Shown here in pieces: positions 1 through 64,000 of a stretch of 64,000 nucleotides of DNA. Position 1 is the first letter of the stretch; every line of letters begins with the position of its first letter. The DNA comes from Clostridia bacterium (lineage in GTDB: Bacteria > Bacillota > Clostridia > Christensenellales > Aristaeellaceae). The stretch spans positions 1 to 64,000 of the forward strand of contig JAFUFB010000030.1 of NCBI GenBank assembly GCA_017470145.1, in the 5' to 3' direction. The notes under the pieces were generated by a model. That model was given only the letters and a program-made list of their open reading frames with translations, had not been told where the DNA came from and did no database searches. The position numbers were made by a program, and so were the translations under genes.

Positions 1-139
1 GAAATTTCCGCCACAGGCGGTCGCGAAATTTTCTTCCGGTCGCCAACATAGTCGCAACTGCCCACTGGGCAGATTGCTCCTTGTTGGCTCTGTTAAAATT
101 TCGCGAAATTTCCGCCACAGGCGGTCGCGAAATTTTAAC
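1..139 (-). ncRNA. Structured RNA element downstream of the ABC permease operon, copy 1 (cut by window edge)
   Basis: Read on the minus strand, the element begins at the stop codon of the upstream permease gene. Domain 1 is a hairpin with a perfect 15-bp stem (92-106 with 125-139), capped by a second stem CCGCC/GGCGG with loop TGT and an AAATT bulge. Domain 2 has an outer stem GCCAACA/TGTTGGC (82-88 with 42-48), an internal loop AGGA opposite GACTA, and an inner stem GCAA-U-CTGCCC/GGGCAG-TTGC around loop AGT. A further copy of the domain 1 hairpin starts near 32 and runs off the window: bases 1-32 equal bases 105-136. The same architecture follows another permease operon at 39843. I do not recognise the family. 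It could be a processing or stability element, a terminator-like structure or a small RNA. Confidence 0.5.
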
Positions 140-1082
140 CCTTCAGCGCTCCCACCATTACGCCCTTCACGAAATACTTCTGCAGGAAGGGGTAGACGCA
201 CATAATGGGCACGGTGGAGACCACGATGACCGCCATTTTGATGGACTGTTCCGGCGGCTGAACGAAGTTGGGATCCATATTCTGCAGATCCCCCGCCGAA
301 GCGTTGGCCAGAATGATGATTTCCCGCAGCAGCACCTGCAGAGGCCATTTATCCCGAGCGCCGCTCATGTAGATCATAGCGCCGAAGTAGGCGTTCCAAT
401 GGCCTACGGCGTAGAACAGACCAAAGGTGGCCAGCACCGGCAAGCTCAGGGGCAGCACGATCTTCCACAGAATCCCAATATCGTTGCAGCCATCGATGGA
501 GGCGGATTCTTCCAATTCCTGGGGAATCCCCTGGAAGAAATTCTTCACGATCATCATGTTATAGGCGCTGATGGCGCCGGGCAGCAGCACGGACCAATAA
601 GTATCCTTCAGCTGGAGGATATTGGCGATGACGATGTAGCTGGGAATCATACCCCCGGAGAAAAACATGGAGAAGATGACCAGGTTCAGGAAGAAGTTTC
701 TCCCCCGCAGCCGCTGCTTGGACACGGCATAGGCCATGGTAACGGTGAAGAAGAGGTTAATCAGCGTCCCCACCACCGTGATGAACACGGAATTGCCAAA
801 AGCCATCAGAATTTTGTTGGAGGAGAAAATATACCGATAGGCGTCCAGCGTCACATCCCGCGGGATGATGAACATTGGCCGAGTGGCCAGCTCATACTCC
901 GTAGCGAAGGAGGCGCCGATGATGTAGATAAAGGGTAAAATGGTCGTAAAAGCGATCAGGGAGACGATCAGATAATTTACGATGTTAAACACCCGGCTGC
1001 CCACGGAGTCATTCTGACCCACCGGGCCGCTGGAGATCTTCATCTTTTTCCCATTCAAGGTTTCGACACGCGCTTCCGACAT
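135..1082 (-). CDS. Carbohydrate ABC transporter permease, LplC/YtcP type (MalG family)
   Basis: Inner-membrane permease subunit of a CUT1-type sugar ABC importer, 315 aa with about six hydrophobic segments. The conserved cytoplasmic EAA loop appears as EESASIDGCNDIGILWKIVL near residues 190-210. That loop docks the ATPase, here most likely a shared MsmX-like protein encoded elsewhere. The C-terminus ends in the usual QKYFVKGVMVGALKG pattern. An AAAGGAGG site sits 8 nt before the ATG. It lies 17 bp behind the LplB-type partner and forms a two-gene operon. No substrate-binding protein or sugar hydrolase is next to it inside the window, so the substrate cannot be guessed. The stop codon is inside the stem of the downstream RNA element. 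Confidence 0.93.
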   Translation of the reverse strand: MSEARVETLNGKKMKISSGPVGQNDSVGSRVFNIVNYLIVSLIAFTTILPFIYIIGASFATEYELATRPMFIIPRDVTLDAYRYIFSSNKILMAFGNSVFITVVGTLINLFFTVTMAYAVSKQRLRGRNFFLNLVIFSMFFSGGMIPSYIVIANILQLKDTYWSVLLPGAISAYNMMIVKNFFQGIPQELEESASIDGCNDIGILWKIVLPLSLPVLATFGLFYAVGHWNAYFGAMIYMSGARDKWPLQVLLREIIILANASAGDLQNMDPNFVQPPEQSIKMAVIVVSTVPIMCVYPFLQKYFVKGVMVGALKG

Positions 1083-1099
1083 CTTTTCCGCCTCCTTTC

Positions 1100-2053
1100 T
1101 CAGTACAGGCCCTGCTCGCCCAGGGCGTGGGCGATCTTATTGGAGCCCACCACCAGGGTGACGCTGACGATGGATTTCATCAGGCCGATGGCCGCGGCGT
1201 AGCTGTATTGCCCCTGCTGGATACCTTGCTGATACACAAAGACGTCCAGGGTCTGGGAAGCGGAACGGTTCAGGGAGTTGGCCATCAGAATCAGATGGTC
1301 ATATCCGGAATCCAGCACGGAGCCCATCCGCAGGATCAGCATCAGCACGATGGTGGAGCGAATGGCGGGCAGCGTGATATGCCACAGCCGCCGCAGCCGG
1401 CCCGCGCCGTCCACCATGGCGGCCTCGTACAGCTGGGTGTCCACATTGGTCAGGGCCGCCAGGAAAATAATGGTTCCCCATCCGGTTTCCTTCCAGATGG
1501 TCTGCCCGATGATCATCCACCGGAAGGCCGTGGGCGAGCCCAGATAATCAATAGGATGACCCAGGAGGCTGTTGGTCAGCTTGTAAACAATGCCCGAGGA
1601 GCCGAACATCACGAAGGTAATGGAAACTACGATAACGATGGAGATGAAATGCGGAACGTAAAGCAGTGTCTGCAGCAGCTTTTTATATCGCAGGGAAAGC
1701 ATCTCATTCAGCATCAGGGCCAGAATGATGGGCGCGGGGAAGTAGAATACGATGTTCATCAGGGATAGCACCAGCGTGTTGGACAGATACCGCGTCCAGG
1801 AGGGGAATTTGAAGAAATACTCAAACCATTTCCAGCCCACCCACTGGCTGCCAAAGACGCCGGAATAGGGCACATAGTTCTCAAAGGCAATAACGATGCC
1901 GAACATGGGCAAATACTTAAATACAATGAAATAAATCAAGCCCGGCAACAGCAGCAGGAAAAGCCATTTATCCCGCTTGATATCCCGGCCCAGCTTGGCC
2001 CAATACTCCTTGCCCGTGCCGTGCATCCGCTTACGCTCGGCTCTGGTGCTCAT
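1100..2053 (-). CDS. Carbohydrate ABC transporter permease, LplB type (MalF family)
   Basis: Second permease subunit of the same CUT1 importer, 317 aa from the ATG at 2051-2053. I chose this start because GGAGGG lies 6 nt upstream. An in-frame upstream ATG at 2137 has no ribosome site and falls in a hairpin-rich leader. The EAA loop is present as YEAAMVDGAGRLRRLWHITL, about 220 residues in. It is cotranscribed with the LplC-type gene downstream from a consensus promoter at 2156-2184. LplB/LplC pairs normally work with an LplA-type binding protein, and none is adjacent here, so it may lie beyond the left edge. Confidence 0.93.
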   Translation of the reverse strand: MSTRAERKRMHGTGKEYWAKLGRDIKRDKWLFLLLLPGLIYFIVFKYLPMFGIVIAFENYVPYSGVFGSQWVGWKWFEYFFKFPSWTRYLSNTLVLSLMNIVFYFPAPIILALMLNEMLSLRYKKLLQTLLYVPHFISIVIVVSITFVMFGSSGIVYKLTNSLLGHPIDYLGSPTAFRWMIIGQTIWKETGWGTIIFLAALTNVDTQLYEAAMVDGAGRLRRLWHITLPAIRSTIVLMLILRMGSVLDSGYDHLILMANSLNRSASQTLDVFVYQQGIQQGQYSYAAAIGLMKSIVSVTLVVGSNKIAHALGEQGLY

Positions 2054-2089
2054 CCGTATCCCTCCCTGTTTTTCTGTGGACAATCCTTT

Positions 2090-2133
2090 CTTTCTCTTTC
2101 TGGTACAGAAAGAGAAAGGGGGATCCCCCCTTT
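2090..2133 (-). other. Two consecutive hairpins in the 5' leader of the LplB/LplC operon
   Basis: A perfect 13-bp inverted repeat (2090-2102 with 2106-2118, 3-nt loop) abuts and partly overlaps a second stem of 8 bp (2115-2122 with 2126-2133). Both lie between the promoter and the first gene. Because they share bases 2115-2118 they cannot both be fully paired. No U-tract follows, so this is not a clear terminator. Its role is unknown. Confidence 0.5.
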
Positions 2134-2155
2134 GCATGTCTCAAATGGCGAGTTA

Positions 2156-2184
2156 ATTATACAATTGTTGCATGTACCTGTCAA
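2156..2184 (-). promoter_or_regulatory. Consensus sigma-A promoter of the LplB/LplC operon
   Basis: On the minus strand the -35 box TTGACA (2179-2184) and the -10 box TATAAT (2156-2161) are both perfect and 17 bp apart. The first gene starts about 100 bp downstream, leaving a structured leader. No operator repeat was seen around it. Confidence 0.85.
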
Positions 2185-2264
2185 TCATAATTCTGAAATA
2201 CGGCGAAAAAACATCCCTCCTTTCTCACCGTCGAAATAGAAAAAAACTATTGTGCTCTACCGTC

Positions 2265-2288
2265 AAAAAAAGAGCGCTTCCGCGCTCT
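2265..2288 (-). terminator. Rho-independent terminator after hemZ
   Basis: The stem AGAGCGC/GCGCTCT (2271-2277 with 2282-2288) has a 4-nt loop and, on the minus strand, is followed by a run of six to seven T. It separates the hemZ operon from the permease promoter. Confidence 0.85.
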
Positions 2289-2373
2289 GATAAAATGGAA
2301 TCAACATGAAAGTCGGACGTTTCCTCCATTGATGTTCAACTGCTCCGTATTGGAACCTATCTTCCGGGTACCC

Positions 2374-3843
2374 TCAGGTCAAAAACAGCTCCCGCTTTCG
2401 CTGGATCATCTCCTCCACCCGGGCTACATAGTTCTCGATATTGCTGACATTCGGCGCCCGGCCGATATGCCCCTCCTCCGGATAAATTCGCTTGGAGATG
2501 CCCCCAGCGCCTAAAGCCAGAATATGGGAGGTTTCCTCCATGATGTCCACATTGTACACGCATTCATGCCCTGGCAGGGCGTAGCCGGTGTTCTCCAGAT
2601 TCCCGGCCATGTACTTTTGCTTGTACAGATAATAGGGCCGCAGGCCCAATTGGCCGGCGGTATCCCGGCCCAGACGCACCATCTCCGCCGCGATTTCCGC
2701 CGCCGGCAGCTGGGCCGAGGGGGCCTCCGCTTCGCTGCGCTGCTTGAGGCGGACAGCGGTTTGCCGCTCCCCGAAGGGGGAGGACCGCTTGATGGCCAGG
2801 GTGTGCACCGTCAGGCTCTCCGGCCGCAGGCGCAAGGCCTCCTCCATGGTGTGGGTAAACTCCGGAATACCTTCCCCCGGGAGCCCAGCAATGACGTCCA
2901 TGTTGATATGCGGAATGCTCTCCTCCCGGGCCAAAGCATAGGCCTCCCGCACCTGCTGGGCGGTATGGGCCCGGCCAATGACCCGCAAGGTCTGGTCGTT
3001 CATGGTCTGGGGGTTGATGGAAATTCGTCCGACCCCCGCCTCCCGGATAGCCCGCAGCTTGCTCCGGGTAATGGTGTCCGGCCGCCCCGCCTCCACGGTG
3101 TATTCCATGGCCCCAGGAAAGGCCTCCATCATGCCCACCATCAGCTGTTCAAATTCCTTCTCCGGCAGGGCCGTAGGGGTGCCGCCCCCCACGTACACCG
3201 CCCGCAGCCGCCTGCCGCTTTCCCGCAGGATCTCCTGCCCTGCCCGCATTTCCCGGGCCAGCGCCGTCATGTAGGGGGCCACCAATTTGCCATTGCCAAT
3301 CTCCCCAGAGGAGAAGGAGCAGTAGGCGCACCGAGTCGTGCAGAATGGAATGCCGATATACACATCCATCCATTCATCCCCGGGGGCGGGCATGCTCCGC
3401 TGCACCCGGGCCACCTGGGCCAGCAACTCCACCTTTTCCCGGGTGACGTCGAAATCCGTCATCAGCCGCTGGACGGCCGCCTCCTCCGACAGCCCCTGAC
3501 CCAGGGCTTCCAGCATCAGATGGGTGGGGCGCACCCCCGTCAGGCTGCCCCAGGGGGGATGCACGCCCGTCCGCTGGCGATAAAAATCATACAGGGTCTG
3601 CTTGCACAACCGCCGGGCCGCCCGCTTCTGGTGCAGCTCCCGCAGGCGAGGGTCTTCGTCCAGAGGGATGGGGGCCTGACCTGTGGTTTGTGTATCGCCC
3701 TGGGAGAAGGTAATGATATACTCTCCGCCCATTTCCCGGGCCTCCAGGCGCAGATCCGGCGGCAATTCCTGTATGCCAAAAAGCCGGGCTGTGTTGATCA
3801 GCTCCGGCTGAATGGTGGATAGATAATCATCGATCAATGCCAT
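2374..3843 (-). CDS. hemZ: Radical SAM coproporphyrinogen III dehydrogenase-like protein HemZ
   Basis: 489-aa radical SAM protein of the HemN/HemZ group, whose best-known activity is oxygen-independent oxidation of coproporphyrinogen III to protoporphyrinogen IX. The 4Fe-4S/SAM motif CTTRCAYC has cysteines 168, 172 and 175, followed by the VGGGTPTAL segment. The long N-terminal region before the radical SAM core is typical of HemZ rather than HemN. It is the last gene of the ftsY-side cluster and is followed by a terminator. HemZ is routinely found next to rel in Clostridia. No other heme genes are in the window, so the true substrate in this organism is not certain. Confidence 0.9.
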   Translation of the reverse strand: MALIDDYLSTIQPELINTARLFGIQELPPDLRLEAREMGGEYIITFSQGDTQTTGQAPIPLDEDPRLRELHQKRAARRLCKQTLYDFYRQRTGVHPPWGSLTGVRPTHLMLEALGQGLSEEAAVQRLMTDFDVTREKVELLAQVARVQRSMPAPGDEWMDVYIGIPFCTTRCAYCSFSSGEIGNGKLVAPYMTALAREMRAGQEILRESGRRLRAVYVGGGTPTALPEKEFEQLMVGMMEAFPGAMEYTVEAGRPDTITRSKLRAIREAGVGRISINPQTMNDQTLRVIGRAHTAQQVREAYALAREESIPHINMDVIAGLPGEGIPEFTHTMEEALRLRPESLTVHTLAIKRSSPFGERQTAVRLKQRSEAEAPSAQLPAAEIAAEMVRLGRDTAGQLGLRPYYLYKQKYMAGNLENTGYALPGHECVYNVDIMEETSHILALGAGGISKRIYPEEGHIGRAPNVSNIENYVARVEEMIQRKRELFLT

Positions 3844-3942
3844 GTTCTTCTTCCTTCCGGCGGACTTCTCCGTCGGCCCCTTTGTGCCTCCAAGTGACCG
3901 TCTTGCTTCCCCCGCTCTGCGGGAGAACTTCCATCAGCATTC

Positions 3943-6150
3943 TTAGCCCGTCACCCGGTACACATCAATCACATCCGCCTTGTTGCGAATGGCCTGGATC
4001 ACCTTATCCATCTGTTCCCGGGAGGCCACGTCCAGGGTCAGCTTCACCGTGGAGATTCGGCTCTTATCGTCCGTCTGGACCTGAGCCGCCTTGATGGATA
4101 CATTCATTTCGCCGATGATGGAGGCGATTTCTCCCAGCATATTCACCCGGTCATAGACCAGAATCTTGATGGAAGCGTAGAAGGATCCGCCGCCCTCCGT
4201 GGCCCACTCCACAAGGATCCGCCGCTCCGGCTCCGCGCTGGCGGCGTTGGGGCATTCCGCCTTATGGATGGTGACCCCCCGGCCCCGGGTAATGTATCCT
4301 ACGATCTCGTCCCCCGGCACCGGGCTGCAGCAGCGGGCGAAGCGGATCGGGATGTCCAGATCCTCGTTTCCGGTCAGGACGATGCCATGGTTGGCCCGGC
4401 GCTGACTCAGCTGCTTTTCATCCACCTTGTCCGGCAATTCCTCCGGAATCTCCGGCAGGGCGGGAGCCTCCCGTCCCCGCTGCTCCTCCATCAGCCGGCT
4501 GACCACATATTGGGCCGCCATGCCGCCATAGCCCACGGCGCAGCAGATATCGTCAAACTCGTTGAAGCCATACTTCTTCAGCATGGATTCATAGTATTCC
4601 GGCTTGGTCAGCTCGTTCAGCTTCACCCCACGACGGGCGCACTCGTGCTCGATCATCTCCTTGCCCAGGGCCAGATTCTCCTGCCGCAGCTCCTTTTTCA
4701 GGTACTGCCGAATCTTGGCCTTGGCCTGGGGCGTATTGCAGATGCGAATCCAGTCTGAGGAGGGGCCCTTGCTGGTGGCGGAGGTCATGATCTCCACCCG
4801 ATCCCCCGTGGCCAACTCCGTTTCCAGGGGCACCAGCTTGCCATTCACCTTGGCGCCGACGCACTTATTGCCCACGGCGGAATGAATCCGATAAGCGAAG
4901 TCCAGGGGCGTGGAGCCCTTGGGCATGGAAATGACGTCACCCTTGGGGGTGAAGAGGAACACCTCGTCGTCGAAAAGATCCGTCTTCAGGGTGTCCATAA
5001 ATTCCTTGCTGTCCCGGGTGTCGCTGCTCCAGTCCAGAATCTGGCGGACCCAGGTCAGCTTATTGTCCAGGTCGTCCCCCTTGTCCCGGCCCTCCTTGTA
5101 GCGCCAGTGGGCCGCGATGCCGTATTCCGCGATTTTATGCATCTCCCAGGTGCGAATCTGCACCTCGAAGGGGAAGGGAATCTTTCGTCCGCCCATGACG
5201 GTGGTATGCAGGCTCTGATACATATTGGCCTTGGGTACGGAGATATAATCCTTAAACCGGCCCGGCACCTGGTTCCACAGGGTGTGCACAATGCCCAGCA
5301 CGGCATAGCAATCCGGCACCGTGTCCACGATGACCCGGATGGCGATCAGGTCATAAATCTGGTCGAAGGTCTTGTGCTGCAGCACCATCTTGCGATAGAT
5401 AGAGTAGAAATGCTTGGAGCGGCCATCGATGTCGAAATGAATCCCCTGCTCGTCCAGCTTATCGCTGAGCTCATCAATGACCAGGCGGATGCTCTCCTCC
5501 CGTTCAGCCCGCTTCATGCCCACCAGATGGACGATGTTGTTGTATCCGTCTGGATCCAGGTATTTCAGGCTCAGATCCTCCAGATCCTGCTTGATGGCAT
5601 AGACGCCCAGCCGATGGGCCAGGGGGGCATAGATATCCAGGGTTTCCCGGGCGATGGCCTTCTGCCGGTCCGGGGATTGAAAGCGCAGGGTGTACATATT
5701 GTGCAGCCGGTCCGCCAGCTTGATCAGCACTACCCGGATATCCCGGCTCATGGCCAGGATCATCTTTCGCACGCTCTCCGCCTGGGCCTCCTCCCGGTTG
5801 GCGAAATCCAGCTTGTTCAGCTTGGTGACACCATCCACCAGCTCCGCCACTTCCTCGCCGAAATCATGCCGCAGGGTATCCAGGGTGATGCCCTCGCAAT
5901 CCTCCACCGTGTCGTGCAACAGCCCGGCGGCGATGGTGGGCGGGTCGATCATCAGGTCGGTCAGAATGCTGGCCACAAAACAGGGATGCACAAAATAGGG
6001 CTCCCCGCTTTTGCGAACCTGGCCTTCATGGGCCTTCTCCGCAAAATACCAGGCCTTTTCCACCATTTTATAGCCTTCCCCCGCGTCATATTTCCGAATG
6101 CGGGCCAGCATCGTGCTCAAGGGCATGGCCTCATAGGACGCAAAGCTCAT
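3943..6150 (-). CDS. rel: Bifunctional (p)ppGpp synthetase/hydrolase (RelA/SpoT family)
   Basis: 735-aa long RSH enzyme that makes and degrades the stringent-response alarmone (p)ppGpp in the cytoplasm. The N-terminal HD hydrolase domain shows HEGQVRKSGEPYFVHP at 41-56 and GLLHDTVED at 77-84, with the His-Asp pair intact. The synthetase domain follows, with MYQSLHTTV near residue 320. Then come a TGS domain (FTPKGDVISMPKGSTPLDF) and a C-terminal ACT domain, the full-length arrangement of Gram-positive Rel. Both catalytic halves look intact. The start has GGGGAGG 7 nt upstream. It sits between recJ and hemZ, as in many Clostridia. Confidence 0.95.
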   Translation of the reverse strand: MSFASYEAMPLSTMLARIRKYDAGEGYKMVEKAWYFAEKAHEGQVRKSGEPYFVHPCFVASILTDLMIDPPTIAAGLLHDTVEDCEGITLDTLRHDFGEEVAELVDGVTKLNKLDFANREEAQAESVRKMILAMSRDIRVVLIKLADRLHNMYTLRFQSPDRQKAIARETLDIYAPLAHRLGVYAIKQDLEDLSLKYLDPDGYNNIVHLVGMKRAEREESIRLVIDELSDKLDEQGIHFDIDGRSKHFYSIYRKMVLQHKTFDQIYDLIAIRVIVDTVPDCYAVLGIVHTLWNQVPGRFKDYISVPKANMYQSLHTTVMGGRKIPFPFEVQIRTWEMHKIAEYGIAAHWRYKEGRDKGDDLDNKLTWVRQILDWSSDTRDSKEFMDTLKTDLFDDEVFLFTPKGDVISMPKGSTPLDFAYRIHSAVGNKCVGAKVNGKLVPLETELATGDRVEIMTSATSKGPSSDWIRICNTPQAKAKIRQYLKKELRQENLALGKEMIEHECARRGVKLNELTKPEYYESMLKKYGFNEFDDICCAVGYGGMAAQYVVSRLMEEQRGREAPALPEIPEELPDKVDEKQLSQRRANHGIVLTGNEDLDIPIRFARCCSPVPGDEIVGYITRGRGVTIHKAECPNAASAEPERRILVEWATEGGGSFYASIKILVYDRVNMLGEIASIIGEMNVSIKAAQVQTDDKSRISTVKLTLDVASREQMDKVIQAIRNKADVIDVYRVTG

Positions 6151-6184
6151 TTTGTCACCTCCCCTTTCCTTCCTCCAGTCAATT

Positions 6185-7840
6185 CTACCTCGCCGGCCGC
6201 AGGGTTTGGACCTGCAGCTGGGGGTTCACCCGGCCATTAAATTCGTTCCGGCTGGGGCGGAACAGCGCGTCCACCCGGGTCCATCCCTGGTCCGCTATCT
6301 CCCCCAGGCCAAAGCCGATGCCGCCCCGCAGGGCTTCCCCTTCCAGTAGGGTCAGCTTCAGATGGCTCTGATCCTTCCCTACTCGCCGGGCCTCCTGCAG
6401 GTCCGCCCCCCGGCAGAGGAACACCGGGGCTGGATTTCCGCAGCCCGTAGGCTCCAGCTCCGCCAGGGCCTCGATGGTCTCCAGTGTTACCTGGGAAAGC
6501 TCCAGCTCGCTGTCATATTCCCAGACCCGCTGGAAGCACTCCGCTTCGCAGCTTTCCCGAACCACCTGATTCAGCCGTCGGCGAAACTCCGGGATCTTCT
6601 CCTCCGCGATGGTCAGCCCCGCCGCCTGCTCATGGCCACCGAAGCGGATCAGCAAATCCGCACATCCGCTCAGGGCTTCGAAAATATTTACCCCGGGGAT
6701 GGATCGGCAGCTGCCCACCGCCTGGCCCTCCTTTCGGCTCAGCACCACCGTGGGCAGATAATACTTCTCGCACAGCTTGCCCGCCACCAGGCCGATCAGC
6801 CCCGCGTTCCACTCCTCGCCGGAGAGCACCAGGGCCCGATCCGCACCCAGATCCGCCTGATCTGACAGAAGGTTCGTCGCCTCCTGCAGGATGCGCCGCT
6901 CCGTCTCCTGCCGCTGCCGGTTATTCTCCTCCAGGCAGGCAGCGATCTCCTTTGCCTTCTCCGGATTTCCCGTGGTCAGCAGCGTTACGCCCCGGCTGGC
7001 GTCCCCCAGGCGGCCCGCCGCATTTATGCGAGGAGCCAGGCGGAAGGCGATGTCATCGGAGCAGATGGGGGCCTGCACCCCCGCGTTCTCCATCAGGGCC
7101 CGCAGCCCCGGTCGAGGCGTCCGGGCCATGCGCAGCATCCCTTCTCGCACGATGACCCGGTTTTCATCCACCAGGGGCACGATGTCCGCCACCGTGGCCA
7201 GGGCAGCGATCTCGATTCGTCTTTCCACCCCAGCCAGCCCGAACAAGGCCTGGCAGATTTTCAAGGCTACCCCCGCGCCGCATAAGCGTCGGAAGGGATA
7301 ATCCCCCAGCAGGGGGTCCATTACCGCGTCCGCCGGCGGCAGGGTGGGGGGAATCTCGTGATGATCCGTCACGATGACCTTCATGCCCAGCTCCTTGGCC
7401 AGCCGCACCTCCGCCACGTTGGAAATGCCGCAGTCCACGGTAATCAGCAGCGAGATGTTCAGCTCCGCCATCTCTCGAATGGCCTTCTCATTCAGCCCAT
7501 ATCCATCCTGATGGCGGGAGGGGATGCGGAAGGAAACCACCGCCCCCGCTTCCTTCAGAGTTTCCAGCAGAATGGTCACAGCGCTGACCCCGTCCACATC
7601 GTAGTCCCCATAGACCATGATGCGATCCTTCCGGGCGATGGCCTCCCGGATCAGGGCCAGGGTCTTATCCATATCCTGCATTCGCAGGGGATCGTGCAGG
7701 TCGGAGAGCTGGGGATGCAGGAACTTCTCCGCCTTCTCCGGCGTGTTGATCCCCCGGGCGCAGAGCAATTCCCTCTCCCACTCCGGCAGCCCCGGCAGCT
7801 CCGCCAGGGGCCCGGCATATCTCTTTCTGAATTCGGCCAT
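6185..7840 (-). CDS. recJ: Single-stranded-DNA-specific exonuclease RecJ
   Basis: 551-aa DHH-superfamily 5'-3' single-strand DNA exonuclease used in recombination and repair. The metal-binding motifs are in order: YGDYDVDGVSA at 78-88, TVDCGISN, VTDHHEIPP (the DHH motif), and RFGGHEQAAG of the DHHA1 domain near residue 415. The C-terminal OB-fold is present. Length fits the shorter Gram-positive RecJ form. GAGG lies 8 nt before the ATG. It is about 105 bp after secF, with a weak hairpin between, and 34 bp before rel. Confidence 0.95.
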   Translation of the reverse strand: MAEFRKRYAGPLAELPGLPEWERELLCARGINTPEKAEKFLHPQLSDLHDPLRMQDMDKTLALIREAIARKDRIMVYGDYDVDGVSAVTILLETLKEAGAVVSFRIPSRHQDGYGLNEKAIREMAELNISLLITVDCGISNVAEVRLAKELGMKVIVTDHHEIPPTLPPADAVMDPLLGDYPFRRLCGAGVALKICQALFGLAGVERRIEIAALATVADIVPLVDENRVIVREGMLRMARTPRPGLRALMENAGVQAPICSDDIAFRLAPRINAAGRLGDASRGVTLLTTGNPEKAKEIAACLEENNRQRQETERRILQEATNLLSDQADLGADRALVLSGEEWNAGLIGLVAGKLCEKYYLPTVVLSRKEGQAVGSCRSIPGVNIFEALSGCADLLIRFGGHEQAAGLTIAEEKIPEFRRRLNQVVRESCEAECFQRVWEYDSELELSQVTLETIEALAELEPTGCGNPAPVFLCRGADLQEARRVGKDQSHLKLTLLEGEALRGGIGFGLGEIADQGWTRVDALFRPSRNEFNGRVNPQLQVQTLRPAR

Positions 7841-7902
7841 AGGTTATTCCTCTATCATGGTGTGAAGGGATGTTTCACTCCCGCACGCTAAGAATAAAGG
7901 CA

Positions 7903-7929
7903 GGGGAGGCCGCGCTCCGCAGCCTCCCC
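7903..7929 (-). terminator. Weak terminator or attenuator between secF and recJ
   Basis: On the minus strand the stem GGGGAGGC/GCCTCCCC closes an 11-nt loop and is followed by an imperfect T-rich stretch. The U-tract is poor, so partial read-through into recJ is more likely than full termination. Confidence 0.45.
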
Positions 7930-7945
7930 CGCTCCCAAAGAATTC

Positions 7946-8836
7946 TTATTTCGCCTTGCGGCTGCGGCGGCGCTCCTCCAGGAAGGCCCATACATAGCCG
8001 TTGATCATGTTGGCGCTGTAAACGCCGCTCAGGATACCCACGATGATCGGCAGTGCGAACTCGCGGATGCTGGCCACGCCCAGGATGCACAGCGCCACGA
8101 TGGTGATCAGGGTGGTGGCGGTGGTGGTCAGGGTCCGGCCCAGGCTCTCCTGAATGGAGATGTTGGTCACCTCTTCGCGAGGCATGGTGGGATACTTCTT
8201 CGCGTTCTCACGAATGCGGTCGAAGATCACGATGGTGTTGTTGATGGAATAACCCACGATGGTCAGGGCCGCAGCGATGAAGGAAGAGTTCATCTGAATC
8301 ACGCTGCGGAAGATGACCATGAAGCTCAGCATGATCAGCACGTCATGCAGCAGACCGAACACGGCGGACAGGCCGCTGTTCAGATCGAACCGGATGGCGA
8401 TGTAGATCAGCATCAGGGCAGAGGCCAGCAGCACGGAGATCACCGCGTTGCGCACCAGGGTGGCGCCGGCCACGGGGCCTACGTAGTTCACATCGCCCAC
8501 GGACTCGGCTTCGGGATACTTCTCAGCCACCTTCTCCTCGAACTGGGCCTGGATGTTCTGAATGTCATCCTGAGCCACGTCCTTGATGCGGATCACAGCC
8601 TCGCTCTCCCCCGCACCCTGATAGGTCACGGTGTAGGAAGCGATGCCCATGTCGCTAAGGATGCCTTCCAGGTCACCCTTGACGGCGGACTGCTTGAGAT
8701 CGTACTCCATGGACAGGCCGCCTTCGAAATCGATGCCCAGGTTGATGCCATGGCCGAAGATGGTCAGGATCAGGGCCAGTACCATAATCGCGCAGGAGAC
8801 GATCAGGCAGGTCTTGGAACGATTCTTGATTTTCAT
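7946..8836 (-). CDS. secF: Protein translocase subunit SecF
   Basis: 296-aa membrane protein that pairs with SecD to use the proton gradient for the late steps of Sec-dependent export. One N-terminal membrane segment (about 8-27) precedes an extracytoplasmic domain and five further membrane segments. The conserved DFEGGLSMEYDL segment appears at 36-47, and the family motif for TM4 (FDLNSGLSAVFGLLHDVLI) is clear. Its start codon overlaps the secD stop by one base (TAATG), which indicates translational coupling. Confidence 0.95.
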   Translation of the reverse strand: MKIKNRSKTCLIVSCAIMVLALILTIFGHGINLGIDFEGGLSMEYDLKQSAVKGDLEGILSDMGIASYTVTYQGAGESEAVIRIKDVAQDDIQNIQAQFEEKVAEKYPEAESVGDVNYVGPVAGATLVRNAVISVLLASALMLIYIAIRFDLNSGLSAVFGLLHDVLIMLSFMVIFRSVIQMNSSFIAAALTIVGYSINNTIVIFDRIRENAKKYPTMPREEVTNISIQESLGRTLTTTATTLITIVALCILGVASIREFALPIIVGILSGVYSANMINGYVWAFLEERRRSRKAK

Positions 8837-10152
8837 TACGCCTGCACCTCCTTTTCAGCGCTGACTTTGGTGTACAGGCTCTCCTTCACGCAGCCGATGT
8901 TGACAAAGCGGTTCATCAGGAAGCGGGTCACCAGAATGGCGGAGAACATGGAAACCACCACGCCCAGCAGCAGGGTCTTGGCGAAGCCCTGGATGGAGCC
9001 GGTGCCGTAGATCAGCAGCACCACGCCGGCGATCAGGGTGGTCACGTTGGAGTCCAGAATGGCGCTCATGGCGTTCTTGAAGCCCGTCCGCACAGCCACC
9101 TTCACGCTCTTGCCGGCGCGAACTTCTTCGTTAAAGCGCTCGAAGATAATGACGTTGGCGTCCACGGCCATGCCGATGCCCAGCACCACGCCGGCCAGGC
9201 CGGGCAGGGTCAGCTGGATATGGAAGATGGCGATCAGCATGAACAGCACGATGGTGTAAATCGTCAGCGCCCAGCTGGCCACCACGCCGTTCAGGCGATA
9301 GCGGATGATCATCAGCAGCATGACCAGCAGAATGCCGATCAAGGCGGCGAAGACGGAGGAGCTCAGGGCGTCGCGGCCCAGGGTGGCGGACACCTTGTCC
9401 ACCTTCTGCTGCGTCAACTCCAGGGGCAGGGCGCCGGACTGGATCTTGGCGGCGATGGTGGTGGCGCGCTCGGCGCTACCCATGCCGTTAATGACGCCGG
9501 AGCCGTTGGTGATGGCGCTCTGCACGGTGGGAGCGATCAGCTCTTCCCCGTCCAGATAGATGGCGATGGAGCGGCCGATGTTCTGGGAGGTTACTTCCCC
9601 GAAAATCTGGGCGCCTTCGTCCGTCAGGGTGAAGGCCACCTGATGGTCGCCCTCGGAGTAGTAGTAGGTAGCGGTCTTGACCATGTCGCCGGTCATGAAC
9701 ACTTCGCCGTTGGGGTTCTGGAACTCCAGCTTGGCGGCCGCACCGATCAGATCCAGCACGGTATCATCCTGCACATCCGGAATCTCCACGCGGATGCCGT
9801 CGCCACCAATCTGCTGGACGTTGACTTCCGTGAAGCCCTTGTCCGCCAGGCGCTGCTGGATGATGGAGATGGTTCCGTTCATCAGGTCGCCGAAATCCGC
9901 CTCAGAGCCTTCCGGCGCCTTAGCGGAATATTCCACGTACATGCCGCCCCGCAGGTCCAGCCCCAGAGACAGGACAGAGGGCCAATTCTCAGTATCAGTG
10001 GTGGGCAGCCAGGGCATCACCTTATACAGCCCGCGGGGCGGAATGCTCCACCCATTGGCGCCCAGGACACCCAGCACAATCGTGCAAACCAGCACAATGC
10101 ACAGCGCGACCAGGGAGCCCGTTTTGCTGCCGCGCTTCTTCTTGGATTTCAT
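8836..10152 (-). CDS. secD: Protein translocase subunit SecD
   Basis: 438-aa partner of SecF. There is an N-terminal membrane segment (about 12-32), the conserved LGLDLRGGMYVEY motif near residues 61-73, a P1-type periplasmic domain (shorter than in proteobacteria), and the C-terminal five-segment block with GIGMAVDANVIIFERFNEE. AAGGAGG precedes the ATG by 11 nt. It has its own promoter at 10191-10219 and leads the secD-secF-recJ-rel-hemZ series. Confidence 0.95.
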   Translation of the reverse strand: MKSKKKRGSKTGSLVALCIVLVCTIVLGVLGANGWSIPPRGLYKVMPWLPTTDTENWPSVLSLGLDLRGGMYVEYSAKAPEGSEADFGDLMNGTISIIQQRLADKGFTEVNVQQIGGDGIRVEIPDVQDDTVLDLIGAAAKLEFQNPNGEVFMTGDMVKTATYYYSEGDHQVAFTLTDEGAQIFGEVTSQNIGRSIAIYLDGEELIAPTVQSAITNGSGVINGMGSAERATTIAAKIQSGALPLELTQQKVDKVSATLGRDALSSSVFAALIGILLVMLLMIIRYRLNGVVASWALTIYTIVLFMLIAIFHIQLTLPGLAGVVLGIGMAVDANVIIFERFNEEVRAGKSVKVAVRTGFKNAMSAILDSNVTTLIAGVVLLIYGTGSIQGFAKTLLLGVVVSMFSAILVTRFLMNRFVNIGCVKESLYTKVSAEKEVQA

Positions 10153-10190
10153 GACAATCGCATCCTCCTTCGTATAAACGCAATATGAAG

Positions 10191-10219
10191 ATTATATTCC
10201 TCCATGGCTTTTTCGTCAA
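10191..10219 (-). promoter_or_regulatory. Sigma-A promoter of the secD operon
   Basis: On the minus strand, TTGACG (10214-10219) is followed after 17 bp by TATAAT (10191-10196). It lies between ftsY and secD, so the sec operon can be transcribed independently of ftsY. Confidence 0.75.
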
Positions 10220-10225
10220 GAAAAA

Positions 10226-11152
10226 TCAGAACAATGCTTCCACAAAATCTTTCGCGCTGAAGGGCTGCAGATCGTCAATCCCTTCGCCTACGCCGATGTA
10301 CCACACCGGCACTTCCAGCTCCTGCCGAATGGCCAGGGCGATGCCGCCCTTGGCGGTGCCGTCCAGCTTGGTCAGGATGATGCCGCCGATCTCCGCCACC
10401 TCTTTAAAGGCCCGGGCCTGCTGCAGCCCGTTTTGCCCGGTGGTTGCGTCCAGCACCAGGATGCAGCGGGTATCCGCCTCCGGGAATTCCCGGTCGATGA
10501 CACGGCGCATCTTGTTCAGCTCGTCCATCAGGTTCTTCTTGTTATGCAGCCGGCCCGCCGTGTCCACAATCAGCAGATCCGCCTTCTGGGCCTTGGCGCT
10601 CTGGATGCCGTCGTACACCACCGCGGCGGGATCCGCCCCTTCGTCGTGCTTCACGATGGGCACCCGGGCCCGCTCAGCCCAGACCGTCAGCTGCTCCGCC
10701 GCCGCGGCCCGGAAGGTATCCCCGGCGCAGAGCATGACCCGGCGGCCGATGCTCTGGAAGCGCAGGGCCAGCTTGCCGATGGTGGTGGTCTTCCCGACGC
10801 CGTTCACCCCGACCATCAGCATCACCATGGGCCATTGCAGCGGCGGCCGGGGGATATCCATCTGTTCCACCATGATGGCCTTCAGGATCTCCCGGGCGGA
10901 GGCCGCATCCTTCACGTTCTGCTGCTTCACCCGAGCCTTCAGCTCATCGATGATGACCGTTGTGGCCTTCATGCCACAATCCGCCATCACCAGGATATCC
11001 TCCAGCTCCTCGTAGAAATCATCGTCGATCTTTCGATTGTCCCGGACCATCTCGTCGACCTTCTCGGTCATGTTCCCCCGGGTTTTGCTCAGCCCCTCCC
11101 GCAGACGGGCAAAGAGACCCTTCTTTTTCTTTTCCTCGCTCAATCCATTCAT
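10226..11152 (-). CDS. ftsY: Signal recognition particle receptor FtsY
   Basis: 308-aa SRP GTPase that docks ribosome-nascent chain-SRP complexes at the membrane. The N domain (about 20-100) is followed by the G domain with GVNGVGKTTTIGKLA (P-loop), DTAGRLHNK and TKLDGTAKGG. There is no long acidic A domain, as in other Gram-positive bacteria. The annotated ATG sits right against GGGAG, so the TTG three codons later, at better spacing, is a possible real start. It is divergent from glyQS, with promoter -35 boxes about 9 bp apart. Confidence 0.95.
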   Translation of the reverse strand: MNGLSEEKKKKGLFARLREGLSKTRGNMTEKVDEMVRDNRKIDDDFYEELEDILVMADCGMKATTVIIDELKARVKQQNVKDAASAREILKAIMVEQMDIPRPPLQWPMVMLMVGVNGVGKTTTIGKLALRFQSIGRRVMLCAGDTFRAAAAEQLTVWAERARVPIVKHDEGADPAAVVYDGIQSAKAQKADLLIVDTAGRLHNKKNLMDELNKMRRVIDREFPEADTRCILVLDATTGQNGLQQARAFKEVAEIGGIILTKLDGTAKGGIALAIRQELEVPVWYIGVGEGIDDLQPFSAKDFVEALF

Positions 11153-11185
11153 CTCCCGTTTCTATGCGGAATTATTCCGGGGGCC

Positions 11186-11214
11186 ATCATACCACAAAAA
11201 AACGGCCCTTTCAA
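11186..11214 (-). promoter_or_regulatory. Sigma-A promoter of ftsY
   Basis: On the minus strand, TTGAAA (11209-11214) is followed after 17 bp by TATGAT (11186-11191), about 35 bp before the ftsY start. Confidence 0.75.
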
Positions 11215-11223
11215 TCTTTCTCC

Positions 11224-11252
11224 TTGACAAATAAGCTTCCCAATCATAAGAT
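11224..11252 (+). promoter_or_regulatory. Sigma-A promoter of the glycyl-tRNA synthetase gene
   Basis: TTGACA (11224-11229) is followed after 17 bp by TAAGAT (11247-11252). Transcription would start about 45 nt before the ATG. That leader is too short to hold a T-box. Confidence 0.75.
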
Positions 11253-11302
11253 AGACAAGGTTTTTCCTTAATTTACTGACGCGATTTGGAGGATCGACAA
11301 TT

Positions 11303-12682
11303 ATGGCGGAATTAACGATGGATAAGCTGGTAGCGCTCTGCAAGGGCAGAGGCTTTATTTTCGCAGGCTCCGAGATCTACGGCGGCCTGGCCAACACCTG
11401 GGATTACGGCCCCCTGGGGGTGGAATTAAAGAACAACATCAAGAAGGCCTGGTGGCAGAAGTTCGTCCAGGAAAGCAAGTACAACACCGGGCTGGATTCC
11501 GCGATTCTGATGAACCGGGAGGTCTGGGTGGCCAGCGGCCACGTAGGCGGGTTCAACGATCCCCTGATGGACTGCAAGGCCTGCAAGGCCCGCTTCCGGG
11601 CGGATAAGCTGATCGAGGATTTCACCCAGGGCGAGGAAACGGGCGACGGCTGGACCAACGCCGAGCTGGAGGCCTACATCAGCGAGCATGACATCGTTTG
11701 TCCCGTCTGCGGCAAGAAGGATTTCACTGGCATTCGCCAGTTCAACCTGATGTTCAAGACCTTCGCCGGCGTCAATGAGGACAGCCAGAACGAGATCTAC
11801 CTCCGGCCGGAAACGGCCCAGGGCATCTTCGTCAACTTCCAGAACGTCATGCGGACCACCCGGAAAAAGCTGCCCGCGGGCATCGCTCAGATCGGTAAAT
11901 CCTTCCGGAACGAGATTACTCCCGGCAACTTCATCTTCCGCGTCCGCGAATTCGAACAGATGGAGCTGGAGTTCTTCTGCAAGCCTGGAGAGGATCTGGA
12001 GTGGTTCAACTACTGGCGCTCCTTCTGCAAGAACTGGCTGCTTTCCCTGGGCATCAAGGAGGAAAGCCTGCGCCTGCGGGATCATGAGCCGGAGAAGCTG
12101 GCCTTCTATTCCAAGGCCACGACGGATTTCGAATTCCTCTTCCCCTTCGGCTGGGGCGAGCTCTGGGGCGTGGCAGATCGGACGGATTACGACCTGACCC
12201 AGCACCAGAATCATTCCGGCAAGACCATGGAATATCTGGATCCCGCCACCAATGAGAAATTCATCCCCTACTGCATCGAGCCCTCCCTGGGGGTGGATCG
12301 GATGCTGCTGGCCTTCCTGTGCAACGCCTATGAGGAGCAGGAGCTGGAGGGCGGCGATGTCCGCAATGTGCTGCATCTCCATCCCGCCCTGGCGCCCTAC
12401 AAGGCCGCGGTGCTCCCCCTGCAGAAGAACAAGCTGGGCGCCCTGGCCAGCGAGATTCACGCCGAGCTGACCAAGTACTTCCCTGTAGAGTATGACGAAA
12501 CCGGCTCCATCGGCAAGCGCTATCGCCGCCAGGACGAGATCGGCACCCCCTTCTCCATCTGCGTGGACTTTGAAACCGAGGAGACCCAGTCCGTCACCAT
12601 TCGCGACCGGGACACCATGGAGCAGGTTCGCGTGCCCCTGAGCGAGGTTCGCAGCTGGATCGAAGAGCGCATGCGTTTCTAA
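11303..12682 (+). CDS. glyQS: Glycine--tRNA ligase, single-chain (GlyQS) type
   Basis: 459-aa class II aminoacyl-tRNA synthetase that charges tRNA-Gly. It is the eukaryote/archaea-like alpha2 form rather than the bacterial GlyQ/GlyS tetramer. Motif 2 is seen as [20 protein letters not shown] near residue 200. The [10 protein letters not shown] motif 3 is near residue 330. A C-terminal anticodon-binding domain follows ([12 protein letters not shown] onward). The insertion with C..C and CPVCGKKDF looks like a zinc-binding element. GGAGG lies about 13 nt before the ATG. Confidence 0.95.
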
Positions 12683-12696
12683 GAAATACGCGGAGC

Positions 12697-12721
12697 GGGC
12701 AGCCCCTCGGAGGGGCTGCCC
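12697..12721 (+). terminator. Probable terminator after glyQS
   Basis: A perfect 11-bp GC-rich stem GGGCAGCCCCT/AGGGGCTGCCC with a 3-nt loop lies just after the stop codon. The T-tract behind it is interrupted, so some read-through into the next gene is possible. Confidence 0.6.
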
Positions 12722-12754
12722 CTCCGTTTCGTTTTCAAAGGAGCAGGAATCAAA

Positions 12755-14458
12755 ATGCAGGAGATTTTCAGACATGGCCAAGGCCTTCGCCGCAAAGTGC
12801 TGGTGGTGGACGACGAGCTCATCAACCGCCAGCTGCTGGGCATGATCGTGGGCCAGGAGCATGACGTCATCTACGCGGAGAACGGTCGGGAGGCCCTCCG
12901 CCAGATTCGCAAGCATCAGGAGACCTTGAGCCTGGTGCTGCTGGATTTGCTGATGCCTGAAATGGATGGCTACGAGGTGCTGCGGACCATGCAGACCGAC
13001 GCCGAGCTGCGGCGGATTCCCATCATTGTCCTGACCTCCGAAAAGGACGCGGAGGTGGAAAGCCTGCACCTGGGGGCCTCAGATTTCATCCCCAAGCCCT
13101 ATGACATGCCCGAGGTCATCATGGCTCGCATCGACCGCTCCATCGAGCTGGCGGAGGACAGCATGACCATCCGGGAGGCGGAGGATGACCCGCTGACCGG
13201 CTTGTACAACAAGGATTTCTTCCTGCACTATGCCCGCCAGCACGACCGATATGAGCCCGAGACCCCCATGGACGCCATCGTGCTGAACGTGAACCGCTTT
13301 CACCTGATCAACGAGCTATACGGCCGCTCCCTGGGGGATGAGCTGCTGCGCGCCATGGCGGAGAAGATTCATCTGCTGCTGAACGGCACCTCCGGCCTGG
13401 CCTGCCGCAGCGATTCCGATACCTTCTATCTCTACCTCCCCCACCGGGAGGATTACGAATCCGCCCTCATGAGCAGCCTGGCCGCCATCGATGGCACTCT
13501 GGGGCACGCCAAGATTACCATCCGGGCCGGCATCTATCCCAACGTGGATAAATCCGTGGACCTGGAGCAGCGCTTCGACCGGGCGAACCTGGCCTGCAGC
13601 CGGCTGCGTGGGAATTACCTTACCGCCTGCGCCTATTATGACACCCGACTCCACGACCAGGAGCTCTGCGCCGAGCGGCTCATCGGGGAAGTGGACGCCG
13701 CCCTGAGCGAAAAACAGTTCAAGGTGTTCTATCAGCCCAAGTATCACATCCAGGGGGATCGGCCCGTGCTGGCCAGCGCAGAGGCCCTGATCCGCTGGTT
13801 CCATCCGGTCCATGGCATGATTTCCCCCGGGGTATTCATCCCCCTCTTTGAGGAAAACGGCCTCATCTCCCGGCTGGACCATTATGTCTGGCAGGAGGCC
13901 GCCGTCCAGATTCACCGCTGGAAGGATCAATACGGTCTCACCATCCCCGTCTCCGTCAACGTCTCTCGGGTGGATATCTTCGACCCGAACCTGGAGCAGG
14001 AACTGCGGGAGATCATGCTGGTAAATCGGCTTTCCCCGGAGGAATATCTACTGGAGATTACGGAATCCGCCTATACGGACCATTCCAGCCAGATTATCGA
14101 CACCGTGGCTCGCCTGCGGGAAATGGGCTTCCGGGTGGAGATGGACGACTTTGGCTCCGGCTATTCCTCCCTGAATATGCTGACCGCCCTGCCCATCGAT
14201 GCCCTGAAGCTGGACATGGGCTTTATCCGGAACATCGCTAAGACGGAGAAGGATTTCCGCATGGTGGAGCTGATGCTGGATATCGCCCGCTTCCTCTCCG
14301 TGCCGGTCATCGCTGAGGGCGTGGAAACCGAGGAGCAATATCAGCTGCTGAAGGGCGCCGGATGCGACATCATTCAGGGGTACTATTTCTCCAAGCCCCT
14401 GCCCCCGGAGGAGTTTAACCGGCTGATTGAGAAAGAACTATCCGAACGAAATTCCTGA
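12755..14458 (+). CDS. Response regulator with degenerate GGDEF and intact EAL domain (c-di-GMP phosphodiesterase)
   Basis: 567-aa cytoplasmic signalling protein. The receiver domain (about 13-130) has phospho-acceptor Asp64 in LVLLDLLMPEMDGYE and a lysine in PKPYD. The GGDEF domain (about 145-300) has the signature replaced by RSDSDTF, so cyclase activity is unlikely. The EAL domain (about 310-560) keeps SAEALIRW, NVSRVDIF, ITESAY, DDFGSGYSS, KLDMGF, EGVETEEQ and QGYYFSKP, that is, the metal and catalytic residues of a c-di-GMP phosphodiesterase. It is followed 18 bp later by an Hpt protein, suggesting input from a phosphorelay. AAAGGAGC precedes the ATG. Confidence 0.9.
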   Translation: MQEIFRHGQGLRRKVLVVDDELINRQLLGMIVGQEHDVIYAENGREALRQIRKHQETLSLVLLDLLMPEMDGYEVLRTMQTDAELRRIPIIVLTSEKDAEVESLHLGASDFIPKPYDMPEVIMARIDRSIELAEDSMTIREAEDDPLTGLYNKDFFLHYARQHDRYEPETPMDAIVLNVNRFHLINELYGRSLGDELLRAMAEKIHLLLNGTSGLACRSDSDTFYLYLPHREDYESALMSSLAAIDGTLGHAKITIRAGIYPNVDKSVDLEQRFDRANLACSRLRGNYLTACAYYDTRLHDQELCAERLIGEVDAALSEKQFKVFYQPKYHIQGDRPVLASAEALIRWFHPVHGMISPGVFIPLFEENGLISRLDHYVWQEAAVQIHRWKDQYGLTIPVSVNVSRVDIFDPNLEQELREIMLVNRLSPEEYLLEITESAYTDHSSQIIDTVARLREMGFRVEMDDFGSGYSSLNMLTALPIDALKLDMGFIRNIAKTEKDFRMVELMLDIARFLSVPVIAEGVETEEQYQLLKGAGCDIIQGYYFSKPLPPEEFNRLIEKELSERNS

Positions 14459-14476
14459 CCAAGGAGGATATCACCA

Positions 14477-14815
14477 TTGATTACGCTTGATTCCCTCAGA
14501 GCCTATGGCGCCAACGTGGAGGAAGGCCTGCACCGCTGCATGAACATGGAAGCCTTCTACCTGAAGCTGTTTGACTCCCTGAAGGGGGACACCCGGGTGG
14601 ATGATCTGCAGGCCGCCATGGCGGAGAAGGACCTGGACAAGGCCTTCGAAATCGCCCACGCCCTGAAGGGCATCTATGGCAACCTGTCCCTGACGCCCCT
14701 GTATGAGCCCATCCAGGAAATTACAGAGCTGCTCCGAGCTCGGACGGACACGGATTACGGTCCCCTGATGGCCCAGATTCTGGAGCAGAAGCAAAAGCTG
14801 GACGAGCTTCTTTAA
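14477..14815 (+). CDS. Hpt domain protein (histidine phosphotransfer)
   Basis: 112-aa single-domain protein with the Hpt signature AHALKGIYGNLSL near residues 61-73, where the His is the phosphate carrier. The TTG start at 14477 is supported by AAGGAGG 9 nt upstream. It lies directly behind the receiver-EAL gene and is probably cotranscribed, so it most likely passes phosphate to or from that receiver or a hybrid kinase encoded elsewhere. No kinase is adjacent. A strong terminator follows the stop codon at once. Confidence 0.85.
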   Translation: MITLDSLRAYGANVEEGLHRCMNMEAFYLKLFDSLKGDTRVDDLQAAMAEKDLDKAFEIAHALKGIYGNLSLTPLYEPIQEITELLRARTDTDYGPLMAQILEQKQKLDELL

Positions 14816-14851
14816 AAACAACCCTCCCCTTGCGGGGAGGGTTGTTTTTTT
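14814..14851. terminator. Bidirectional rho-independent terminator between convergent operons
   Basis: A perfect stem ACAACCCTCCCC/GGGGAGGGTTGT with loop TTGC is flanked by A-runs on the left and a T-run of seven on the right. It can therefore serve both the Hpt gene on the plus strand and the phn operon on the minus strand. Confidence 0.88.
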
Positions 14852-14914
14852 CTGTCTGGTCGTGCGAAGGGGAAATCCCGCGCGCATACCTCTAAACGGT
14901 CAGCAGGTTGTTCT

Positions 14915-16396
14915 TTAGCATATCTTCATAGGTATGGGAATCTCAATCGTATCGTGCTCCGCCAGGTATTGAATAATCAGCTCGCTGACCTCCGTCTGTA
15001 CCTCGCGCAGCACCGGGCAGCCCACATAGCATTCAAAGTCCCCGGACCCAGTGGCCCGATAGTTATTCATCACCAAGGTGAACCGATCCTCCGGCTGAAT
15101 GGGTTTCCCCTGCCGGGCCATCATTTTCACCCTTTGTCCCCGGGGCTGTGATAGATCGAATCGGTATTCCAGCCCGGCGAAGAAATCATAATTGAAATGA
15201 GCTTCCTTGGGCCGCAGGAAGGGCTCCGCGATGCAGAGCCTTCCCTCCTCGTCCCAATCAAAATAGCTGGCGCATTGCTCCAGGGCCTGCCGCAGGGTTT
15301 CCCCCGTCACCTCCAACACCGCCAGGGTATTGCTGTATACATAGCTGGCCACCACGTCCCGCACGGTGACGTCCGCGTCGAAGCCCCGCAGCTCGTTGGG
15401 CAGGGAGGAGCAGGACAGCTCCGCCCCCGTGGCCCACAGCTGCACCCGGTTAAAGAAATCCGCGATGGCGGAGCCCTCCCGGGCCATGGTCAGCCGGTTC
15501 TCTGGGAAAATGGCCCGGGAAAGATGGCCAATGGGCCGATCCAGCCAGGCCTCCATCCGCTGCCGCAGGGCAGCCTCCGCCAGGGTCAGGCTTTGCTCGG
15601 CCGACACCTCCACCAGGCAGGAGCGCCACTTTCCATCCTCCCCCAACTCCGCTCGAATATAGGCCGGGGCGTTGCAGGGAGTCTGCACCAGGTGCACCCC
15701 ATGCCAGCTGCCTTCCGCCAGGGCGATATGCTGATGACCCGTCAGCAGAATATCAAAAGGAAGCTCCTCGCACAGCTTGCAGGCAATGTTTTCATCCGTC
15801 TCGGACAGCAGCCTTCCCGTTTCCAGATCCCGCTCGATGCCCCCGTGATAAATGCCCACCAGGATGTCATACTGCCCCGCCAGGGCCTTAATGGCCCGCC
15901 GGGCTGCCTCCAGGGGATCCGTCACCCGCAGGCCCTGCAGGTTTTCCGGCTTCTCCCAGCGATTGACCCAGGAGGTAACGATGCCCACCAACCCCACCCG
16001 CAGGCCATTGCCCAGGGTGTGGACCGTTGCCCCCCGCAGGGGCAGATCCCCCTCCACGTTGGCGCACAGGCAGGTGGCGTCCAGGGCCTCCAGATAGCTC
16101 CGCAGATCCGCCGGGCCGTGGTTGAAGTCATGATTTCCCAGGGTCACATAATCGTATCCCCGGGCGTTCAGCGCCGCAGCGATGGGCATTTCCTCCCCCT
16201 CCGCCCGGCAGAAATAGGTCAGGGGAGAACCCTGAATGGTATCTCCCCCGTCGATGATCAGCGTGTTTTCGTCCTTGGGAAAACGCATGCCCAGCAGCCC
16301 CAGCGGTCGGGGCTGGTCATCCACAAAATTGGTGTTATACAGAAATCCGTGAGTATCCGAGGTAAAGTAAATCGTACACTTACTTTTCATATTCAT
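14915..16396 (-). CDS. Cytoplasmic 5'-nucleotidase/UshA-family metallophosphatase
   Basis: 493-aa two-domain phosphohydrolase. The N-terminal metallophosphatase domain has the dinuclear-metal motifs FTSDTHG (11-17), IIDGGDTIQGS, GNHDFNHG, YHGGIERD and LTGHQHI. The C-terminal 5'-nucleotidase domain spans about 310-490 with VVASYVYSNTLAVLEVTG. There is no signal peptide, unlike secreted UshA, so it should act inside the cell. Its ATG overlaps the stop of the phnE gene (ATGA), so it is the last gene of the phosphonate-type ABC operon. It may release phosphate from an imported organophosphate. The substrate is not known. Confidence 0.85.
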   Translation of the reverse strand: MNMKSKCTIYFTSDTHGFLYNTNFVDDQPRPLGLLGMRFPKDENTLIIDGGDTIQGSPLTYFCRAEGEEMPIAAALNARGYDYVTLGNHDFNHGPADLRSYLEALDATCLCANVEGDLPLRGATVHTLGNGLRVGLVGIVTSWVNRWEKPENLQGLRVTDPLEAARRAIKALAGQYDILVGIYHGGIERDLETGRLLSETDENIACKLCEELPFDILLTGHQHIALAEGSWHGVHLVQTPCNAPAYIRAELGEDGKWRSCLVEVSAEQSLTLAEAALRQRMEAWLDRPIGHLSRAIFPENRLTMAREGSAIADFFNRVQLWATGAELSCSSLPNELRGFDADVTVRDVVASYVYSNTLAVLEVTGETLRQALEQCASYFDWDEEGRLCIAEPFLRPKEAHFNYDFFAGLEYRFDLSQPRGQRVKMMARQGKPIQPEDRFTLVMNNYRATGSGDFECYVGCPVLREVQTEVSELIIQYLAEHDTIEIPIPMKIC

Positions 16397-17286
16397 CCTC
16401 TGGCCAGCTTCTGGCGCACATAGGTGGAGAACAGCTCAATCACGATCATCAGCAGGATCATGCCGAACAGATAGGAGCCCACCATGCTCCAGCGGCTGGA
16501 AGTAATGCATTGAATCAGCGCCGCGCCGATGCCGCCCGCGCCGACGATACCCAGGGTGGTGGCGTCCTTGACATTGATATCAAAGCGGTAAATGACAGTG
16601 GAGATAAAATTGGGAATAATCTGGGGCAGCATGCCGTAGCGAATCTTCTGGAAGCCGTTGCATCCCGTCGCGTCCAGACTCTCCAGGATGCGGGTGTCGA
16701 TATCCTCAATGGCGGTGATGTACATTTTGCAAATCATGCCGATGGAGCACACCGACTGGGTCACCACGCCGCAGAAAGCATTGGGCCCCGTCACCCGGAT
16801 CCACACCAGGGCCCAGACCAGGGAGGGAATGGTGCGGATCAGCAGGATGAACACATTGAAAATCAGTGCCACCCATTTGGGCACGATTTTATCGCAGGCC
16901 AGGAAGCTGAAGGGGATGGCCAGCACGCCGCCGATCAGGGTGCCCAGCACGGCGATGGCCACCGTCTGCAGCAGCTGATAGGGCACGCCCTCCGGGGTCA
17001 CATTGATGAAGGGGCTGACGATGGCGCCCTCCTCGTTCAGGGTGAACAGCAGGGAGCGGTCCGGGCTCACAAGGCCGTTCCAGATACCCTTAGCCACCTC
17101 CACACCCTTGTTGGCCAGGCCCTTATACTGGACGGTGCTGCCGCTCCAGCTGATGAGGGCAAAGATGATCAGCACGATCAGGGTGTACAGCCACCATAGC
17201 CGGGGCCGGGTCAAATAGGTCGCCAGGATATCCACTTTGGCATCCCGGGGGAGGGCATTGTTCTGTACTTTCGTTTGTTTTTCCAT
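16393..17286 (-). CDS. phnE: Phosphonate/phosphate-type ABC transporter permease (second PhnE)
   Basis: 297-aa PhnE-family inner-membrane permease with about six hydrophobic segments. The EAA-like loop ESLDATGCNGFQKIRYGMLP is present, and the C-terminal block GIVGAGGIGAALIQ is typical of the family. AGGGAGG lies 8 nt before the ATG. It lies 14 bp downstream of another phnE, and such paired permeases are common in Gram-positive phn-type operons. Confidence 0.9.
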   Translation of the reverse strand: MEKQTKVQNNALPRDAKVDILATYLTRPRLWWLYTLIVLIIFALISWSGSTVQYKGLANKGVEVAKGIWNGLVSPDRSLLFTLNEEGAIVSPFINVTPEGVPYQLLQTVAIAVLGTLIGGVLAIPFSFLACDKIVPKWVALIFNVFILLIRTIPSLVWALVWIRVTGPNAFCGVVTQSVCSIGMICKMYITAIEDIDTRILESLDATGCNGFQKIRYGMLPQIIPNFISTVIYRFDINVKDATTLGIVGAGGIGAALIQCITSSRWSMVGSYLFGMILLMIVIELFSTYVRQKLARG

Positions 17287-17300
17287 TCTTTCTCCCTCCC

Positions 17301-18269
17301 TCAGCTCAGCTTCTTCCGCAGGTATTGGCTGGTCTGCTCAATGATCAGCACCACCACAAACAAGGCCAGCAGCACCATGCCCAAGCCGCGGTAATCCCGC
17401 CAGCCGATGCGCTCGTCCATCAGCAGGCCCAGGCCGCCGGCCCCCACGTATCCCAGGATGGCCGCCGCCCGGATGTTCATCTCCAGGGCGTAGAGGCAAT
17501 AGCTCAGATAGGTGGGCAGGATCTGGGGCATGCAGGCGCTCCAGAAGGACTGGAACTTGTTGGCGCCGAAGGATTCCATGGCCTCGAAGGCGCCCATGTC
17601 GATGGTTTCGATGGATTCATACATCATCTTGGAAACCACGCCAAAGGTGAAGATCACGATGGCCACGGTTCCCGCGAAGGTCCCCAGCCCGAAGATCAGG
17701 GCGGCGAACTTGGCAATAACTAGGGTGGGCAGGGTTCGGATGATCATCAGCAGAATCCGCTGGGCCCACACCGCCACGCCGCTGCGGTTAATATTGGTGC
17801 TTGCGATGACGGACACCGGTAGCGCCAGGGTGGCGCCGATGACAGAGCCCAGGATGGACATCTTGATGGTATCCAGCAGGGGATCCACCACCTTGGGGAA
17901 GTAATTGAAATCCGGCTGGAAAATCTGCTGCAGAATGACGAAGAACTGATTTCCACGCTTCATGATGATGCCGAAATCAAAGCCCGTCAGCACGGCGGAG
18001 GCCGCGACGATATCCACCAGCAGCATGCCGATCAGCAGCCCATTGGAGCCGGGCTGCACCACGCTTTTGCCGTTTTTCAGCTTCATGGTCCGGGTATGCA
18101 GGGCGTGCAGCGCCGCGCACACCGTCAGGGCCGAAAGCACGATGGCTCCCGGGGTCACCCCCAGGGCGGCCAAAGCGCAGAAGACGCCTGCCGCCGCCAT
18201 GACCACCGCGCCGATGACCCGGCCGGTCAAGCTCTTGCCGGAGGCGTCCTTTTGCTTTGTTTTGCTCAT
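17301..18269 (-). CDS. phnE: Phosphonate/phosphate-type ABC transporter permease (first PhnE)
   Basis: 322-aa PhnE-family permease. An N-terminal pair of hydrophobic segments (about 15-60) comes before the usual permease core. The family loop EAMESFGANKFQSFWSACMP and the GYVGAGGLGLLMDE block near the C-terminus are clear. AGGAGG lies 6 nt before the ATG. It follows phnC after 11 bp. It differs strongly in sequence from its neighbour, so the two probably form a heterodimeric channel. Confidence 0.9.
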   Translation of the reverse strand: MSKTKQKDASGKSLTGRVIGAVVMAAAGVFCALAALGVTPGAIVLSALTVCAALHALHTRTMKLKNGKSVVQPGSNGLLIGMLLVDIVAASAVLTGFDFGIIMKRGNQFFVILQQIFQPDFNYFPKVVDPLLDTIKMSILGSVIGATLALPVSVIASTNINRSGVAVWAQRILLMIIRTLPTLVIAKFAALIFGLGTFAGTVAIVIFTFGVVSKMMYESIETIDMGAFEAMESFGANKFQSFWSACMPQILPTYLSYCLYALEMNIRAAAILGYVGAGGLGLLMDERIGWRDYRGLGMVLLALFVVVLIIEQTSQYLRKKLS

Positions 18270-18280
18270 GCTCCGCCTCC

Positions 18281-19039
18281 TCAGGTGCCGGCGGTGGGCA
18301 CGGTAGCGCCGCCATAGATCTCGTCCAGAATCTCCTGGGTCACATCCTGCGTCGGGCCGTCATAGACGATTTTTCCCGCCCGGATGCCAATGACCCGGGA
18401 GCAGTACGCCAACGCCAGGTCCACATGATGGATGTTGATGAGCACGGTGATGTTCATCTCCTGGTTGATCCGCTTAAAGTCCGCCATGACCTGGTGGGCC
18501 GTTACCGGGTCCAGGGCCGCCACCGGCTCATCCGCCAGGATGATGGTGGGATCCTGGTTCAGGGTCCGGGCCAGGGAAACCCGCTGCTGCTGACCGCCGG
18601 AGAGCTGGTCGCAGCGGATGTAGGCCTTGTCCAGAATGCCCACCTTGTCCAGGGCTTCCAGGGCCTTCAGCTTCTGCTCCGCGGAGAAGGCTCCCAGCAG
18701 CACTTTCCAGAAGGGCATGTCCGGCACCATGGAGGTCAGCACGTTACGGATGGCCGTCGTCCTGGTCACCAGGTTATAGGATTGGAAAATCATGCCGATC
18801 TTCCGGCGATAGCGACGCATAGCCTTGCCGCTCAGGGACATGACGTCCGTGCCGTCCACCACCAATTGGCCCCCGGTCACATCGATCATGCGGTTAATGG
18901 TCCGGATCAAGGTGGATTTTCCCGCCCCGGAAAGGCCAATAATGGCGACAAATTCCCCCTGATCAATGCTCAGATTGATGTCGCTCAGGCCCTTGGTCCC
19001 ATTGGGGTATACTTTGTCAACATGCTTGAATTCGATCAA
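18281..19039 (-). CDS. phnC: Phosphonate/phosphate-type ABC transporter ATP-binding protein PhnC
   Basis: 252-aa ATPase from the TTG at 19037-19039. The Walker A motif GLSGAGKSTLIRTI, signature LSGGQQQRVSLARTL, Walker B ILADEPVAALD and the switch His region (LINIHHVDLALAY) are all present. I place the start at this TTG (L-IEFKHVDKVYPNG), with AAAGGAG 10 nt upstream. The longer in-frame ATG at 19114 would put the first residues inside a GC-rich hairpin and adds a non-homologous tail. Confidence 0.9.
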   Translation of the reverse strand: MIEFKHVDKVYPNGTKGLSDINLSIDQGEFVAIIGLSGAGKSTLIRTINRMIDVTGGQLVVDGTDVMSLSGKAMRRYRRKIGMIFQSYNLVTRTTAIRNVLTSMVPDMPFWKVLLGAFSAEQKLKALEALDKVGILDKAYIRCDQLSGGQQQRVSLARTLNQDPTIILADEPVAALDPVTAHQVMADFKRINQEMNITVLINIHHVDLALAYCSRVIGIRAGKIVYDGPTQDVTQEILDEIYGGATVPTAGT

Positions 19040-19080
19040 CGTCCCCTCGCTCCTTTCAGCGTCTGGCGCTTTTTCTTTGA

Positions 19081-19109
19081 AAATCCCCGGCGGAAAAGCA
19101 CCGCCGGGG
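19081..19109 (-). terminator. Intercistronic hairpin between phnD and phnC
   Basis: The stem CCCCGGCGG/CCGCCGGGG (19085-19093 with 19101-19109) has a 7-nt loop and, on the minus strand, is followed by ATTTTC. The short U-tract suggests partial termination or protection of the phnD message. This would give more binding protein than transporter subunits. Confidence 0.6.
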
Positions 19110-19132
19110 ACCATATCCCATGGTTTTGATTT

Positions 19133-20194
19133 TTACTGCACAGCGGTCAGCGCTTCGCGGGCGCCGTCATAGTCGCTGTCGGTAGCCACGGCATAGCCGG
19201 TGTGGCTGTACACGGAGAAGATTTCCTTGCCCTCGTCCGTGTTGATGATGTTGATCAGGGCGTTCTGCAGGGCGGTGATGAACTGCTCGTTGTAGATTTC
19301 GTCCTTGGCGGTGGTCACGGCCACGGTGTCGTTGTAGATGCCCTGGGTCACGCCGATGACGTTCATCTCGTTCCAGATGGAATCCTCGCGGCCCATGCCC
19401 TGCTTGCCGGTCTCGTCCTGCTGATCAGTGGGCAGGTTCCAGGCGATTTCATAGTCCCGACGGCCATCGGCGTAGCAGCACACGATGTCCACCTGCTCGG
19501 CCGCGGCCTGAGCGAAAGCATCGCCGTAGCCCAGCTGGATCACATTGCCGCCCTCGGCCTGGATGTCGGTGATCTTCTTGCCGTCATACTTTTCCATCAG
19601 CCACATAGTGGGATAGATGTAACCCGCGGAAGAAGAGGTAGCAGCCACGGCCCAAGTCGCGTTAGCCAGCTCTTCCCAGGTCAGGGCTTCACCAGCGTTC
19701 ACCTTCTCAGCCAGCTTCTTGCCATACTCGGAGGGAGTGGCATAGATCAGGGCGCGGTAGAAGGTCACCTGCTGATCGGTGGGCAGGGTCTTGTTGGCGT
19801 CGCCATTCCAGGTGGCGGGATCTTCGTCATCGTTGCTCAGGCCGGCGCGGGTGGCGGTCAGGATGACGTCCACTTCCTTGTTGGCGCTATAGATGGCATA
19901 GGTGCCGCCGGGCAGCCAGCCCACATCGATGGAGCCAGCGGCCATGGCTTCGCCGGTGGCGTTATAGTTGGTACCCACGGTGATTTCCACTTCGCCGATA
20001 TCGTAACCCTGGTTCGCCATTTCGGCCTTGACCAGATCCGGCAGGTTCTTGGTGCCAGTGATGATCACGTCCGCGTCCTTGGAGGGAACGAACTCGAAGG
20101 TCAGCTTGTCCAGCTGGATGTTGTCGGCCATGGCGGAACCGAGCGCCAGCACCAGGCAAAGCGCCAGACAAAGGGTACGAATGACATTCTTCAT
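19133..20194 (-). CDS. phnD: Phosphate/phosphite/phosphonate ABC transporter substrate-binding protein PhnD
   Basis: 353-aa secreted binding protein. The signal peptide spans residues 1-23, with cleavage after AMA. It has no lipobox cysteine at the right place, so anchoring is unclear. The mature part starts LTFEFVPSKDADVI, a variant of the PhnD family opening. The family segment AAGSIDVGWLPGGTYAIY is present, with a serine-rich pocket segment ATSSSAGYIYPTMWL near residue 190. It is the first gene of the phnD-phnC-phnE-phnE-metallophosphatase operon. No C-P lyase genes are near, so the ligand may be phosphite, phosphate or an organophosphate rather than a phosphonate. Confidence 0.88.
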   Translation of the reverse strand: MKNVIRTLCLALCLVLALGSAMADNIQLDKLTFEFVPSKDADVIITGTKNLPDLVKAEMANQGYDIGEVEITVGTNYNATGEAMAAGSIDVGWLPGGTYAIYSANKEVDVILTATRAGLSNDDEDPATWNGDANKTLPTDQQVTFYRALIYATPSEYGKKLAEKVNAGEALTWEELANATWAVAATSSSAGYIYPTMWLMEKYDGKKITDIQAEGGNVIQLGYGDAFAQAAAEQVDIVCCYADGRRDYEIAWNLPTDQQDETGKQGMGREDSIWNEMNVIGVTQGIYNDTVAVTTAKDEIYNEQFITALQNALINIINTDEGKEIFSVYSHTGYAVATDSDYDGAREALTAVQ

Positions 20195-20298
20195 GTGTGC
20201 AGTCTCCTCTGCTTAAAATATTGTACACGGGGCCTCCGTGCCGAGGAGAAGTATACCGGTTCCCTCCCCTGCTTGTCAACCAAAAACCGCCCATTTTT

Positions 20299-20332
20299 CG
20301 AACGTTCAATTATTACATTTTCTTAACGTTCG
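20299..20332. promoter_or_regulatory. Inverted repeat in the phnD-mrfA divergent intergenic region
   Basis: CGAACGTT (20299-20306) and AACGTTCG (20325-20332) form an 8-bp inverted repeat separated by 18 bp. It brackets an AT-rich segment that could be the -10 region of phnD (TGTAATAAT on the minus strand). A regulator-binding site for phnD is plausible. It does not fit the Gram-positive SOS box spacing. Confidence 0.4.
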
Positions 20333-20344
20333 GAAATTCCCTGG

Positions 20345-20374
20345 TTGTGGAACCCGCGGGAAGTGTGTTATCAT
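20345..20374 (+). promoter_or_regulatory. Putative promoter of the MrfA-type helicase gene
   Basis: TTGTGG (20345-20350) is followed after 18 bp by TATCAT (20369-20374), about 38 bp before the start codon. The match to consensus is moderate. Confidence 0.45.
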
Positions 20375-20411
20375 GGATTCATCCCGAATCCGGAAAGGAA
20401 TTTTCTGACCG

Positions 20412-22682
20412 ATGAACGTAACGCAATTGGCGGACCGGCTGCGGCAGGATCCCGCCTTTATGGAAAATGTCACCCGGTGGGAGGTCATCCCGCCCCGCCC
20501 TGCCCAGACGGCGGATTTTCCTGCCTGCCTGGATCCCCGGCTTCAGCCCGTGCTGGCCAAAAGGGGGATTCATGCCCTCTATACCCATCAGGCCCAGTCC
20601 GTGGAGGCCACAGCCCGGGGGGAGGATGTCACCGTCGTGACCCCCACCGCCTCCGGCAAAACAATGTGCTATAACCTGCCCGTGCTCTCCGCCATTCTGC
20701 AAAATCCGGACGCCCGAGCCCTGTATCTCTTCCCCACCAAGGCCCTGTCGGCGGACCAGGTCAGCGAGCTGTATGAGCTGATCGAGGAGATGGGGGTGGA
20801 TATCAAAACCTACACCTATGACGGGGATACCCCCGCCGCCGCCCGCAAGGCCGTGCGCCAGGCAGGGCACATCGTCGTCACCAATCCGGACATGCTGCAT
20901 TCCGGCATCCTGCCCCATCACACCAAATGGGTCAAGCTGTTCGAAAACCTGCGCTATATCGTCATTGACGAGATTCATACCTATCGGGGCGTCTTTGGCA
21001 GCAACCTGGCCAACGTGTTGCGGCGCTTGATGCGGCTGTGCGATTTCTACGGCAGCCACCCCCAGTTCATCCTCTGCTCCGCCACCATCGCCAACCCTCA
21101 GGAGCTGGCGGAGACGTTGATCGGCCGCCCCGTGACCCTGATCGATAACAACGGCGCCCCCATGGGGGAGCGGCATTTCGTGTTCTATAATCCCCCGGTC
21201 ATCAATCGGCAGCTGGGCATCCGCAAGGGTGCTATCCCCGTGACCCGCTCCATCAGCGGCATGCTGCTGAAAAACGGCATTCAGGCCATTACCTTTGCTC
21301 GCTCCCGGCTGACCGTGGAGGTGCTGACCCGCTATTTGAAGGACATGGTCCGAGATCCCCTGGGAAACGCCGGGCGGGTCCGGGGCTATCGAGGCGGATA
21401 CCTGCCCACGGAGCGGCGAGAGATCGAGCGGGGCCTGCGGGCTGGCCAAGTGGACGCCGTGGTTTCCACCAACGCTCTGGAGCTGGGCATCGACATCGGT
21501 GCCCTGGACGCCTGCGTCCTCTGCGGCTATCCTGGCACCATCGCCAGCGCCTGGCAGCAGGCAGGCCGGGCCGGCCGGCGGCAAAGCGCCAGCATCGTCT
21601 TCTTCGTGGCCTCCTCCGCCGCCATCGACCAGTACATCGTCACCCATCCCAATTATTTCCTGCACCAGAGTCCAGAAAACGCGCTGCTGAACCCGGATAA
21701 CCTGTATATCCTCATGAGCCATGTAAAATGCGCCGCCTTCGAGCTCCCCTTCCAGGAGGGAGACGGTTTCGGCAACGCCCCCGGCCTGGAGGAGCTGTTG
21801 GATTATCTGGACGAGGAGAATATCCTCCATCGGGTGGAGGATAAGTACCACTGGTCCGCGGAGGATTTCCCCGCCAGTGAAATCTCCCTGCGGTCCGCCG
21901 CCTCGGAGAATTTTATCATCATTGATATTACCGATCCCGCCCATCACCGGGTGGTGGGGGAGATGGACCGCTTCACCGCCCCCATGCTGCTGCATGAAAA
22001 CGCCATCTATATGCACGAGGGCCGCCAATTCCAGGTGGAAAAGCTGGATTTTGACGCCTGCAAGGCCTTCATCCGCTCCGTGGAAACCGGGTATTATACC
22101 GACGCGGACCTGAACATCAACCTGAGCCTTCTGGATATTGAAAAGGAAGAAACCCTACCCCGGGGATACAAGGCCGCCTTGGGAGAGATTAAGGTGACCG
22201 CCCTGGTGACCATGTTTAAGAAAATTCGCTTCGACACCCATGAAACCCTGGGCTTCGGCCATGTGCGCCTGCCGGAGACGGATATGCATACCACCGCCGT
22301 TTGGTGGACCCTGCCGCCGGATCTGGTTGCCTCCCTGCCCAGCGACACGCTGAAAAATGGCATGATGGGCGTGGCCAATCTGCTGCGCATCGTGGGGCCC
22401 CTGTATCTGATGTGCTCCCCCCAGGATATCGCCGTGGTGTATCAGGTCAAGAGCCCCATCACCGGGGAGCCCACCCTGATCCTCTATGATAACTGCCCCG
22501 GGGGCATCGGCCTGAGCCAGAAGGCCTATGGCATGCGGGAGCTGCTGCTGGAAAAGGCCCTACAGATCGCCCAGGACTGCAGCTGCCGCCAGGGCTGCCC
22601 CTCCTGCGTAGGCCCTGTAGGGGAAATCGGCCAGGATGGCAAAGCCACCGCGATTCATATTTTAAAGGAATTGATCAAATGA
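20412..22682 (+). CDS. mrfA: DEXH-box helicase with DUF1998 zinc domain, MrfA/YprA type
   Basis: 756-aa superfamily 2 helicase. The Walker A motif VTPTASGKT lies at 76-84, DEIH at 186-189 and CSATIANP in motif III. Motifs V and VI (NALELGIDIGALD, QQAGRAGRR) follow. The C-terminal DUF1998 region ends with the cysteine cluster DCSCRQGCPSC near residues 719-729, probably a zinc site. Bacillus subtilis MrfA (YprA) is of this type and acts with MrfB in repair of mitomycin-type DNA damage. No mrfB exonuclease gene is next to it here. Residues for ATP hydrolysis are intact. Confidence 0.88.
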   Translation: MNVTQLADRLRQDPAFMENVTRWEVIPPRPAQTADFPACLDPRLQPVLAKRGIHALYTHQAQSVEATARGEDVTVVTPTASGKTMCYNLPVLSAILQNPDARALYLFPTKALSADQVSELYELIEEMGVDIKTYTYDGDTPAAARKAVRQAGHIVVTNPDMLHSGILPHHTKWVKLFENLRYIVIDEIHTYRGVFGSNLANVLRRLMRLCDFYGSHPQFILCSATIANPQELAETLIGRPVTLIDNNGAPMGERHFVFYNPPVINRQLGIRKGAIPVTRSISGMLLKNGIQAITFARSRLTVEVLTRYLKDMVRDPLGNAGRVRGYRGGYLPTERREIERGLRAGQVDAVVSTNALELGIDIGALDACVLCGYPGTIASAWQQAGRAGRRQSASIVFFVASSAAIDQYIVTHPNYFLHQSPENALLNPDNLYILMSHVKCAAFELPFQEGDGFGNAPGLEELLDYLDEENILHRVEDKYHWSAEDFPASEISLRSAASENFIIIDITDPAHHRVVGEMDRFTAPMLLHENAIYMHEGRQFQVEKLDFDACKAFIRSVETGYYTDADLNINLSLLDIEKEETLPRGYKAALGEIKVTALVTMFKKIRFDTHETLGFGHVRLPETDMHTTAVWWTLPPDLVASLPSDTLKNGMMGVANLLRIVGPLYLMCSPQDIAVVYQVKSPITGEPTLILYDNCPGGIGLSQKAYGMRELLLEKALQIAQDCSCRQGCPSCVGPVGEIGQDGKATAIHILKELIK

Positions 22683-22708
22683 CCTCTATGCGCAAGCGCT
22701 CATAAAAA

Positions 22709-22723
22709 GCTCCCCCGCGGAGC
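22709..22723 (+). repeat. Short GCTCCCCCGCGGAGC palindrome (copy 1 of 3)
   Basis: A GC-rich palindrome sits about 26 bp after the helicase stop. Related and longer copies lie at 35848-35866 and 35912-35936, also just downstream of a gene. None is followed by a good T-run. They may be degenerate terminators or a small dispersed repeat. Confidence 0.45.
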
Positions 22724-22838
22724 GAGGAAACGATAGAACCCTTACAAGCAATGTTTTCCTAACCATTTGTCCAAATCTTCCCGATGGGCTGGCATGCAGC
22801 CACCGAAAACGAATACCAAAGGAGCAAAGAACTACCAT

Positions 22839-23759
22839 ATGGATACCATTCTGATCCTCATCCGTCAAATCGCCCAGATGTTCCTGCTGGCCGGCATGGG
22901 ATATCTGCTGTTCAAGGGCAAAAAAATTACCCTGGAGGGCAGCCGGGCCCTGGGGAATATTCTGATTTATCTGGCCCTCCCCGCGGTGATTATCAATGGC
23001 TTTTTAGTGGAGCGAACGCCGGAAAGGCTGACGGGCATGGTGTATAGCGCCCTGGGCGCAGCAGTGCTGCTGCTCCTGTCCATCCTCATCGCCCGTCTCC
23101 TTTTCCGGCAGGACGCCATCGCGGCCTTCGCCGGGGCCTTTTCCAATCCCGGCTTTTTCGGCATCCCGCTGATCGTGGCCTCCCTGGATCAAGGCGCGGT
23201 GTTCTACGTGGCCTGCTTTATCGCCTTTCTTAACATCGGCCAGTGGACCTACGGCGTTTCCATCCTCACCGGGCAGCCCATTTCCCAGGGCTTTCAGCTG
23301 AAGAAGCTGATTCGCGCCCCCTTCATCATCGCCATTCTGATTGGCTTGCTGCTCTTTTTCTCGCAGATCAAACTGCCCACCGTCCTCAGCGGATGCCTGA
23401 GCACCGTGGCAGGCATCAACACGCCCCTGTCCATGTTCACCGTGGGGGTGTATCTGGCCCAGACGGATGTACTGAGCATGTTCCGGAAAAAGCGGATCTA
23501 TCAAGTGGCCTGCACGCGGCTGGTCCTGATTCCGCTCCTGTCCCTGCTGTTGCTGACGCTGATCCCGGAATCCTGGCACGATATGAAGCTGGCCCTGCTG
23601 CTGGCCACCGCCTGCCCCGTCGGAGCCAACGTGGCGGTGTACGCCCAGCTTCATGGCAAGGATTATCCCTACGCCGTGGAAACCGTGGTCCTCTCCACCC
23701 TGTTCTCCCTGCTGACCATCCCCGCCATCGTCTGGCTGTCTTCCCTGCTCTGGCGGTAA
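22839..23759 (+). CDS. AEC-family (auxin efflux carrier-like) permease
   Basis: 306-aa membrane protein with about ten hydrophobic segments and the family's two-half arrangement (LALPAVIINGFLV near 47-59, then NPGFFGIPLIVASL near 99-112, and a second half ending ACPVGANVAVYAQ). AEC proteins export or import small organic acids and similar compounds. The substrate cannot be told. I start at the ATG at 22839 (MDTILILIRQ), which opens directly into the first membrane helix. A longer in-frame TTG start at 22767 adds a polar tail without family support. GGAG lies 14 nt upstream, which is rather far. Confidence 0.85.
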   Translation: MDTILILIRQIAQMFLLAGMGYLLFKGKKITLEGSRALGNILIYLALPAVIINGFLVERTPERLTGMVYSALGAAVLLLLSILIARLLFRQDAIAAFAGAFSNPGFFGIPLIVASLDQGAVFYVACFIAFLNIGQWTYGVSILTGQPISQGFQLKKLIRAPFIIAILIGLLLFFSQIKLPTVLSGCLSTVAGINTPLSMFTVGVYLAQTDVLSMFRKKRIYQVACTRLVLIPLLSLLLLTLIPESWHDMKLALLLATACPVGANVAVYAQLHGKDYPYAVETVVLSTLFSLLTIPAIVWLSSLLWR

Positions 23760-23823
23760 GGATACCTTAATACCTGTTTCTTCCGCAATATAATAACCCG
23801 AATAGTTCTGATCAATCTGTTAA

Positions 23824-23860
23824 TTTGACAAATCCAAAGTTCCACTTTGGATTTGTCAAA
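23824..23860. repeat. Perfect 17-bp palindrome, related to one at 28573
   Basis: TTTGACAAATCCAAAGT is followed by TCC and then its exact reverse complement. A second palindrome with the same core (CAAATCCAAAGT, loop ACA) is at 28573-28603. The pair brackets the accessory genes between them. Confidence 0.7.
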
Positions 23861-23949
23861 AATCTATTCAGACACTCCCTGGCTCAGATCAGGATCGTAA
23901 AACAGACAAAGCTATTCCGCACGTGCAACTAGATTCCGCCCATGATAAC

Positions 23950-23992
23950 AAACCCGCCAAAATAGATCTTTTTAGTTGATTTTGGCGGGTTT
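23950..23992. repeat. Palindrome with CCGCCAAAA arms, copy 1
   Basis: The arms AAACCCGCCAAAAT and ATTTTGGCGGGTTT pair over 14 bp around a 15-nt loop. The related copy at 24078-24120 has AAATCCGCCAAAA and TTTTGGCGGATTT, so the C-to-T change in one arm is matched by G-to-A in the other. Confidence 0.65.
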
Positions 23993-24077
23993 ATCGTGTC
24001 CGATTAAAGATGGTATATCCAATAAATCCTTATAAATCAATGGAGTTCATGCTGCTCTCTGATCATTTCTCACTTTT

Positions 24078-24120
24078 AAATCCGCCAAAATCGATAAAAT
24101 ATAGAACTTTTGGCGGATTT
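24078..24120. repeat. Palindrome with CCGCCAAAA arms, copy 2
   Basis: A 13-bp perfect stem around a 17-nt AT-rich loop. Its compensated difference from copy 1 suggests that the hairpin form, as RNA or DNA, is what is kept. Confidence 0.65.
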
Positions 24121-24198
24121 AGCTTTCGCTGAACAATCCTCCTGAAATTTTCGAGACGGAAAACCTTTTGGGGATCTTGTTCGTCTGATATATGAACC

Positions 24199-24250
24199 TT
24201 GCAATCAGCGCTGTGCAGGGTGGTATACTGATCAGTGGACGCGCTGATCA
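24199..24250 (+). promoter_or_regulatory. Putative promoter and operator of the sigma/anti-sigma operon
   Basis: TTGCAA (24199-24204) and TATACT (24224-24229) are 19 bp apart, a long spacing for sigma-A. Directly after the -10 box lies the inverted repeat TGATCAG/CTGATCA (24229-24235 with 24244-24250), positioned where a repressor could act. Confidence 0.4.
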
Positions 24251-24278
24251 AAATCATTGAAGAAGGGGAAACGATGTC

Positions 24279-24761
24279 GTGAATGCCGAAGAATTCCAAG
24301 CCGAAGCCCAGCGGATTGAGAGGCTGTTATACCGCATCGCCTGGTCCTATCTGGATCATGAGCAGGACGTAGAGGATGCGGTTCAGGAAGGAATGGTCAA
24401 AGCATGGGAGAAAAGAGATTCGCTGAAGGACATCAGGCAGTTCAAGCCCTGGGTCACCAGAATACTCGCCAACCACTGCAAGGACGTACTGCGAAAACGC
24501 AAGAGATGGAGCTTCTATCCGCTGAGAGAGGATATCGTCCAGGTAGAGATGCAGGAACCCGAGGAGCCCTTAATGGACGCCGTCCGCCAGCTGAAGCCTG
24601 AGCTCAGGGCGGTGATCACCCTGTACTACATGGAGGGATACTCTATTCCGGAGATCGCGGCGATGCTGGGGATTCCTCCCGGCACGATCAAAACCAGGAT
24701 GCGCAGGGCGCGGAAGCAGCTCGGCACCGCACTTTTCACCGAAACGGAGGCAATAAGATGA
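24279..24761 (+). CDS. ECF-type RNA polymerase sigma factor
   Basis: 160-aa sigma-70 family protein with region 2 (about 8-75; DVEDAVQEGMVKAWEKRDSL) and region 4 (about 100-150; LYYMEGYSIPEIAAMLGIPP then GTIKTRMRRARKQL). No region 3, as expected for the ECF group. The start is a GTG, with AAGGGG 10 nt upstream. It overlaps the following anti-sigma gene by ATGA, so the two are translationally coupled. The target promoters are not known, and the gene's own promoter may be one of them. Confidence 0.9.
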   Translation: MNAEEFQAEAQRIERLLYRIAWSYLDHEQDVEDAVQEGMVKAWEKRDSLKDIRQFKPWVTRILANHCKDVLRKRKRWSFYPLREDIVQVEMQEPEEPLMDAVRQLKPELRAVITLYYMEGYSIPEIAAMLGIPPGTIKTRMRRARKQLGTALFTETEAIR

Positions 24762-26020
24762 ACGATCAGGAATTGAAAGAGAAGCTGGCATCGATCGCCC
24801 CTGAAGTTCCGGAGCATTTTCACTATCGTCTGAAAAAAACGCTGGAGAACATTGTATTGCAGGAGGCACAAATGAAAGATTCAACGAAAAAGGTGATTCG
24901 GACCGCTGGACGGTTTTCTTCCAGGACCATCGTCATTGCCGCTGCGCTGGCAGTCATGGTCTGTGCTGTGGCCCTGGCAGCCACCCAATGGCGTGTATTT
25001 GACAGTCTGTCCTTTCTGCTGGGGACCACGCCGTCCCCGGCAGCGGATTCTCTGATGCAGCGCAATCTGTATCAGGATACGGTCAATAACGTGGAGATTA
25101 CGGTCCGGGAAGCTGGCTACGATGGCCGCACGCTGCTGCTGCAGTACAGCTATCGGATGCTGGATGTGGATACGCCCTATGGGATTACGGCAGGTGAGTT
25201 CTTTGGCAAAGGCCTGCCAGAGGGACTCACCGCGGATATGTATCTGGAAGCCCTGAACGGCGACGCGGAAGGTGATCTGGCAGCGCACCAGGTAGGCTGG
25301 TGGATTGATTCTCTCTGGATTAACGGAAAGGCAGTAAACATGCCAAACAACTCCGGCTCCGTGATGACCGGAAGCGGAATCCCGGGCGAAATCATTCACA
25401 CCGAATTTTGGCGGCTGGACAATGAAGGCTTCTCCCTGAATGGGCCGGTGGAGATCAGCCTGCCTATCGGGGAAAGACAAAATCTGGCGGACTACAGCAA
25501 AAAGAATCATCCGGAAAAGTATGACGTGGATGGATCCCTGAAGCTTCCGGAAAAGGGCATCGTGACCTTTACCTATGACGCAAAGGATATTCTTTCCCAG
25601 GTGAATATCATTCATCCGGAAGAAGAAAAGGTGCTACCGGATGTCACGGCGAAGGTATCGGAAGCAGCCTTCTCTCCCCTCATGACCTATATCACCCTGG
25701 ATCTGAAGGTGAATCCGGATTCCCTGGCTGCCTGTATCGCAGAGAACGGCGAAGGGCCGAAGAATGAAGCGGGCGAAGTGATGTGGCCCTATGGCGGCAT
25801 GGATGTGTTCCAGGATTGGGTCAGCAGTCTGGAGTTGGTGGATGGACAGGGCAGGATCATCTTCCCCGGGCATGCCGGTCAGAACGGCTACGGCAACGAA
25901 TGGGCGGAGTTCCTCTACCCCTATCTGGAGAATATCCCGGCGGAGCTGTATCTGGCTCCCATTGAAGATGGCATGGCGGATATGAGTCAGGCCGTGCTGG
26001 TGAAACCCATGAATCAGTAA
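24758..26020 (+). CDS. Membrane-anchored anti-sigma factor with large extracytoplasmic domain (DUF4179-like)
   Basis: 420-aa single-pass membrane protein. The cytoplasmic N-terminus (1-52) would hold the cognate sigma factor. A membrane helix spans about 53-72 (TIVIAAALAVMVCAVALAA). The remaining 345 residues form an extracytoplasmic domain rich in beta strands. Gene order and overlap with the ECF sigma gene support the assignment. The domain resembles the DUF4179 anti-sigma group in layout; I infer this from architecture rather than from a specific motif. A hairpin lies between it and the next gene. Confidence 0.75.
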   Translation: MNDQELKEKLASIAPEVPEHFHYRLKKTLENIVLQEAQMKDSTKKVIRTAGRFSSRTIVIAAALAVMVCAVALAATQWRVFDSLSFLLGTTPSPAADSLMQRNLYQDTVNNVEITVREAGYDGRTLLLQYSYRMLDVDTPYGITAGEFFGKGLPEGLTADMYLEALNGDAEGDLAAHQVGWWIDSLWINGKAVNMPNNSGSVMTGSGIPGEIIHTEFWRLDNEGFSLNGPVEISLPIGERQNLADYSKKNHPEKYDVDGSLKLPEKGIVTFTYDAKDILSQVNIIHPEEEKVLPDVTAKVSEAAFSPLMTYITLDLKVNPDSLAACIAENGEGPKNEAGEVMWPYGGMDVFQDWVSSLELVDGQGRIIFPGHAGQNGYGNEWAEFLYPYLENIPAELYLAPIEDGMADMSQAVLVKPMNQ

Positions 26021-26031
26021 AGCAATGCTGC

Positions 26032-26058
26032 GGAGGGCATGGGAAACCCGTGCCCTCC
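26032..26058 (+). terminator. Hairpin after the anti-sigma gene
   Basis: A 12-bp stem GGAGGGCATGGG/CCCGTGCCCTCC (one T-G pair) with loop AAA is followed only by ATTT. It is probably an attenuator, or a partial terminator upstream of the secreted protein gene. Confidence 0.5.
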
Positions 26059-26076
26059 ATTTACACGGAGGAGAAA

Positions 26077-27210
26077 ATGAAACGGATAATTGCGTTATTA
26101 TCGGCTATTATGGTCTTGACGCTGCAAAGCGTAAGCTATGCCGCGAAGAAGGAGCAATACTATACCATCAGCCAGCTGCATGACCAAATCACGGAGGAAT
26201 ACCCGAATGGATGGCAGGAAAGCATCCAAACCAAATGGCGGACGGTGGAGATCAATACGCCTGTCATCGTGCCGGATGTAGATAAGATGCCGATCCTTTT
26301 TCTACACCAAGTGAAAGATAATGAAATTGACGTCTCCCTGCTGCCTGGGGAGGGCTGGACGTCGGACAGCGGGAAAAGGATCTCAGCAGAACGCGCCTCT
26401 GATCCATCCAAGCCGAAGTTCGACAAGATGAAGATTGAATCCAATCATTATTACGCGCCAGTGGATATGGAGATGCGGCTGGAGGATTTCGAGGGGAAAA
26501 CGCTTCGGGAATTGGCCCAGGAGATCATGGAGGCCCTGGAATGCGTGAACCAGGGGGAGAATGGTTTTGACATAGAGCATCCCTTCGATGTGATGGTCAA
26601 CGTAGCCACGGACCCGAAGACGAAGAAATCCCAGGAATGCTATGTAGACTATCTGGCTTATCAAACGGTGGCGGATATCCCGCTATTTTGGCATATGAGC
26701 TCTTACCTGACCTATGACCTGCCCATCTGGAAGGAGCGCATTTCCTGGGTGAACCTCCTGATGGGGATGAACGCCTACAATGGTATGCGCTTCATATACT
26801 ATCCCCTCCAATCGAAAACCATCGTAGAAGATATTCCGCTGATGGACTTTTCCAAGGTGCAAAATACGCTTCGGAAAGAGGTAGAAGCCGGGCATATTCG
26901 GAAGATTCTGGAGATGCGGCTGGGCTATACTGCGGTGGACGTGAAGGATGATCCGGAGGGCTTTACCGGCGCCACGAAGCCCATCTGGCATGTGGAAGTC
27001 TGGTGGTGTAAAAACGGAAAAGCCAGAATGAAAGAGGACGATCCAGATTATCCCACCAATGATCACGGAAAGTTGGAATACGCCAAAATTGCCATTGACG
27101 CGCAGACGGGAGAAATCCTCAGCATTACAGGGGACGCAGTGCCGAAACAGCAGAAGAATAAGGGCGTCGAAAAGTATCAGGGTTATCTCGGCTGGGAGGA
27201 CGTCAAATGA
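26077..27210 (+). CDS. Secreted protein of unknown function downstream of the sigma/anti-sigma pair
   Basis: 377 aa from the ATG at 26077, chosen because GGAGG lies 5 nt upstream and a signal peptide begins there (MKRIIALLSAIMVLTLQ, cleavage near SYA). The mature part is charged and soluble, with no recognised catalytic motif. The C-terminal stretch KLEYAKIAIDAQTGEILSIT resembles PepSY-like repeats of exported proteins. It may belong to a Clostridia secreted family such as DUF6034, but I cannot confirm that. Its position suggests it is a target or sensor partner of the ECF system. It overlaps the next small ORF by ATGA. Confidence 0.7.
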   Translation: MKRIIALLSAIMVLTLQSVSYAAKKEQYYTISQLHDQITEEYPNGWQESIQTKWRTVEINTPVIVPDVDKMPILFLHQVKDNEIDVSLLPGEGWTSDSGKRISAERASDPSKPKFDKMKIESNHYYAPVDMEMRLEDFEGKTLRELAQEIMEALECVNQGENGFDIEHPFDVMVNVATDPKTKKSQECYVDYLAYQTVADIPLFWHMSSYLTYDLPIWKERISWVNLLMGMNAYNGMRFIYYPLQSKTIVEDIPLMDFSKVQNTLRKEVEAGHIRKILEMRLGYTAVDVKDDPEGFTGATKPIWHVEVWWCKNGKARMKEDDPDYPTNDHGKLEYAKIAIDAQTGEILSITGDAVPKQQKNKGVEKYQGYLGWEDVK

Positions 27211-27377
27211 GTACCACAAATGATTTCTGGAAAGAAGAATTTCAGGTTGAATTCAATCCTTATGCCCGCAGCGGCGCGCATCTTCTCTACATCAACGCAC
27301 AAACCGGGAAGTTGCTGGATCCCATGGACACCTCAAAGAAACGCAGTGATGTGCCTGCGATTCGGACTTGGAAGTAA
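27207..27377 (+). CDS. Small ORF, 56 aa, translationally coupled
   Basis: An ATG at 27207 overlaps the stop of the secreted protein gene in the ATGA arrangement and opens a 56-codon frame (MSTTNDFWKEEFQVEFN at the start). The middle reads LLYINAQTGKLLDPMD, echoing the PepSY-like INAQTGEIL end of the preceding protein. It may be a real coupled small protein or a remnant of a duplicated C-terminal domain. No separate ribosome site is visible. Confidence 0.45.
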   Translation: MSTTNDFWKEEFQVEFNPYARSGAHLLYINAQTGKLLDPMDTSKKRSDVPAIRTWK

Positions 27378-27513
27378 AAATCGGCGAAATTATAGTGAGA
27401 TTTGACGGTAATTGGTAAGCGATCAGTGTAAATGCCTTTTCATCTCATTGACGGGAGTCCCCATGCTTGCTATGATACCCATGGGATCTGTAATGAAAAG
27501 GAGGAGATGCACC

Positions 27514-27881
27514 GTGAAGATTGCTCTTGCCCAGATGCAGATCAGCTCAGATCGGGAGGAAAATTACAGAAAAACCCTGGAGTTTATTCGCAGGGCAGCA
27601 GAGAATGGTGCTGAGCTGGTCTGTTTTCCCGAGATTCAGCTGTCTCCCTTCTTTCCTCAATACCCTGGCAGGGACGCAAACGAATATGCCATGCGTCTGG
27701 AGGATGAACATGCTCGCGGAATCTGCGAGGCGTGCCGGGAGAACCGTATGACGGAGAAACCCTGGCGCTGGGGAGCGACAAGGAAGAGTTGCTGCTGGCG
27801 GAGGTTGATCTTCCCGGCGCATCGGAAAGGCGCGGCCAGCGGCCTTATACAGCACTTCGCAGAACCGAATTGTATGAGTGA
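27514..27881 (+). pseudogene. Carbon-nitrogen hydrolase (nitrilase family), internally deleted
   Basis: A GTG at 27514 with GGAGGAG 7 nt upstream opens VKIALAQMQISSDREENYRK, the N-terminus of a nitrilase-superfamily amidase, including the catalytic Glu in CFPEIQ. After about 78 codons (near 27747) the frame changes. The +2 frame then reads DGETLALGSDKEELLLAEVD and on to TELYE and a stop at 27879, which is the normal C-terminus of the same family. The central part, with the catalytic Lys and Cys, is missing (roughly 150 residues by comparison with family length). The gene cannot make an active enzyme. Confidence 0.8.
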
Positions 27882-27893
27882 GGGATCAGCGGT

Positions 27894-28262
27894 ATGGTAC
27901 TGAAGAAACTGAATGCAGATCTGACTGTGTGCAAGACACGATCCCTTGAGGAGATCGATTTAACCACTGAGCTATTCTTCCTGGGAAAGACGGATGAAGA
28001 GATCTCGCTGGTGTGCAGGACAGCGGACGTTCCCTCTCACACGTTGGAGCGGGAGGATGGCTGGAAGGGATTCCGGATTGAGGGGAAGCTGGATTTTTCG
28101 CTGACGGGGATCTTGGCGCGGATATCCGGAATCCTGGCAGAGAACGAGATTGGTATATTTGCGGTTTCCACATTCAATACGGATTATATCCTGGTGAAAC
28201 GGGAAAATTTCAGCAGGGCGCTGGATGTGCTGGCAGAGGCAGGATATGATATTCGGGATTAA
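27894..28262 (+). CDS. ACT-domain protein
   Basis: 122-aa small protein. The C-terminal half (about 60-120) reads as an ACT domain: GKLDFSLTGILARISGILAENEIGIFAVSTFNTDYILVKRE, the pattern of amino-acid-binding regulators of the ACT/CASTOR-like group. The N-terminal half ends in a second, diverged ACT-like fold. It starts 12 bp after the nitrilase remnant, with a weak AGGGA site. Such proteins often lie beside amino-acid or amide genes, so it was probably cotranscribed with the now broken nitrilase. Function not established. Confidence 0.75.
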   Translation: MVLKKLNADLTVCKTRSLEEIDLTTELFFLGKTDEEISLVCRTADVPSHTLEREDGWKGFRIEGKLDFSLTGILARISGILAENEIGIFAVSTFNTDYILVKRENFSRALDVLAEAGYDIRD

Positions 28263-28284
28263 CAGAATGAGGGCTCATGCTTGA

Positions 28285-28548
28285 AGCGGAGGACAGAAAA
28301 AAAGAAATAAAAACGGCAATCTGGTGGATGTTGAGGGAGAAATAGATTTAATCATTCAGGAAGGAGAGGTACTTCATCCGATTGAGATCAAAATGTCCAC
28401 CATGCCGCAATCTGGGATGGCTTCTGAATTTGATGTGCTGGACGGAATTCCGGATAAACGGCGGGGACTTGGCGCAATCATCTGCCTGGTTGCTCGAAAA
28501 ATGTACCTGAGGGAAAACCTGGTGGCGCTGCCGGTTGGATATATCTGA
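28285..28548 (+). pseudogene. C-terminal remnant of an AAA ATPase with DUF4143 domain
   Basis: An open stretch of 87 codons that has no proper start (a GTG at 28324 is the first candidate) matches the end of DUF4143 ATPases. GEIDLIIQEGEVLHPIEIKM carries the PD-(D/E)xK-like core, and GLGAIICLVARKMYLRENLV is the family's closing strand. The N-terminal AAA domain and most of DUF4143 are absent. An in-frame stop lies at 28282. This is a leftover of a full-length gene of about 400-450 codons. Confidence 0.7.
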
Positions 28549-28572
28549 GTCTGCTATCTCGCAGTATGTTTT

Positions 28573-28603
28573 GGCAAATCCAAAGTACAACTTTGGATTT
28601 GCC
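28573..28603. repeat. 14-bp palindrome related to the one at 23824
   Basis: GGCAAATCCAAAGT, loop ACA, and the exact reverse complement. It shares the core CAAATCCAAAGT with the palindrome at 23824-23860, and lies 25 bp after the DUF4143 remnant. Confidence 0.65.
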
Positions 28604-28630
28604 ATATATCCGTCCGGACTATTCTCACAG

Positions 28631-28669
28631 GAAGATTTTAAAGTGTCATCTGAAGATTCTAAAGTGTCA
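28631..28669. repeat. Tandem pair of an 18-nt repeat
   Basis: GAAGATTTTAAAGTGTCA (28631-28648) and GAAGATTCTAAAGTGTCA (28652-28669) differ by one base, with a 21-nt period. This may be the footprint of a mobile element end or a protein-binding site. Confidence 0.5.
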
Positions 28670-28710
28670 CGGTAAATATCATGGATGCAGATTTTCTGAA
28701 AAGGTATAAG

Positions 28711-28740
28711 AAAAGCCCTGGAAACTCAAGGCTTCCAGGG
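28711..28740 (-). terminator. Terminator of the tRNA-Ala transcript
   Basis: On the minus strand, CCCTGGAA/TTCCAGGG with an internal 9-nt loop is followed by CTTTTCTT just after the tRNA 3' end. Confidence 0.75.
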
Positions 28741-28743
28741 CCG

Positions 28744-28816
28744 TGGAGCATAGCGGATTCGAACCGCTGACCCCCACACTGCCAGTGTGGTGCGCTACCA
28801 GCTGCGCTAATGCCCC
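28744..28816 (-). tRNA. tRNA-Ala (anticodon GGC)
   Basis: 73 nt on the minus strand with a complete cloverleaf. The acceptor stem GGGGCAT/ATGCTCC contains the G3-U70 pair that marks alanine tRNAs, with discriminator A. The anticodon stem CCACA/TGTGG closes the 7-nt loop CTGGCAG, giving anticodon GGC. The T loop TTCGAAT is normal. CCA is not encoded. A good promoter lies upstream and a terminator downstream. Confidence 0.95.
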
Positions 28817-28829
28817 GCGAACAGGGATT

Positions 28830-28858
28830 ACTATAGCACAGAAACAGCTTTTTGTAAA
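28830..28858 (-). promoter_or_regulatory. Promoter of tRNA-Ala
   Basis: On the minus strand, TTTACA (28853-28858) is followed after 17 bp by TATAGT (28830-28835), about 14 bp before the tRNA 5' end. Confidence 0.75.
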
Positions 28859-28958
28859 GCGGTTTTTCAAATTCTTTCGAATTTCCCACCAGTAGCACGT
28901 TGATTGGTGTAATCATGAATCGCATCCCCACTTTTACACCACTTTTAAAACAAATTAC

Positions 28959-29657
28959 TCACTTAAATGTCAAATATGCCCACGTAGCAAGCGCGCTGAT
29001 GGCCGTCAGTCCCACCAGCAGCAGGATATTTTTCTTATCCAGCTTCAATTCTCCCACCTTGGACCTCACAAACCCCAATCTGCTCAGCGGAGGCACGGCA
29101 TACCGCAGGAACAGCGCCAGCAGCACCGCCTCAAAGGGGAACAGCACCAGGTTCTTAATGATCCGCGGCAGGTTGAACCAGGTATAGCTCTTGCCCAGCA
29201 TCATCTGATAATACAGGGCCATGATCGGCGTCTGCAGCACGATGTTCACAAAGAAATTGACGCAGAAACGGCAGAGCACGATGCGTCTGACGGTGATATC
29301 CGCCCGATACAGGAACAGGGCGAAGATCAGCGATCCCGCAATTTCGGTAAAAATGAAGGGAAAGAAATAGGGCCCGCTGGGAAAGAGCAGACATCCCAGC
29401 GTGTCAGAAATCGCCGCCGCCACGATGGCTACCACCGGCCCGAAAGTCATAGCTCCCAGGGCGTTCACAAACAGCTGACTGTTGATGTCTAAATTCGGGG
29501 CGATGGGAATTTTGACGGATTTCAGGGCCAACCGCAGAGCAATCATCAGGGCCGCAAAAACCAACACCCGGGTGTCCTTCAATTCCGCCACCGCGTCCCG
29601 CCAGTAATCCTTAGAAAAGGGGTGCGCGTAGAGCCTGCCAGAACGTTTTGCCGTCAT
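28959..29657 (-). CDS. folT: Folate ECF transporter substrate-binding component FolT
   Basis: 232-aa integral membrane S component of an energy-coupling-factor vitamin importer. The hydrophilic N-terminus (1-28) is followed by six hydrophobic segments. Family patterns include AALMIALRLALKSVKIPI and FGPVVAIVAAAISDTLGCLL with FPSGPYFFPFIFTEI. It works with the shared EcfA/EcfA'/EcfT module, which is not in the window. The upstream tetrahydrofolate riboswitch confirms the folate role. AAAGGAGG lies 9 nt before the ATG and can be masked by an upstream CCTCCTT. Confidence 0.93.
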   Translation of the reverse strand: MTAKRSGRLYAHPFSKDYWRDAVAELKDTRVLVFAALMIALRLALKSVKIPIAPNLDINSQLFVNALGAMTFGPVVAIVAAAISDTLGCLLFPSGPYFFPFIFTEIAGSLIFALFLYRADITVRRIVLCRFCVNFFVNIVLQTPIMALYYQMMLGKSYTWFNLPRIIKNLVLFPFEAVLLALFLRYAVPPLSRLGFVRSKVGELKLDKKNILLLVGLTAISALATWAYLTFK

Positions 29658-29664
29658 ATAAAAA

Positions 29665-29704
29665 TACCTCCTTTCAGAGCATACACATGCTGCATAAGGA
29701 GGTA
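29665..29704 (-). promoter_or_regulatory. Ribosome-site-sequestering stem of the folT leader
   Basis: On the minus strand, TACCTCCTT (29696-29704) is exactly complementary to AAGGAGGTA (29665-29673), which contains the folT ribosome site. This 9-bp stem lies between the riboswitch aptamer and the gene and would block translation. It is the likely expression platform. Confidence 0.7.
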
Positions 29705-29730
29705 AATGAAATTCCTCATTATGTGGAATC

Positions 29731-29830
29731 AGCGGGTGCGGGCCTGCAACCGCGGCTTCCTCGCCTTCGTCCCCCGATCAACTCCCCGTTCCGGAGGCAC
29801 TTAACGAAGCAGGCCCTACTCTGACGCTCC
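29731..29830 (-). promoter_or_regulatory. Tetrahydrofolate (THF) riboswitch aptamer
   Basis: On the minus strand, the leader of folT contains the conserved THF aptamer blocks in order: AGAGTAGG, then CGTTAAGTGCCTCCGGAACG, GGGGAGTTG, GACGAAGG and CCGCGGTTGCAGGC, ending at CACCCGCT. Family knowledge places such aptamers before folT in Clostridia. Transcription from the promoter at 29833 would start right at the first base of the aptamer. Confidence 0.88.
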
Positions 29831-29832
29831 AC

Positions 29833-29861
29833 ATTATAGGCGAAAACCCTCAGGATCGCAA
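29833..29861 (-). promoter_or_regulatory. Promoter of the folT transcript
   Basis: On the minus strand, TTGCGA (29856-29861) and the perfect TATAAT (29833-29838) are 17 bp apart. Confidence 0.75.
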
Positions 29862-29878
29862 GGAGAAAATTACGTTTC

Positions 29879-32125
29879 TCAGCTGTTCAAGGACGCGATC
29901 AGCGCTTTCAGCTTCTCCGGCGTCAGGCGGCCATAGCTCACCAGGGCTCCCAGGGGGATGCCCATCATCATGCTCTGCATCATGCGCTCGCTGCCCTCGC
30001 CCATGGAATCGGTCTGGTCTTCATGCGCCATGGCTGAGGAGCCTATCATCTGCCCGATGATCACCCGGCCCTTGGGATGCTTGAGCAGCTGGCCGATGGT
30101 GGTGTTTTCAGTAACGGCGAAGGAAAGCAGCGTGGTGCCCTCCACCTGGAGGGTTTGCTGGCAGCGGATATCCCGGCTGCTTTCGCCGATTTCAATCACA
30201 AATTCGCCGCTTTCTACATAGAAATCGTGGCACTTGGGTTCCCAATAGGCAAAGGCTCGCTTATCCAGCGCAAAGGAAACCTCCCTGCTTTCGCCGGGCT
30301 GGAGGGCCACCTTTTCAAAGGCTTTCAATTCCCGGAAGGGACGGCGGACCATGCTCTCCTTATCCCGCACATAGAGTTGAACCACGGCCTTGCCGGGACG
30401 ATCTCCGGCATTTTTCACAGTAACGGTGGCGGTGACGGTCTCCTGATCGGTGATGCTGGCCTTCTCCAGTCTCAAATCGCTATATTCAAATTTCGTATAG
30501 CTTAGGCCATGACCGAAGCAGAAATTCACCGGCATTTCCTTTTTATCATAATAGCGATAGCCCACGAAGATGCCTTCGGCATAGGTCACGACGCCTTCCT
30601 CTCCGGGGAAGTTGAGGAAGGAGGGATTATCCTGCAAGCGCAGGGGCCAGGTTTCCGCCAGATGACCGCTGGGGTTGACTTTTCCATACAACAGATCCAC
30701 CGTGGCCGCGCCAACCTGCTCGCCGCCCAGATACACGCACAGCAGAGCGTTGACCAGGGAGAGCCAAGGCAATTCCACAGGAGAGCCGCCATGCAGCACC
30801 ACCACCGTATTGGGATTGACCGCAGCAATCGCGGCGATCAATTCATTCTGGTTGTCCGGCAGGCGCATATGATCCCGGTCCGCACCTTCGGTTTCAAAGA
30901 CCTCGGGCAATCCAGCGAAGATCACGGGGATCTCCACGCTTTTCGCCATTTCCACCGCCTGGGTCAACAGGACGGCATCGGTCTGCTCGCTGTGGGAGTC
31001 GTAGCCCCGGACATAGGGGATCCCCTTCGCCGTTTCGCAGGCGCTGACGGGGTGCGGCACGTTGATATGGCTGGAACCTGCGCCTTGATACCGGGGTTTT
31101 TCGGCAAACTCGCCGATGAAGGCAACAGACTGATTTTCCTGGAGGGGCAGCGCGCCATCGTTCTTCATCAACACGGCGCATTCCGCCGCCAGCTTCCGGG
31201 CCAGGGCTCGGCAGGCATCCCGGTCGATCCTGGCGTCCGGCTGACGCTGCTGGACGCAATCCTGCACAAATTTCAGCAGGCGAAGGACGGCTTGATCCAG
31301 ATCCTTTTCATCCAGCGTACCATCCTTAACGGCTTGGAGGATCTCCTCCCCGGTGGCGTTGGGCCCACCAGGCATTTCCAGATCCAGGCCGGAGGCCACA
31401 CCTTTTGCCCGATCCTTCACAGCGCCCCAGTCCGTCACCACGAAGGCATCGGACTGCCACTCCTCCCGGAGAATATCAGTAAGCAGCATTTTGTTTTCCG
31501 CGCAGAAGACGCCGTTGATGGCATTGTAGGCGCACATGAGACTGCGGGTTTTTCCCTTTTTCACCACCGCTTCAAAGGCAGGCAGGTAGATTTCCCGAAG
31601 GGTGCGCTCATCCAGGTTGGAGGAGCCGCTCATCCGCAGGGTTTCCTGATCGTTGCAGGCAAAGTGCTTGGCACAGGCCGCGATGCCCTTGCTTTGCAGG
31701 GCCTGCACATAAGCCGCGCCCATTTCGCCGGCCACGTAGGGATCTTCCGAAAAATACTCGAAATTCCGGCCGCACAGGGGGCTGCGCTTGATGTTGAGCC
31801 CCGGCCCCAGCAGCATGGCCACGTTTTCCGCCTGACATTCCTGCCCCAGCGCTTCACCCAGCTGCCGCATGACCTCCCGATCAAAGGAGGAGGCCAGGGC
31901 GGCAGCGGAGGGATAGCACACCGTTTCGATGCTCTTGTTGATGCCCAGATGGTCCCCCTCGCCCTCCTGCTTGCGCAATCCATGGGGGCCGTCGCACATC
32001 ATTACGCCAGGCACACCTAAGCGCTCGATGGCCTTGGTATGCCAGAAATCCCGGCCAGAGCAGAAGGCAGCCTTCTCCTCCAATGTCATTTGCTTTAAGA
32101 TTTCCTGCGGGTTCACTCTCTTCAT
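29879..32125 (-). CDS. Glycoside hydrolase family 3 (beta-glucosidase-like)
   Basis: 748-aa GH3 enzyme without a signal peptide, so it should act on imported oligosaccharides. The N-terminal barrel has CDGPHGLR (44-51), the substrate-binding KHFACND (153-159) and the nucleophile Asp232 in VVTDWGAV. The second alpha/beta domain follows, and a fibronectin-III-like domain spans about 570-660. Beta-glucosidase is the usual activity for this arrangement, but GH3 also covers xylosidases. It follows the MATE gene by 6 bp, in one operon driven by the operator-promoter at 33546-33607. AAAGG lies just before the ATG, so a GTG three codons on is an alternative start. Confidence 0.9.
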   Translation of the reverse strand: MKRVNPQEILKQMTLEEKAAFCSGRDFWHTKAIERLGVPGVMMCDGPHGLRKQEGEGDHLGINKSIETVCYPSAAALASSFDREVMRQLGEALGQECQAENVAMLLGPGLNIKRSPLCGRNFEYFSEDPYVAGEMGAAYVQALQSKGIAACAKHFACNDQETLRMSGSSNLDERTLREIYLPAFEAVVKKGKTRSLMCAYNAINGVFCAENKMLLTDILREEWQSDAFVVTDWGAVKDRAKGVASGLDLEMPGGPNATGEEILQAVKDGTLDEKDLDQAVLRLLKFVQDCVQQRQPDARIDRDACRALARKLAAECAVLMKNDGALPLQENQSVAFIGEFAEKPRYQGAGSSHINVPHPVSACETAKGIPYVRGYDSHSEQTDAVLLTQAVEMAKSVEIPVIFAGLPEVFETEGADRDHMRLPDNQNELIAAIAAVNPNTVVVLHGGSPVELPWLSLVNALLCVYLGGEQVGAATVDLLYGKVNPSGHLAETWPLRLQDNPSFLNFPGEEGVVTYAEGIFVGYRYYDKKEMPVNFCFGHGLSYTKFEYSDLRLEKASITDQETVTATVTVKNAGDRPGKAVVQLYVRDKESMVRRPFRELKAFEKVALQPGESREVSFALDKRAFAYWEPKCHDFYVESGEFVIEIGESSRDIRCQQTLQVEGTTLLSFAVTENTTIGQLLKHPKGRVIIGQMIGSSAMAHEDQTDSMGEGSERMMQSMMMGIPLGALVSYGRLTPEKLKALIASLNS

Positions 32126-32131
32126 CCTTTC

Positions 32132-33502
32132 TTACCAATTCGTCAGGTTTTTCAATTCTTTCCTGTAATCCTTGTAGCAGAAGGCAAGCGCCGCTACAGC
32201 GGAAATCACGGTGGTGACTGTGGTCGCAAAGACGATGCCATACATGCGGAACAGCCAATTCAAGATAAACAGCATGGGAATATATACAATTCCCTTTTCC
32301 AGCAGAGATACGAAAATCGCCTGCTTGGATTTGCCCGACGCCTGCAAATAGGTGGTACAGATTTGGTAGAACCCATAGAAAGGCCCGATGACGATGGAGG
32401 CCAGCAGGCACACCCGGCCAATCACCAGCACCTCCGGGTCATTCAAAAAAGCATTCAGCAGCTGATCCCGGAAAACCAGGCACAGCAGGGATAAGATCGT
32501 TCCAGCCACCACCGCCAGGCCGGTGGTCTTTTTCAAAATCTCCGTCAGCCGCTTCATGTTTCGGGCGCTGTAATTAAAGGAAATGGCAGGCTGCATACCC
32601 ATGCATACGCCCATCACCGTCATGGAGATCATCTGCCCGATGCGGCTGGCCACGCTCTGACCCGCCACGGCAATGGACCCGTATTGCATCATCAGATTGT
32701 TGGCTATCGCCCCGGACACACTGGCTAATATGGTAGAAATACTCAGGGGCAGCCCCAGGCTGATCACCTTTCCCACCACGTCCTTTTTCAAGGATATATC
32801 CTTGGGAGAGGCCGAATAAATTTTCCCCTTCGTATGTAGGAAGTAGGCGTAATAGCAAAGGGCTACCGCGTTGGCTATCACTGTCGCCACCGCCGCGCCG
32901 GAAACGCCCATTTGGAAAACGGAAATCAGCAGGGGGTCCAGGGCGATATTCAGCACGGTGCCAATCATGTTTCCGATCATGGAATCGGTGGTGGAGCCAT
33001 CGGCCCGGATCAGGGCGGGCACCACATTGGTCAGCATGATCACTGGCGCGCCGATGGCGATGATGCGCAGATACTCCTGGGTAAAGGTCTGGGTGCTCTG
33101 GTCCGTCCCCAGCAGGCGGCACACAGGATTCATCAGCGCAAGCACCACGGCGGCAAAAACAGCGCCGATCAGGATGGCGCCCCAGATCGCAAAGGCGCTG
33201 ATCTTCTTAATGCGGTCATATTCTCCCCGCCCCAACGCCAGGGAAATGGCGGTGCAGCCGCCGTTGCCCAGCAATACACCCAGGCCCGAGAGGATAGAAA
33301 ACAGAGGGCTGGCCAGGGACACGGCGGCTACCTTATTCGGATCTCCCATCTGGCCGATGAAAAACACATCCGCCATATGATAGAGCACGGTCACCAGCAT
33401 GATCAGAATGGCCGGGATGCACAGCTTCCTGGCCAGCTGCCAATAATTTCCGGAGCGCAGCATCTCCTCATTCGTGGTTGATTTCTTTCCTAGCACTTTC
33501 AT
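32132..33502 (-). CDS. MATE family efflux transporter
   Basis: 456-aa integral membrane protein with about twelve hydrophobic segments in two similar halves. Family patterns include LARKLCIPAILIMLVTVLYH, ADVFFIGQMGD and the repeated NPVCRLLGT region. MATE proteins export cationic drugs or metabolites using sodium or proton gradients. AGGAGGG touches the ATG, so the GTG at 33494-33496 (third codon) may be the real start. It is the first gene of the MATE-GH3 operon, an unusual pairing suggesting that the exporter handles a product or aglycone released by the glycosidase. Confidence 0.92.
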   Translation of the reverse strand: MKVLGKKSTTNEEMLRSGNYWQLARKLCIPAILIMLVTVLYHMADVFFIGQMGDPNKVAAVSLASPLFSILSGLGVLLGNGGCTAISLALGRGEYDRIKKISAFAIWGAILIGAVFAAVVLALMNPVCRLLGTDQSTQTFTQEYLRIIAIGAPVIMLTNVVPALIRADGSTTDSMIGNMIGTVLNIALDPLLISVFQMGVSGAAVATVIANAVALCYYAYFLHTKGKIYSASPKDISLKKDVVGKVISLGLPLSISTILASVSGAIANNLMMQYGSIAVAGQSVASRIGQMISMTVMGVCMGMQPAISFNYSARNMKRLTEILKKTTGLAVVAGTILSLLCLVFRDQLLNAFLNDPEVLVIGRVCLLASIVIGPFYGFYQICTTYLQASGKSKQAIFVSLLEKGIVYIPMLFILNWLFRMYGIVFATTVTTVISAVAALAFCYKDYRKELKNLTNW

Positions 33503-33545
33503 CCCTCCTTAGCGCAGGATGCGTTCCGCCCATCCTGTATTCCAA

Positions 33546-33607
33546 ATTATGATTGAAATTGCTTTCCCTGTCTTTTCGTAATCCGATCATTTTTTTCACA
33601 AATCCGA
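33546..33607 (-). promoter_or_regulatory. Operator-promoter of the MATE-GH3 operon (two TCGGAT half-sites, 21-bp period)
   Basis: On the minus strand, TCGGAT half-sites at 33602-33607 and 33581-33586 are 21 bp apart start to start. After 29 bp comes the -10 box CATAAT (33546-33551). No -35 box is seen. The same layout occurs at 33624, 35968 and 42371 before other genes of the region. Two direct half-sites two helical turns apart is the arrangement bound by AraC-type regulators. Confidence 0.75.
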
Positions 33608-33623
33608 CGAGCTCATAAAGATG

Positions 33624-33686
33624 TCGGATTTCTGTCATTCCTGGTCGGATCAGGTCAAGAAAAGAACAGCCTTTCTTTGCTATGAT
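33624..33686 (+). promoter_or_regulatory. Operator-promoter of the esterase-like gene (two TCGGAT half-sites)
   Basis: TCGGAT at 33624-33629 and at 33645-33650 are 21 bp apart. The -10 box TATGAT (33681-33686) follows after 30 bp, with no -35 box at the expected place (AGAAAA there). It is arranged back to back with the MATE-GH3 operator, the nearest half-sites being 16 bp apart. Confidence 0.75.
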
Positions 33687-33717
33687 ACAGTTGAATCGAA
33701 TTTGAGGAGGTTGCACC

Positions 33718-35829
33718 ATGGCAAAAACCATTTATGATCCCCAATCAGATCCCCGTTTCCAGCATCCCGTGATTGATCAGGACGAATGGAAGGAAAGGTA
33801 TTTGCCGGACGGTTCCACGATTCCCTTCCGTTATCTGCACGGCTATTTTGAAGGAACGGATGTGAAATTTGCTTTCTGTTTTCCTCCAAAGGATAAATAT
33901 GAAAATCGTTTCCATCAGTATCTTTCCCCCTTCCCCGGCCCGGACGAGGAGATTGCCTCCCTGGGGCATACGGGGCTGGAGGATCGGATTGGCTTCGCCC
34001 TGCACTGCGGCGCTTACTTCATCGAAACCAACATGGGATCCCATTCCCAATTTGGCGGTCAGCGGGATGATCATTTGACCTGGCAATCCTCCGCGGCCGC
34101 GGCCGAATATTCCCGGGAGAAGGCCATGGAAATTTATGAGACCGACCAGCGCCCCTATGGCTATGTGTACGGTGGCAGCGGCGGCGGATACAAATCCATG
34201 GCCTGCATCGAAAACACCCGGGCCTGGGATGGGGCAGCGCCCTATGTCATCGGTTCGCCCGTTTCCCTTCCGAATACCATTACCATGCACGTTCAGGGCC
34301 AGCGGGTGCTGCGCAATGCCTTCCCCAAGATTCTGGACGCTCTGGATGCCGGCGGCTCCGGCGACCCGTACAAGGAGCTGACCAAGGATGAAGCGGATAT
34401 GCTGCGGGAATTGACCCGAATGGGTTTCCCGCCACTGGCCTGGTATCTGGAGGCCAAGGGCGTAAGAGACCCCGGGTCCTTGCCTGTTATCCTGCCCGGC
34501 GTCAAGCGGATGGATCCCGGCTATTTCACGGATTTCTGGACCAAGCCGGGCTATGCCGGCTCCGATCCGGAAAGCTCCTCCTCCAAGGATCATATCGTGT
34601 TCCATACCCGGGTCAAATCCGTACATCTACCGGAAAAGGCGACGGAGCGCAAAGCGGAGGACGGCCTCAACGGCGTGGACGACGCCTGGAAAAAACAGCT
34701 GGCCGACGGCAACGGAGCCTATCTGGAGCTGGAGGAGCTGCCCCAGGGCGACAATCTGTACCTGGAAGGCCTGTCCATGATCTTTGAAAGCGGGGAAGCC
34801 AAGGGGGCGAACCTGCTCATGGGCAAGATGATGCGCTATTCCGATCGGGCTGGCGGCATCGTGACCATTGGCTCCGCCTACGGCACCAGCGATGTGGGAG
34901 AAACGCTGGCCAAGGCGCAGCCCGGCGACGAAATCCTGCTGGATAATTCAGATTATATTGCGGCCCAGAGCTACTATCGTCATCAGGTGCCGGAGGACCT
35001 CTCCTTCCACGCCTGGGATCAATTCCGGGATGAAAAGGGAAACCCGCTTACGGCCCAACGGGCGCCCTTCCCAGTGCCCTTCACTGGCGTAGGCGTGCGG
35101 CAGGATGGCGACATTCAGGGCAAGGTCATCAACATCCAGGCCCTGATGGACGAAAGCACCTGTCCCTGGTGCGCCGACTGGTGGCGAAACAAGATTATCG
35201 CGACGAAGGGGTCCGACGCTGATCACCGCACCTATTTCATGGAGCGGTGCATGCATGGGGATGTAAGCGCCCTGGGAAACTACATGGTGGTGAATTATGT
35301 AGGCGCCCTACGCCAGGCTTTGATCGATCTTTCCGCCTGGGTGGAAAAGGGGATTGAGCCCCTGAACCGCACCACCTATACCCTGGGAGAGGATGGCCAG
35401 ATCCATCCCGAGCAGGATGTGAGCAAGCGTTTTGGCCTCCAGGCCATCCCCACCCTGAAGGCCAATGGGGAAAAGTGTGCTCATGTCAAGGTGGGCGAAT
35501 GCGTCCGCTTCACGGTGGATGTGGAGGTGCCCATCAGTGCCGGCGTGGTAACAGAGGTGCTGTTTGCCTCCCGTGAAAAACAGGTGGATGATCCGAATGG
35601 CACCTATGCCTCCCAGATGTCACGGAGTGACAGCATTTGGGAAAGCCAGCTGAGCTTTGAGCGGGGCACCCGGGGAGAAGTCCACACCGCCCACGCCGAA
35701 GCCATGGCTTCCTATGATCAGCCGGGGACCTACTTCGCCACCGTCCGCGTCGCCAGCAACCGGAGCGAGGAGGCGGACCCCTTCACCCAGGTGCTGAACC
35801 TGGACCGGGCCCGGATTATTGTATCCTAA
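33718..35829 (+). CDS. Large alpha/beta-hydrolase-fold protein, putative esterase
   Basis: 703 aa, no signal peptide. I do not recognise a named family. The nucleophile-elbow motif GYVYGGSGGGYKSMACIEN has Ser154, and the downstream AWDGAAPYVIGSP resembles the tannase/feruloyl esterase group, where the same segment follows the catalytic serine. Candidate acid and base residues lie near CADWW and DHRTYFMERCMHGD in the 480-520 region. The last 130 residues (from about 570) look like a beta-sandwich domain. GAGGAGG precedes the ATG. Its promoter carries the shared 21-bp operator, so it is part of the sugar regulon and may remove acyl or phenolic esters from plant polysaccharide fragments. Confidence 0.6.
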   Translation: MAKTIYDPQSDPRFQHPVIDQDEWKERYLPDGSTIPFRYLHGYFEGTDVKFAFCFPPKDKYENRFHQYLSPFPGPDEEIASLGHTGLEDRIGFALHCGAYFIETNMGSHSQFGGQRDDHLTWQSSAAAAEYSREKAMEIYETDQRPYGYVYGGSGGGYKSMACIENTRAWDGAAPYVIGSPVSLPNTITMHVQGQRVLRNAFPKILDALDAGGSGDPYKELTKDEADMLRELTRMGFPPLAWYLEAKGVRDPGSLPVILPGVKRMDPGYFTDFWTKPGYAGSDPESSSSKDHIVFHTRVKSVHLPEKATERKAEDGLNGVDDAWKKQLADGNGAYLELEELPQGDNLYLEGLSMIFESGEAKGANLLMGKMMRYSDRAGGIVTIGSAYGTSDVGETLAKAQPGDEILLDNSDYIAAQSYYRHQVPEDLSFHAWDQFRDEKGNPLTAQRAPFPVPFTGVGVRQDGDIQGKVINIQALMDESTCPWCADWWRNKIIATKGSDADHRTYFMERCMHGDVSALGNYMVVNYVGALRQALIDLSAWVEKGIEPLNRTTYTLGEDGQIHPEQDVSKRFGLQAIPTLKANGEKCAHVKVGECVRFTVDVEVPISAGVVTEVLFASREKQVDDPNGTYASQMSRSDSIWESQLSFERGTRGEVHTAHAEAMASYDQPGTYFATVRVASNRSEEADPFTQVLNLDRARIIVS

Positions 35830-35847
35830 AGTAGATTTGATAAAAAC

Positions 35848-35866
35848 TCCCCCGCGGAGCGGGGAG
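35848..35866. repeat. CTCCCC/GGGGAG hairpin (copy 2 of the GC palindrome)
   Basis: It lies 18 bp after the esterase-like gene's stop, with loop CGCGGAG. It is not followed by a T-run. It is the start of a degenerate tandem unit that repeats from about 35909. Confidence 0.5.
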
Positions 35867-35911
35867 CGAAACCCGATAGATGATCGGATTTCCTACTAAA
35901 TGCTGATGAAA

Positions 35912-35936
35912 GCTCCCCCCGCGGAGCGGGGGGAGC
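35912..35936. repeat. GCTCCCCCC/GGGGGGAGC hairpin (copy 3 of the GC palindrome)
   Basis: A 9-bp perfect stem with a 7-nt loop GCGGAGC, followed by A-rich sequence rather than T. On the minus strand it is preceded by T-rich sequence. It belongs to the second tandem unit. Confidence 0.5.
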
Positions 35937-35967
35937 AACAAAACCTTTTCGAATCATCAAGAGATGA

Positions 35968-36029
35968 TCGGATTTCCTATATTTTTGATCGGAATCCGGA
36001 CAGTATTTAATTGTGAAAAACGGTAAAAT
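35968..36029 (+). promoter_or_regulatory. Operator-promoter of the sugar ABC operon
   Basis: Half-sites TCGGAT (35968-35973) and TCGGAA (35989-35994) are 21 bp apart. The -10 box TAAAAT (36024-36029) follows after 29 bp. No -35 box is seen. An upstream partial copy (half-site at about 35885, second half-site lost) marks a tandem duplication of this control region. Confidence 0.72.
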
Positions 36030-36095
36030 AATCATCGTAAAGCCCCAGGAGGCTTCTTGAGATCGTCAGGTGAACGGGAAAGGAGACGGAAATTC

Positions 36096-37931
36096 ATGTC
36101 GATTCGGACCAAATGGATTGCGCTGATGACAGCTGTGGTGGTGATGCTGGTGGGCATGCAGCTTTACTATGGCAACATCGGCAATCCCGGCGCCGGCAGC
36201 GCCAGCCCGGAAACCACCTTCGACTGGTGGATCTACTCCGGTACTTCCTCAGAATATTACGATAATTACGCCCAGAACCCCGCTATTCAGTACACGCTTC
36301 AGCACGGCTGGGGTCCGGAGGAGAAGGCCATTGCGCTAAACTTCCTTCAGCCCCCGCCCGGCAGCGAGGATAATAACTACACCACCATGATCGCCTCCGG
36401 AGACCTGCCGGATATCATCGACGCCGTAATCAGTGAAGCCCCCGGCGTCATGGTGGAAAAGGGCTATGCCATCGAACTGACGGAGTATGTAGAACAATAT
36501 ATGCCCAATTACAAGGCCCTGGTGCACTCCAACACCGAGTACCTGTATAACTGCGTCAGCACCGATGAGGATGGCACCGAGCATTACTACCAGCTGAGTC
36601 AGTTGCTGGATGGCTACGATCCCCTGTTCCAGGGCTTCCAATACCGCAGGGATTGGGTAGCCAAATACGGCTCCAACCCCTCCACAGGCGCCTCCTTCAC
36701 CGGCGGCTTTACCAATCCGGAGGATGTGGACAGCTGGGAGGATGATGTCATATTCCCCAGCTGGTATGACGAAAGCAAAAAAGCCAAAGCTCTGGAAATC
36801 GACCCTGAGTGGGATGGAACAGAGCCCTTCTTTGTCACCGACTGGGAATGGATGTTCGACATTTTCCTGAAGGCCCAGGCGGACCTGGGAATTGAAGGGA
36901 AATACGCCATCAGCCTGTACTATCCCGGCTACACCTGGTCCGGCGGCTTGCTCAGCTGCTTCGGCGGCGGCGTCAATATGTTCTATCAGGACGCGGAGAA
37001 TAAGGTGCACTTTGGCGGCAATGAAACCCCCTTCAAAACCTACCTGGAATGCATGCATCACTGGTATGAGGTAGGTTGGCTGGATCATGACTTTAACCAG
37101 CGCACCGCCGACGCCTTCTATCAGATCGACTCTACCTCCGTTCGCCAGGGCCTGATCGGCATGTGGAATGGTGGTCAGAGCGAACTGGGCGGCCGCCTGG
37201 ACATGCACGATGGCGGCTGTACCGAAGGAATCTTCGTAGCCGGCGCTGCCTATCCCATCAACGACAGCTACGGCCCGGAGGAGTGCCAGTTCGTGGTGCC
37301 CAACTGCGTGATGGGCTCCAGCCTCACCAAGGGTGGCATCATGATTACGCCCAAGGCGGCGGAAAAGGATCTGGCGACGCTGTGCAGCTATCTGGATTAC
37401 TTCTACACGGAGGAAGGCGGGCTGATCAAGACCCTGGGTCTCAGCGCGGAGCAAGCCGCGGAATTCAGCAGCAATACCTTCTATGCCGATCATGGCCTGG
37501 CAGACGGCGCTTACACCGTGGTGGAAGATGGAACCTATGTGAAGAGCAGCGTGCTGGCCAACGACAGCGGCCAATTGAACACTGCCGTGGGCTTCAACAA
37601 GTGTCCGGGACTCCAGATGGTCGCCACCGTGGATCTGGGTTACGCGGCCTCTTACTCCACCTCCTTGGCTCGATGGACAAAATATCCCAACACCGGCTTC
37701 TTCCAGGGCAGCCGAACCACCAACGAAATGAGCCAGTCCGACGCCAAGGCTTGTGAGGATATTCACAGCAAGGTGCTGGAATACATGGGCAAAAACTGCG
37801 CCAACTTTATCACCGGAAAATCCAACTTTGATAAGGATTGGGACAAGTGGTGCACTGTGCTGAACAAATACAAGGTAGATCAGGCCATCGAGATTTACCA
37901 GTATTATGTCGATCATTATCCCTTCCGCTGA
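36096..37931 (+). CDS. Extracellular sugar-binding protein of an ABC importer (LplA/YtcQ type)
   Basis: 611 aa from the ATG at 36096, with AAAGGAG 10 nt upstream. An in-frame ATG at 36057 lacks a ribosome site. A hydrophobic N-terminus (about 7-26) acts as signal peptide or anchor; no lipobox cysteine is visible. The length of about 600 aa, the SGDLPDIIDAVISE-type segment near 105-120 and the aromatic-rich ligand regions are typical of LplA/YtcQ binding proteins for oligosaccharides. It leads the operon with two permeases behind it. The operon promoter carries the 21-bp operator. Confidence 0.88.
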   Translation: MSIRTKWIALMTAVVVMLVGMQLYYGNIGNPGAGSASPETTFDWWIYSGTSSEYYDNYAQNPAIQYTLQHGWGPEEKAIALNFLQPPPGSEDNNYTTMIASGDLPDIIDAVISEAPGVMVEKGYAIELTEYVEQYMPNYKALVHSNTEYLYNCVSTDEDGTEHYYQLSQLLDGYDPLFQGFQYRRDWVAKYGSNPSTGASFTGGFTNPEDVDSWEDDVIFPSWYDESKKAKALEIDPEWDGTEPFFVTDWEWMFDIFLKAQADLGIEGKYAISLYYPGYTWSGGLLSCFGGGVNMFYQDAENKVHFGGNETPFKTYLECMHHWYEVGWLDHDFNQRTADAFYQIDSTSVRQGLIGMWNGGQSELGGRLDMHDGGCTEGIFVAGAAYPINDSYGPEECQFVVPNCVMGSSLTKGGIMITPKAAEKDLATLCSYLDYFYTEEGGLIKTLGLSAEQAAEFSSNTFYADHGLADGAYTVVEDGTYVKSSVLANDSGQLNTAVGFNKCPGLQMVATVDLGYAASYSTSLARWTKYPNTGFFQGSRTTNEMSQSDAKACEDIHSKVLEYMGKNCANFITGKSNFDKDWDKWCTVLNKYKVDQAIEIYQYYVDHYPFR

Positions 37932-37962
37932 TGCGGGCTGATTCAAGAGGAGGTGTAATTTC

Positions 37963-38916
37963 ATGGCAAAGAATTCTGCCGCTCTGACCGGCTCCGCACG
38001 ACGCAGCTGGAAAACCGAGCTGAAACGCGACTGGGTTGTTTATCTTCTTTTCCTTCCCATCATCGTGTATGAAGTTCTGATGCATTACCTGCCCATGTTC
38101 GGCATCGTCATGGCTTTTGAGGACTACAATGTGGTGGATGGGTACTTCCACAGCCCCTGGGTGGGAATGAAGCACTTCGTGGATCTCTTCTCCGGGGAAG
38201 ATTTCCTGCAGGCGCTGCGAAATACCGTGGTCATTGGCTTGCTGAAATGTACCGTCGGATTCGTGGCTCCCATCATCTTCGCCCTGATGCTGAGCTTGAT
38301 CAACAGCAAAAAATTCAAGCGGATTGCCCAAACCATGTCCTACATGCCGAATTTCGTGGCCGCGGTCATCGTTTGCTCCCTGTTTACCCAATTCCTGGCC
38401 AAGGATGGACCCTTGACCTTGCTGCTGGCCCGGCTGTTAGGCGCAGAGAACCAGAACTGGTTGGCCAATGACAAGCCCCCCGTGTTCTGGATTATCTACA
38501 CCATGATGGGCATCTGGCAGGGGGTTGGCTGGGGCTCCATCATGTATGTGGCGGCCATCTCCCAGGTCAGCGGCGATCTGCACGAGGCGGCGGCCATCGA
38601 TGGCGCCACCCGGTTGCAGCGGCTGTTCAAGATCACCCTGCCCAACATCCTGCCCATGGTCATGATGATGTTCGTTATCGGCATCGGCACCGCCTTCGTG
38701 GCCGGGTACGATAACATCCTGCTGCTGTATATGCCCAGCACCTACAATGTATCCGATACCGTATATACCTACACCTATCGCCAGGCCTTCGGCGGCGGTA
38801 CGTCCAACTACTCCTTGTCCGCGGCCTCCGGTCTGTTCCAGTCCGTGGTCAGCACCATCTTGCTGGTCGGGTCCAATTCCCTTTCCCGCAAGGTCGGCGG
38901 CAGCAGCCTGTTTTAA
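37963..38916 (+). CDS. Carbohydrate ABC transporter permease, LplB type
   Basis: 317-aa permease with about six membrane segments and the EAA loop HEAAAIDGATRLQRLFKITL near 205-225. AGGAGG lies 8 nt before the ATG. It follows the binding protein by 31 bp and precedes the second permease by 18 bp. The first 25 residues are positively charged and cytoplasmic. Confidence 0.93.
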   Translation: MAKNSAALTGSARRSWKTELKRDWVVYLLFLPIIVYEVLMHYLPMFGIVMAFEDYNVVDGYFHSPWVGMKHFVDLFSGEDFLQALRNTVVIGLLKCTVGFVAPIIFALMLSLINSKKFKRIAQTMSYMPNFVAAVIVCSLFTQFLAKDGPLTLLLARLLGAENQNWLANDKPPVFWIIYTMMGIWQGVGWGSIMYVAAISQVSGDLHEAAAIDGATRLQRLFKITLPNILPMVMMMFVIGIGTAFVAGYDNILLLYMPSTYNVSDTVYTYTYRQAFGGGTSNYSLSAASGLFQSVVSTILLVGSNSLSRKVGGSSLF

Positions 38917-38934
38917 GAGAGGAGGGAAATCGAC

Positions 38935-39846
38935 ATGGCAAAGAAGCAACGGAAACAACAAGAGTGGGAAAACAACATGGTGGAAACCAAAACCATCGCG
39001 GACCGCGTCGTGGATATCATCCTGTATTTGGTCATCGCCCTGGTGGCTCTCTGCAGCGTTATCCCCATGTGGCATGTACTGATGTCCTCCTTCTCGGATG
39101 GCAAATCCCTCCTGGCCCATGTAGGCCTGGTGCTGTGGCCCATCGGGAAATTTACCGTGGAAGGCTATCGGATGATCTTCCAGAACGCCAGCATCGTCAG
39201 CGGCTACATCAACACAATCGTATACACCGTGGCCTTTACCACCATCGGCTTCCTGCTCTCCGCGGTAACGGGCTATGCCCTGAGCCGGGATACGAAAATG
39301 AAGAAGCCCGTGACCTTGGCTTTGATGATCACCATGCTCTTTGGCGGCGGCATGGTGCCTTCCTACATGGTGCTTCGCGCCCTGGGCTGGGTCGGCACGG
39401 TATGGGCCCTGGTGATTCCGGGATGCACCAACTCCATGTACTGCATCATGATGATGAACGCCTTTAATTCCATCCCCAAGGAAATGTACGAAGCCAGCCA
39501 CATCGACGGCGCAGGGCATATTTCCACCCTGTTTGAAATCACCCTGCCTCAGGCCATGAACATGGGCGCCGTGATCATCCTGAATCTGAGCATCGGCCAG
39601 TGGAACTCCTGGCTGCAGGCCAGCATCTACGTACCGAACAAAAAGGCCCTGTGGCCCCTGCAGCTGGTCATTCGGCAGATCACCAGCGAAAACGCCAACT
39701 TCCTGAATTCCTCTAATCCGGATTACAGCCGCTATCTGATCCAGTTCGCGGTCATCATCGCGGCCATCGCCCCCATCATCATCGCCTTCCCCTTCTTCCA
39801 GGATAAGATGGAAAAGGGTGTGATTCAAGGTGGGGTTAAGGGGTGA
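38935..39846 (+). CDS. Carbohydrate ABC transporter permease, LplC/YtcP type
   Basis: 303-aa partner permease. The EAA loop YEASHIDGAGHISTLFEITL is near 181-200, and the end is the family-typical DKMEKGVIQGGVKG. GAGGAGGG precedes the ATG. It is the last gene of the transporter operon. The stop codon is inside the first stem of a structured RNA element that also follows the other LplC-type gene at 135. No ATPase gene is in the operon, as usual when a shared MsmX-type ATPase is used. Confidence 0.93.
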   Translation: MAKKQRKQQEWENNMVETKTIADRVVDIILYLVIALVALCSVIPMWHVLMSSFSDGKSLLAHVGLVLWPIGKFTVEGYRMIFQNASIVSGYINTIVYTVAFTTIGFLLSAVTGYALSRDTKMKKPVTLALMITMLFGGGMVPSYMVLRALGWVGTVWALVIPGCTNSMYCIMMMNAFNSIPKEMYEASHIDGAGHISTLFEITLPQAMNMGAVIILNLSIGQWNSWLQASIYVPNKKALWPLQLVIRQITSENANFLNSSNPDYSRYLIQFAVIIAAIAPIIIAFPFFQDKMEKGVIQGGVKG

Positions 39847-40093
39847 GAAATCCGTGACCGCCAGTGGCGGAAATTACACGGATTTCTCACAGAGCCAATA
39901 AGGAGCAATCTCCACAGTGCGTCCGCTGTTACCCGCGCTGAAGCGCGGACAGCTTGCGCATGGGAGTCGTTACCCAAATCAAAGATTTGGACGACTCCAC
40001 ATGTGGAGTTGCGACTATATTGGCGACCGGGCGAAATGTTTTTCGACCGCCCCTCCCCTATGCCTGCGCGTTCCGCGCAGGCTATTTTTTTCT
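39843..40093 (+). ncRNA. Structured RNA element downstream of the ABC permease operon, copy 2, with terminator
   Basis: It starts at the permease stop codon. Domain 1 has a 14-bp perfect stem (39843-39856 with 39877-39890), then CCGCC/GGCGG with loop AGT and an AAATTA bulge. Domain 2 has the outer stem GCCAATA/TATTGGC (39894-39900 with 40018-40024), the internal loop AGGA/GACTA, and the inner stem GCAA-U-CTCCACA/TGTGGAG-TTGC. Its loop is expanded by two hairpins (39925-39953 and 39963-39998), each with a 3-nt UAC bulge between GU and CC. Compared with copy 1 at 1-139, stems differ but stay paired, and loops and linker (ACAGAGCCAA, AGGAGCAAT, TTGCGACTA, GGCGACCGG) are conserved. A terminator at 40062 ends it. 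Confidence 0.55.
40062..40093 (+). terminator. Rho-independent terminator at the end of the ABC operon and RNA element
   Basis: A perfect 9-bp stem GCCTGCGCG/CGCGCAGGC with loop TTC is followed by TATTTTTTTC. Confidence 0.9.
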
Positions 40094-40121
40094 TTTCAGC
40101 TTGTTCTATTTGGTGTATAAT
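40093..40121 (+). promoter_or_regulatory. Promoter of the two-component system
   Basis: TTTTCA (40093-40098) is followed after 17 bp by the perfect TATAAT (40116-40121). The -35 match is weak. No TCGGAT operator is present here, so the regulator gene does not seem to be self-controlled through that site. Confidence 0.6.
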
Positions 40122-40165
40122 GTTCAAAAATCGACCTGTTTCGCATACTCATAGGAAAGGAAGAA

Positions 40166-41593
40166 GTGATTGTGAAGGCGATTGCGTCCCTGAAGAAGGC
40201 ATTCTGGAACAAATATCGACATCTTGCGCTGTTTCGCCGGCTGCGCCCCCGAATCATGGCCATGATGCTGACCCTGGTGCTGCCTGTCAGCTTAACCTGC
40301 CTGATCATTTCCATCATCTCTATGCTGCAAGGCCGGGAGCTGATCGAAATGAACAGTCAGAACGCCTTCTCCCTGTTCCTGGATCGAATGGCCATTCGAT
40401 ACGAGAATGGAGCCATCGACCCGCTGGACGGCTTCCCAAGCCAGGTAGCGAATGACCTTTCCGCGTTGGTAAATTCCGTGCAGGAGGAATTTCATGGAGA
40501 AATGTATGTATCCCGGGATGGTCAGGAAGCCTGGCGGGTGTTCCCGAACGGCATCACCATTCCGGTGGAAGAGAGCTATGAATCACTTTCCCGCTCGGGG
40601 CATTTTTTTTCCTGGCAGGATAATGACAACCGATTCCAGGCCATGGCCGTTTTTCACTACGATTTTTCCCTGTCCATGTTACCTGTCCCCTTTTGGATCG
40701 GTATCATTCTTTCCCTGTTGACAGCGCTATTTTGCCCCATCCTGTACAAGCGGTTGAAATTGGATATCCTGGATCCCCTATCCACGCTGGACACAGCGCT
40801 GGAAGGTGTCAAGAATGACAGATCCTATCGCATCCCTCCCCAGCCAGGACGGAACAGTGACGAATTCCTGCATCTGTTCGAAGAATTCAACATCATGGCG
40901 CAGGAGGTTCAGGCCTCCTACGAAAAAGACGTCAAAATGCTGGAGACGGAAATGGATAACCTGCGCCTCCAGGTGAATCCTCATATGCTGCTGAATTCCT
41001 ATAACATGATCTATGCCCTGGCGGAATCGAAGAATTATGCCGTAATCCAGGATTACACCCTCTGCCTGGTGGACTACTTCCGCTATGTGCTGCGGAGAGG
41101 ACAAAACCTGGTTTCCGTCCAGCAGGAGCTGGAATTCGTGGATAACTTTATCCGCATCCAGCGCATCCGTTTTCCCGGGCGCTTTTCCTATGTGTACCAG
41201 GCCGAGGATGATGCCATGCAGGCCATGATCCCACCGCTGCTGATCGAAAACTTTGTGGAGAACGCCATCAAATATGCCCTGGATCCCACCAGGCCGATTG
41301 AGATTGTGGTCACCGCCCGGACGGAGGAGGAAGAAGGAGAATCGAAGCTGCATATCGCCATTTCGGACACGGGCAGTGGCATCCGGCCGGAAGTGCTGGA
41401 AAAGCTGAAGGCTCGGGAGCCCTATGTGGACGAGGCAGGCCAGAAGCATATCGGCATCTGGAACTGCGTTCGCCGGATTGAACTGTTCTATGGCGAAGAA
41501 GGAGAGATCCATTTTTCCAGCGGGATGGATCAGGGGACACAGATCTATCTGATCATTCCTTGCCGGAGGGCAGAAGAGGAGGAAGAGCGATGA
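40166..41593 (+). CDS. Sensor histidine kinase, YesM/LytS type
   Basis: 475-aa membrane kinase. The first membrane helix is about 30-53 and the second about 174-194, enclosing a short extracytoplasmic sensor domain. A HAMP-like linker follows. The His_kinase motif LRLQVNPHMLLNSYNMIYAL has phospho-acceptor His273. The ATPase domain has LLIENFVENAIKYAL (N box) and SDTGSGI (G1). A GTG start is used: the one at 40166, or 40172 which fits the GGAAAGG site better. The ATGA overlap with the response regulator gene makes it a clear pair. It probably senses sugars taken up by the adjacent transporter. Confidence 0.92.
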   Translation: MIVKAIASLKKAFWNKYRHLALFRRLRPRIMAMMLTLVLPVSLTCLIISIISMLQGRELIEMNSQNAFSLFLDRMAIRYENGAIDPLDGFPSQVANDLSALVNSVQEEFHGEMYVSRDGQEAWRVFPNGITIPVEESYESLSRSGHFFSWQDNDNRFQAMAVFHYDFSLSMLPVPFWIGIILSLLTALFCPILYKRLKLDILDPLSTLDTALEGVKNDRSYRIPPQPGRNSDEFLHLFEEFNIMAQEVQASYEKDVKMLETEMDNLRLQVNPHMLLNSYNMIYALAESKNYAVIQDYTLCLVDYFRYVLRRGQNLVSVQQELEFVDNFIRIQRIRFPGRFSYVYQAEDDAMQAMIPPLLIENFVENAIKYALDPTRPIEIVVTARTEEEEGESKLHIAISDTGSGIRPEVLEKLKAREPYVDEAGQKHIGIWNCVRRIELFYGEEGEIHFSSGMDQGTQIYLIIPCRRAEEEEER

Positions 41594-42360
41594 ATATTCT
41601 GATCGTGGATGATGAGCAATTAGCGATTCAGGGAATGCTGGACGGGATCAACTGGGGCCTGTTGGGCTTTGACAAGGTGTTGACAGCCAACGGCTACACG
41701 GAAGCCGTGAACATCATCAAAAACACCTACATCGACATCATGGTCAGCGATATTGAGATGCCGGGAGAAAGCGGGCTGAAGCTCATCAAGTATGTCAACG
41801 AGCACAGCCAAAATACGGAATGCATCATTCTCACCTGCCATGATGAGTTCGACTATGCCCGCACAGCTGTGGGACTCAACTGCCTGGAATACCTGCTGAA
41901 GCCCATTCGCTATCCGAAGCTGACGGAGGTGCTCCTGCAGGCGAAGGAGAAGGTGGAAGCCCGGCGGCAGAACGAACAGATGAAGCAATACGGTCAACAA
42001 TATATCCGGTCCCTGTCCCAGGAAACCAAGGGCGATACCTTGAACGCCCTGGAAACCGCCGTCAGCTATATTGACGCCCATCTGGCGGAGGAGCTCTCCG
42101 TGCGGGATTTGGCGGCGAACAGCTATATCAGCGCAGATCACCTGACCCGGCTCTTCAAAAAGAAATACGGCATGACGGTTTCGGAATATATTCAGGATAA
42201 GCGCATTCGCCTGGCCGGAGAGCTGCTGCGCCGGGAGGATGTGACCATCTCCATGGTGGCCAACACCGTAGGCTTCGGAAATTATTCCTATTTCACGGAG
42301 CAATTCAAGAAGCATTTCGGCCTTACGCCTCGGGAATACCAGCGGCAGGCCAGGAAGTAA
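41590..42360 (+). CDS. Response regulator, YesN type, with AraC DNA-binding domain
   Basis: 256-aa transcription factor from the ATG at 41590 (GGAGG 7 nt upstream; overlaps the kinase stop by ATGA). The receiver domain has phospho-acceptor Asp54 in IMVSDIEMPGESG and Lys in LLKPIRYP. The C-terminal AraC domain has two helix-turn-helix units: LAANSYISADHLTRLFKKKY and ISMVANTVGFGNYSYFTEQF, followed by FGLTPREYQR. AraC-type regulators bind two direct half-sites about two helical turns apart. The four TCGGAT pairs at 33546, 33624, 35968 and 42371 fit this, and I infer they are its targets. Confidence 0.93.
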   Translation: MNILIVDDEQLAIQGMLDGINWGLLGFDKVLTANGYTEAVNIIKNTYIDIMVSDIEMPGESGLKLIKYVNEHSQNTECIILTCHDEFDYARTAVGLNCLEYLLKPIRYPKLTEVLLQAKEKVEARRQNEQMKQYGQQYIRSLSQETKGDTLNALETAVSYIDAHLAEELSVRDLAANSYISADHLTRLFKKKYGMTVSEYIQDKRIRLAGELLRREDVTISMVANTVGFGNYSYFTEQFKKHFGLTPREYQRQARK

Positions 42361-42370
42361 CCTCAAGATG

Positions 42371-42432
42371 TCGGATTTCCGGGGTTTTTGATCGGATTAC
42401 ATAAAGCGCTCCTTCTCCGCCCATGGCATAAT
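42371..42432 (+). promoter_or_regulatory. Operator-promoter of the secreted protein gene
   Basis: TCGGAT half-sites at 42371-42376 and 42392-42397 are 21 bp apart. The -10 box CATAAT (42427-42432) follows after 29 bp, and no -35 box is seen. The layout is identical to that of the three other operator-promoters. Confidence 0.75.
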
Positions 42433-42487
42433 AAGCGCAACAACACGGGGAAACCATCGTTTTCCCACGAGAAGGAGGAAATGTTCC

Positions 42488-43558
42488 ATGAAAAAGCTGA
42501 TCTCCCTGCTGCTCTGCCTGGCGCTGAGTCTGTCCCTGGTTTCCGTGTCCTTTGCGGAGGACGTTCCCAACCTCGCCAACACCTATTATTCCTATGGCTA
42601 TGATGTAGGCTTCTGGATGGACTACTTCTTCCACTTCTATGATGAAGTGCCCGGCATTGGCCGCGTGTTCTACGCCGGCTATGCCCTGAATCAGATCGTA
42701 TACACCGGTACCTACGAGGTCATCGCGGAGGAGCGGGCCTACCAGTGCTGGCCGGATCGGGCTACTTCCGAAGCAGCGGAGGAAGGCGCTGAAATCCCCA
42801 CTGGCACCGCGCCTTACACCGTGATCTTCTATGATTTTGACGGCAACGAGATTGATCGCTGCGCCTTGGATGAAACCCACCTGTACAATGACATGGAAAC
42901 CCTGACCGGTATTGGCGGCGCAAATGCCGTTTACGACCTGGATACAGATCCTGAAAATTCCGCTTTCGCCAAGGAATATGAAGGCGAGCAGGCCGTGGTC
43001 GTGCTGAGCCTGGTGGATCCCGACGACGATACCGCCACCCTGGAGCTGAAGGTCAATGGCAAATATGATGATCTGGTGGTCCTGTACGTGGAAGGCACTT
43101 ATTCCATGAATGAGGATCAGACCGAGATCACCCTGACCCCCGCTGATGACAGCGATCCCGGCGCCACCGTGACCAAGAATGAGGACGGCACTTACACTTA
43201 CGTTTCCACCGACGGCGACGAAGTGAGCCTGGTGGAAGTGAAGGGCGCGGAAGTCGCCTATCAGCTGAAGGGCTCCATCCCCGTGCCTGGCATGGACGGT
43301 GTGAACGCCGATCTGATCTGCGACCTGCTGGATGACAACACCGCTGTGATCTACGCTGACTTCATGGGTAACCGCATGGATATCGACAATGGCACCTACG
43401 AAATCGATATGGCTACTTACTCCTTCGTGCTGCACCTGGAAACCGCTGGCGACCTGACCACGGAAGGCTACGCTGCCGACATGGTGCTGAACTACAAGGC
43501 TGACAATGTAGATCCCTTTGGCGCCATCGAGCAGACCCTGGCCTTTGTGGCGGAATAA
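42488..43558 (+). CDS. Secreted acidic protein of unknown function
   Basis: 356 aa with a clear signal peptide (1-23, MKKLISLLLCLALSLSLVS, cleavage after SFA). The mature protein is strongly acidic, with no recognised domain. Residues 170-260 look like beta-strand repeats (TLELKVNGKYDDLVVLYVEG, then TYSMNEDQTEITLTPADDSD, then TVTKNEDGTYTYVSTDGDEV), similar to small lipocalin- or Ig-like cores. AAGGAGG precedes the ATG. It has its own operator-promoter of the sugar regulon and two hairpins after the stop, so it is probably a strongly induced single gene. A role in binding polysaccharide at the cell surface is possible but unproven. Confidence 0.8.
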   Translation: MKKLISLLLCLALSLSLVSVSFAEDVPNLANTYYSYGYDVGFWMDYFFHFYDEVPGIGRVFYAGYALNQIVYTGTYEVIAEERAYQCWPDRATSEAAEEGAEIPTGTAPYTVIFYDFDGNEIDRCALDETHLYNDMETLTGIGGANAVYDLDTDPENSAFAKEYEGEQAVVVLSLVDPDDDTATLELKVNGKYDDLVVLYVEGTYSMNEDQTEITLTPADDSDPGATVTKNEDGTYTYVSTDGDEVSLVEVKGAEVAYQLKGSIPVPGMDGVNADLICDLLDDNTAVIYADFMGNRMDIDNGTYEIDMATYSFVLHLETAGDLTTEGYAADMVLNYKADNVDPFGAIEQTLAFVAE

Positions 43559-43603
43559 TCCCAAAACGAAATAACAACCTGCGCGAAGCGCGGTTGGAAA
43601 CAG

Positions 43604-43634
43604 CGCCGCCGCCCTTAGGGACGGCGGCCTTTTC
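43604..43634 (+). terminator. Terminator after the secreted protein gene
   Basis: GCCGCCG/CGGCGGC with two more pairs after a mismatch closes a short loop and is followed by TTTT. A second small hairpin (CAACC...GGTTG) lies just before it. No clear promoter is seen behind it, so the following hydrolase genes may depend on read-through. Confidence 0.65.
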
Positions 43635-43651
43635 AAAAGGAGGAAACGAAT

Positions 43652-45199
43652 ATGCGGCAATATGAAACTTTCGAGTTGACTTTCCAGGGAGACTCGCTGT
43701 CAGAAGATTGGGCACAGATCGACCTGAAGGCAGAATTCACCTGTGGAGATATCACCAAAACAGTGAAGGGTTTTTATGACGGCGAGGGGCGATATATCGT
43801 TCGCTTCCTGCCCGGGCAGGCGGGAACCTGGCATTGGAAGGTGACCGGCTGCGTGGAGGCTGAGGGAGAAGAAACCTGCCAGAAGGCACGGGATCAGCAT
43901 GGGCTGGTGAAGGCAGTGGATACCCATTTCGAGTATGAGGACGGCCAGCTGTTTATCCCCTTTGGCACCACGGTATATGCCCTGGCCTCCCAGGAGGATG
44001 CCCTGGTGGAGCAAACCCTGGCCAGCCTGAAAAATGGCCCCTTCAACAAGGTACGCATGTGCGTGTTTCCCAAGGATTACGATTACAACAAGAACGAGCC
44101 ACCCTATTACGCCTTTGGAAAAAACACGGATGGCTCCTGGGATACCCGCAGGCCCAACATTCCCTTCTGGCAGCGGTTTGAAAGCATCCTGGATCGCATC
44201 GGTGAAATGGGTATCCAGGTGGATCTGATTCTGTTCCATCCCTACGATCGCTGGGGCTTTGCCAAGATGCCGCAGAAAGATAATTTGTACTATCTGGATT
44301 ATCTGCTCCGCCGCTTCTCTGCCAAGCCCTATATCTGGTGGTCTTTGGCCAACGAATACGATATCAACATGGATGCTAAATCCCTAACGGATTGGGAAGA
44401 AATCGAGGAGTATGTGGCAGGCCATGATCCCTACCATCATCTGCTGTCCAATCACAACTGCATGTGCTTCTGGGATCACACGCGGCCCAACATCACTCAT
44501 GCCAGCCTGCAAACGAAAGCGCTGACCGAAATTCCTCGATGGATCAGGGAATATCAAAAGCCAGTGGTGATTGATGAATGCTGCTATGAGGGAAATATTC
44601 AGTATCTTTGGGGAAGCATCTCCGCCCAAGAAATGACCCGCCGCTTTTGGCGATGCTATGCCAGCGGCGGCTACTGTACCCACGGGGAAACCTTCTTATC
44701 CGATGACGAGATTCTATGGTGGGCTCGGGGCGGAAAGCTCAAAGGCGAAAGCCCCCGACGCATTGCTTTCCTGCGACAGATCATGGAAGGCTTGCCCGGG
44801 CCCCTGACGCCTTCCTACGGAGGACTTTCTGCCATCGCGCAAATGGAGGAAGCGGAGCTTGAATCTGCTCTGGCCACTCTGCCAGATGAAATGCGACATG
44901 CCATGTCTCTTTTTGGCAAGAGCATCCATCGCATGGATCTTCAAAACCGTTCCCTTCACCTGGCAGGCGAACATACCTGGGAAGCCCACTGCGGAGAGGA
45001 AGCATACCTGACGTACTGCGACCTGCAATGCTATGGCAAGCAGACCTTGAATTTGCCGGAAAACAAGACCTATCGCATTGAGCTGATCGATACCTGGGAA
45101 ATGACCCAGTCTGTTCTTCAGGAATCTGCCAGCGGCGCAACCACGGTTTCACTGCCTGCCAAAGAAGGCATGGCTCTCCTGGCCATCCGCATTGGATAA
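43652..45199 (+). CDS. Glycoside hydrolase with DUF5060, apiosidase-like (DUF4038) and DUF5605 regions
   Basis: 515-aa intracellular enzyme (no signal peptide). The N-terminal DUF5060-like beta domain spans about 1-85 (FYDGEGRYIVRFLPGQAGTW). The barrel spans about 90-400, with the candidate acid/base Glu235 in WWSLANEYD and nucleophile Glu309 in KPVVIDECCYEG. A C-terminal beta domain follows. The arrangement matches GH140-related (apiosidase-like) proteins found in pectin loci. AAAGGAGG precedes the ATG. It starts a run of four glycosidase genes (to 52164) with short gaps. The actual sugar linkage is inferred from neighbours only. Confidence 0.82.
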   Translation: MRQYETFELTFQGDSLSEDWAQIDLKAEFTCGDITKTVKGFYDGEGRYIVRFLPGQAGTWHWKVTGCVEAEGEETCQKARDQHGLVKAVDTHFEYEDGQLFIPFGTTVYALASQEDALVEQTLASLKNGPFNKVRMCVFPKDYDYNKNEPPYYAFGKNTDGSWDTRRPNIPFWQRFESILDRIGEMGIQVDLILFHPYDRWGFAKMPQKDNLYYLDYLLRRFSAKPYIWWSLANEYDINMDAKSLTDWEEIEEYVAGHDPYHHLLSNHNCMCFWDHTRPNITHASLQTKALTEIPRWIREYQKPVVIDECCYEGNIQYLWGSISAQEMTRRFWRCYASGGYCTHGETFLSDDEILWWARGGKLKGESPRRIAFLRQIMEGLPGPLTPSYGGLSAIAQMEEAELESALATLPDEMRHAMSLFGKSIHRMDLQNRSLHLAGEHTWEAHCGEEAYLTYCDLQCYGKQTLNLPENKTYRIELIDTWEMTQSVLQESASGATTVSLPAKEGMALLAIRIG

Positions 45200-45217
45200 A
45201 GAAAAGAGGAAATTAGC

Positions 45218-47617
45218 ATGATGAAGCATATGGATACATCCCTTTCTTCCCGGAAACGAGCAGAGCTGCTTTTGCAGGAAATGACCCTGGATGAAAAAAT
45301 GGCCCAGCTTGTGGGTGTCTTTGCCCTCAAGGGCTACGAGGATCGAATGGCCCCCTTTTTCAAAAACGGCATAGGCCAAGTCAGCACCCTGGAATTCCGC
45401 GCTTGCGACAGCATGGAGGAAATCGCGGCATGGCAGCAGCAGCTGCAGACCCTGGTGCTGGAAAACAGCCGCCTGGGTATCCCCGCCGTGTTCCACATGG
45501 AAGGCCTGTGCGGGCCCCTGATGCAGGACACCACCACCTTCCCCTCCGGAGTCAGCCGAGGATCCTCTTTTGACCCTGAATTGGAACGGAAGATCGGCGA
45601 AACCGTGTCCCGCCAGGAGGCAGCCTTCGGCATCACCCAGATTTTGGCCCCGGTGCTGGACATCTCCCGGGATTCCCGCATGGGCCGTCAGTGCGAGCCC
45701 TATGGTGAGGACCCCACCCTGGCCGCCGCCATGGGCGCCGCCTACACCCACGGCATCCAGGAAACCACCACGGACGGCCGCACGCCAGACGCCGCCGCCA
45801 AACACTTTTTCGGCTTCCATCACTCCTCCGGCGGCATCCACGGAGCCCATGTGGACGCGGGGGATCGACTCCTCCAGGAAATCTACGGCAAGCCCTTCCA
45901 GGCGGCCATCACCGAGGCGGGGCTCAAGGGCGTCATGCCCTGCTACGGCTCCCTGAATGGCCTGCCCATCCATGCCTCCAAGCATTATTTGACGGAGATT
46001 CTCCGTGATGAAATGGGCTTTGAGGGCGTCACCGTGTCGGATTACGGTGGAGCCAGCAACGCCTATGAATACCAGGGCATTGGCGAAACCATGGGCGACG
46101 CAGGCTTGCGGTGCCTGAAAGCCGGGCTAGACGTGGAGCTGCCCATGCCCAAGGCCTATGCTGATGAGCTCAAGCAGAAGTTCGCGGAGGGCGAAGCGGA
46201 CATCTCCCTGCTGGACAGCGTGGTCCTGCGGGTGCTGGAGGCCAAGTTCCGCATGGGTCTGTTTGAGCATCCCTTCTCCTTGACCGGGGAGGAACTGGAA
46301 AAAGCCGTGCATCACGACGAGGATGAGCGCCTGGCAGAGCAGAGCGCCCGGGAAGCCCTGGTGCTGCTGAAAAACGACGATGCCCTGCCCCTGACCGGCA
46401 AGGAAAAGACCATCGCGGTTTTCGGTCCCGCGGCGATAAACGCCCGGTATTATTTCGGCGGGTACACCCATCTTTCCATGGTAGAAGCGCAACGGGCCGC
46501 GAAGAACTCCATGGCCGGCGTGAAGGGCAACGGAGAAGTAGACCAGGTATCCTATGTGCCCGGCACCGGCGTGGAGGACGACGAAAACGAGCGTTTCCAT
46601 GAGGTGCTGCGGAAACTGAAGCCGAATTGCCTCAATCTGGTGGAAGCGCTGAAAGAAGCCATGCCGGATAGCCGCATCCTGTGGGCCCAGGGCTATCACA
46701 AGGCGGGGGCGGACGAAAGCCTGTTCACCGAAGCGCTGGAGATGGCCAAGGAAGCGGATGTGATTCTTCTAACCCTGGGCGGCAAGAATGGCTCCGGCTC
46801 CATTGCCACCATGGGCGAGGGCGTGGACGGCACGGACATCAACCTACCCGCCTGTCAGGACGCCTTCATCCGGGAAGCCAAGAAGCTGGGCAAGCCCTTG
46901 ATCGGCCTGCACTTTGATGGCCGGCCCATCTCCAGTGACACGGCGGACGAATACCTGGACGCCATCCTGGAATGCTGGAATCCCGCCGTTTATGCCGCGG
47001 AGGCTGTGGTGGACGCGCTGCTGGGCAAGCTGAACCCCTCCGGGAAAATGCCCCTGTCCACCGCCCGGCGGGCGGGCCAGATCCCCGTGTATTACAATCA
47101 TCCCAACGGCTCCATGTGGACCCAGGGCCCCAGCATCGGCTTTAACGATTATGTGGACTGCTCCCACCGGCCCCGTTACTGCTTCGGCCACGGCTTGAGC
47201 TATACCAGCTTTGAGTACAGTGCTTTGACACTGGATAAAAAGGAAACCAAGCCCTTTGCACCGATCGAAATCTCCCTGACGGTGAAAAACACCGGAAAGT
47301 GCGAAGGCACGGAGGTTGTGCAATTGTATGTGAAGGACGTGCACGCCTCCATGACTCGTCCCACCAAGGAACTGCAGGGCTTTGCGAGGGTCACACTGCA
47401 GCCTGGCGAAGAAAACAAGATCAGCTTTACCCTTTCTCCCAGCCAGATGGCCTTCCTGGATGAAGACATGCGCTGGAAAATCGAGAAGGGCGCATTTGAG
47501 GTGCAAATCGGTTCTTCTTCAGAGGATATCCGCCTGAAGGATTCCTTCACCGTTACCGAAAACGCCTGGGTAGAAGGCAAAAGCCGTGTGTTCTACGCCT
47601 TGGGGAAAATTCAATGA
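45218..47617 (+). CDS. Glycoside hydrolase family 3 (beta-xylosidase/beta-glucosidase-like)
   Basis: 799-aa GH3 enzyme, cytoplasmic. It has the GH3 opening LLQEMTLDEKMAQLVGVF, then KHFFGFHHSSGG near 195-206, and nucleophile Asp275 in GVTVSDYGGASN. The alpha/beta sandwich domain follows (KNGSGSIATMGEGVDG) and the C-terminal fibronectin-III-like domain is near 680-780. It differs clearly from the GH3 at 29879 (different nucleophile context, longer N-terminus), so it is probably specialised for another linkage. GAGGAAA lies before the tandem ATGs. It follows the apiosidase-like gene by 18 bp. Confidence 0.9.
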   Translation: MMKHMDTSLSSRKRAELLLQEMTLDEKMAQLVGVFALKGYEDRMAPFFKNGIGQVSTLEFRACDSMEEIAAWQQQLQTLVLENSRLGIPAVFHMEGLCGPLMQDTTTFPSGVSRGSSFDPELERKIGETVSRQEAAFGITQILAPVLDISRDSRMGRQCEPYGEDPTLAAAMGAAYTHGIQETTTDGRTPDAAAKHFFGFHHSSGGIHGAHVDAGDRLLQEIYGKPFQAAITEAGLKGVMPCYGSLNGLPIHASKHYLTEILRDEMGFEGVTVSDYGGASNAYEYQGIGETMGDAGLRCLKAGLDVELPMPKAYADELKQKFAEGEADISLLDSVVLRVLEAKFRMGLFEHPFSLTGEELEKAVHHDEDERLAEQSAREALVLLKNDDALPLTGKEKTIAVFGPAAINARYYFGGYTHLSMVEAQRAAKNSMAGVKGNGEVDQVSYVPGTGVEDDENERFHEVLRKLKPNCLNLVEALKEAMPDSRILWAQGYHKAGADESLFTEALEMAKEADVILLTLGGKNGSGSIATMGEGVDGTDINLPACQDAFIREAKKLGKPLIGLHFDGRPISSDTADEYLDAILECWNPAVYAAEAVVDALLGKLNPSGKMPLSTARRAGQIPVYYNHPNGSMWTQGPSIGFNDYVDCSHRPRYCFGHGLSYTSFEYSALTLDKKETKPFAPIEISLTVKNTGKCEGTEVVQLYVKDVHASMTRPTKELQGFARVTLQPGEENKISFTLSPSQMAFLDEDMRWKIEKGAFEVQIGSSSEDIRLKDSFTVTENAWVEGKSRVFYALGKIQ

Positions 47618-47688
47618 TGGAATCATCCTGAAAGAACGGTTTGTGGAGATCAGAATTTCAATCAATCATCTATGAGGGAGCGTAGAAT

Positions 47689-49896
47689 ATGCGAACAATT
47701 ATTCCCTTCCATGAGGACTGGAGCTTTGAAAAGCCGGGCGAAACTGCTGTGATCGTAACGCTGCCCCACACCTGGAACGCCATCGATGGCCAGGACGGCG
47801 GCGGTGATTTCTGGCGTGGCGAATGCATCTATCATAAGGATTTTTCCGCCCCTAAAAAAACGACGCAGGAGGACGTGTACCTGGAATTTGACGGCGCGGC
47901 GAACTCCGCAAAGATCACGCTGAACGGCCAATTTGTGGGCGAACACCATGGTGGGTTCAGCCGCTTCCGCTTCAACGTTACCGATCTGCTGCAGAATGGC
48001 GCCAACCATTTGGAAGTCGCCGTCAGTAATGCGCTTTGTGATACGGTGTACCCGCAGAATGCCGATTTCACCTTCTATGGCGGCATTTATCGGGCGGCAC
48101 GATTGATCATAGTGTCTCGGGTTCATTTCAATATGGATACCTTAGGTGGCTGCGGTGTGCGGGTAACGCCTCGGGTGAATGTCGATGGCTCCGCCGACGT
48201 GCAAGTGTCCGCTCAAACTACTGGCGGACAAGCAGTGTTTGAACTGGATGGCGCAAAACTGGAAGGCAACGAAGTCACCTTCCATATCGAAACCCCTATC
48301 CTGTGGCATGGTCGGAAAAATCCGCATTTGTACACACTGAAGGCCAGCCTTTTTGATGGCGATACCTTAGCAGACTACTTGGAAATCCCCTTTGGCATCC
48401 GTTCCTTCCGGATTGATCCTGATGAGGGCTTCATCCTAAATGGCGAGAGCTATCCCCTCCGGGGTGTAGCCATGCACCAGGACTGGTTGGGGAAAGGAAA
48501 CGCCATCACGGCAGCCGACATAGAAGAAAGTCTGCGCCATGTGTACGACATGGGGGCTACCACCGTGCGACTGGCTCATTATCAGCATGATCAGCACACC
48601 TATGACCTGTGCGACCAGTTGGGCCTGGTGGTGTGGACGGAGATCCCCTACATCAGCGAGCACATGGATAATGCCCGAGATAACGCCCGGCAGCAGATGC
48701 GGGAACTGATCGAACAGAATTATAATCATCCCTCCATTGTCGTATGGGGGCTGAGCAATGAGATCACCATGGCCCATGGCGATCAGGAAACCATCGTGCC
48801 TTTCCATCAGGAGCTGAAGGAAATCTGTCACCAAATGGATGACACCCGGTTGACCACCATGGCCTGCATTTCAACTTTGCCCGTAGATCATCCCCTGCTT
48901 TCCGTGCCAGACGTGCTGTCCTACAACCATTATTTCGGCTGGTATGGCGGGCATCTGGAGGATAACGGCCCTTGGTTTGACCGTTTCCATGCCCTACATC
49001 CCGATCTGCCCGTAGGCGTATCAGAATACGGCTGTGAAAACAGCTTGTGGCATTCCTCCCATCCCGAGCCCGGGGATTACAGCAACGAATATCAAATGAT
49101 CTATCACGAAAGCCTGATCAAACAGCTGTTTTCCCGGAGGTATCTGTGGGCCACCCATGTGTGGAATATGTTCGATTTCGCCGCCAATGCCCGGGAGGAG
49201 GGCGGCACCAAGGGCAGAAACAACAAGGGCTTGGTAACTTTTGACCGGAAGACCCGCAAGGATGCTTTCTACGCTTATCAGGCCTGGCTGACGGAAAAAC
49301 CCATGCTGCACCTGTGCTCCAAGGAATTTGTGAACCGGGACGGAGGCACTGCGGAATTTGTGGTGTACAGCAATTTTCCCGAGGTCACGCTGACGGTGAA
49401 CGGGACGGAATACAGAAAGGAATGCCCCGATCATTTCTTCCATTTCACCGTGCCCCAGCCGGAAGGAAGCTATACTGTCGTCGCATCGGCGGGCGATCTT
49501 TCCAAGCAGGCGCAGTTCAATCATGTGGCTGAGCCCGATCCCGCCTACCGCTTCCAGCAGGGCACGGTGCTCAACTGGTTTGATATCACGACCCCCGAGG
49601 GATATTACTCCGTCAAGGATCTGCTGAAGGATATCACGCAGTCCCAGGAGGCGGCGGCCTTTGTGAATCCTCTGCTTACCGAAATGGCGGCCTCCCGCAC
49701 GAAAAAAACGGAGCAGAAGGAACAAGAAGCCGGCCGGAAAACCCAGAAAAGCGGCGAGGGCATCAGCGCCGAGGCGAGACGGAACATCACATTGCAATTC
49801 AGTCTCCTGCAATTGATCCGCATGGGCGCGCCGGATCTGCCCAAGGAACGCATCATCGAAATCAACAAAAAACTGAACCAAATCCCAAAGAAATGA
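47689..49896 (+). CDS. Glycoside hydrolase family 2 (beta-galactosidase-like)
   Basis: 735-aa cytoplasmic GH2 enzyme. The jelly-roll domain (1-145) opens with PHTWNAIDGQDGG and FYGGIYRAARL. The Ig-like domain is near 150-240. The barrel has RGVAMHQDW (258-266), acid/base Glu358 in WGLSNEIT and nucleophile Glu446 in VGVSEYGCEN. A further Ig-like domain (about 540-620) is followed by an unusual charged tail (from about 660, rich in Lys/Glu), probably helical. Beta-galactosidase is the most common activity for this arrangement and would suit galactan side chains of pectin. GGGAG precedes the ATG, 71 bp after the GH3 gene. Confidence 0.88.
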   Translation: MRTIIPFHEDWSFEKPGETAVIVTLPHTWNAIDGQDGGGDFWRGECIYHKDFSAPKKTTQEDVYLEFDGAANSAKITLNGQFVGEHHGGFSRFRFNVTDLLQNGANHLEVAVSNALCDTVYPQNADFTFYGGIYRAARLIIVSRVHFNMDTLGGCGVRVTPRVNVDGSADVQVSAQTTGGQAVFELDGAKLEGNEVTFHIETPILWHGRKNPHLYTLKASLFDGDTLADYLEIPFGIRSFRIDPDEGFILNGESYPLRGVAMHQDWLGKGNAITAADIEESLRHVYDMGATTVRLAHYQHDQHTYDLCDQLGLVVWTEIPYISEHMDNARDNARQQMRELIEQNYNHPSIVVWGLSNEITMAHGDQETIVPFHQELKEICHQMDDTRLTTMACISTLPVDHPLLSVPDVLSYNHYFGWYGGHLEDNGPWFDRFHALHPDLPVGVSEYGCENSLWHSSHPEPGDYSNEYQMIYHESLIKQLFSRRYLWATHVWNMFDFAANAREEGGTKGRNNKGLVTFDRKTRKDAFYAYQAWLTEKPMLHLCSKEFVNRDGGTAEFVVYSNFPEVTLTVNGTEYRKECPDHFFHFTVPQPEGSYTVVASAGDLSKQAQFNHVAEPDPAYRFQQGTVLNWFDITTPEGYYSVKDLLKDITQSQEAAAFVNPLLTEMAASRTKKTEQKEQEAGRKTQKSGEGISAEARRNITLQFSLLQLIRMGAPDLPKERIIEINKKLNQIPKK

Positions 49897-49905
49897 GGTT
49901 TTCAT

Positions 49906-52164
49906 ATGAATTGTGCCTGGATCGGTGTGGATCATCACGCTCCCGCGGGGAAATTCGCTTACTTCCGGCTGGACGCCGAACTGCCCAAGGATTGCCATCT
50001 GACGGCGCAGTTCACCGCCGCCGCCCATTACCGCCTGTGGATCAACGGGCGGCCCGTGTGCTCCGGCCCCTGCATGGGCGATCAGCACGTTTGGTATTAC
50101 GATGAGGTGGATCTGACGCCCTATCTGATCCCCGGCGTCAACCGCTTCGCCGCCCAGGTGATCTGCCTGGATCCTGCTGCTGCCATTGATCGGGGCAGCG
50201 AAAACGCCTCGCTGGTGCGCATGATCGTACCGGATCATCGGCATCGCTTTGCCTTTGGGGCGCAAGCAGGAGAGATCGACCTCTCCACCGGCAAGGCGGA
50301 TTGGCGGGTGCTTGTGGACGAAAGCGCGAAGTTGCAAAAGGATAAAATTGTGGAATGGCTGGGGCCGTATTCGGAAATTGTGGATTATCACCAAACCCCC
50401 GTCGATTGGAAAAACGCCGACTGTGGCTCCTGGCCTGCTGCCGTTCGGCTGGAAAGCGTGGAGCACGATAACTATTATCCGGTGGTTGGGCTGACGAAGC
50501 GCTATCCCGTACAGCCCCGGCCCATCCCCATGCTCTTTGAGCGGGAGGAAGCCTTTGCCCGGGAGATCATGACGGATACCAGCCTGCTGCAAAAAGGCAA
50601 GATCCAAATCCCGCCCCATACCGCCTTTGAGGCCGTGCTGGACGCGGGCCAGGTGAAGGTGACGCACCCCGCTTTCCGGGTCAGCGGCGGCGACGGGGCC
50701 CAAATGGAAATCACCTATTTTGAAAAGTTCCAGAAGAACGGGGAGAATTTCCGTCGGGACGATTGGAAGCGTGGCGAAATCATCGGCATCAAGGACCTGG
50801 TGACGCTGAACGGACAGGAAATCACCTATGAACCCTTTTTCGTGCGTACCTTCCGCTTTGTTCGCCTCCGCCTAACCACAGGCGATCAGGGGGCGACGCT
50901 GCATCTGCCCACCTTCCGCCGCACGGGTTATCCCCTGACGGAGGATAGCGACATTTCCTCCTCCGCCTCCTGGGTGCACGACCTGTGGCGCATGTGCGCG
51001 GAAACGCTGCAAAATTGCATGCTCTCCACCTACATGGACTGCCCTTACTATGAGCAATTGCAGTACATCATGGACACCCGCCTGCAGGTACTGTTCCATC
51101 TGACCCTGAGCCACGATACCCAAATGGCCCGCAAGGCCTTGGAGGATTTCCACCGGTCCATCCTGCCCTGGGGCCTGCTGCCAGGCAAGTATCCCACGGC
51201 CTATCTGCAGGTGATTTCCACCTTCTCCCTGCACTACATCTTTATGGTGTGGGAGTACTATGCTCACACGGGTGACGCCTCCGTCCTGCGGGCCTATCGG
51301 GCGGACTGTGACCGCATCCTGACCTACTTTGAAAATCACCTGACCGACCGGGGACTCATGGGCCATCCGGGGTTCTGGCCCTTTGTGGACTGGCAGCCCG
51401 CCTGGGATAATTTCGCAGGTGTTCCCACGGCTCTGAAGGAGGGCGAAAGCACCATCATTTCCCTCATGTACGCTTTCGCCTTGGAGCAAGCGGCGAAGAT
51501 CAACGAATTTAGCGGCAGGCCTGGCATGGCACAGGAATACCAGGCGCGAAAGGGCAAGGTTTGCGATGCCGTGCAGGCCCTTTGCTGGGACGAGAAACGG
51601 CAAATGTACCGGGAGGGCCCGGCGTATCCCCAGTTCACCCAGCATGCCCAGGCCTGGGCCGTGCTATGCGGCCTGGGAGACGAAGGGTGCATTCGCGCCG
51701 CCGCTTCCGATCCGGATGTGCTGCCCGTCACCTTCTCCACTGCCAACGAGTGGTTCCGGGCACTGGAAAAGACGGGCTTGTACAAGGAATACGGCAAGCA
51801 GTCCCTGCAGCCCTGGATCGACCTGATCGCCCTCGACTGCAAAACCTGCCCCGAAACCCCCGTCAATTCCCGCAGCGAAAACCACGCCTGGAGTGCCCAG
51901 CCCATGCTGGAATTGATCCGGGGCGTGGCGGGCATCCGGCAGGAGGGCGTGGGTTGGCGGCAGGTGGTGATCGCGCCCTGCCTCATGGATTTGCCCGATC
52001 TGCGCGGCACGGCAGCTACCCCCAAGGGCGACATCCGTTTTTCCTACACGGAAGAAAGCTATTCTATCACCCTTCCAGCAGGCGTGACAGGCACATTCCG
52101 CCATCCCGATGGGCGGCTGCTGACATTGCACGAAGGCGATAACGCCGGACGGATGTCTCCATAA
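49906..52164 (+). CDS. Alpha-L-rhamnosidase-like glycoside hydrolase (GH78)
   Basis: 752-aa cytoplasmic enzyme. The N-terminal beta domain (1-120; HYRLWINGRPVCSGP) is followed by a second beta domain. The (alpha/alpha)6 barrel spans about 350-690, with the family segment DCPYYEQLQYIMDTRLQ near 380. The closing C-terminal domain begins at SRSENHAWSAQPMLELIRGV and continues with GWRQVVIAPCL. This pattern is typical of GH78 rhamnosidases, which remove terminal rhamnose from pectin or plant glycosides. It starts 9 bp after the GH2 gene, in the same operon. The ribosome site (GAGG) is short. Confidence 0.88.
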   Translation: MNCAWIGVDHHAPAGKFAYFRLDAELPKDCHLTAQFTAAAHYRLWINGRPVCSGPCMGDQHVWYYDEVDLTPYLIPGVNRFAAQVICLDPAAAIDRGSENASLVRMIVPDHRHRFAFGAQAGEIDLSTGKADWRVLVDESAKLQKDKIVEWLGPYSEIVDYHQTPVDWKNADCGSWPAAVRLESVEHDNYYPVVGLTKRYPVQPRPIPMLFEREEAFAREIMTDTSLLQKGKIQIPPHTAFEAVLDAGQVKVTHPAFRVSGGDGAQMEITYFEKFQKNGENFRRDDWKRGEIIGIKDLVTLNGQEITYEPFFVRTFRFVRLRLTTGDQGATLHLPTFRRTGYPLTEDSDISSSASWVHDLWRMCAETLQNCMLSTYMDCPYYEQLQYIMDTRLQVLFHLTLSHDTQMARKALEDFHRSILPWGLLPGKYPTAYLQVISTFSLHYIFMVWEYYAHTGDASVLRAYRADCDRILTYFENHLTDRGLMGHPGFWPFVDWQPAWDNFAGVPTALKEGESTIISLMYAFALEQAAKINEFSGRPGMAQEYQARKGKVCDAVQALCWDEKRQMYREGPAYPQFTQHAQAWAVLCGLGDEGCIRAAASDPDVLPVTFSTANEWFRALEKTGLYKEYGKQSLQPWIDLIALDCKTCPETPVNSRSENHAWSAQPMLELIRGVAGIRQEGVGWRQVVIAPCLMDLPDLRGTAATPKGDIRFSYTEESYSITLPAGVTGTFRHPDGRLLTLHEGDNAGRMSP

Positions 52165-52364
52165 CAAAGAAGTAAGCTGCAACGAGACGTGTCAAATCAT
52201 GGAAGACAGGATCACTGAAATAGAATCGACATAGCAAAGCGGGCTGTCAAGAGGCTAAAAGTTTCTGAAAACAAAAAGGCATTTGTTAAGCAAAAGTATG
52301 ATCCTGGGCACATTATAAAATTTGACTGGGGGACGAAAAAAATATAGTTCCACGGTCACAATGT

Positions 52365-53198
52365 TTAGCCTGCGGGTTTCAATCCTGCTTCTTGGCTAAA
52401 ATCATCTTCAGTCATGTTTGCACGCTTAGCCGCTTCTTTCAGAGAAATCAATCCATCCTTCACAAGACCAGCCAGCATCTTAATTCCGCCTTCTTTTTCT
52501 TTGCGATGTTCAAATAGCTTCATGTAAGAATCTTTATCGTACAGCGCCATCATGATATCAATCACCTCTTTCTCATGAAGTTCGATATAATCCTTCAAAA
52601 TACCTTTTTCTTTACATTCCCTCAGCGTGGTCATCACAGCTTTCTTGGTTTTTCCGAGTTCCATGACCTTCTGTTTATAAATCTGCGTAAACTTCACATA
52701 CTGTGAAAGAATCGAGTTGCTTTCATCCCCGTAGATCACTTTGACCTTCAGGTCTAAAATACTGCGGTCACCATTCCAATATACATCTGCTAATGATAAT
52801 TCCTTTTCCTGGTGTTTTCGGTCTCCTGTATAAAGCATGTAAACCTCCGGTTTCGGGAGATTTACCGGCTTATCGTCATAGTAATCCTGGTCCGTATCAT
52901 GCAGATACCGATTATAGGACTCACCCAGGTACATCAAAGAGCGGATAGTGATATTCCGCGACCATGTACTCATTGCTTCCAACAAGAGAATATGCACAGA
53001 TCCAATCGTAAATCCCAAGTCGTTGTACATCTGATCCATGAAAATCGCTTCCAACGTTACGTTCTGGATATCATCCACCGTGGCTTTCGTGTCTTCTGGA
53101 TGCAATGCCTGATATGCTTCCAACTGATACCTCGGATCCTGAAAGAGGTCGCAGAACACACTGTCATATATCTTCCGTTTTGGGTTTCCGTCTGGCAT
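52365..53198 (-). CDS. Rpn family PD-(D/E)xK nuclease-like protein
   Basis: 277 aa from the ATG at 53196-53198, which has GGGGAGG 8 nt upstream; the open frame further upstream is not part of it. It matches the Clostridial Rpn (recombination-promoting nuclease / transposase-like) group: YDSVFCDLFQDP at 11-22, then YNDLGFT, LPKPEVYMLYTGDRKHQEKE, and the C-terminal REC-KGILKDYIELHEKEVI. The nuclease segment that normally reads E-x-Q reads EAMST (Glu74-Met76), so activity is doubtful. The gene is more AT-rich than its neighbours. It lies between two carbohydrate operons and looks like an insertion of foreign origin. Confidence 0.85.
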   Translation of the reverse strand: MPDGNPKRKIYDSVFCDLFQDPRYQLEAYQALHPEDTKATVDDIQNVTLEAIFMDQMYNDLGFTIGSVHILLLEAMSTWSRNITIRSLMYLGESYNRYLHDTDQDYYDDKPVNLPKPEVYMLYTGDRKHQEKELSLADVYWNGDRSILDLKVKVIYGDESNSILSQYVKFTQIYKQKVMELGKTKKAVMTTLRECKEKGILKDYIELHEKEVIDIMMALYDKDSYMKLFEHRKEKEGGIKMLAGLVKDGLISLKEAAKRANMTEDDFSQEAGLKPAG

Positions 53199-53224
53199 AG
53201 CGCACACCTCCCCTCTCTGGCCAT

Positions 53225-53254
53225 ATTTTAACATAAGGTCAGAGTAGCTTTCAA
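53225..53254 (-). promoter_or_regulatory. Promoter of the Rpn-type gene
   Basis: On the minus strand, TTGAAA (53249-53254) is followed after 18 bp by TAAAAT (53225-53230), about 27 bp before the ATG. Confidence 0.6.
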
Positions 53255-53454
53255 TACCCAAAACAATAACAGCCATCCACACTGCCAGCAACCGCAGAGT
53301 AATCCCCTTTTCCCTTGGAAAACGGAGCTCAGAATATTCCAATAATACTGCGCTGAACTCTACGGGATCATATGAACAAGCCTTCAGCCACTCCTGCACA
53401 CCGCCGTTACAAATAGTAATCAGGTTGATTTTCTCTTGAGAGATGAAAGCAAGT

Positions 53455-56136
53455 TTATACTTCACTGACAATAGACCTGATGAATTCGATGGGCAGAGTT
53501 TGCTTCGGTTCAAACTCGCAGGACGCCATATATTCATATATTGACCACTGTAAGGCCCGGGCTTCTGGATACAGCTGAAGATGTTGCAGCCCCATGGAGG
53601 ATACCAACAACTTCCCATTTCCACATCGGCATTCAAACATCATGGCCATAGGGCGCATCGTGGCATAGGAATCCATTTCAGCAATCACTGTATCAATTTT
53701 ATCAGGCAAGATAATTGCCCTTTGCGTCGCCATAGGCCACCACTGCCAATCGGTATGAGCGTCCGTCGGGAAAGTCCGGAACAAAGGATGGCTCACATCT
53801 ATGAATTGTCCCATGCTTCCTGACTGATGAACAAAGCTGCATACATTCCAAAAATCCGTACTGAAATGACAGGCGATGGAGGCGGGTAACGCTTCCGGAG
53901 AAGAATCCGGAGAAAGATACACCCTGCCCCCTTCCTCCAGGATGCTGCAAGCGGTTTCATCTAAGGAAACACACTCATACACGCTTTCAGGCTTTCTTAT
54001 TATCCTTTCCGGGTATACCCAAAATGCGTAACTGTTCTGGAGCCCCGCGAATCTGACTGTCAATGTGAACTTTGTGGCCACTTTCACCGGGGTTAGCAAA
54101 ACTTTAATACAACCTCCATCCGTTAATTGCCCCTGTTTTGCCACCACTTCGGATGATTTCCCTTCCCACCGCCAATCACCGCCATCTATCTGCCACTCGG
54201 TTTCGCCCATGAGATCTTTCTTTCCATAATTAGCTATACGAACATTCACGCTCATGGTTTCCTGATTTGTATAGGTATATTTCGGAAACAAGGCCAGAGG
54301 CAGCGCATCTCTGAAGAAAGCGCGGAATCGTTCAGGCTTCGCAAAGTCATGCGGCTTAGGCCGCAAATGCGCGTTCATCATGCCAACCAAGGCGGTACCC
54401 TGGCCTGGAAAATCCTGCAGCCCCAGCAGGGAAATGCCGCTAAAATCAGCCGTACGCAACGCGGCTTCCACCTCGGCCCGATAGCACAGCAGGGCTAATT
54501 CCCCCGAGGCCGAAACCCTTTGCTTCCACTCGGACTGGAAGCCTTTCTCCTTTGCCCTTTCACAAAGGGCCATCAGGTTATCCGGCTTGGTCACCCCCTG
54601 ATAATCAGATATTTCATCAAAGTCCGGCAAGGTTTCATATTGTCCCACCTCAAAGGAATATACTGGCTGATCCGTTTTGGCGCGAAGGGCGTTGATTGGC
54701 GCGTCATAATTCACACAGCCATTGGGATAGGCCCGGTTTAGCCAGCCCAGCATATCTCCGGATGTACCGCGCAGGTCTTGATCTATATAGGTCATGGCTG
54801 TGTAAAAATCACTTTCCTCATCATGCCCACGGAAGCCAAAGTGGGTATTTGATCCATCCGCAAAGAGCCGAGTAGCGTCATAAGCACGAGCGATTCCAAT
54901 CAACCTATGCATCTGTTCATGCCCAGCCGCGTCCGCTCGCAGTTCATTGCCCAGGGTCATCATGATAAATGAAGGATGATTGGCCAACATTCGAAGCGCG
55001 CCCACCATCTCATTCCGATAATAGCGCACGGCCTCTTCATCCGCAAAAGTATTCTTCGGATCCCAGTTGGAAAGCTCCGGCTGCATCAGCAACCCCAATT
55101 CATCCGCTGCTACGAAGGCTGCTTCCGGCGGGCAGTGGCTGTGGAATCGTATACAGTTGACGCCGTAAGCCCGATACCTGGAAAGGATCCCTTTCCAGGC
55201 CTCCACATCCATTGGCGCATATCCCGTTTCCGGAAACACCGCACAATTTGCCTCGCTTCGCAGGAAAATCCTACGATTATTCAACCAGAAGCAGCCATTC
55301 CGCGCTTGATAGTTACGCATTCCAAAGGATACTGTTTTTTCCTTCAAATCCCGAGCATACACGCTCAGGGTATAGAGATTGCCTTCCTCTATATCCCAGT
55401 GCCGGATTTCCTGATGCACAGGCAGATTTCTGAACCAGATCTCGGTTCTGCCCGCCTGAACTGCCACTGATTGTGCTGCCAGCCGTACCAGCGCTTTACA
55501 GGCCACTTGTAAAGCGCCTTCCCAAGAACACCCGGCATCCAAAACGACACGTATATCTATAGATGCTTCCTTAGGATAAACGTGAACGTCAGAGATAAAA
55601 ACCTGATCCTCTAGGCGCAGTCTCAGATATCCCAACAGACCGTTCCAGTTGGTCTGGGTTTCATCCGCACAAGCAGAGGATTTCATCAAGGCTTCCCGCG
55701 GCCAGCCTGAATAGCTGTTATCCGAAATGATCCTGATCGTATCCTGTCCAGTGACCTGATCTGTTATTTCAAAAACCCATGGAGAAATCAGATTTCCCTC
55801 ATCGCATGGCAAGACGCTTTGACCGTTGACCCACAGTGATAGTCTCCTGGCCCGCTCGCTTTCCAGAAACACACGTTTTCCCCGGGGCACCTCCCATGCC
55901 AATGTGCGGAAAAACTGGGCTTCTCCCTCAAAGGTATACTTGCGAGTCAGGCGGGTCATGATGGGATCATCCTCCCGCCATAGGCCAATGGCGCTGGCGT
56001 TTTCCAGGTGCCATTGGTTCTGTACAGAATCTGGAAAACCTATGCCATTTTCCTCCAATGTACCTGGCATATGAATCAAGACACATTGCCCCGGGATTTC
56101 GCATTGCCATTCACCGGAAAGATCCACATATTTCAT
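53455..56136 (-). CDS. Glycoside hydrolase family 2-like protein
   Basis: 893 aa from the ATG at 56134-56136 (MKYVDLSGEWQCEIPG), which opens the sugar-binding jelly roll; a longer in-frame GTG start at 56223 has no good ribosome site. It has no signal peptide. The jelly-roll domain covers about 1-180 (LSLWVNGQSVL, then NNWNGLLGYLRL-type segment). The barrel has FLRSEANCAVFPETGY, HSHCPPEAAFVAADELG and acid/base Glu in MMTLGNELRAD. The expected nucleophile Glu is in PVYSFEVGQYE. It ends with two to three further beta domains. It follows the YetA-like gene by about 90 bp in the same operon. Exact substrate unknown. Confidence 0.82.
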   Translation of the reverse strand: MKYVDLSGEWQCEIPGQCVLIHMPGTLEENGIGFPDSVQNQWHLENASAIGLWREDDPIMTRLTRKYTFEGEAQFFRTLAWEVPRGKRVFLESERARRLSLWVNGQSVLPCDEGNLISPWVFEITDQVTGQDTIRIISDNSYSGWPREALMKSSACADETQTNWNGLLGYLRLRLEDQVFISDVHVYPKEASIDIRVVLDAGCSWEGALQVACKALVRLAAQSVAVQAGRTEIWFRNLPVHQEIRHWDIEEGNLYTLSVYARDLKEKTVSFGMRNYQARNGCFWLNNRRIFLRSEANCAVFPETGYAPMDVEAWKGILSRYRAYGVNCIRFHSHCPPEAAFVAADELGLLMQPELSNWDPKNTFADEEAVRYYRNEMVGALRMLANHPSFIMMTLGNELRADAAGHEQMHRLIGIARAYDATRLFADGSNTHFGFRGHDEESDFYTAMTYIDQDLRGTSGDMLGWLNRAYPNGCVNYDAPINALRAKTDQPVYSFEVGQYETLPDFDEISDYQGVTKPDNLMALCERAKEKGFQSEWKQRVSASGELALLCYRAEVEAALRTADFSGISLLGLQDFPGQGTALVGMMNAHLRPKPHDFAKPERFRAFFRDALPLALFPKYTYTNQETMSVNVRIANYGKKDLMGETEWQIDGGDWRWEGKSSEVVAKQGQLTDGGCIKVLLTPVKVATKFTLTVRFAGLQNSYAFWVYPERIIRKPESVYECVSLDETACSILEEGGRVYLSPDSSPEALPASIACHFSTDFWNVCSFVHQSGSMGQFIDVSHPLFRTFPTDAHTDWQWWPMATQRAIILPDKIDTVIAEMDSYATMRPMAMMFECRCGNGKLLVSSMGLQHLQLYPEARALQWSIYEYMASCEFEPKQTLPIEFIRSIVSEV

Positions 56137-56226
56137 TTTTCGAGCCCTTTCATCCGTATTCACTTTGACTTTGCCCTTAACTTTCCATCCATCATGGCTC
56201 AAGCAAGGATAAGGGGAAGTCACCCC

Positions 56227-58827
56227 TTACTTAGGAATATTATGCTCCCTCGCCGCTCGTTCATCCCACTCGGCCTGCGGTGGAAGCGAATCCCGGATAA
56301 ACTCCAGCGCCATGATAACGTTTAAGCACCATTGGGATACGTAATTTGTGGCAATCCAGGGAATATCCTTTTTCTCCTTTTCGTCCAACAAAACCCCATA
56401 TGCCTCTTTGATAAACCCCTCTTTGTTATGATGGCAAGGACTGGCCATCATCAGTGTTTCCCACGCCCGCCGGGCCAGTTCCTGATCCTGACGGCCAACA
56501 GCCCCATATGCAGCTAATCCTGCTGCCACATAATCCATCACGAATCTCTTTTTATCCACCAGGCTGCCAAAGACCTTACCGCGTTCCTCGTCCGTCATCA
56601 GATAGACCTGGCCATAATCCGCGGCCAGCTTGCTCAGCTCTGGGCAGTCGATCGCCTCCGCCGTCTCCAGCCATACCTGAGGACCGCCCATACAAAGCGT
56701 CAGGTGAATGTTCTCCACAAACTCACTGCTATATTTCATCTCTCCAGTAGCAGGATCGAATTCAAAGGAAGGTCCAGAAGCCAATTGCATGGGGGCTCGT
56801 TGAATTCCTTCCAGCCCCTTGAGTATCTTTTGCCGGTATGCTTCGTTCAGGGTGCGTTCATAGCCAGTCATCCAGTCGGACACAAAGGCCGCCCAGTCCG
56901 GGCCGGTACGAATCAACAGCTTGGGCGGATTTTGAGGCGGTCCGTACAGAAACACCGTATCATAAAAGAAATAGAGGTTGGCAATAGATTCCGGTGCGGA
57001 TAACACTTCATCAAAATAATCACCGATACGGCGATCGCCTGTTAAGTAGTACAGCGGCCGATGATGTCCCGCCATGGATACTCGCGGCTCCTTGCAAGAA
57101 CAGCCCCAATGTCGAATATTGTGTCGTGAGCCGATCCCTTTCTTCGGGCCGAAGTGATATACATCAGTTTCGGAACAATGGCGACTCATGGCCTCCGCCA
57201 GGGTGAAGACATCCTCCCGCCCCGTGCGAAGAAAATACAGCCATAGCCAGTAGGTAGGCACCAGCTCTGTATTCTGCCAGGCACATCCGCCGAAATCATA
57301 TTTCCAGCAGTGTCTCACCTCATCGTAGGAATGCATTACATCTCCATAATCATACAGGCCATACCAATGGCGATTCTCAATCTCCTCTTTATAATACTCC
57401 ACCGCCTGATGAAGTAGCTTTTCCAATTTCCTTTCCTCCGGCGTATCTTCGCAGGGTAAACTCCAATATCCAAATGCCCGCTTTTCATGATAAACCTCCG
57501 GAGTCGCTACATACACAGCCGGCTTCTGGGTGTGTTTGATAAAGTCGACAAACTCAGAGGCCATCGGGAAATGGTTCGTCAGCTTCAGGAAGCATTCGCT
57601 GGTCGTAGCAATACCGTCCGCTGACGCGCCCGGATCCGGATAGCCCTCATAATTGCTAAGCCAATAGCTGCGGGTGTCATAATGCCGATAATCCATGGCT
57701 GGCGCCTGGGGAGAGCGGAACCAGGCAATACAGCAGGCTGTCTGTCCGGCCAAATTTTCCGCCTCCAGTCCAGAAGGAAAGCGTTGCCAGAAATCCCGCA
57801 TGCCGACGAGCACGCCACCATTCTCGCCTGTCACAGCCATTGCTCCAGGGGCACGGCGACCCCAGTGCGCGTCGATCACGCAGCATTCTTGCTTTGTCTG
57901 CTTGCCGATATGAAAAGAATCCGCCGTAAACTGGGTAAGCGTATAGCGGCTCCAGATGGGCAGATCCCGAGAAGCCGCTTCGATCAATTCCGTCGGCTCC
58001 AACATCTGGCCTTCCATTTGTGCTTGTCGCATTTCTACCGTGGTACGGGGATGATAGCTGTACAAATACTGTGCCTGCTCATGAAAAACATCCTGATCGA
58101 CACCGAACTGAATATGCCTGTTCCAGACCTGTCCCGTCAGCGCCGCATCGAAGCGTAGCCCAAAGCCACGCACATAATCCCGATTCTCCACACCATTGTA
58201 AAAGAAGGTATTTTCCCATTTTATTTCATCACAATCCAGCCCCACCGTCATGCGAATGGTGAAGGGCATCAGCTCTTGCGCCGCCCAATACACGCCAGTG
58301 AATTTCACCACAAGTGCCACCGGCCCCAAGATTTCCATAGACACCGAATTCACCCGGCTTTCGCAGTGGTAGATTGTGAGGGTTTCATTCTCCCCTGCTT
58401 CTACTCGGCGTTCCAGCTCCATCACCGGACTGATTCCGCGGAGCCGCAGTTCATGACCCAGATACACCTCCTGCGCAAGAAACCGGCTGCCCGCTTTGGG
58501 GATGAACAGCCGAATCCGCCCTGCATCTATGCTCCAGCCGTTCTCCTGTTCCTCCACCCGAATCTCTCTATCTGGAAAAAAAGATTCTCCGGTCATGATG
58601 GAGACCTGATCGCCCATCTGCTCGCTATTGGCCGTATGCCTCGCCCATTTCACGCTGCCATCAGGCCAATATGCGACAATTTCATGCTGGGCTGGCACGG
58701 GGTTTCCCTGGCTGCCTCGAAGAGCAAAGTTGGCAGAGGTTGCCTCTCCCCTATTCCAGCAGGTACCAAAGGACACCATGCCGCCGATGTGGCGATTTTC
58801 CAACAGATGCAATTCCATCATTTTCAT
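56227..58827 (-). CDS. YetA/PcRGLX-like protein (rhamnogalacturonan lyase family PL26-like)
   Basis: 866-aa cytoplasmic protein that resembles Bacillus subtilis YetA, encoded next to lplABC and the rhamnogalacturonan genes, and the fungal exo-rhamnogalacturonan lyase PcRGLX. The N-terminal beta domain reads MVSFGTCWNRGEATSANF then VAYWPDGSVKWARHT. The central part has the all-helical barrel (YNLYDYGDVMHS-like segment, HWGCSCKEPRVSMAGHHRP). It has no signal peptide and would act on imported oligosaccharides. It overlaps the kinase gene stop by four bases. The first ATG touches AAAGG, so the third or fourth codon ATG (58821, 58818) may be used. Confidence 0.8.
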   Translation of the reverse strand: MKMMELHLLENRHIGGMVSFGTCWNRGEATSANFALRGSQGNPVPAQHEIVAYWPDGSVKWARHTANSEQMGDQVSIMTGESFFPDREIRVEEQENGWSIDAGRIRLFIPKAGSRFLAQEVYLGHELRLRGISPVMELERRVEAGENETLTIYHCESRVNSVSMEILGPVALVVKFTGVYWAAQELMPFTIRMTVGLDCDEIKWENTFFYNGVENRDYVRGFGLRFDAALTGQVWNRHIQFGVDQDVFHEQAQYLYSYHPRTTVEMRQAQMEGQMLEPTELIEAASRDLPIWSRYTLTQFTADSFHIGKQTKQECCVIDAHWGRRAPGAMAVTGENGGVLVGMRDFWQRFPSGLEAENLAGQTACCIAWFRSPQAPAMDYRHYDTRSYWLSNYEGYPDPGASADGIATTSECFLKLTNHFPMASEFVDFIKHTQKPAVYVATPEVYHEKRAFGYWSLPCEDTPEERKLEKLLHQAVEYYKEEIENRHWYGLYDYGDVMHSYDEVRHCWKYDFGGCAWQNTELVPTYWLWLYFLRTGREDVFTLAEAMSRHCSETDVYHFGPKKGIGSRHNIRHWGCSCKEPRVSMAGHHRPLYYLTGDRRIGDYFDEVLSAPESIANLYFFYDTVFLYGPPQNPPKLLIRTGPDWAAFVSDWMTGYERTLNEAYRQKILKGLEGIQRAPMQLASGPSFEFDPATGEMKYSSEFVENIHLTLCMGGPQVWLETAEAIDCPELSKLAADYGQVYLMTDEERGKVFGSLVDKKRFVMDYVAAGLAAYGAVGRQDQELARRAWETLMMASPCHHNKEGFIKEAYGVLLDEKEKKDIPWIATNYVSQWCLNVIMALEFIRDSLPPQAEWDERAAREHNIPK

Positions 58828-60605
58828 CCTTTCCGAGGCTCTATACCCAGTCTTTCCTGATGCGCTTCAATGCTCATCCGCGGAATGGTAATCACCACCC
58901 GCAGCCCACAAGGGTGATTCGGCTCCAACCGTACGCCCCAGCCTTCCCCATAGAACAGCCGGATACGCTTGGCGATGCTCATGAGCCCATATCCGCCACC
59001 GCCAGCTTCTGGGTTCCGAAGGCGTTCGTTAATTTCCTGTATTCTTTCCTCATTGCTTCCCACCCCATTATCCGCGATAAGGATGCGAACGCCGCCCTCC
59101 CCCTCATGCTCGCAAACGATTTCCAAGGTATGCTCCTGGTTGCTTTCCTCCAACGCATGCATAAAGTAGTTTTCTATCGCGGGTTGAATGAGATGAGCTA
59201 AGATACCGCCATCCTGTAAATCAATGTCGATATCGTAGAAGATCTCCACAGCGTCCTGATAGCGCAGCTGTAAAAGCGACATATACAGGCTGCAAAACCC
59301 TATTTCCTCCCGGATGGTTGTAACCGGCGCAGCGTCCGTTAAATTGCGGAAAATACGGGATAGCTTTTCGATGTAATCCGCAGTCTCCAGATCTCCGCTG
59401 CGAAACAGCTTTCCCCGGACAACCTCCAGCGTGTTGTACAAAAAGTGGGGATCAAACCGGGCTTGAATCTGGTTCAACTCCGCCTGTGTTTGGCGTTTCA
59501 CCAGTTCGTATTCTTTCTGAATGCTGTGTTCCAGCAACGCTGTCATGCGGTTGATGTGCTCCGCAATCTCATCAAATTCATCGTTGCCTCTCCCGATGCT
59601 TAGCCGATAATCCAGTCGATTTTCACCAATGATATCCAGCCCCTTCTGAATCCGCTGCACCTGATGAAAGATATGCCTGGAGGAAAGCATATACAAAGCA
59701 AAGGAGAACAGGGCAAAGGCAGCCAGAATCGCCAAGATATAGGGCGTATACACATTGGCTCGAAGAAACAGCTGCCGCCAAGGCACGCGATACGCCGCCG
59801 TGAACACCCGACCGGCATTGGCGATTTTTCCCGTATACCATCTTTGGCCATTTCCATCTTTTACAATGGATGAAGCGTCAGAAAGCCAATCCATGTTGGT
59901 TTGATTGTTTTCATACGCACTGGTCGAATCATACACAAGGCCATCCTCATTGATCAGGTAAAACTCTGCCATATCCAACACCTGATAGCGCCGAAGCAGC
60001 TTATCCAGCATGGATGTACCATAGCCGATCAAAACGCCCCCTTTTTCCCCCACGGGAGCTGCTCCGCCCTGAAAATAAAAGGAATTGCGGCTCAATCCGC
60101 TGACAGGATCAACCCAGATATTGGCAGAAAGCAGGCGCATACTCCCAGGCGCGGCTGACATTTTCTCCGGCAGTTCTCCCCGATAAACCTGAAGCTGGCT
60201 CCCACCTGCTGTAAGATAAAAATGCTGCTTGGCGGCGGGATGATATAGCAGAATGAATTCGATGTCGTTATCCTGGCCCATCATGGCGTCCAGGAGACGG
60301 ACAAGGCTGTGCCGTTCCGCATAGCCGAGGCTGGAGGGATCCTCACTTTCAAAGTAGGCTTTCGCCAGCGCTTTGTCCTCGTCCGATTGAAAGATCGGGA
60401 CATAAATATCAGAAAACGAATAAGCCTTTTGATAATATATATCAAAAAGATCCTGCAGCGCGTTTTCACATTGCAACAGCAATCGTTCCCTCTGATAGGT
60501 AAATGTGGAATAGCTGGCAATAAACGCAAATAAGAACAGGACCACAAGCAAAGAAAACGTAAAAGCTTTGCTGACTGGTCGAATTCTGTATCGTTTCTTC
60601 CTCAT
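58824..60605 (-). CDS. Sensor histidine kinase, YesM type
   Basis: 593-aa membrane kinase. Membrane helices are about 14-34 and 287-308, enclosing a 250-residue extracytoplasmic sensor domain. A HAMP linker (about 309-361) follows. The His_kinase motif ELNQIQARFDPHFLYNTLEV has His387. The ATPase domain has IQPAIENYFMHALEE (N box, with an unusual YF) and IADNGVGSNEE. GGAGG lies 7 nt before the ATG. It starts the operon kinase-YetA-GH2 and has its own promoter. No response regulator gene is next to it in the window, so its partner is the regulator at 41590 or one encoded elsewhere. Confidence 0.92.
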   Translation of the reverse strand: MRKKRYRIRPVSKAFTFSLLVVLFLFAFIASYSTFTYQRERLLLQCENALQDLFDIYYQKAYSFSDIYVPIFQSDEDKALAKAYFESEDPSSLGYAERHSLVRLLDAMMGQDNDIEFILLYHPAAKQHFYLTAGGSQLQVYRGELPEKMSAAPGSMRLLSANIWVDPVSGLSRNSFYFQGGAAPVGEKGGVLIGYGTSMLDKLLRRYQVLDMAEFYLINEDGLVYDSTSAYENNQTNMDWLSDASSIVKDGNGQRWYTGKIANAGRVFTAAYRVPWRQLFLRANVYTPYILAILAAFALFSFALYMLSSRHIFHQVQRIQKGLDIIGENRLDYRLSIGRGNDEFDEIAEHINRMTALLEHSIQKEYELVKRQTQAELNQIQARFDPHFLYNTLEVVRGKLFRSGDLETADYIEKLSRIFRNLTDAAPVTTIREEIGFCSLYMSLLQLRYQDAVEIFYDIDIDLQDGGILAHLIQPAIENYFMHALEESNQEHTLEIVCEHEGEGGVRILIADNGVGSNEERIQEINERLRNPEAGGGGYGLMSIAKRIRLFYGEGWGVRLEPNHPCGLRVVITIPRMSIEAHQERLGIEPRKG

Positions 60606-60637
60606 ACATTCGCCTCCAAAGCCAAGTGGGTGCGAAA

Positions 60638-60666
60638 ATTATATCCCATATCCTTCGTGTTGTAAA
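60638..60666 (-). promoter_or_regulatory. Promoter of the kinase-YetA-GH2 operon
   Basis: On the minus strand, TTTACA (60661-60666) is followed after 17 bp by the perfect TATAAT (60638-60643). The -35 box overlaps the U-tract of the terminator just upstream. Confidence 0.8.
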
Positions 60667-60697
60667 ATGGCGGCCACCCGCATATGCAGGTGGCCGC
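60664..60697 (-). terminator. Terminator after the sugar-binding protein gene
   Basis: On the minus strand, GCGGCCACC/GGTGGCCGC encloses a small inner palindrome (GCATATGC) and is followed by CATTTTAC. Confidence 0.75.
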
Positions 60698-60713
60698 ACA
60701 GGGATGGAAGATT

Positions 60714-62348
60714 TTATTCGCTCAGGGAAGCCAGGGTAGCGCGAGCGGCCGCGATATCATCCAGCTTCTGCTGCACCAGGAAATCAATCCCTAGAGATTC
60801 GCATTTGTCCTTCATTTCATTCCAGATGTCATCAAATTCCGCTTCGTCCGCTGCGAAAATCATCCGCCAGGAGGCCGGAACGATGATATCCTTCAGCGCG
60901 GCTTTGGTCATGATGGTAATATCGTCATCTGCGGTCAGGAAAGCGGAGAAGCCTTCCGTCTGCGCGGCGATGGTCCAATTCTTATCGTCCAACAGAGCTT
61001 TCAAATAGGGATAGCCATAGGTTTCGGTCCAGTCCTTTGCCAAATCGGTGTTATAGGTCACCTCATAATAGGAAGGCCACAGAGTATAGTTATAGGAAAC
61101 GCCGTAGCTGTTGATGACACCAGGGGACAGCAGATGCATAATGTTCCAGAACTCGATGTTCTTATCCGGATCAATGGAAAGCTCCGTTCCATTATTGAGG
61201 GCATCCGCAAAGGCCGCTGTAATGGTAGGAACACCATTCTCATTATAAACCCAGCGCATATCTTCGCCTTCATACCCGCTTACCAATTCCAGCAGGCATT
61301 GCTCATCCGCCAGAATATTGATCAGCTTCAAGGCTGCGTCCACATTCTGGCACTTGGCAGAAATGCAGTAGCCTCCCGTGGGGAACGCCTGTGCCACAGA
61401 ATAAGAGGGGATAAAGTCATCATACACCACGGGATAATAGCCCTGGTTTTCCCAGCCGGGATCGCCAGACCATCCAGCCAGCGCTGCGCCTGTGTCGATC
61501 TTGGCCCAGGCTGCGGAACGAGTCTGGGACAAAGAGTCGGGATCCACCAAGCCAGCCTGATTCATCTGATAGAAGAACTTCAAGCCATGATAATACTCGC
61601 TTCCCTCCGCAAAAATGGAGGTACCAGTTTGCGTCAGCGTATCATATTCGATGCCATAGGGCAGGAAGGTGGTATCCTTGCCGGTAACGCTGTAAATGCT
61701 GCCAATGTTCCAGAAATAATTGGTATCAAAGTCGGAGAAAAGGTTGATGCCATAGGTCGGCACGCCATCCGCCGTCTGAGGATAGACTTCCTTCATTTTC
61801 TGCAGCACAGGGATGATTTCTTCCAGGGTGCTGAAGGTGGGGTGACCTGCCTCCTGATACACCTTCCAGTTCATCTTGATCGCATGGCGTTCCGTATCAG
61901 CCATAACGTTCATGGAGCTGGCGCCTACACGGCCAATGTAATACAGCGTGTTGGTGTCATTGCTGTTGAACTGGCGCGCATAATTGAATGCCGGCTCAAA
62001 CAGGTCGATATTTGCCTGGATCGCGGGCAGCTGATCCAGATACTCGTCCAGCGGCAGAATCAGATTGCTTTCAGCGGCAATCAGCATTTCTTGCTGTTCC
62101 AGCCACATGACATCCGCCAGATCGCCCGAAGCCAATTGTGCCTGCAGCTTTTCAGTGCTATAGGGAACAACTTCGATGGTAAGACCACGATCAGCGAAGT
62201 ACTTTCCGAGTCCGCCGGACAGCTCACCGCTGCCAGACATAGCATTGTTGCCAAAGTAGGTGATCTTCACAGTTTCATCCGCCGAAGCAAAGCTCAAGCA
62301 GGAAAAAGCCATCAAGAACGCCAGGGCCAAACCAAGGATCTTTTTCAT
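60714..62348 (-). CDS. Extracellular sugar-binding protein of an ABC importer (LplA type)
   Basis: 544-aa exported protein. The signal peptide spans residues 1-24 (MKKILGLALAFLMAFSCLSF, cleavage after ASA). The binding-protein fold has YSTEKLQAQLASGDLADVMW near 58-77, typical of LplA/YtcQ-type proteins. It is the third gene after the LplB/LplC permeases, with AAGGAGGG before the ATG. It is only about 31% as long again as maltose-binding proteins, consistent with large oligosaccharide ligands. A terminator follows. Confidence 0.88.
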   Translation of the reverse strand: MKKILGLALAFLMAFSCLSFASADETVKITYFGNNAMSGSGELSGGLGKYFADRGLTIEVVPYSTEKLQAQLASGDLADVMWLEQQEMLIAAESNLILPLDEYLDQLPAIQANIDLFEPAFNYARQFNSNDTNTLYYIGRVGASSMNVMADTERHAIKMNWKVYQEAGHPTFSTLEEIIPVLQKMKEVYPQTADGVPTYGINLFSDFDTNYFWNIGSIYSVTGKDTTFLPYGIEYDTLTQTGTSIFAEGSEYYHGLKFFYQMNQAGLVDPDSLSQTRSAAWAKIDTGAALAGWSGDPGWENQGYYPVVYDDFIPSYSVAQAFPTGGYCISAKCQNVDAALKLINILADEQCLLELVSGYEGEDMRWVYNENGVPTITAAFADALNNGTELSIDPDKNIEFWNIMHLLSPGVINSYGVSYNYTLWPSYYEVTYNTDLAKDWTETYGYPYLKALLDDKNWTIAAQTEGFSAFLTADDDITIMTKAALKDIIVPASWRMIFAADEAEFDDIWNEMKDKCESLGIDFLVQQKLDDIAAARATLASLSE

Positions 62349-62398
62349 GGGAAACCCTCCTTAAATATTTTTAGGGCTACTGCCCTTGGGAAACTGAG

Positions 62399-63328
62399 TC
62401 ATCCTTTCACCGCGCCAATCATTACACCCTGAACATAATAGCGCTGGATAAAGGGATATACACAGATGATGGGCACGATGGTAATCACAGTCATGGTGTT
62501 ACGCACAGCAGTAGTAGATACCTTTGTGGCCGCATCCAGCATGCTCAGATCTGTCAGATTGTTCAAGCTCTTCGCCAACGCCGCCGCCTGGTTAAGATAT
62601 TCATACAGCTGGAACTGCATGGTATACAGCCGGGAATCGGTAATGTAGAGCAGCGTATCCAGGTAGGAATTCCACGCGCCTACCGCGTTGAACAGCGCTA
62701 TGGTTGCCAGGATGGGCGTGGACAGTGGGAAAACGATATGCACAAACCGGTGGAAATAATTGGCGCCGTCGATCTGCGCAGATTCTTCCAGCGCGGCTGG
62801 CAAGGATTCAATGAAGGTTTTGACGAGCACCACGTTGTAAACCTTAATCAACCCAGGAATGATGTATACCCAGAAATTGTTCAGCAGCCCCAGCATGCGG
62901 ATATTCATATACACCGGAATCATTCCCGCGGAGAAATACATAGTAATGATGGTAAACCGATACAGGAATTTACGGCCTTTCATGTGCTCCTTGGTAAACA
63001 GATAACCCAGGATCGTGGTAAACACCAGCGGAATGAAGGTACCCAGGACTGTTCGCAAAACGGAGATGAACACGGAATTCATCACATTGCTTAGCTTAAA
63101 GATGTTGATATAATTCTGAAAATGAACACCTATCGGGGCATACATGACCAGACCCAAATCCACATAATCGTTGCGGCTGATGGTGTTGATCACCAAATAG
63201 TAAAAGGGATAGATGCAAATTAGCCCCAGCAGGAAGAAGACGGTGTAATTGATGGTATGAAAGATTTTATCTTCCCGGGACATCCGCTTTTTATGGGGGC
63301 GAATGTTTGCAGCCTTATTAACTTCCAT
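62399..63328 (-). CDS. Carbohydrate ABC transporter permease, LplC/YtcP type
   Basis: 309 aa from the ATG at 63326-63328, chosen for the GGGAGGG site 7 nt upstream; an ATG seven codons earlier has none. About six membrane segments, EAA loop EESAQIDGANYFHRFVHIVF near 190-210, and the family ending QRYYVQGVMIGAVKG. It lies between the LplB-type gene and the binding protein gene. Unlike the other two LplC-type genes here, it is not the last gene of its operon, and no structured RNA element follows it. Confidence 0.92.
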   Translation of the reverse strand: MEVNKAANIRPHKKRMSREDKIFHTINYTVFFLLGLICIYPFYYLVINTISRNDYVDLGLVMYAPIGVHFQNYINIFKLSNVMNSVFISVLRTVLGTFIPLVFTTILGYLFTKEHMKGRKFLYRFTIITMYFSAGMIPVYMNIRMLGLLNNFWVYIIPGLIKVYNVVLVKTFIESLPAALEESAQIDGANYFHRFVHIVFPLSTPILATIALFNAVGAWNSYLDTLLYITDSRLYTMQFQLYEYLNQAAALAKSLNNLTDLSMLDAATKVSTTAVRNTMTVITIVPIICVYPFIQRYYVQGVMIGAVKG

Positions 63329-63348
63329 TGATTTTCCCTCCCTTTCCA

Positions 63349-64000
63349 TCAGAACATGCTGGTTCCGCGCACCTTTTTACTGGCCCAGTTGGCGCTGGCA
63401 AAAAGGATCACCGCAATCACGGACTTCATCATACCCACGGCGGTAGAATAGGATATCAGGCCAGAGCCAATGCCCATGTTATACACATACAGATCCAAGG
63501 TTTCTATGAAGGGCTTGGTCATCGCATTGCTGAATAATTGCTGTTGCTCCATTCCAGTGTTCAGGAAGTTACCAATGCCCATCACCAACAGCACGAAATA
63601 AGTCGGAATCAATTGGGGCAGAACGATGTTCCAGATGCGCCGCATCCGGCCTGCGCCATCCACCTCGGCAGCTTCCAGCACCTCATGATCAATACCCGCC
63701 ACAGCCGCCAAATAAACGATTGCGTTCCAGCCTAGAGATTTCCACAGGCTCAGCAGCGCCATTTTTAACCACACATGGTCGCTGGAGGTCAGGAAAGAAA
63801 TCCCGTTTTCGATCAGCCCCATGTCCTTGAGCATGTTGTTGATAAAGCCGGTGTCCACCGCCAGCATGCCATAGGCCAGCGCGTAAATAATGACCCAGGA
63901 AATAAAGTTTGGCAAGGTGGTTACCGTCTGGGTGATCTTGCGGAAACGGGTGGACTTCATTTCATTAAGAAACACCGCGAAAAACATAGGCAGCGGCGTA
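63349..64000 (-). CDS. Carbohydrate ABC transporter permease, LplB type (N-terminus outside the window)
   Basis: The C-terminal 217 codons of an LplB-type permease; the frame stays open to the window edge (TPLPMFFAVFLNEMKS), so the N-terminal part and promoter lie beyond 64000. The EAA loop LEAAEVDGAGRMRRIWNIVL and the ending ASKKVRGTSMF are typical. It lies 20 bp before the LplC-type gene, in the order LplB-LplC-LplA. Confidence 0.9.
   Translation of the reverse strand, partial: TPLPMFFAVFLNEMKSTRFRKITQTVTTLPNFISWVIIYALAYGMLAVDTGFINNMLKDMGLIENGISFLTSSDHVWLKMALLSLWKSLGWNAIVYLAAVAGIDHEVLEAAEVDGAGRMRRIWNIVLPQLIPTYFVLLVMGIGNFLNTGMEQQQLFSNAMTKPFIETLDLYVYNMGIGSGLISYSTAVGMMKSVIAVILFASANWASKKVRGTSMF

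Follow-up and report, generated by a model that had tools for sequence, protein, structure and literature searches.

A dispersed double-hairpin repeat of gut Clostridia and a subfamily of it lying on the stop codons of sugar-transporter genes

Both structured stretches that an earlier note had described from the window (the whole analysed stretch of 64,000 nucleotides of contig JAFUFB010000030.1) were present in the sequence and belong to a dispersed repeat, the D1–D2 element, which is about 105 nt long, consists of two hairpins and has no coding capacity. That observation is confirmed and extended here, and the interpretation given with it is partly supported. The copies were divided into types A and B. 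Type A is probably a subfamily of a mobile double-hairpin repeat that has been recruited between genes as an intercistronic mRNA element: it overlaps the stop codons of sugar-transporter genes and, judging from its sequence and position, may tune how strongly the following gene is expressed. In this reading its pair of stable hairpins would terminate the permease message or shield it, and would allow the gene after it, in most cases one for a solute-binding protein, to be expressed to a different degree. Should the permease to binding-protein ratio indeed be set by type A, a single mobile hairpin has been recruited for this task in roughly a dozen operons within one genome.

The first window copy, of type A, extends over positions 36–141 of the minus strand, with D1 at 139–92, D2 at 90–40 and the tail GACCGG at 41–36, and was matched by the covariance model with 117.2 bits (E 8.8e-24). 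It is followed by a second tandem copy (1–37, minus strand), which includes the first part of D1 alone and is cut by the end of the contig (C22) at base 1. The second type A copy covers 39841–40030 of the plus strand, with D1 at 39843–39890, D2 at 39892–40026 and the tail GACCGG at 40025–40030. Its model match (39841–39941, E 3.5e-8) is weakened because an insert sits in D2: the tip holds another repeat nested in it, D3–D4 (39918–40001, minus strand), in which the order stem, TCC, hairpin, GGGTAA, stem occurs twice. Relatives of D3–D4 are present in the window's genome at C28:15205 and C18:256, with 92 and 89% identity over 84 nt, and it was matched also in further genomes of the genus. The earlier note was right that both copies are real, but it had drawn the first through the partial tandem copy and the second over 40031–40093, which lies outside the element.

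Each copy starts at the Gly codon preceding the stop codon of the second permease gene of a sugar ABC operon, and the 5' arm of D1 contains this stop. The two permeases, belonging to different operons, both match PF00528; the one upstream of copy 1 (135–1082, minus strand) ends in KGVMVGALKG-stop and the one upstream of copy 2 (38935–39846, plus strand) in KGVIQGGVKG-stop. Downstream of copy 2 the sequence reads as a terminator-like hairpin with a U run (40062–40092, plus strand), which is not part of the element; by reading, four relatives have such a hairpin and U run at this place without D1–D2. The following gene (40166–41593, plus strand) is sensor-kinase-like, with weak histidine-kinase matches all below the NCBIfam cut-offs, and does not code for a solute-binding protein. 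In copy 2 the folding z-scores were −7.6 (D1) and −8.3 (D2), in copy 1 they were −5.9 (D2) and −7.6 (the whole 139-nt stretch), with 0 of 200 shuffles as extreme in each case. Copy 1 had no match at E 0.01 in the plasmid and phage collections.

D1 is a 15-bp stem bearing a 5-nt bulge, AAATT, and a tip of the form CCGCC-NGT-GGCGG. D2 begins with a stem of 7–9 bp, followed by the internal loop AGGA/GACTA, the inner stem and a loop of AGT. The motifs named earlier (CCGCC-WGT-GGCGG, the AAATT bulge, the AGGA/GACTA loop, the single-U bulge and the swapped stems) were all found as claimed, and the asymmetric ones, the AAATT bulge, the internal loop and the single-base bulge, are conserved across copies. 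The D1 stems had been called unrelated in sequence, which does not hold, as those of type A copies have a common degenerate pattern. The crossover of integron attC sites is an AAC/GTT triplet, and D2 resembles such a site in having an outer and an inner stem with an unpaired spacer between them, a bulged base in the inner one and a variable, insert-tolerant tip; the identity was rejected because in the element the triplet is unconserved, the corresponding outer-stem pairs varying among AU, CG, GC and UA. As the earlier note had supposed, no Rfam family was matched at gathering score: the scan of the window gave solely a THF riboswitch along with a tRNA, neither of them at the element, and a permissive scan of 39700–40250 gave six matches, all far under the gathering scores. 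Among the titles and abstract openings covered, no description of the repeat was found; a paper that presents candidate structured RNAs from human microbiomes (PMC8040213) could include the motif.

In the window's genome the element had 30 matches at 23 sites, with E 3.5e-8 or better, and three near-complete genomes had 35, 38 and 41 matches at E 0.01. The covariance-model search of relatives that had been proposed earlier detected the element within the family in 35 of 150 genomes and 16 of 50 genera. In the order-wide sample it was present in three of 151 genomes, all of them of the same genus as the window; within this sampling its range is limited to a single family of gut Clostridia. Tandem arrays and nesting with other repeats occur among the copies.

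The two-domain structure was borne out by further copies: double changes were present at 29 of the 39 pairs in an alignment of 39 copies, both sides having changed in 298 cells, and the covariation score was equalled by none of 500 shuffles. Paired cells made up 91.5%, against 33–47% in slid controls, a comparison which favours the structure because it was derived from the same sequences. When the counts were restricted to pairs at least 85% Watson–Crick, G-U and A-C cells numbered 5 and 8, 22 and 17, and 22 and 18 in three overlapping alignments, which are not independent because A1 and A3 have copies in common, the cells within each being likewise not independent. G-U made up 0.8% of cells in alignment A2 in comparison to 4.2% in tRNAs, and one-sided to double changes were 4 to 260 and 17 to 525 in the element. 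The tRNA control is small, consisting of 17 distinct, paralogous tRNAs under selection for pairing, and also in it double changes dominate (108, with 9 one-sided); the one-sided to double ratio of the element is only modestly lower. G-U and A-C cells of the control numbered 12 and 5. The stems of D1–D2 have thus changed without the surplus of G-U that selection on RNA would lead one to expect, and since G-U is rare and no commoner than A-C, covariation alone is no proof of such selection. The earlier conclusion from compensated stems to selection on RNA structure is therefore not established, most copies of the family moreover lying in either orientation. Covariation this strong is normally taken as proof of a selected RNA, and the element serves as a warning case in which the rarity of G-U leaves room for a DNA process.

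The guess that the structure could be a mobile hairpin cassette is borne out by empty sites. Fourteen loci of genome G036 were queried and 11 aligned, the other three (L155, L168 and L174) being located through just one flank or in fewer than both relatives. One element, at L158, is absent at the same point in both G023 and G001. A 204-nt composite holding another element is absent in G023, and absent also in G001, where the flanks have diverged. A host repeat without D1–D2 is present in G023 at L166, L170 and L172 and in G001 at L172; these three sites have one target and one altered junction in common and may reflect gene conversion. At six of the 11 aligned loci the relatives lack a stretch larger than the element, and judging by spacing the L175 copy is kept in G023. 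These comparisons bear on presence and absence, and either gain or loss of a copy may lie behind a difference. Four orthologous operons of copy 2 lack the element, which together with the empty sites in close relatives and the nesting points to a mobile or gene-converted repeat. Among ten type A loci of the window's genome, mean similarity was 0.80 for the elements and 0.59 for the preceding 600 coding bases (45 of 45 pairs).

Like MITEs and ERIC/BOX-type units, which are small non-autonomous dispersed repeats, the element is small, dispersed and non-autonomous, but it differs from them in that reading revealed no clear target duplication at the junctions read and no terminal inverted repeat spanning the element. 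Duplication of the D1 arm on the element's right side was rejected as a rule, as it was present at 12 of 120 sites (score at least 8; control 2.6%) and mostly reflected partial tandem copies. Insertion into hairpin loops was likewise weak as a rule: of 144 sites, 14 had a junction stem of at least 6, compared with 5.1% among re-paired flanks (p 0.02), and three had one of at least 7 (p 0.20), while a version with a different control showed no effect (one of 144 against 1.5%).

The two types differ in genomic context. After three weak overlapping or antisense matches were dropped, 162 of 165 rows were left, of which 21 fell in neither type because they were cut or insert-bearing; window copy 2 and the L009 copy at 5867 are among these 21 and were counted by hand as type A. 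All 17 type A matches with both neighbours called were sense/sense, whereas type B had no fixed orientation (48 sense/sense, 25 antisense/antisense, 20 convergent, 12 divergent and 18 with one neighbour missing). Type A lies inside operons with the upstream stop codon at element positions 4–7. At 12 of the 13 type A sites of the window's genome the upstream gene is a permease, 11 by the 150-nt rule and one more by its protein end (p 2e-16, with about 2200 genes assumed, not counted). The link to permeases made in the earlier note thus stands for type A but not for the rest of the family, and only 11–12 of the 41 adjacent permease pairs of this genome carry the element. The upstream gene ends in KG-stop at 21 of 22 hand-picked sites, which include truncated or variant D2s (L029, L112) and the identical L030 and L130, maybe of one genome. 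Downstream, 15 of 20 genes were read as solute-binding proteins by signal peptide and length, calls that Pfam backs in five of ten tested and NCBIfam in one more, by a sub-threshold match, among five. Type A is retained at orthologous operons of other species, with 9 to 1, 7 to 5 and 5 to 1 compensated to other pair changes; a G018 copy with five uncompensated pair changes shows decay in part of the type A copies. Operons of ABC transporters can have stable intercistronic hairpins between genes needed at different levels, as between malE and malF. Type A resembles these, but it stands upstream of the binding-protein gene, overlaps the permease stop and is drawn from a mobile family.

The chief rival explanation, of clearly lower though appreciable probability, is that of a purely selfish or neutral palindrome, whose stems are kept perfect by arm-to-arm copying through DNA template switching and whose position at permease ends is a target preference for gene ends rather than a sign of any role in the mRNA. 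The G-U counts agree with it, as does the finding that 13 type A and 18 type B matches begin within the final 20 nt of a gene, and PMC8794818 describes template switching as creating and repairing hairpins. Arm copying alone should nevertheless erase the asymmetric bulges and loop that are conserved, and the retention of type A at orthologous operons and the only modestly lower ratio of one-sided changes also argue against it. Recruitment of a mobile repeat as an mRNA element may be joined with the same process in a bolder and rather doubtful scheme: self-nesting hairpin modules without a dedicated transposase, for which template switching at hairpins makes copies and rewrites stems in single steps, would gain near-perfect covariation without RNA selection, and some would have been captured at gene ends to set expression in sugar-transporter operons. 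The family, with dozens of copies per genome and both orthologous and empty sites, offers a large natural set for following how mobile palindromes become regulatory RNA.

That the whole family is a structured RNA under RNA selection, whether a small RNA, an attenuator or riboswitch-like, is unlikely. Covariation, conserved loops, the sense orientation of type A and its retention in place are all consistent with this, but type B occurs in all arrangements, close relatives differ in presence and absence, and G-U is low. It is still less likely that the element is a miniature one moved by an IS607-type serine transposase recombining at GG, an insertion that, according to PMC6188088, proceeds without duplication. 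Almost all of 112 type B copies open with GG on the left (G in 109 and 110), and GGG is present in the host-repeat empty sites; against this, neither G023 nor G001 has a GG in the empty site of L158, at each of the four element-only sites 2–3 bases by the right junction differ, and GG at the right end was imposed by the end-finding rule.

The element is, like the REP, BIME and REPIN repeats described in PMC3733652, a palindromic intergenic repeat with many copies per genome, often 3' of genes and in composite arrays, and varies in presence between relatives; REPs are there given as 20–40 bp and tagged GTAG or CGTC, and it differs in its length of about 105 nt, two distinct hairpins in fixed order, free stem sequence and fixed bulges. 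Movement by a RAYT (Y1) transposase would agree with the matches to Y1_Tnp in six other genomes of the genus, but it is highly improbable: the window's genome has no such match, two genomes rich in the element (G312 and G274, with 26 and 22 matches) are not among the 48 Y1_Tnp-positive ones, though both may fall outside the sample, which had 82 genomes without a match, the single model match adjoins an IS200-type gene of 155 aa, and D1–D2 lies within about 1.2 kb of none of 15 genes taken for RAYTs by size and score, which by reading bear a different, GGGAC-type palindrome on at least one side.

The D1–D2 element, a two-hairpin repeat of ~105 nt, is a real, family-restricted mobile repeat as judged from its observed structure, spread, presence and absence, gene context and retention, and the window copies belong to a subset, type A, that is lodged at permease stop codons and kept in at least three orthologous operons. 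Type A has probably been retained as a putative intercistronic mRNA element; the whole reading, a mobile double hairpin with such a subset, is held with moderate confidence. The element could not be matched to any described family in Rfam or in literature titles and abstracts.

Two structured copies were present in the window as the earlier note had described, with small corrections to their extents. Copy 1 lies at 141–36 on the minus strand, and next to it another tandem copy begins, which the end of contig C22 truncates; copy 2 lies at 39841–40030 on the plus strand. The stretch from there up to 40093, also assigned to copy 2 earlier, is separate and contains a terminator-like hairpin. The D2 tip of copy 2 carries an extra 84-nt repeat (39918–40001) with relatives in the same genome at 92 and 89% identity. 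Folding of the window copies gave z-scores of -5.9 to -8.3 against shuffled sequence, with none of 200 shuffles as low. Rfam scans of the window produced no match for the element, in agreement with its earlier description as unrecognised. The minus strand also holds an ordinary known element, a THF riboswitch (RF01831, 82.1 bits), at 29728–29825.

The covariance model was built from an alignment (A1) of 39 copies, 20 from the window's own genome and 19 from 17 genus mates. Paired cells made up 91.5% of 1519 in A1 and 33–47% in slid controls; double changes occurred in 29 of the 39 base pairs, and the covariation score was matched by none of 500 shuffles. Two subfamilies share the architecture, type A with the tail GACCGG and type B with TGCGG, and in the base and middle of D2 tandem G-A steps of one correspond to Watson-Crick pairs in the other (alignment read by eye). 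Two type A copies (L016 8326–8455, L017 2043–2199) carry a GC-rich module (GCGCGCGGTGCGTGAGGCGCTTGCGCC) in the D2 tip.

The model found 30 matches in the own genome at E 3.5e-8 or better, forming 23 sites when tandems were merged, and BLAST at E 0.01 found matches in 36 of 41 genus genomes, own genome counted. With stricter filters, under which weak matches are lost, the model matched 35 of 150 genomes and 16 of 50 genera across the family, and 3 of 151 genomes in an order-wide sample, each from the own genus. A pattern scan of species genomes detected at least 80 stretches; among the matches listed, 77 records were named Clostridia, Clostridiales or Christensenellaceae, many of them ruminant-derived, and none of three records from unrelated bacteria was confirmed by the model.

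A hexamer gene caller, with the fetched loci as its training set, placed 162 matches in all among genes. Type B (n = 123) occurred in all arrangements: 48 were sense/sense, 25 antisense/antisense, 20 convergent and 12 divergent, and the other 18 lacked one neighbour. Type A (n = 18), in contrast, was sense/sense in all 17 cases with both neighbours called. The upstream stop was overlapped by 13 of the 18 type A matches, the other five being later copies of tandems. At type A sites inspected singly, the stop codon fell at element positions 4–6 or 5–7 in 22 of 22, and the upstream protein ended in KG, typical of this permease type, in 21. A PF00528 gene preceded 12 of 13 own-genome type A sites, 11 of them with no more than 150 nt between the end of the domain and the element, and one by its protein end. 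The previously proposed permease link holds for type A but not for type B; conversely, 11 of the 41 adjacent permease pairs of the genome carried type A under the 150-nt rule. Of 20 downstream genes called, 15 read as solute-binding proteins by signal peptide and length; Pfam backed this in five of ten tested (DUF3502, SBP_bac_1 or both), and NCBIfam yielded one sub-threshold match for the remaining five. Among the other five downstream genes, the one behind window copy 2 was a sensor kinase, and four were labelled as enzymes by sequence appearance alone.

At L116, L122, L135, L138, L156, L169, L174 and L186, type B elements lie just 3' of an intact tRNA gene for Pro, Val, Met or Arg. Beyond the element comes a duplicated fragment of the tRNA 3' end, and some of these elements look as though set within a degenerate tRNA arm. 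At L097 such a fragment was present and no intact tRNA was found.

Type A was found at the same stop codon across orthologous operons of different species (permeases >60% identical). Window copy 1 and its G032 counterpart (permeases 76% identical) differed by nine compensated pair changes and one other, L009 and G018 (96%) by seven and five, and G019 and JAFUDS (92%) by five and one; the G018 copy is partly decayed. Between L012 and L112, with permeases identical over 280 residues, the elements showed nine compensated and two other changes. Tandem copies have apparently been swapped or lost here, since the first copy of L112 is similar to the second of L012. The two arrays (L012 2413–2622, L112 from 7714) differ in make-up, pointing to fast array turnover.

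Mobility was seen at L158, a 9-kb locus of G036 with two elements whose intervening stretch is 97% identical in G023 and 90% in G001. The second element is absent at the same point in both relatives, and a 204-nt composite enclosing the first is missing exactly in G023 and also, with more diverged flanks, in G001. Among 11 further G036 loci aligned with these relatives, the host repeat occurred without the element at L166, L170 and L172 in G023, and at L172 also in G001. A composite alone was missing at L163 (both relatives) and L175 (G001; kept in G023, judged by spacing), and a stretch larger than the element at L157, L159, L160, L171, L173 and L178. Conversion between host repeats is possible, because the two or three bases adjacent to the right junction differ at every one of the four element-only sites, and a single host repeat is common to three of them. 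Four relatives (G009, G035, G021, G027) have the copy 2 operon, its permease ending in the same way, and lack the element; a short stretch in G009 may be the site as it was before insertion or what an element left behind. At ten own-genome type A loci, element similarity was 0.80 against 0.59 for the preceding 600 coding bases (higher in 45 of 45 pairs), so the elements did not spread simply as passengers of operon duplication.

A second dispersed repeat, D3–D4, consists of two hairpins, each stem-TCC-hairpin-GGGTAA-stem, and occurs at window 39918–40001, at L163, L166, L170 and L172, and on two own-genome contigs (C28:15205, C18:256). Nesting runs both ways: D3–D4 lies within D2 in window copy 2, and D1–D2 within D3–D4 in G036. 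By reading, a third repeated hairpin (GTGACCCAGTGGGTCA type) has D1–D2 within its AGT loop or next to it at L158 6712–6816, L187 and L121; near 6800 of L171, by contrast, this hairpin comes afterwards, within a D2 that is broken.

The compensated stems had been taken as a sign of selection on RNA. If the stems were selected as RNA only, G-U should be tolerated above A-C, but G-U was not favoured: cells numbered 5 vs 8 in one of three overlapping alignments, and 22 vs 17 and 22 vs 18 in the others. Its share was 0.8% in A2, one of these alignments, against 4.2% in 17 tRNAs taken from those loci. One-sided and double changes numbered 4 vs 260 in A1 and 17 vs 525 in A2, a modest contrast since tRNAs likewise gave 9 vs 108. 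Compensatory changes may also arise by template switching in DNA replication, which, according to PMC8794818, can make and repair hairpins in one step. Such arm copying should, by itself, remove bulges and an internal loop that are in fact conserved, so some selection on element shape likely persists.

As for the mover, an IS607-type enzyme is suggested by a single pointer, the GG ends of the element, which resemble the IS607 target rule (PMC6188088). A RAYT was not supported, as D1–D2 was found within about 1.2 kb of none of 15 RAYT-like genes from six genus mates (taken as such by size and Y1_Tnp score) and the own genome gave no Y1_Tnp match. The D1–D2-rich genomes G312 and G274 were not among the 48 genomes in a list of those with a Y1_Tnp match. 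By reading, a different palindrome flanks each of the 15 RAYT-like genes on one or both sides; those at L230–L243 and L245 adjoin their own GGGAC-type palindromes, which vary by locus. In G271, some 215 nt separate an IS200-type transposase gene and a type B element (L244 874–1549), a single case and possibly chance.
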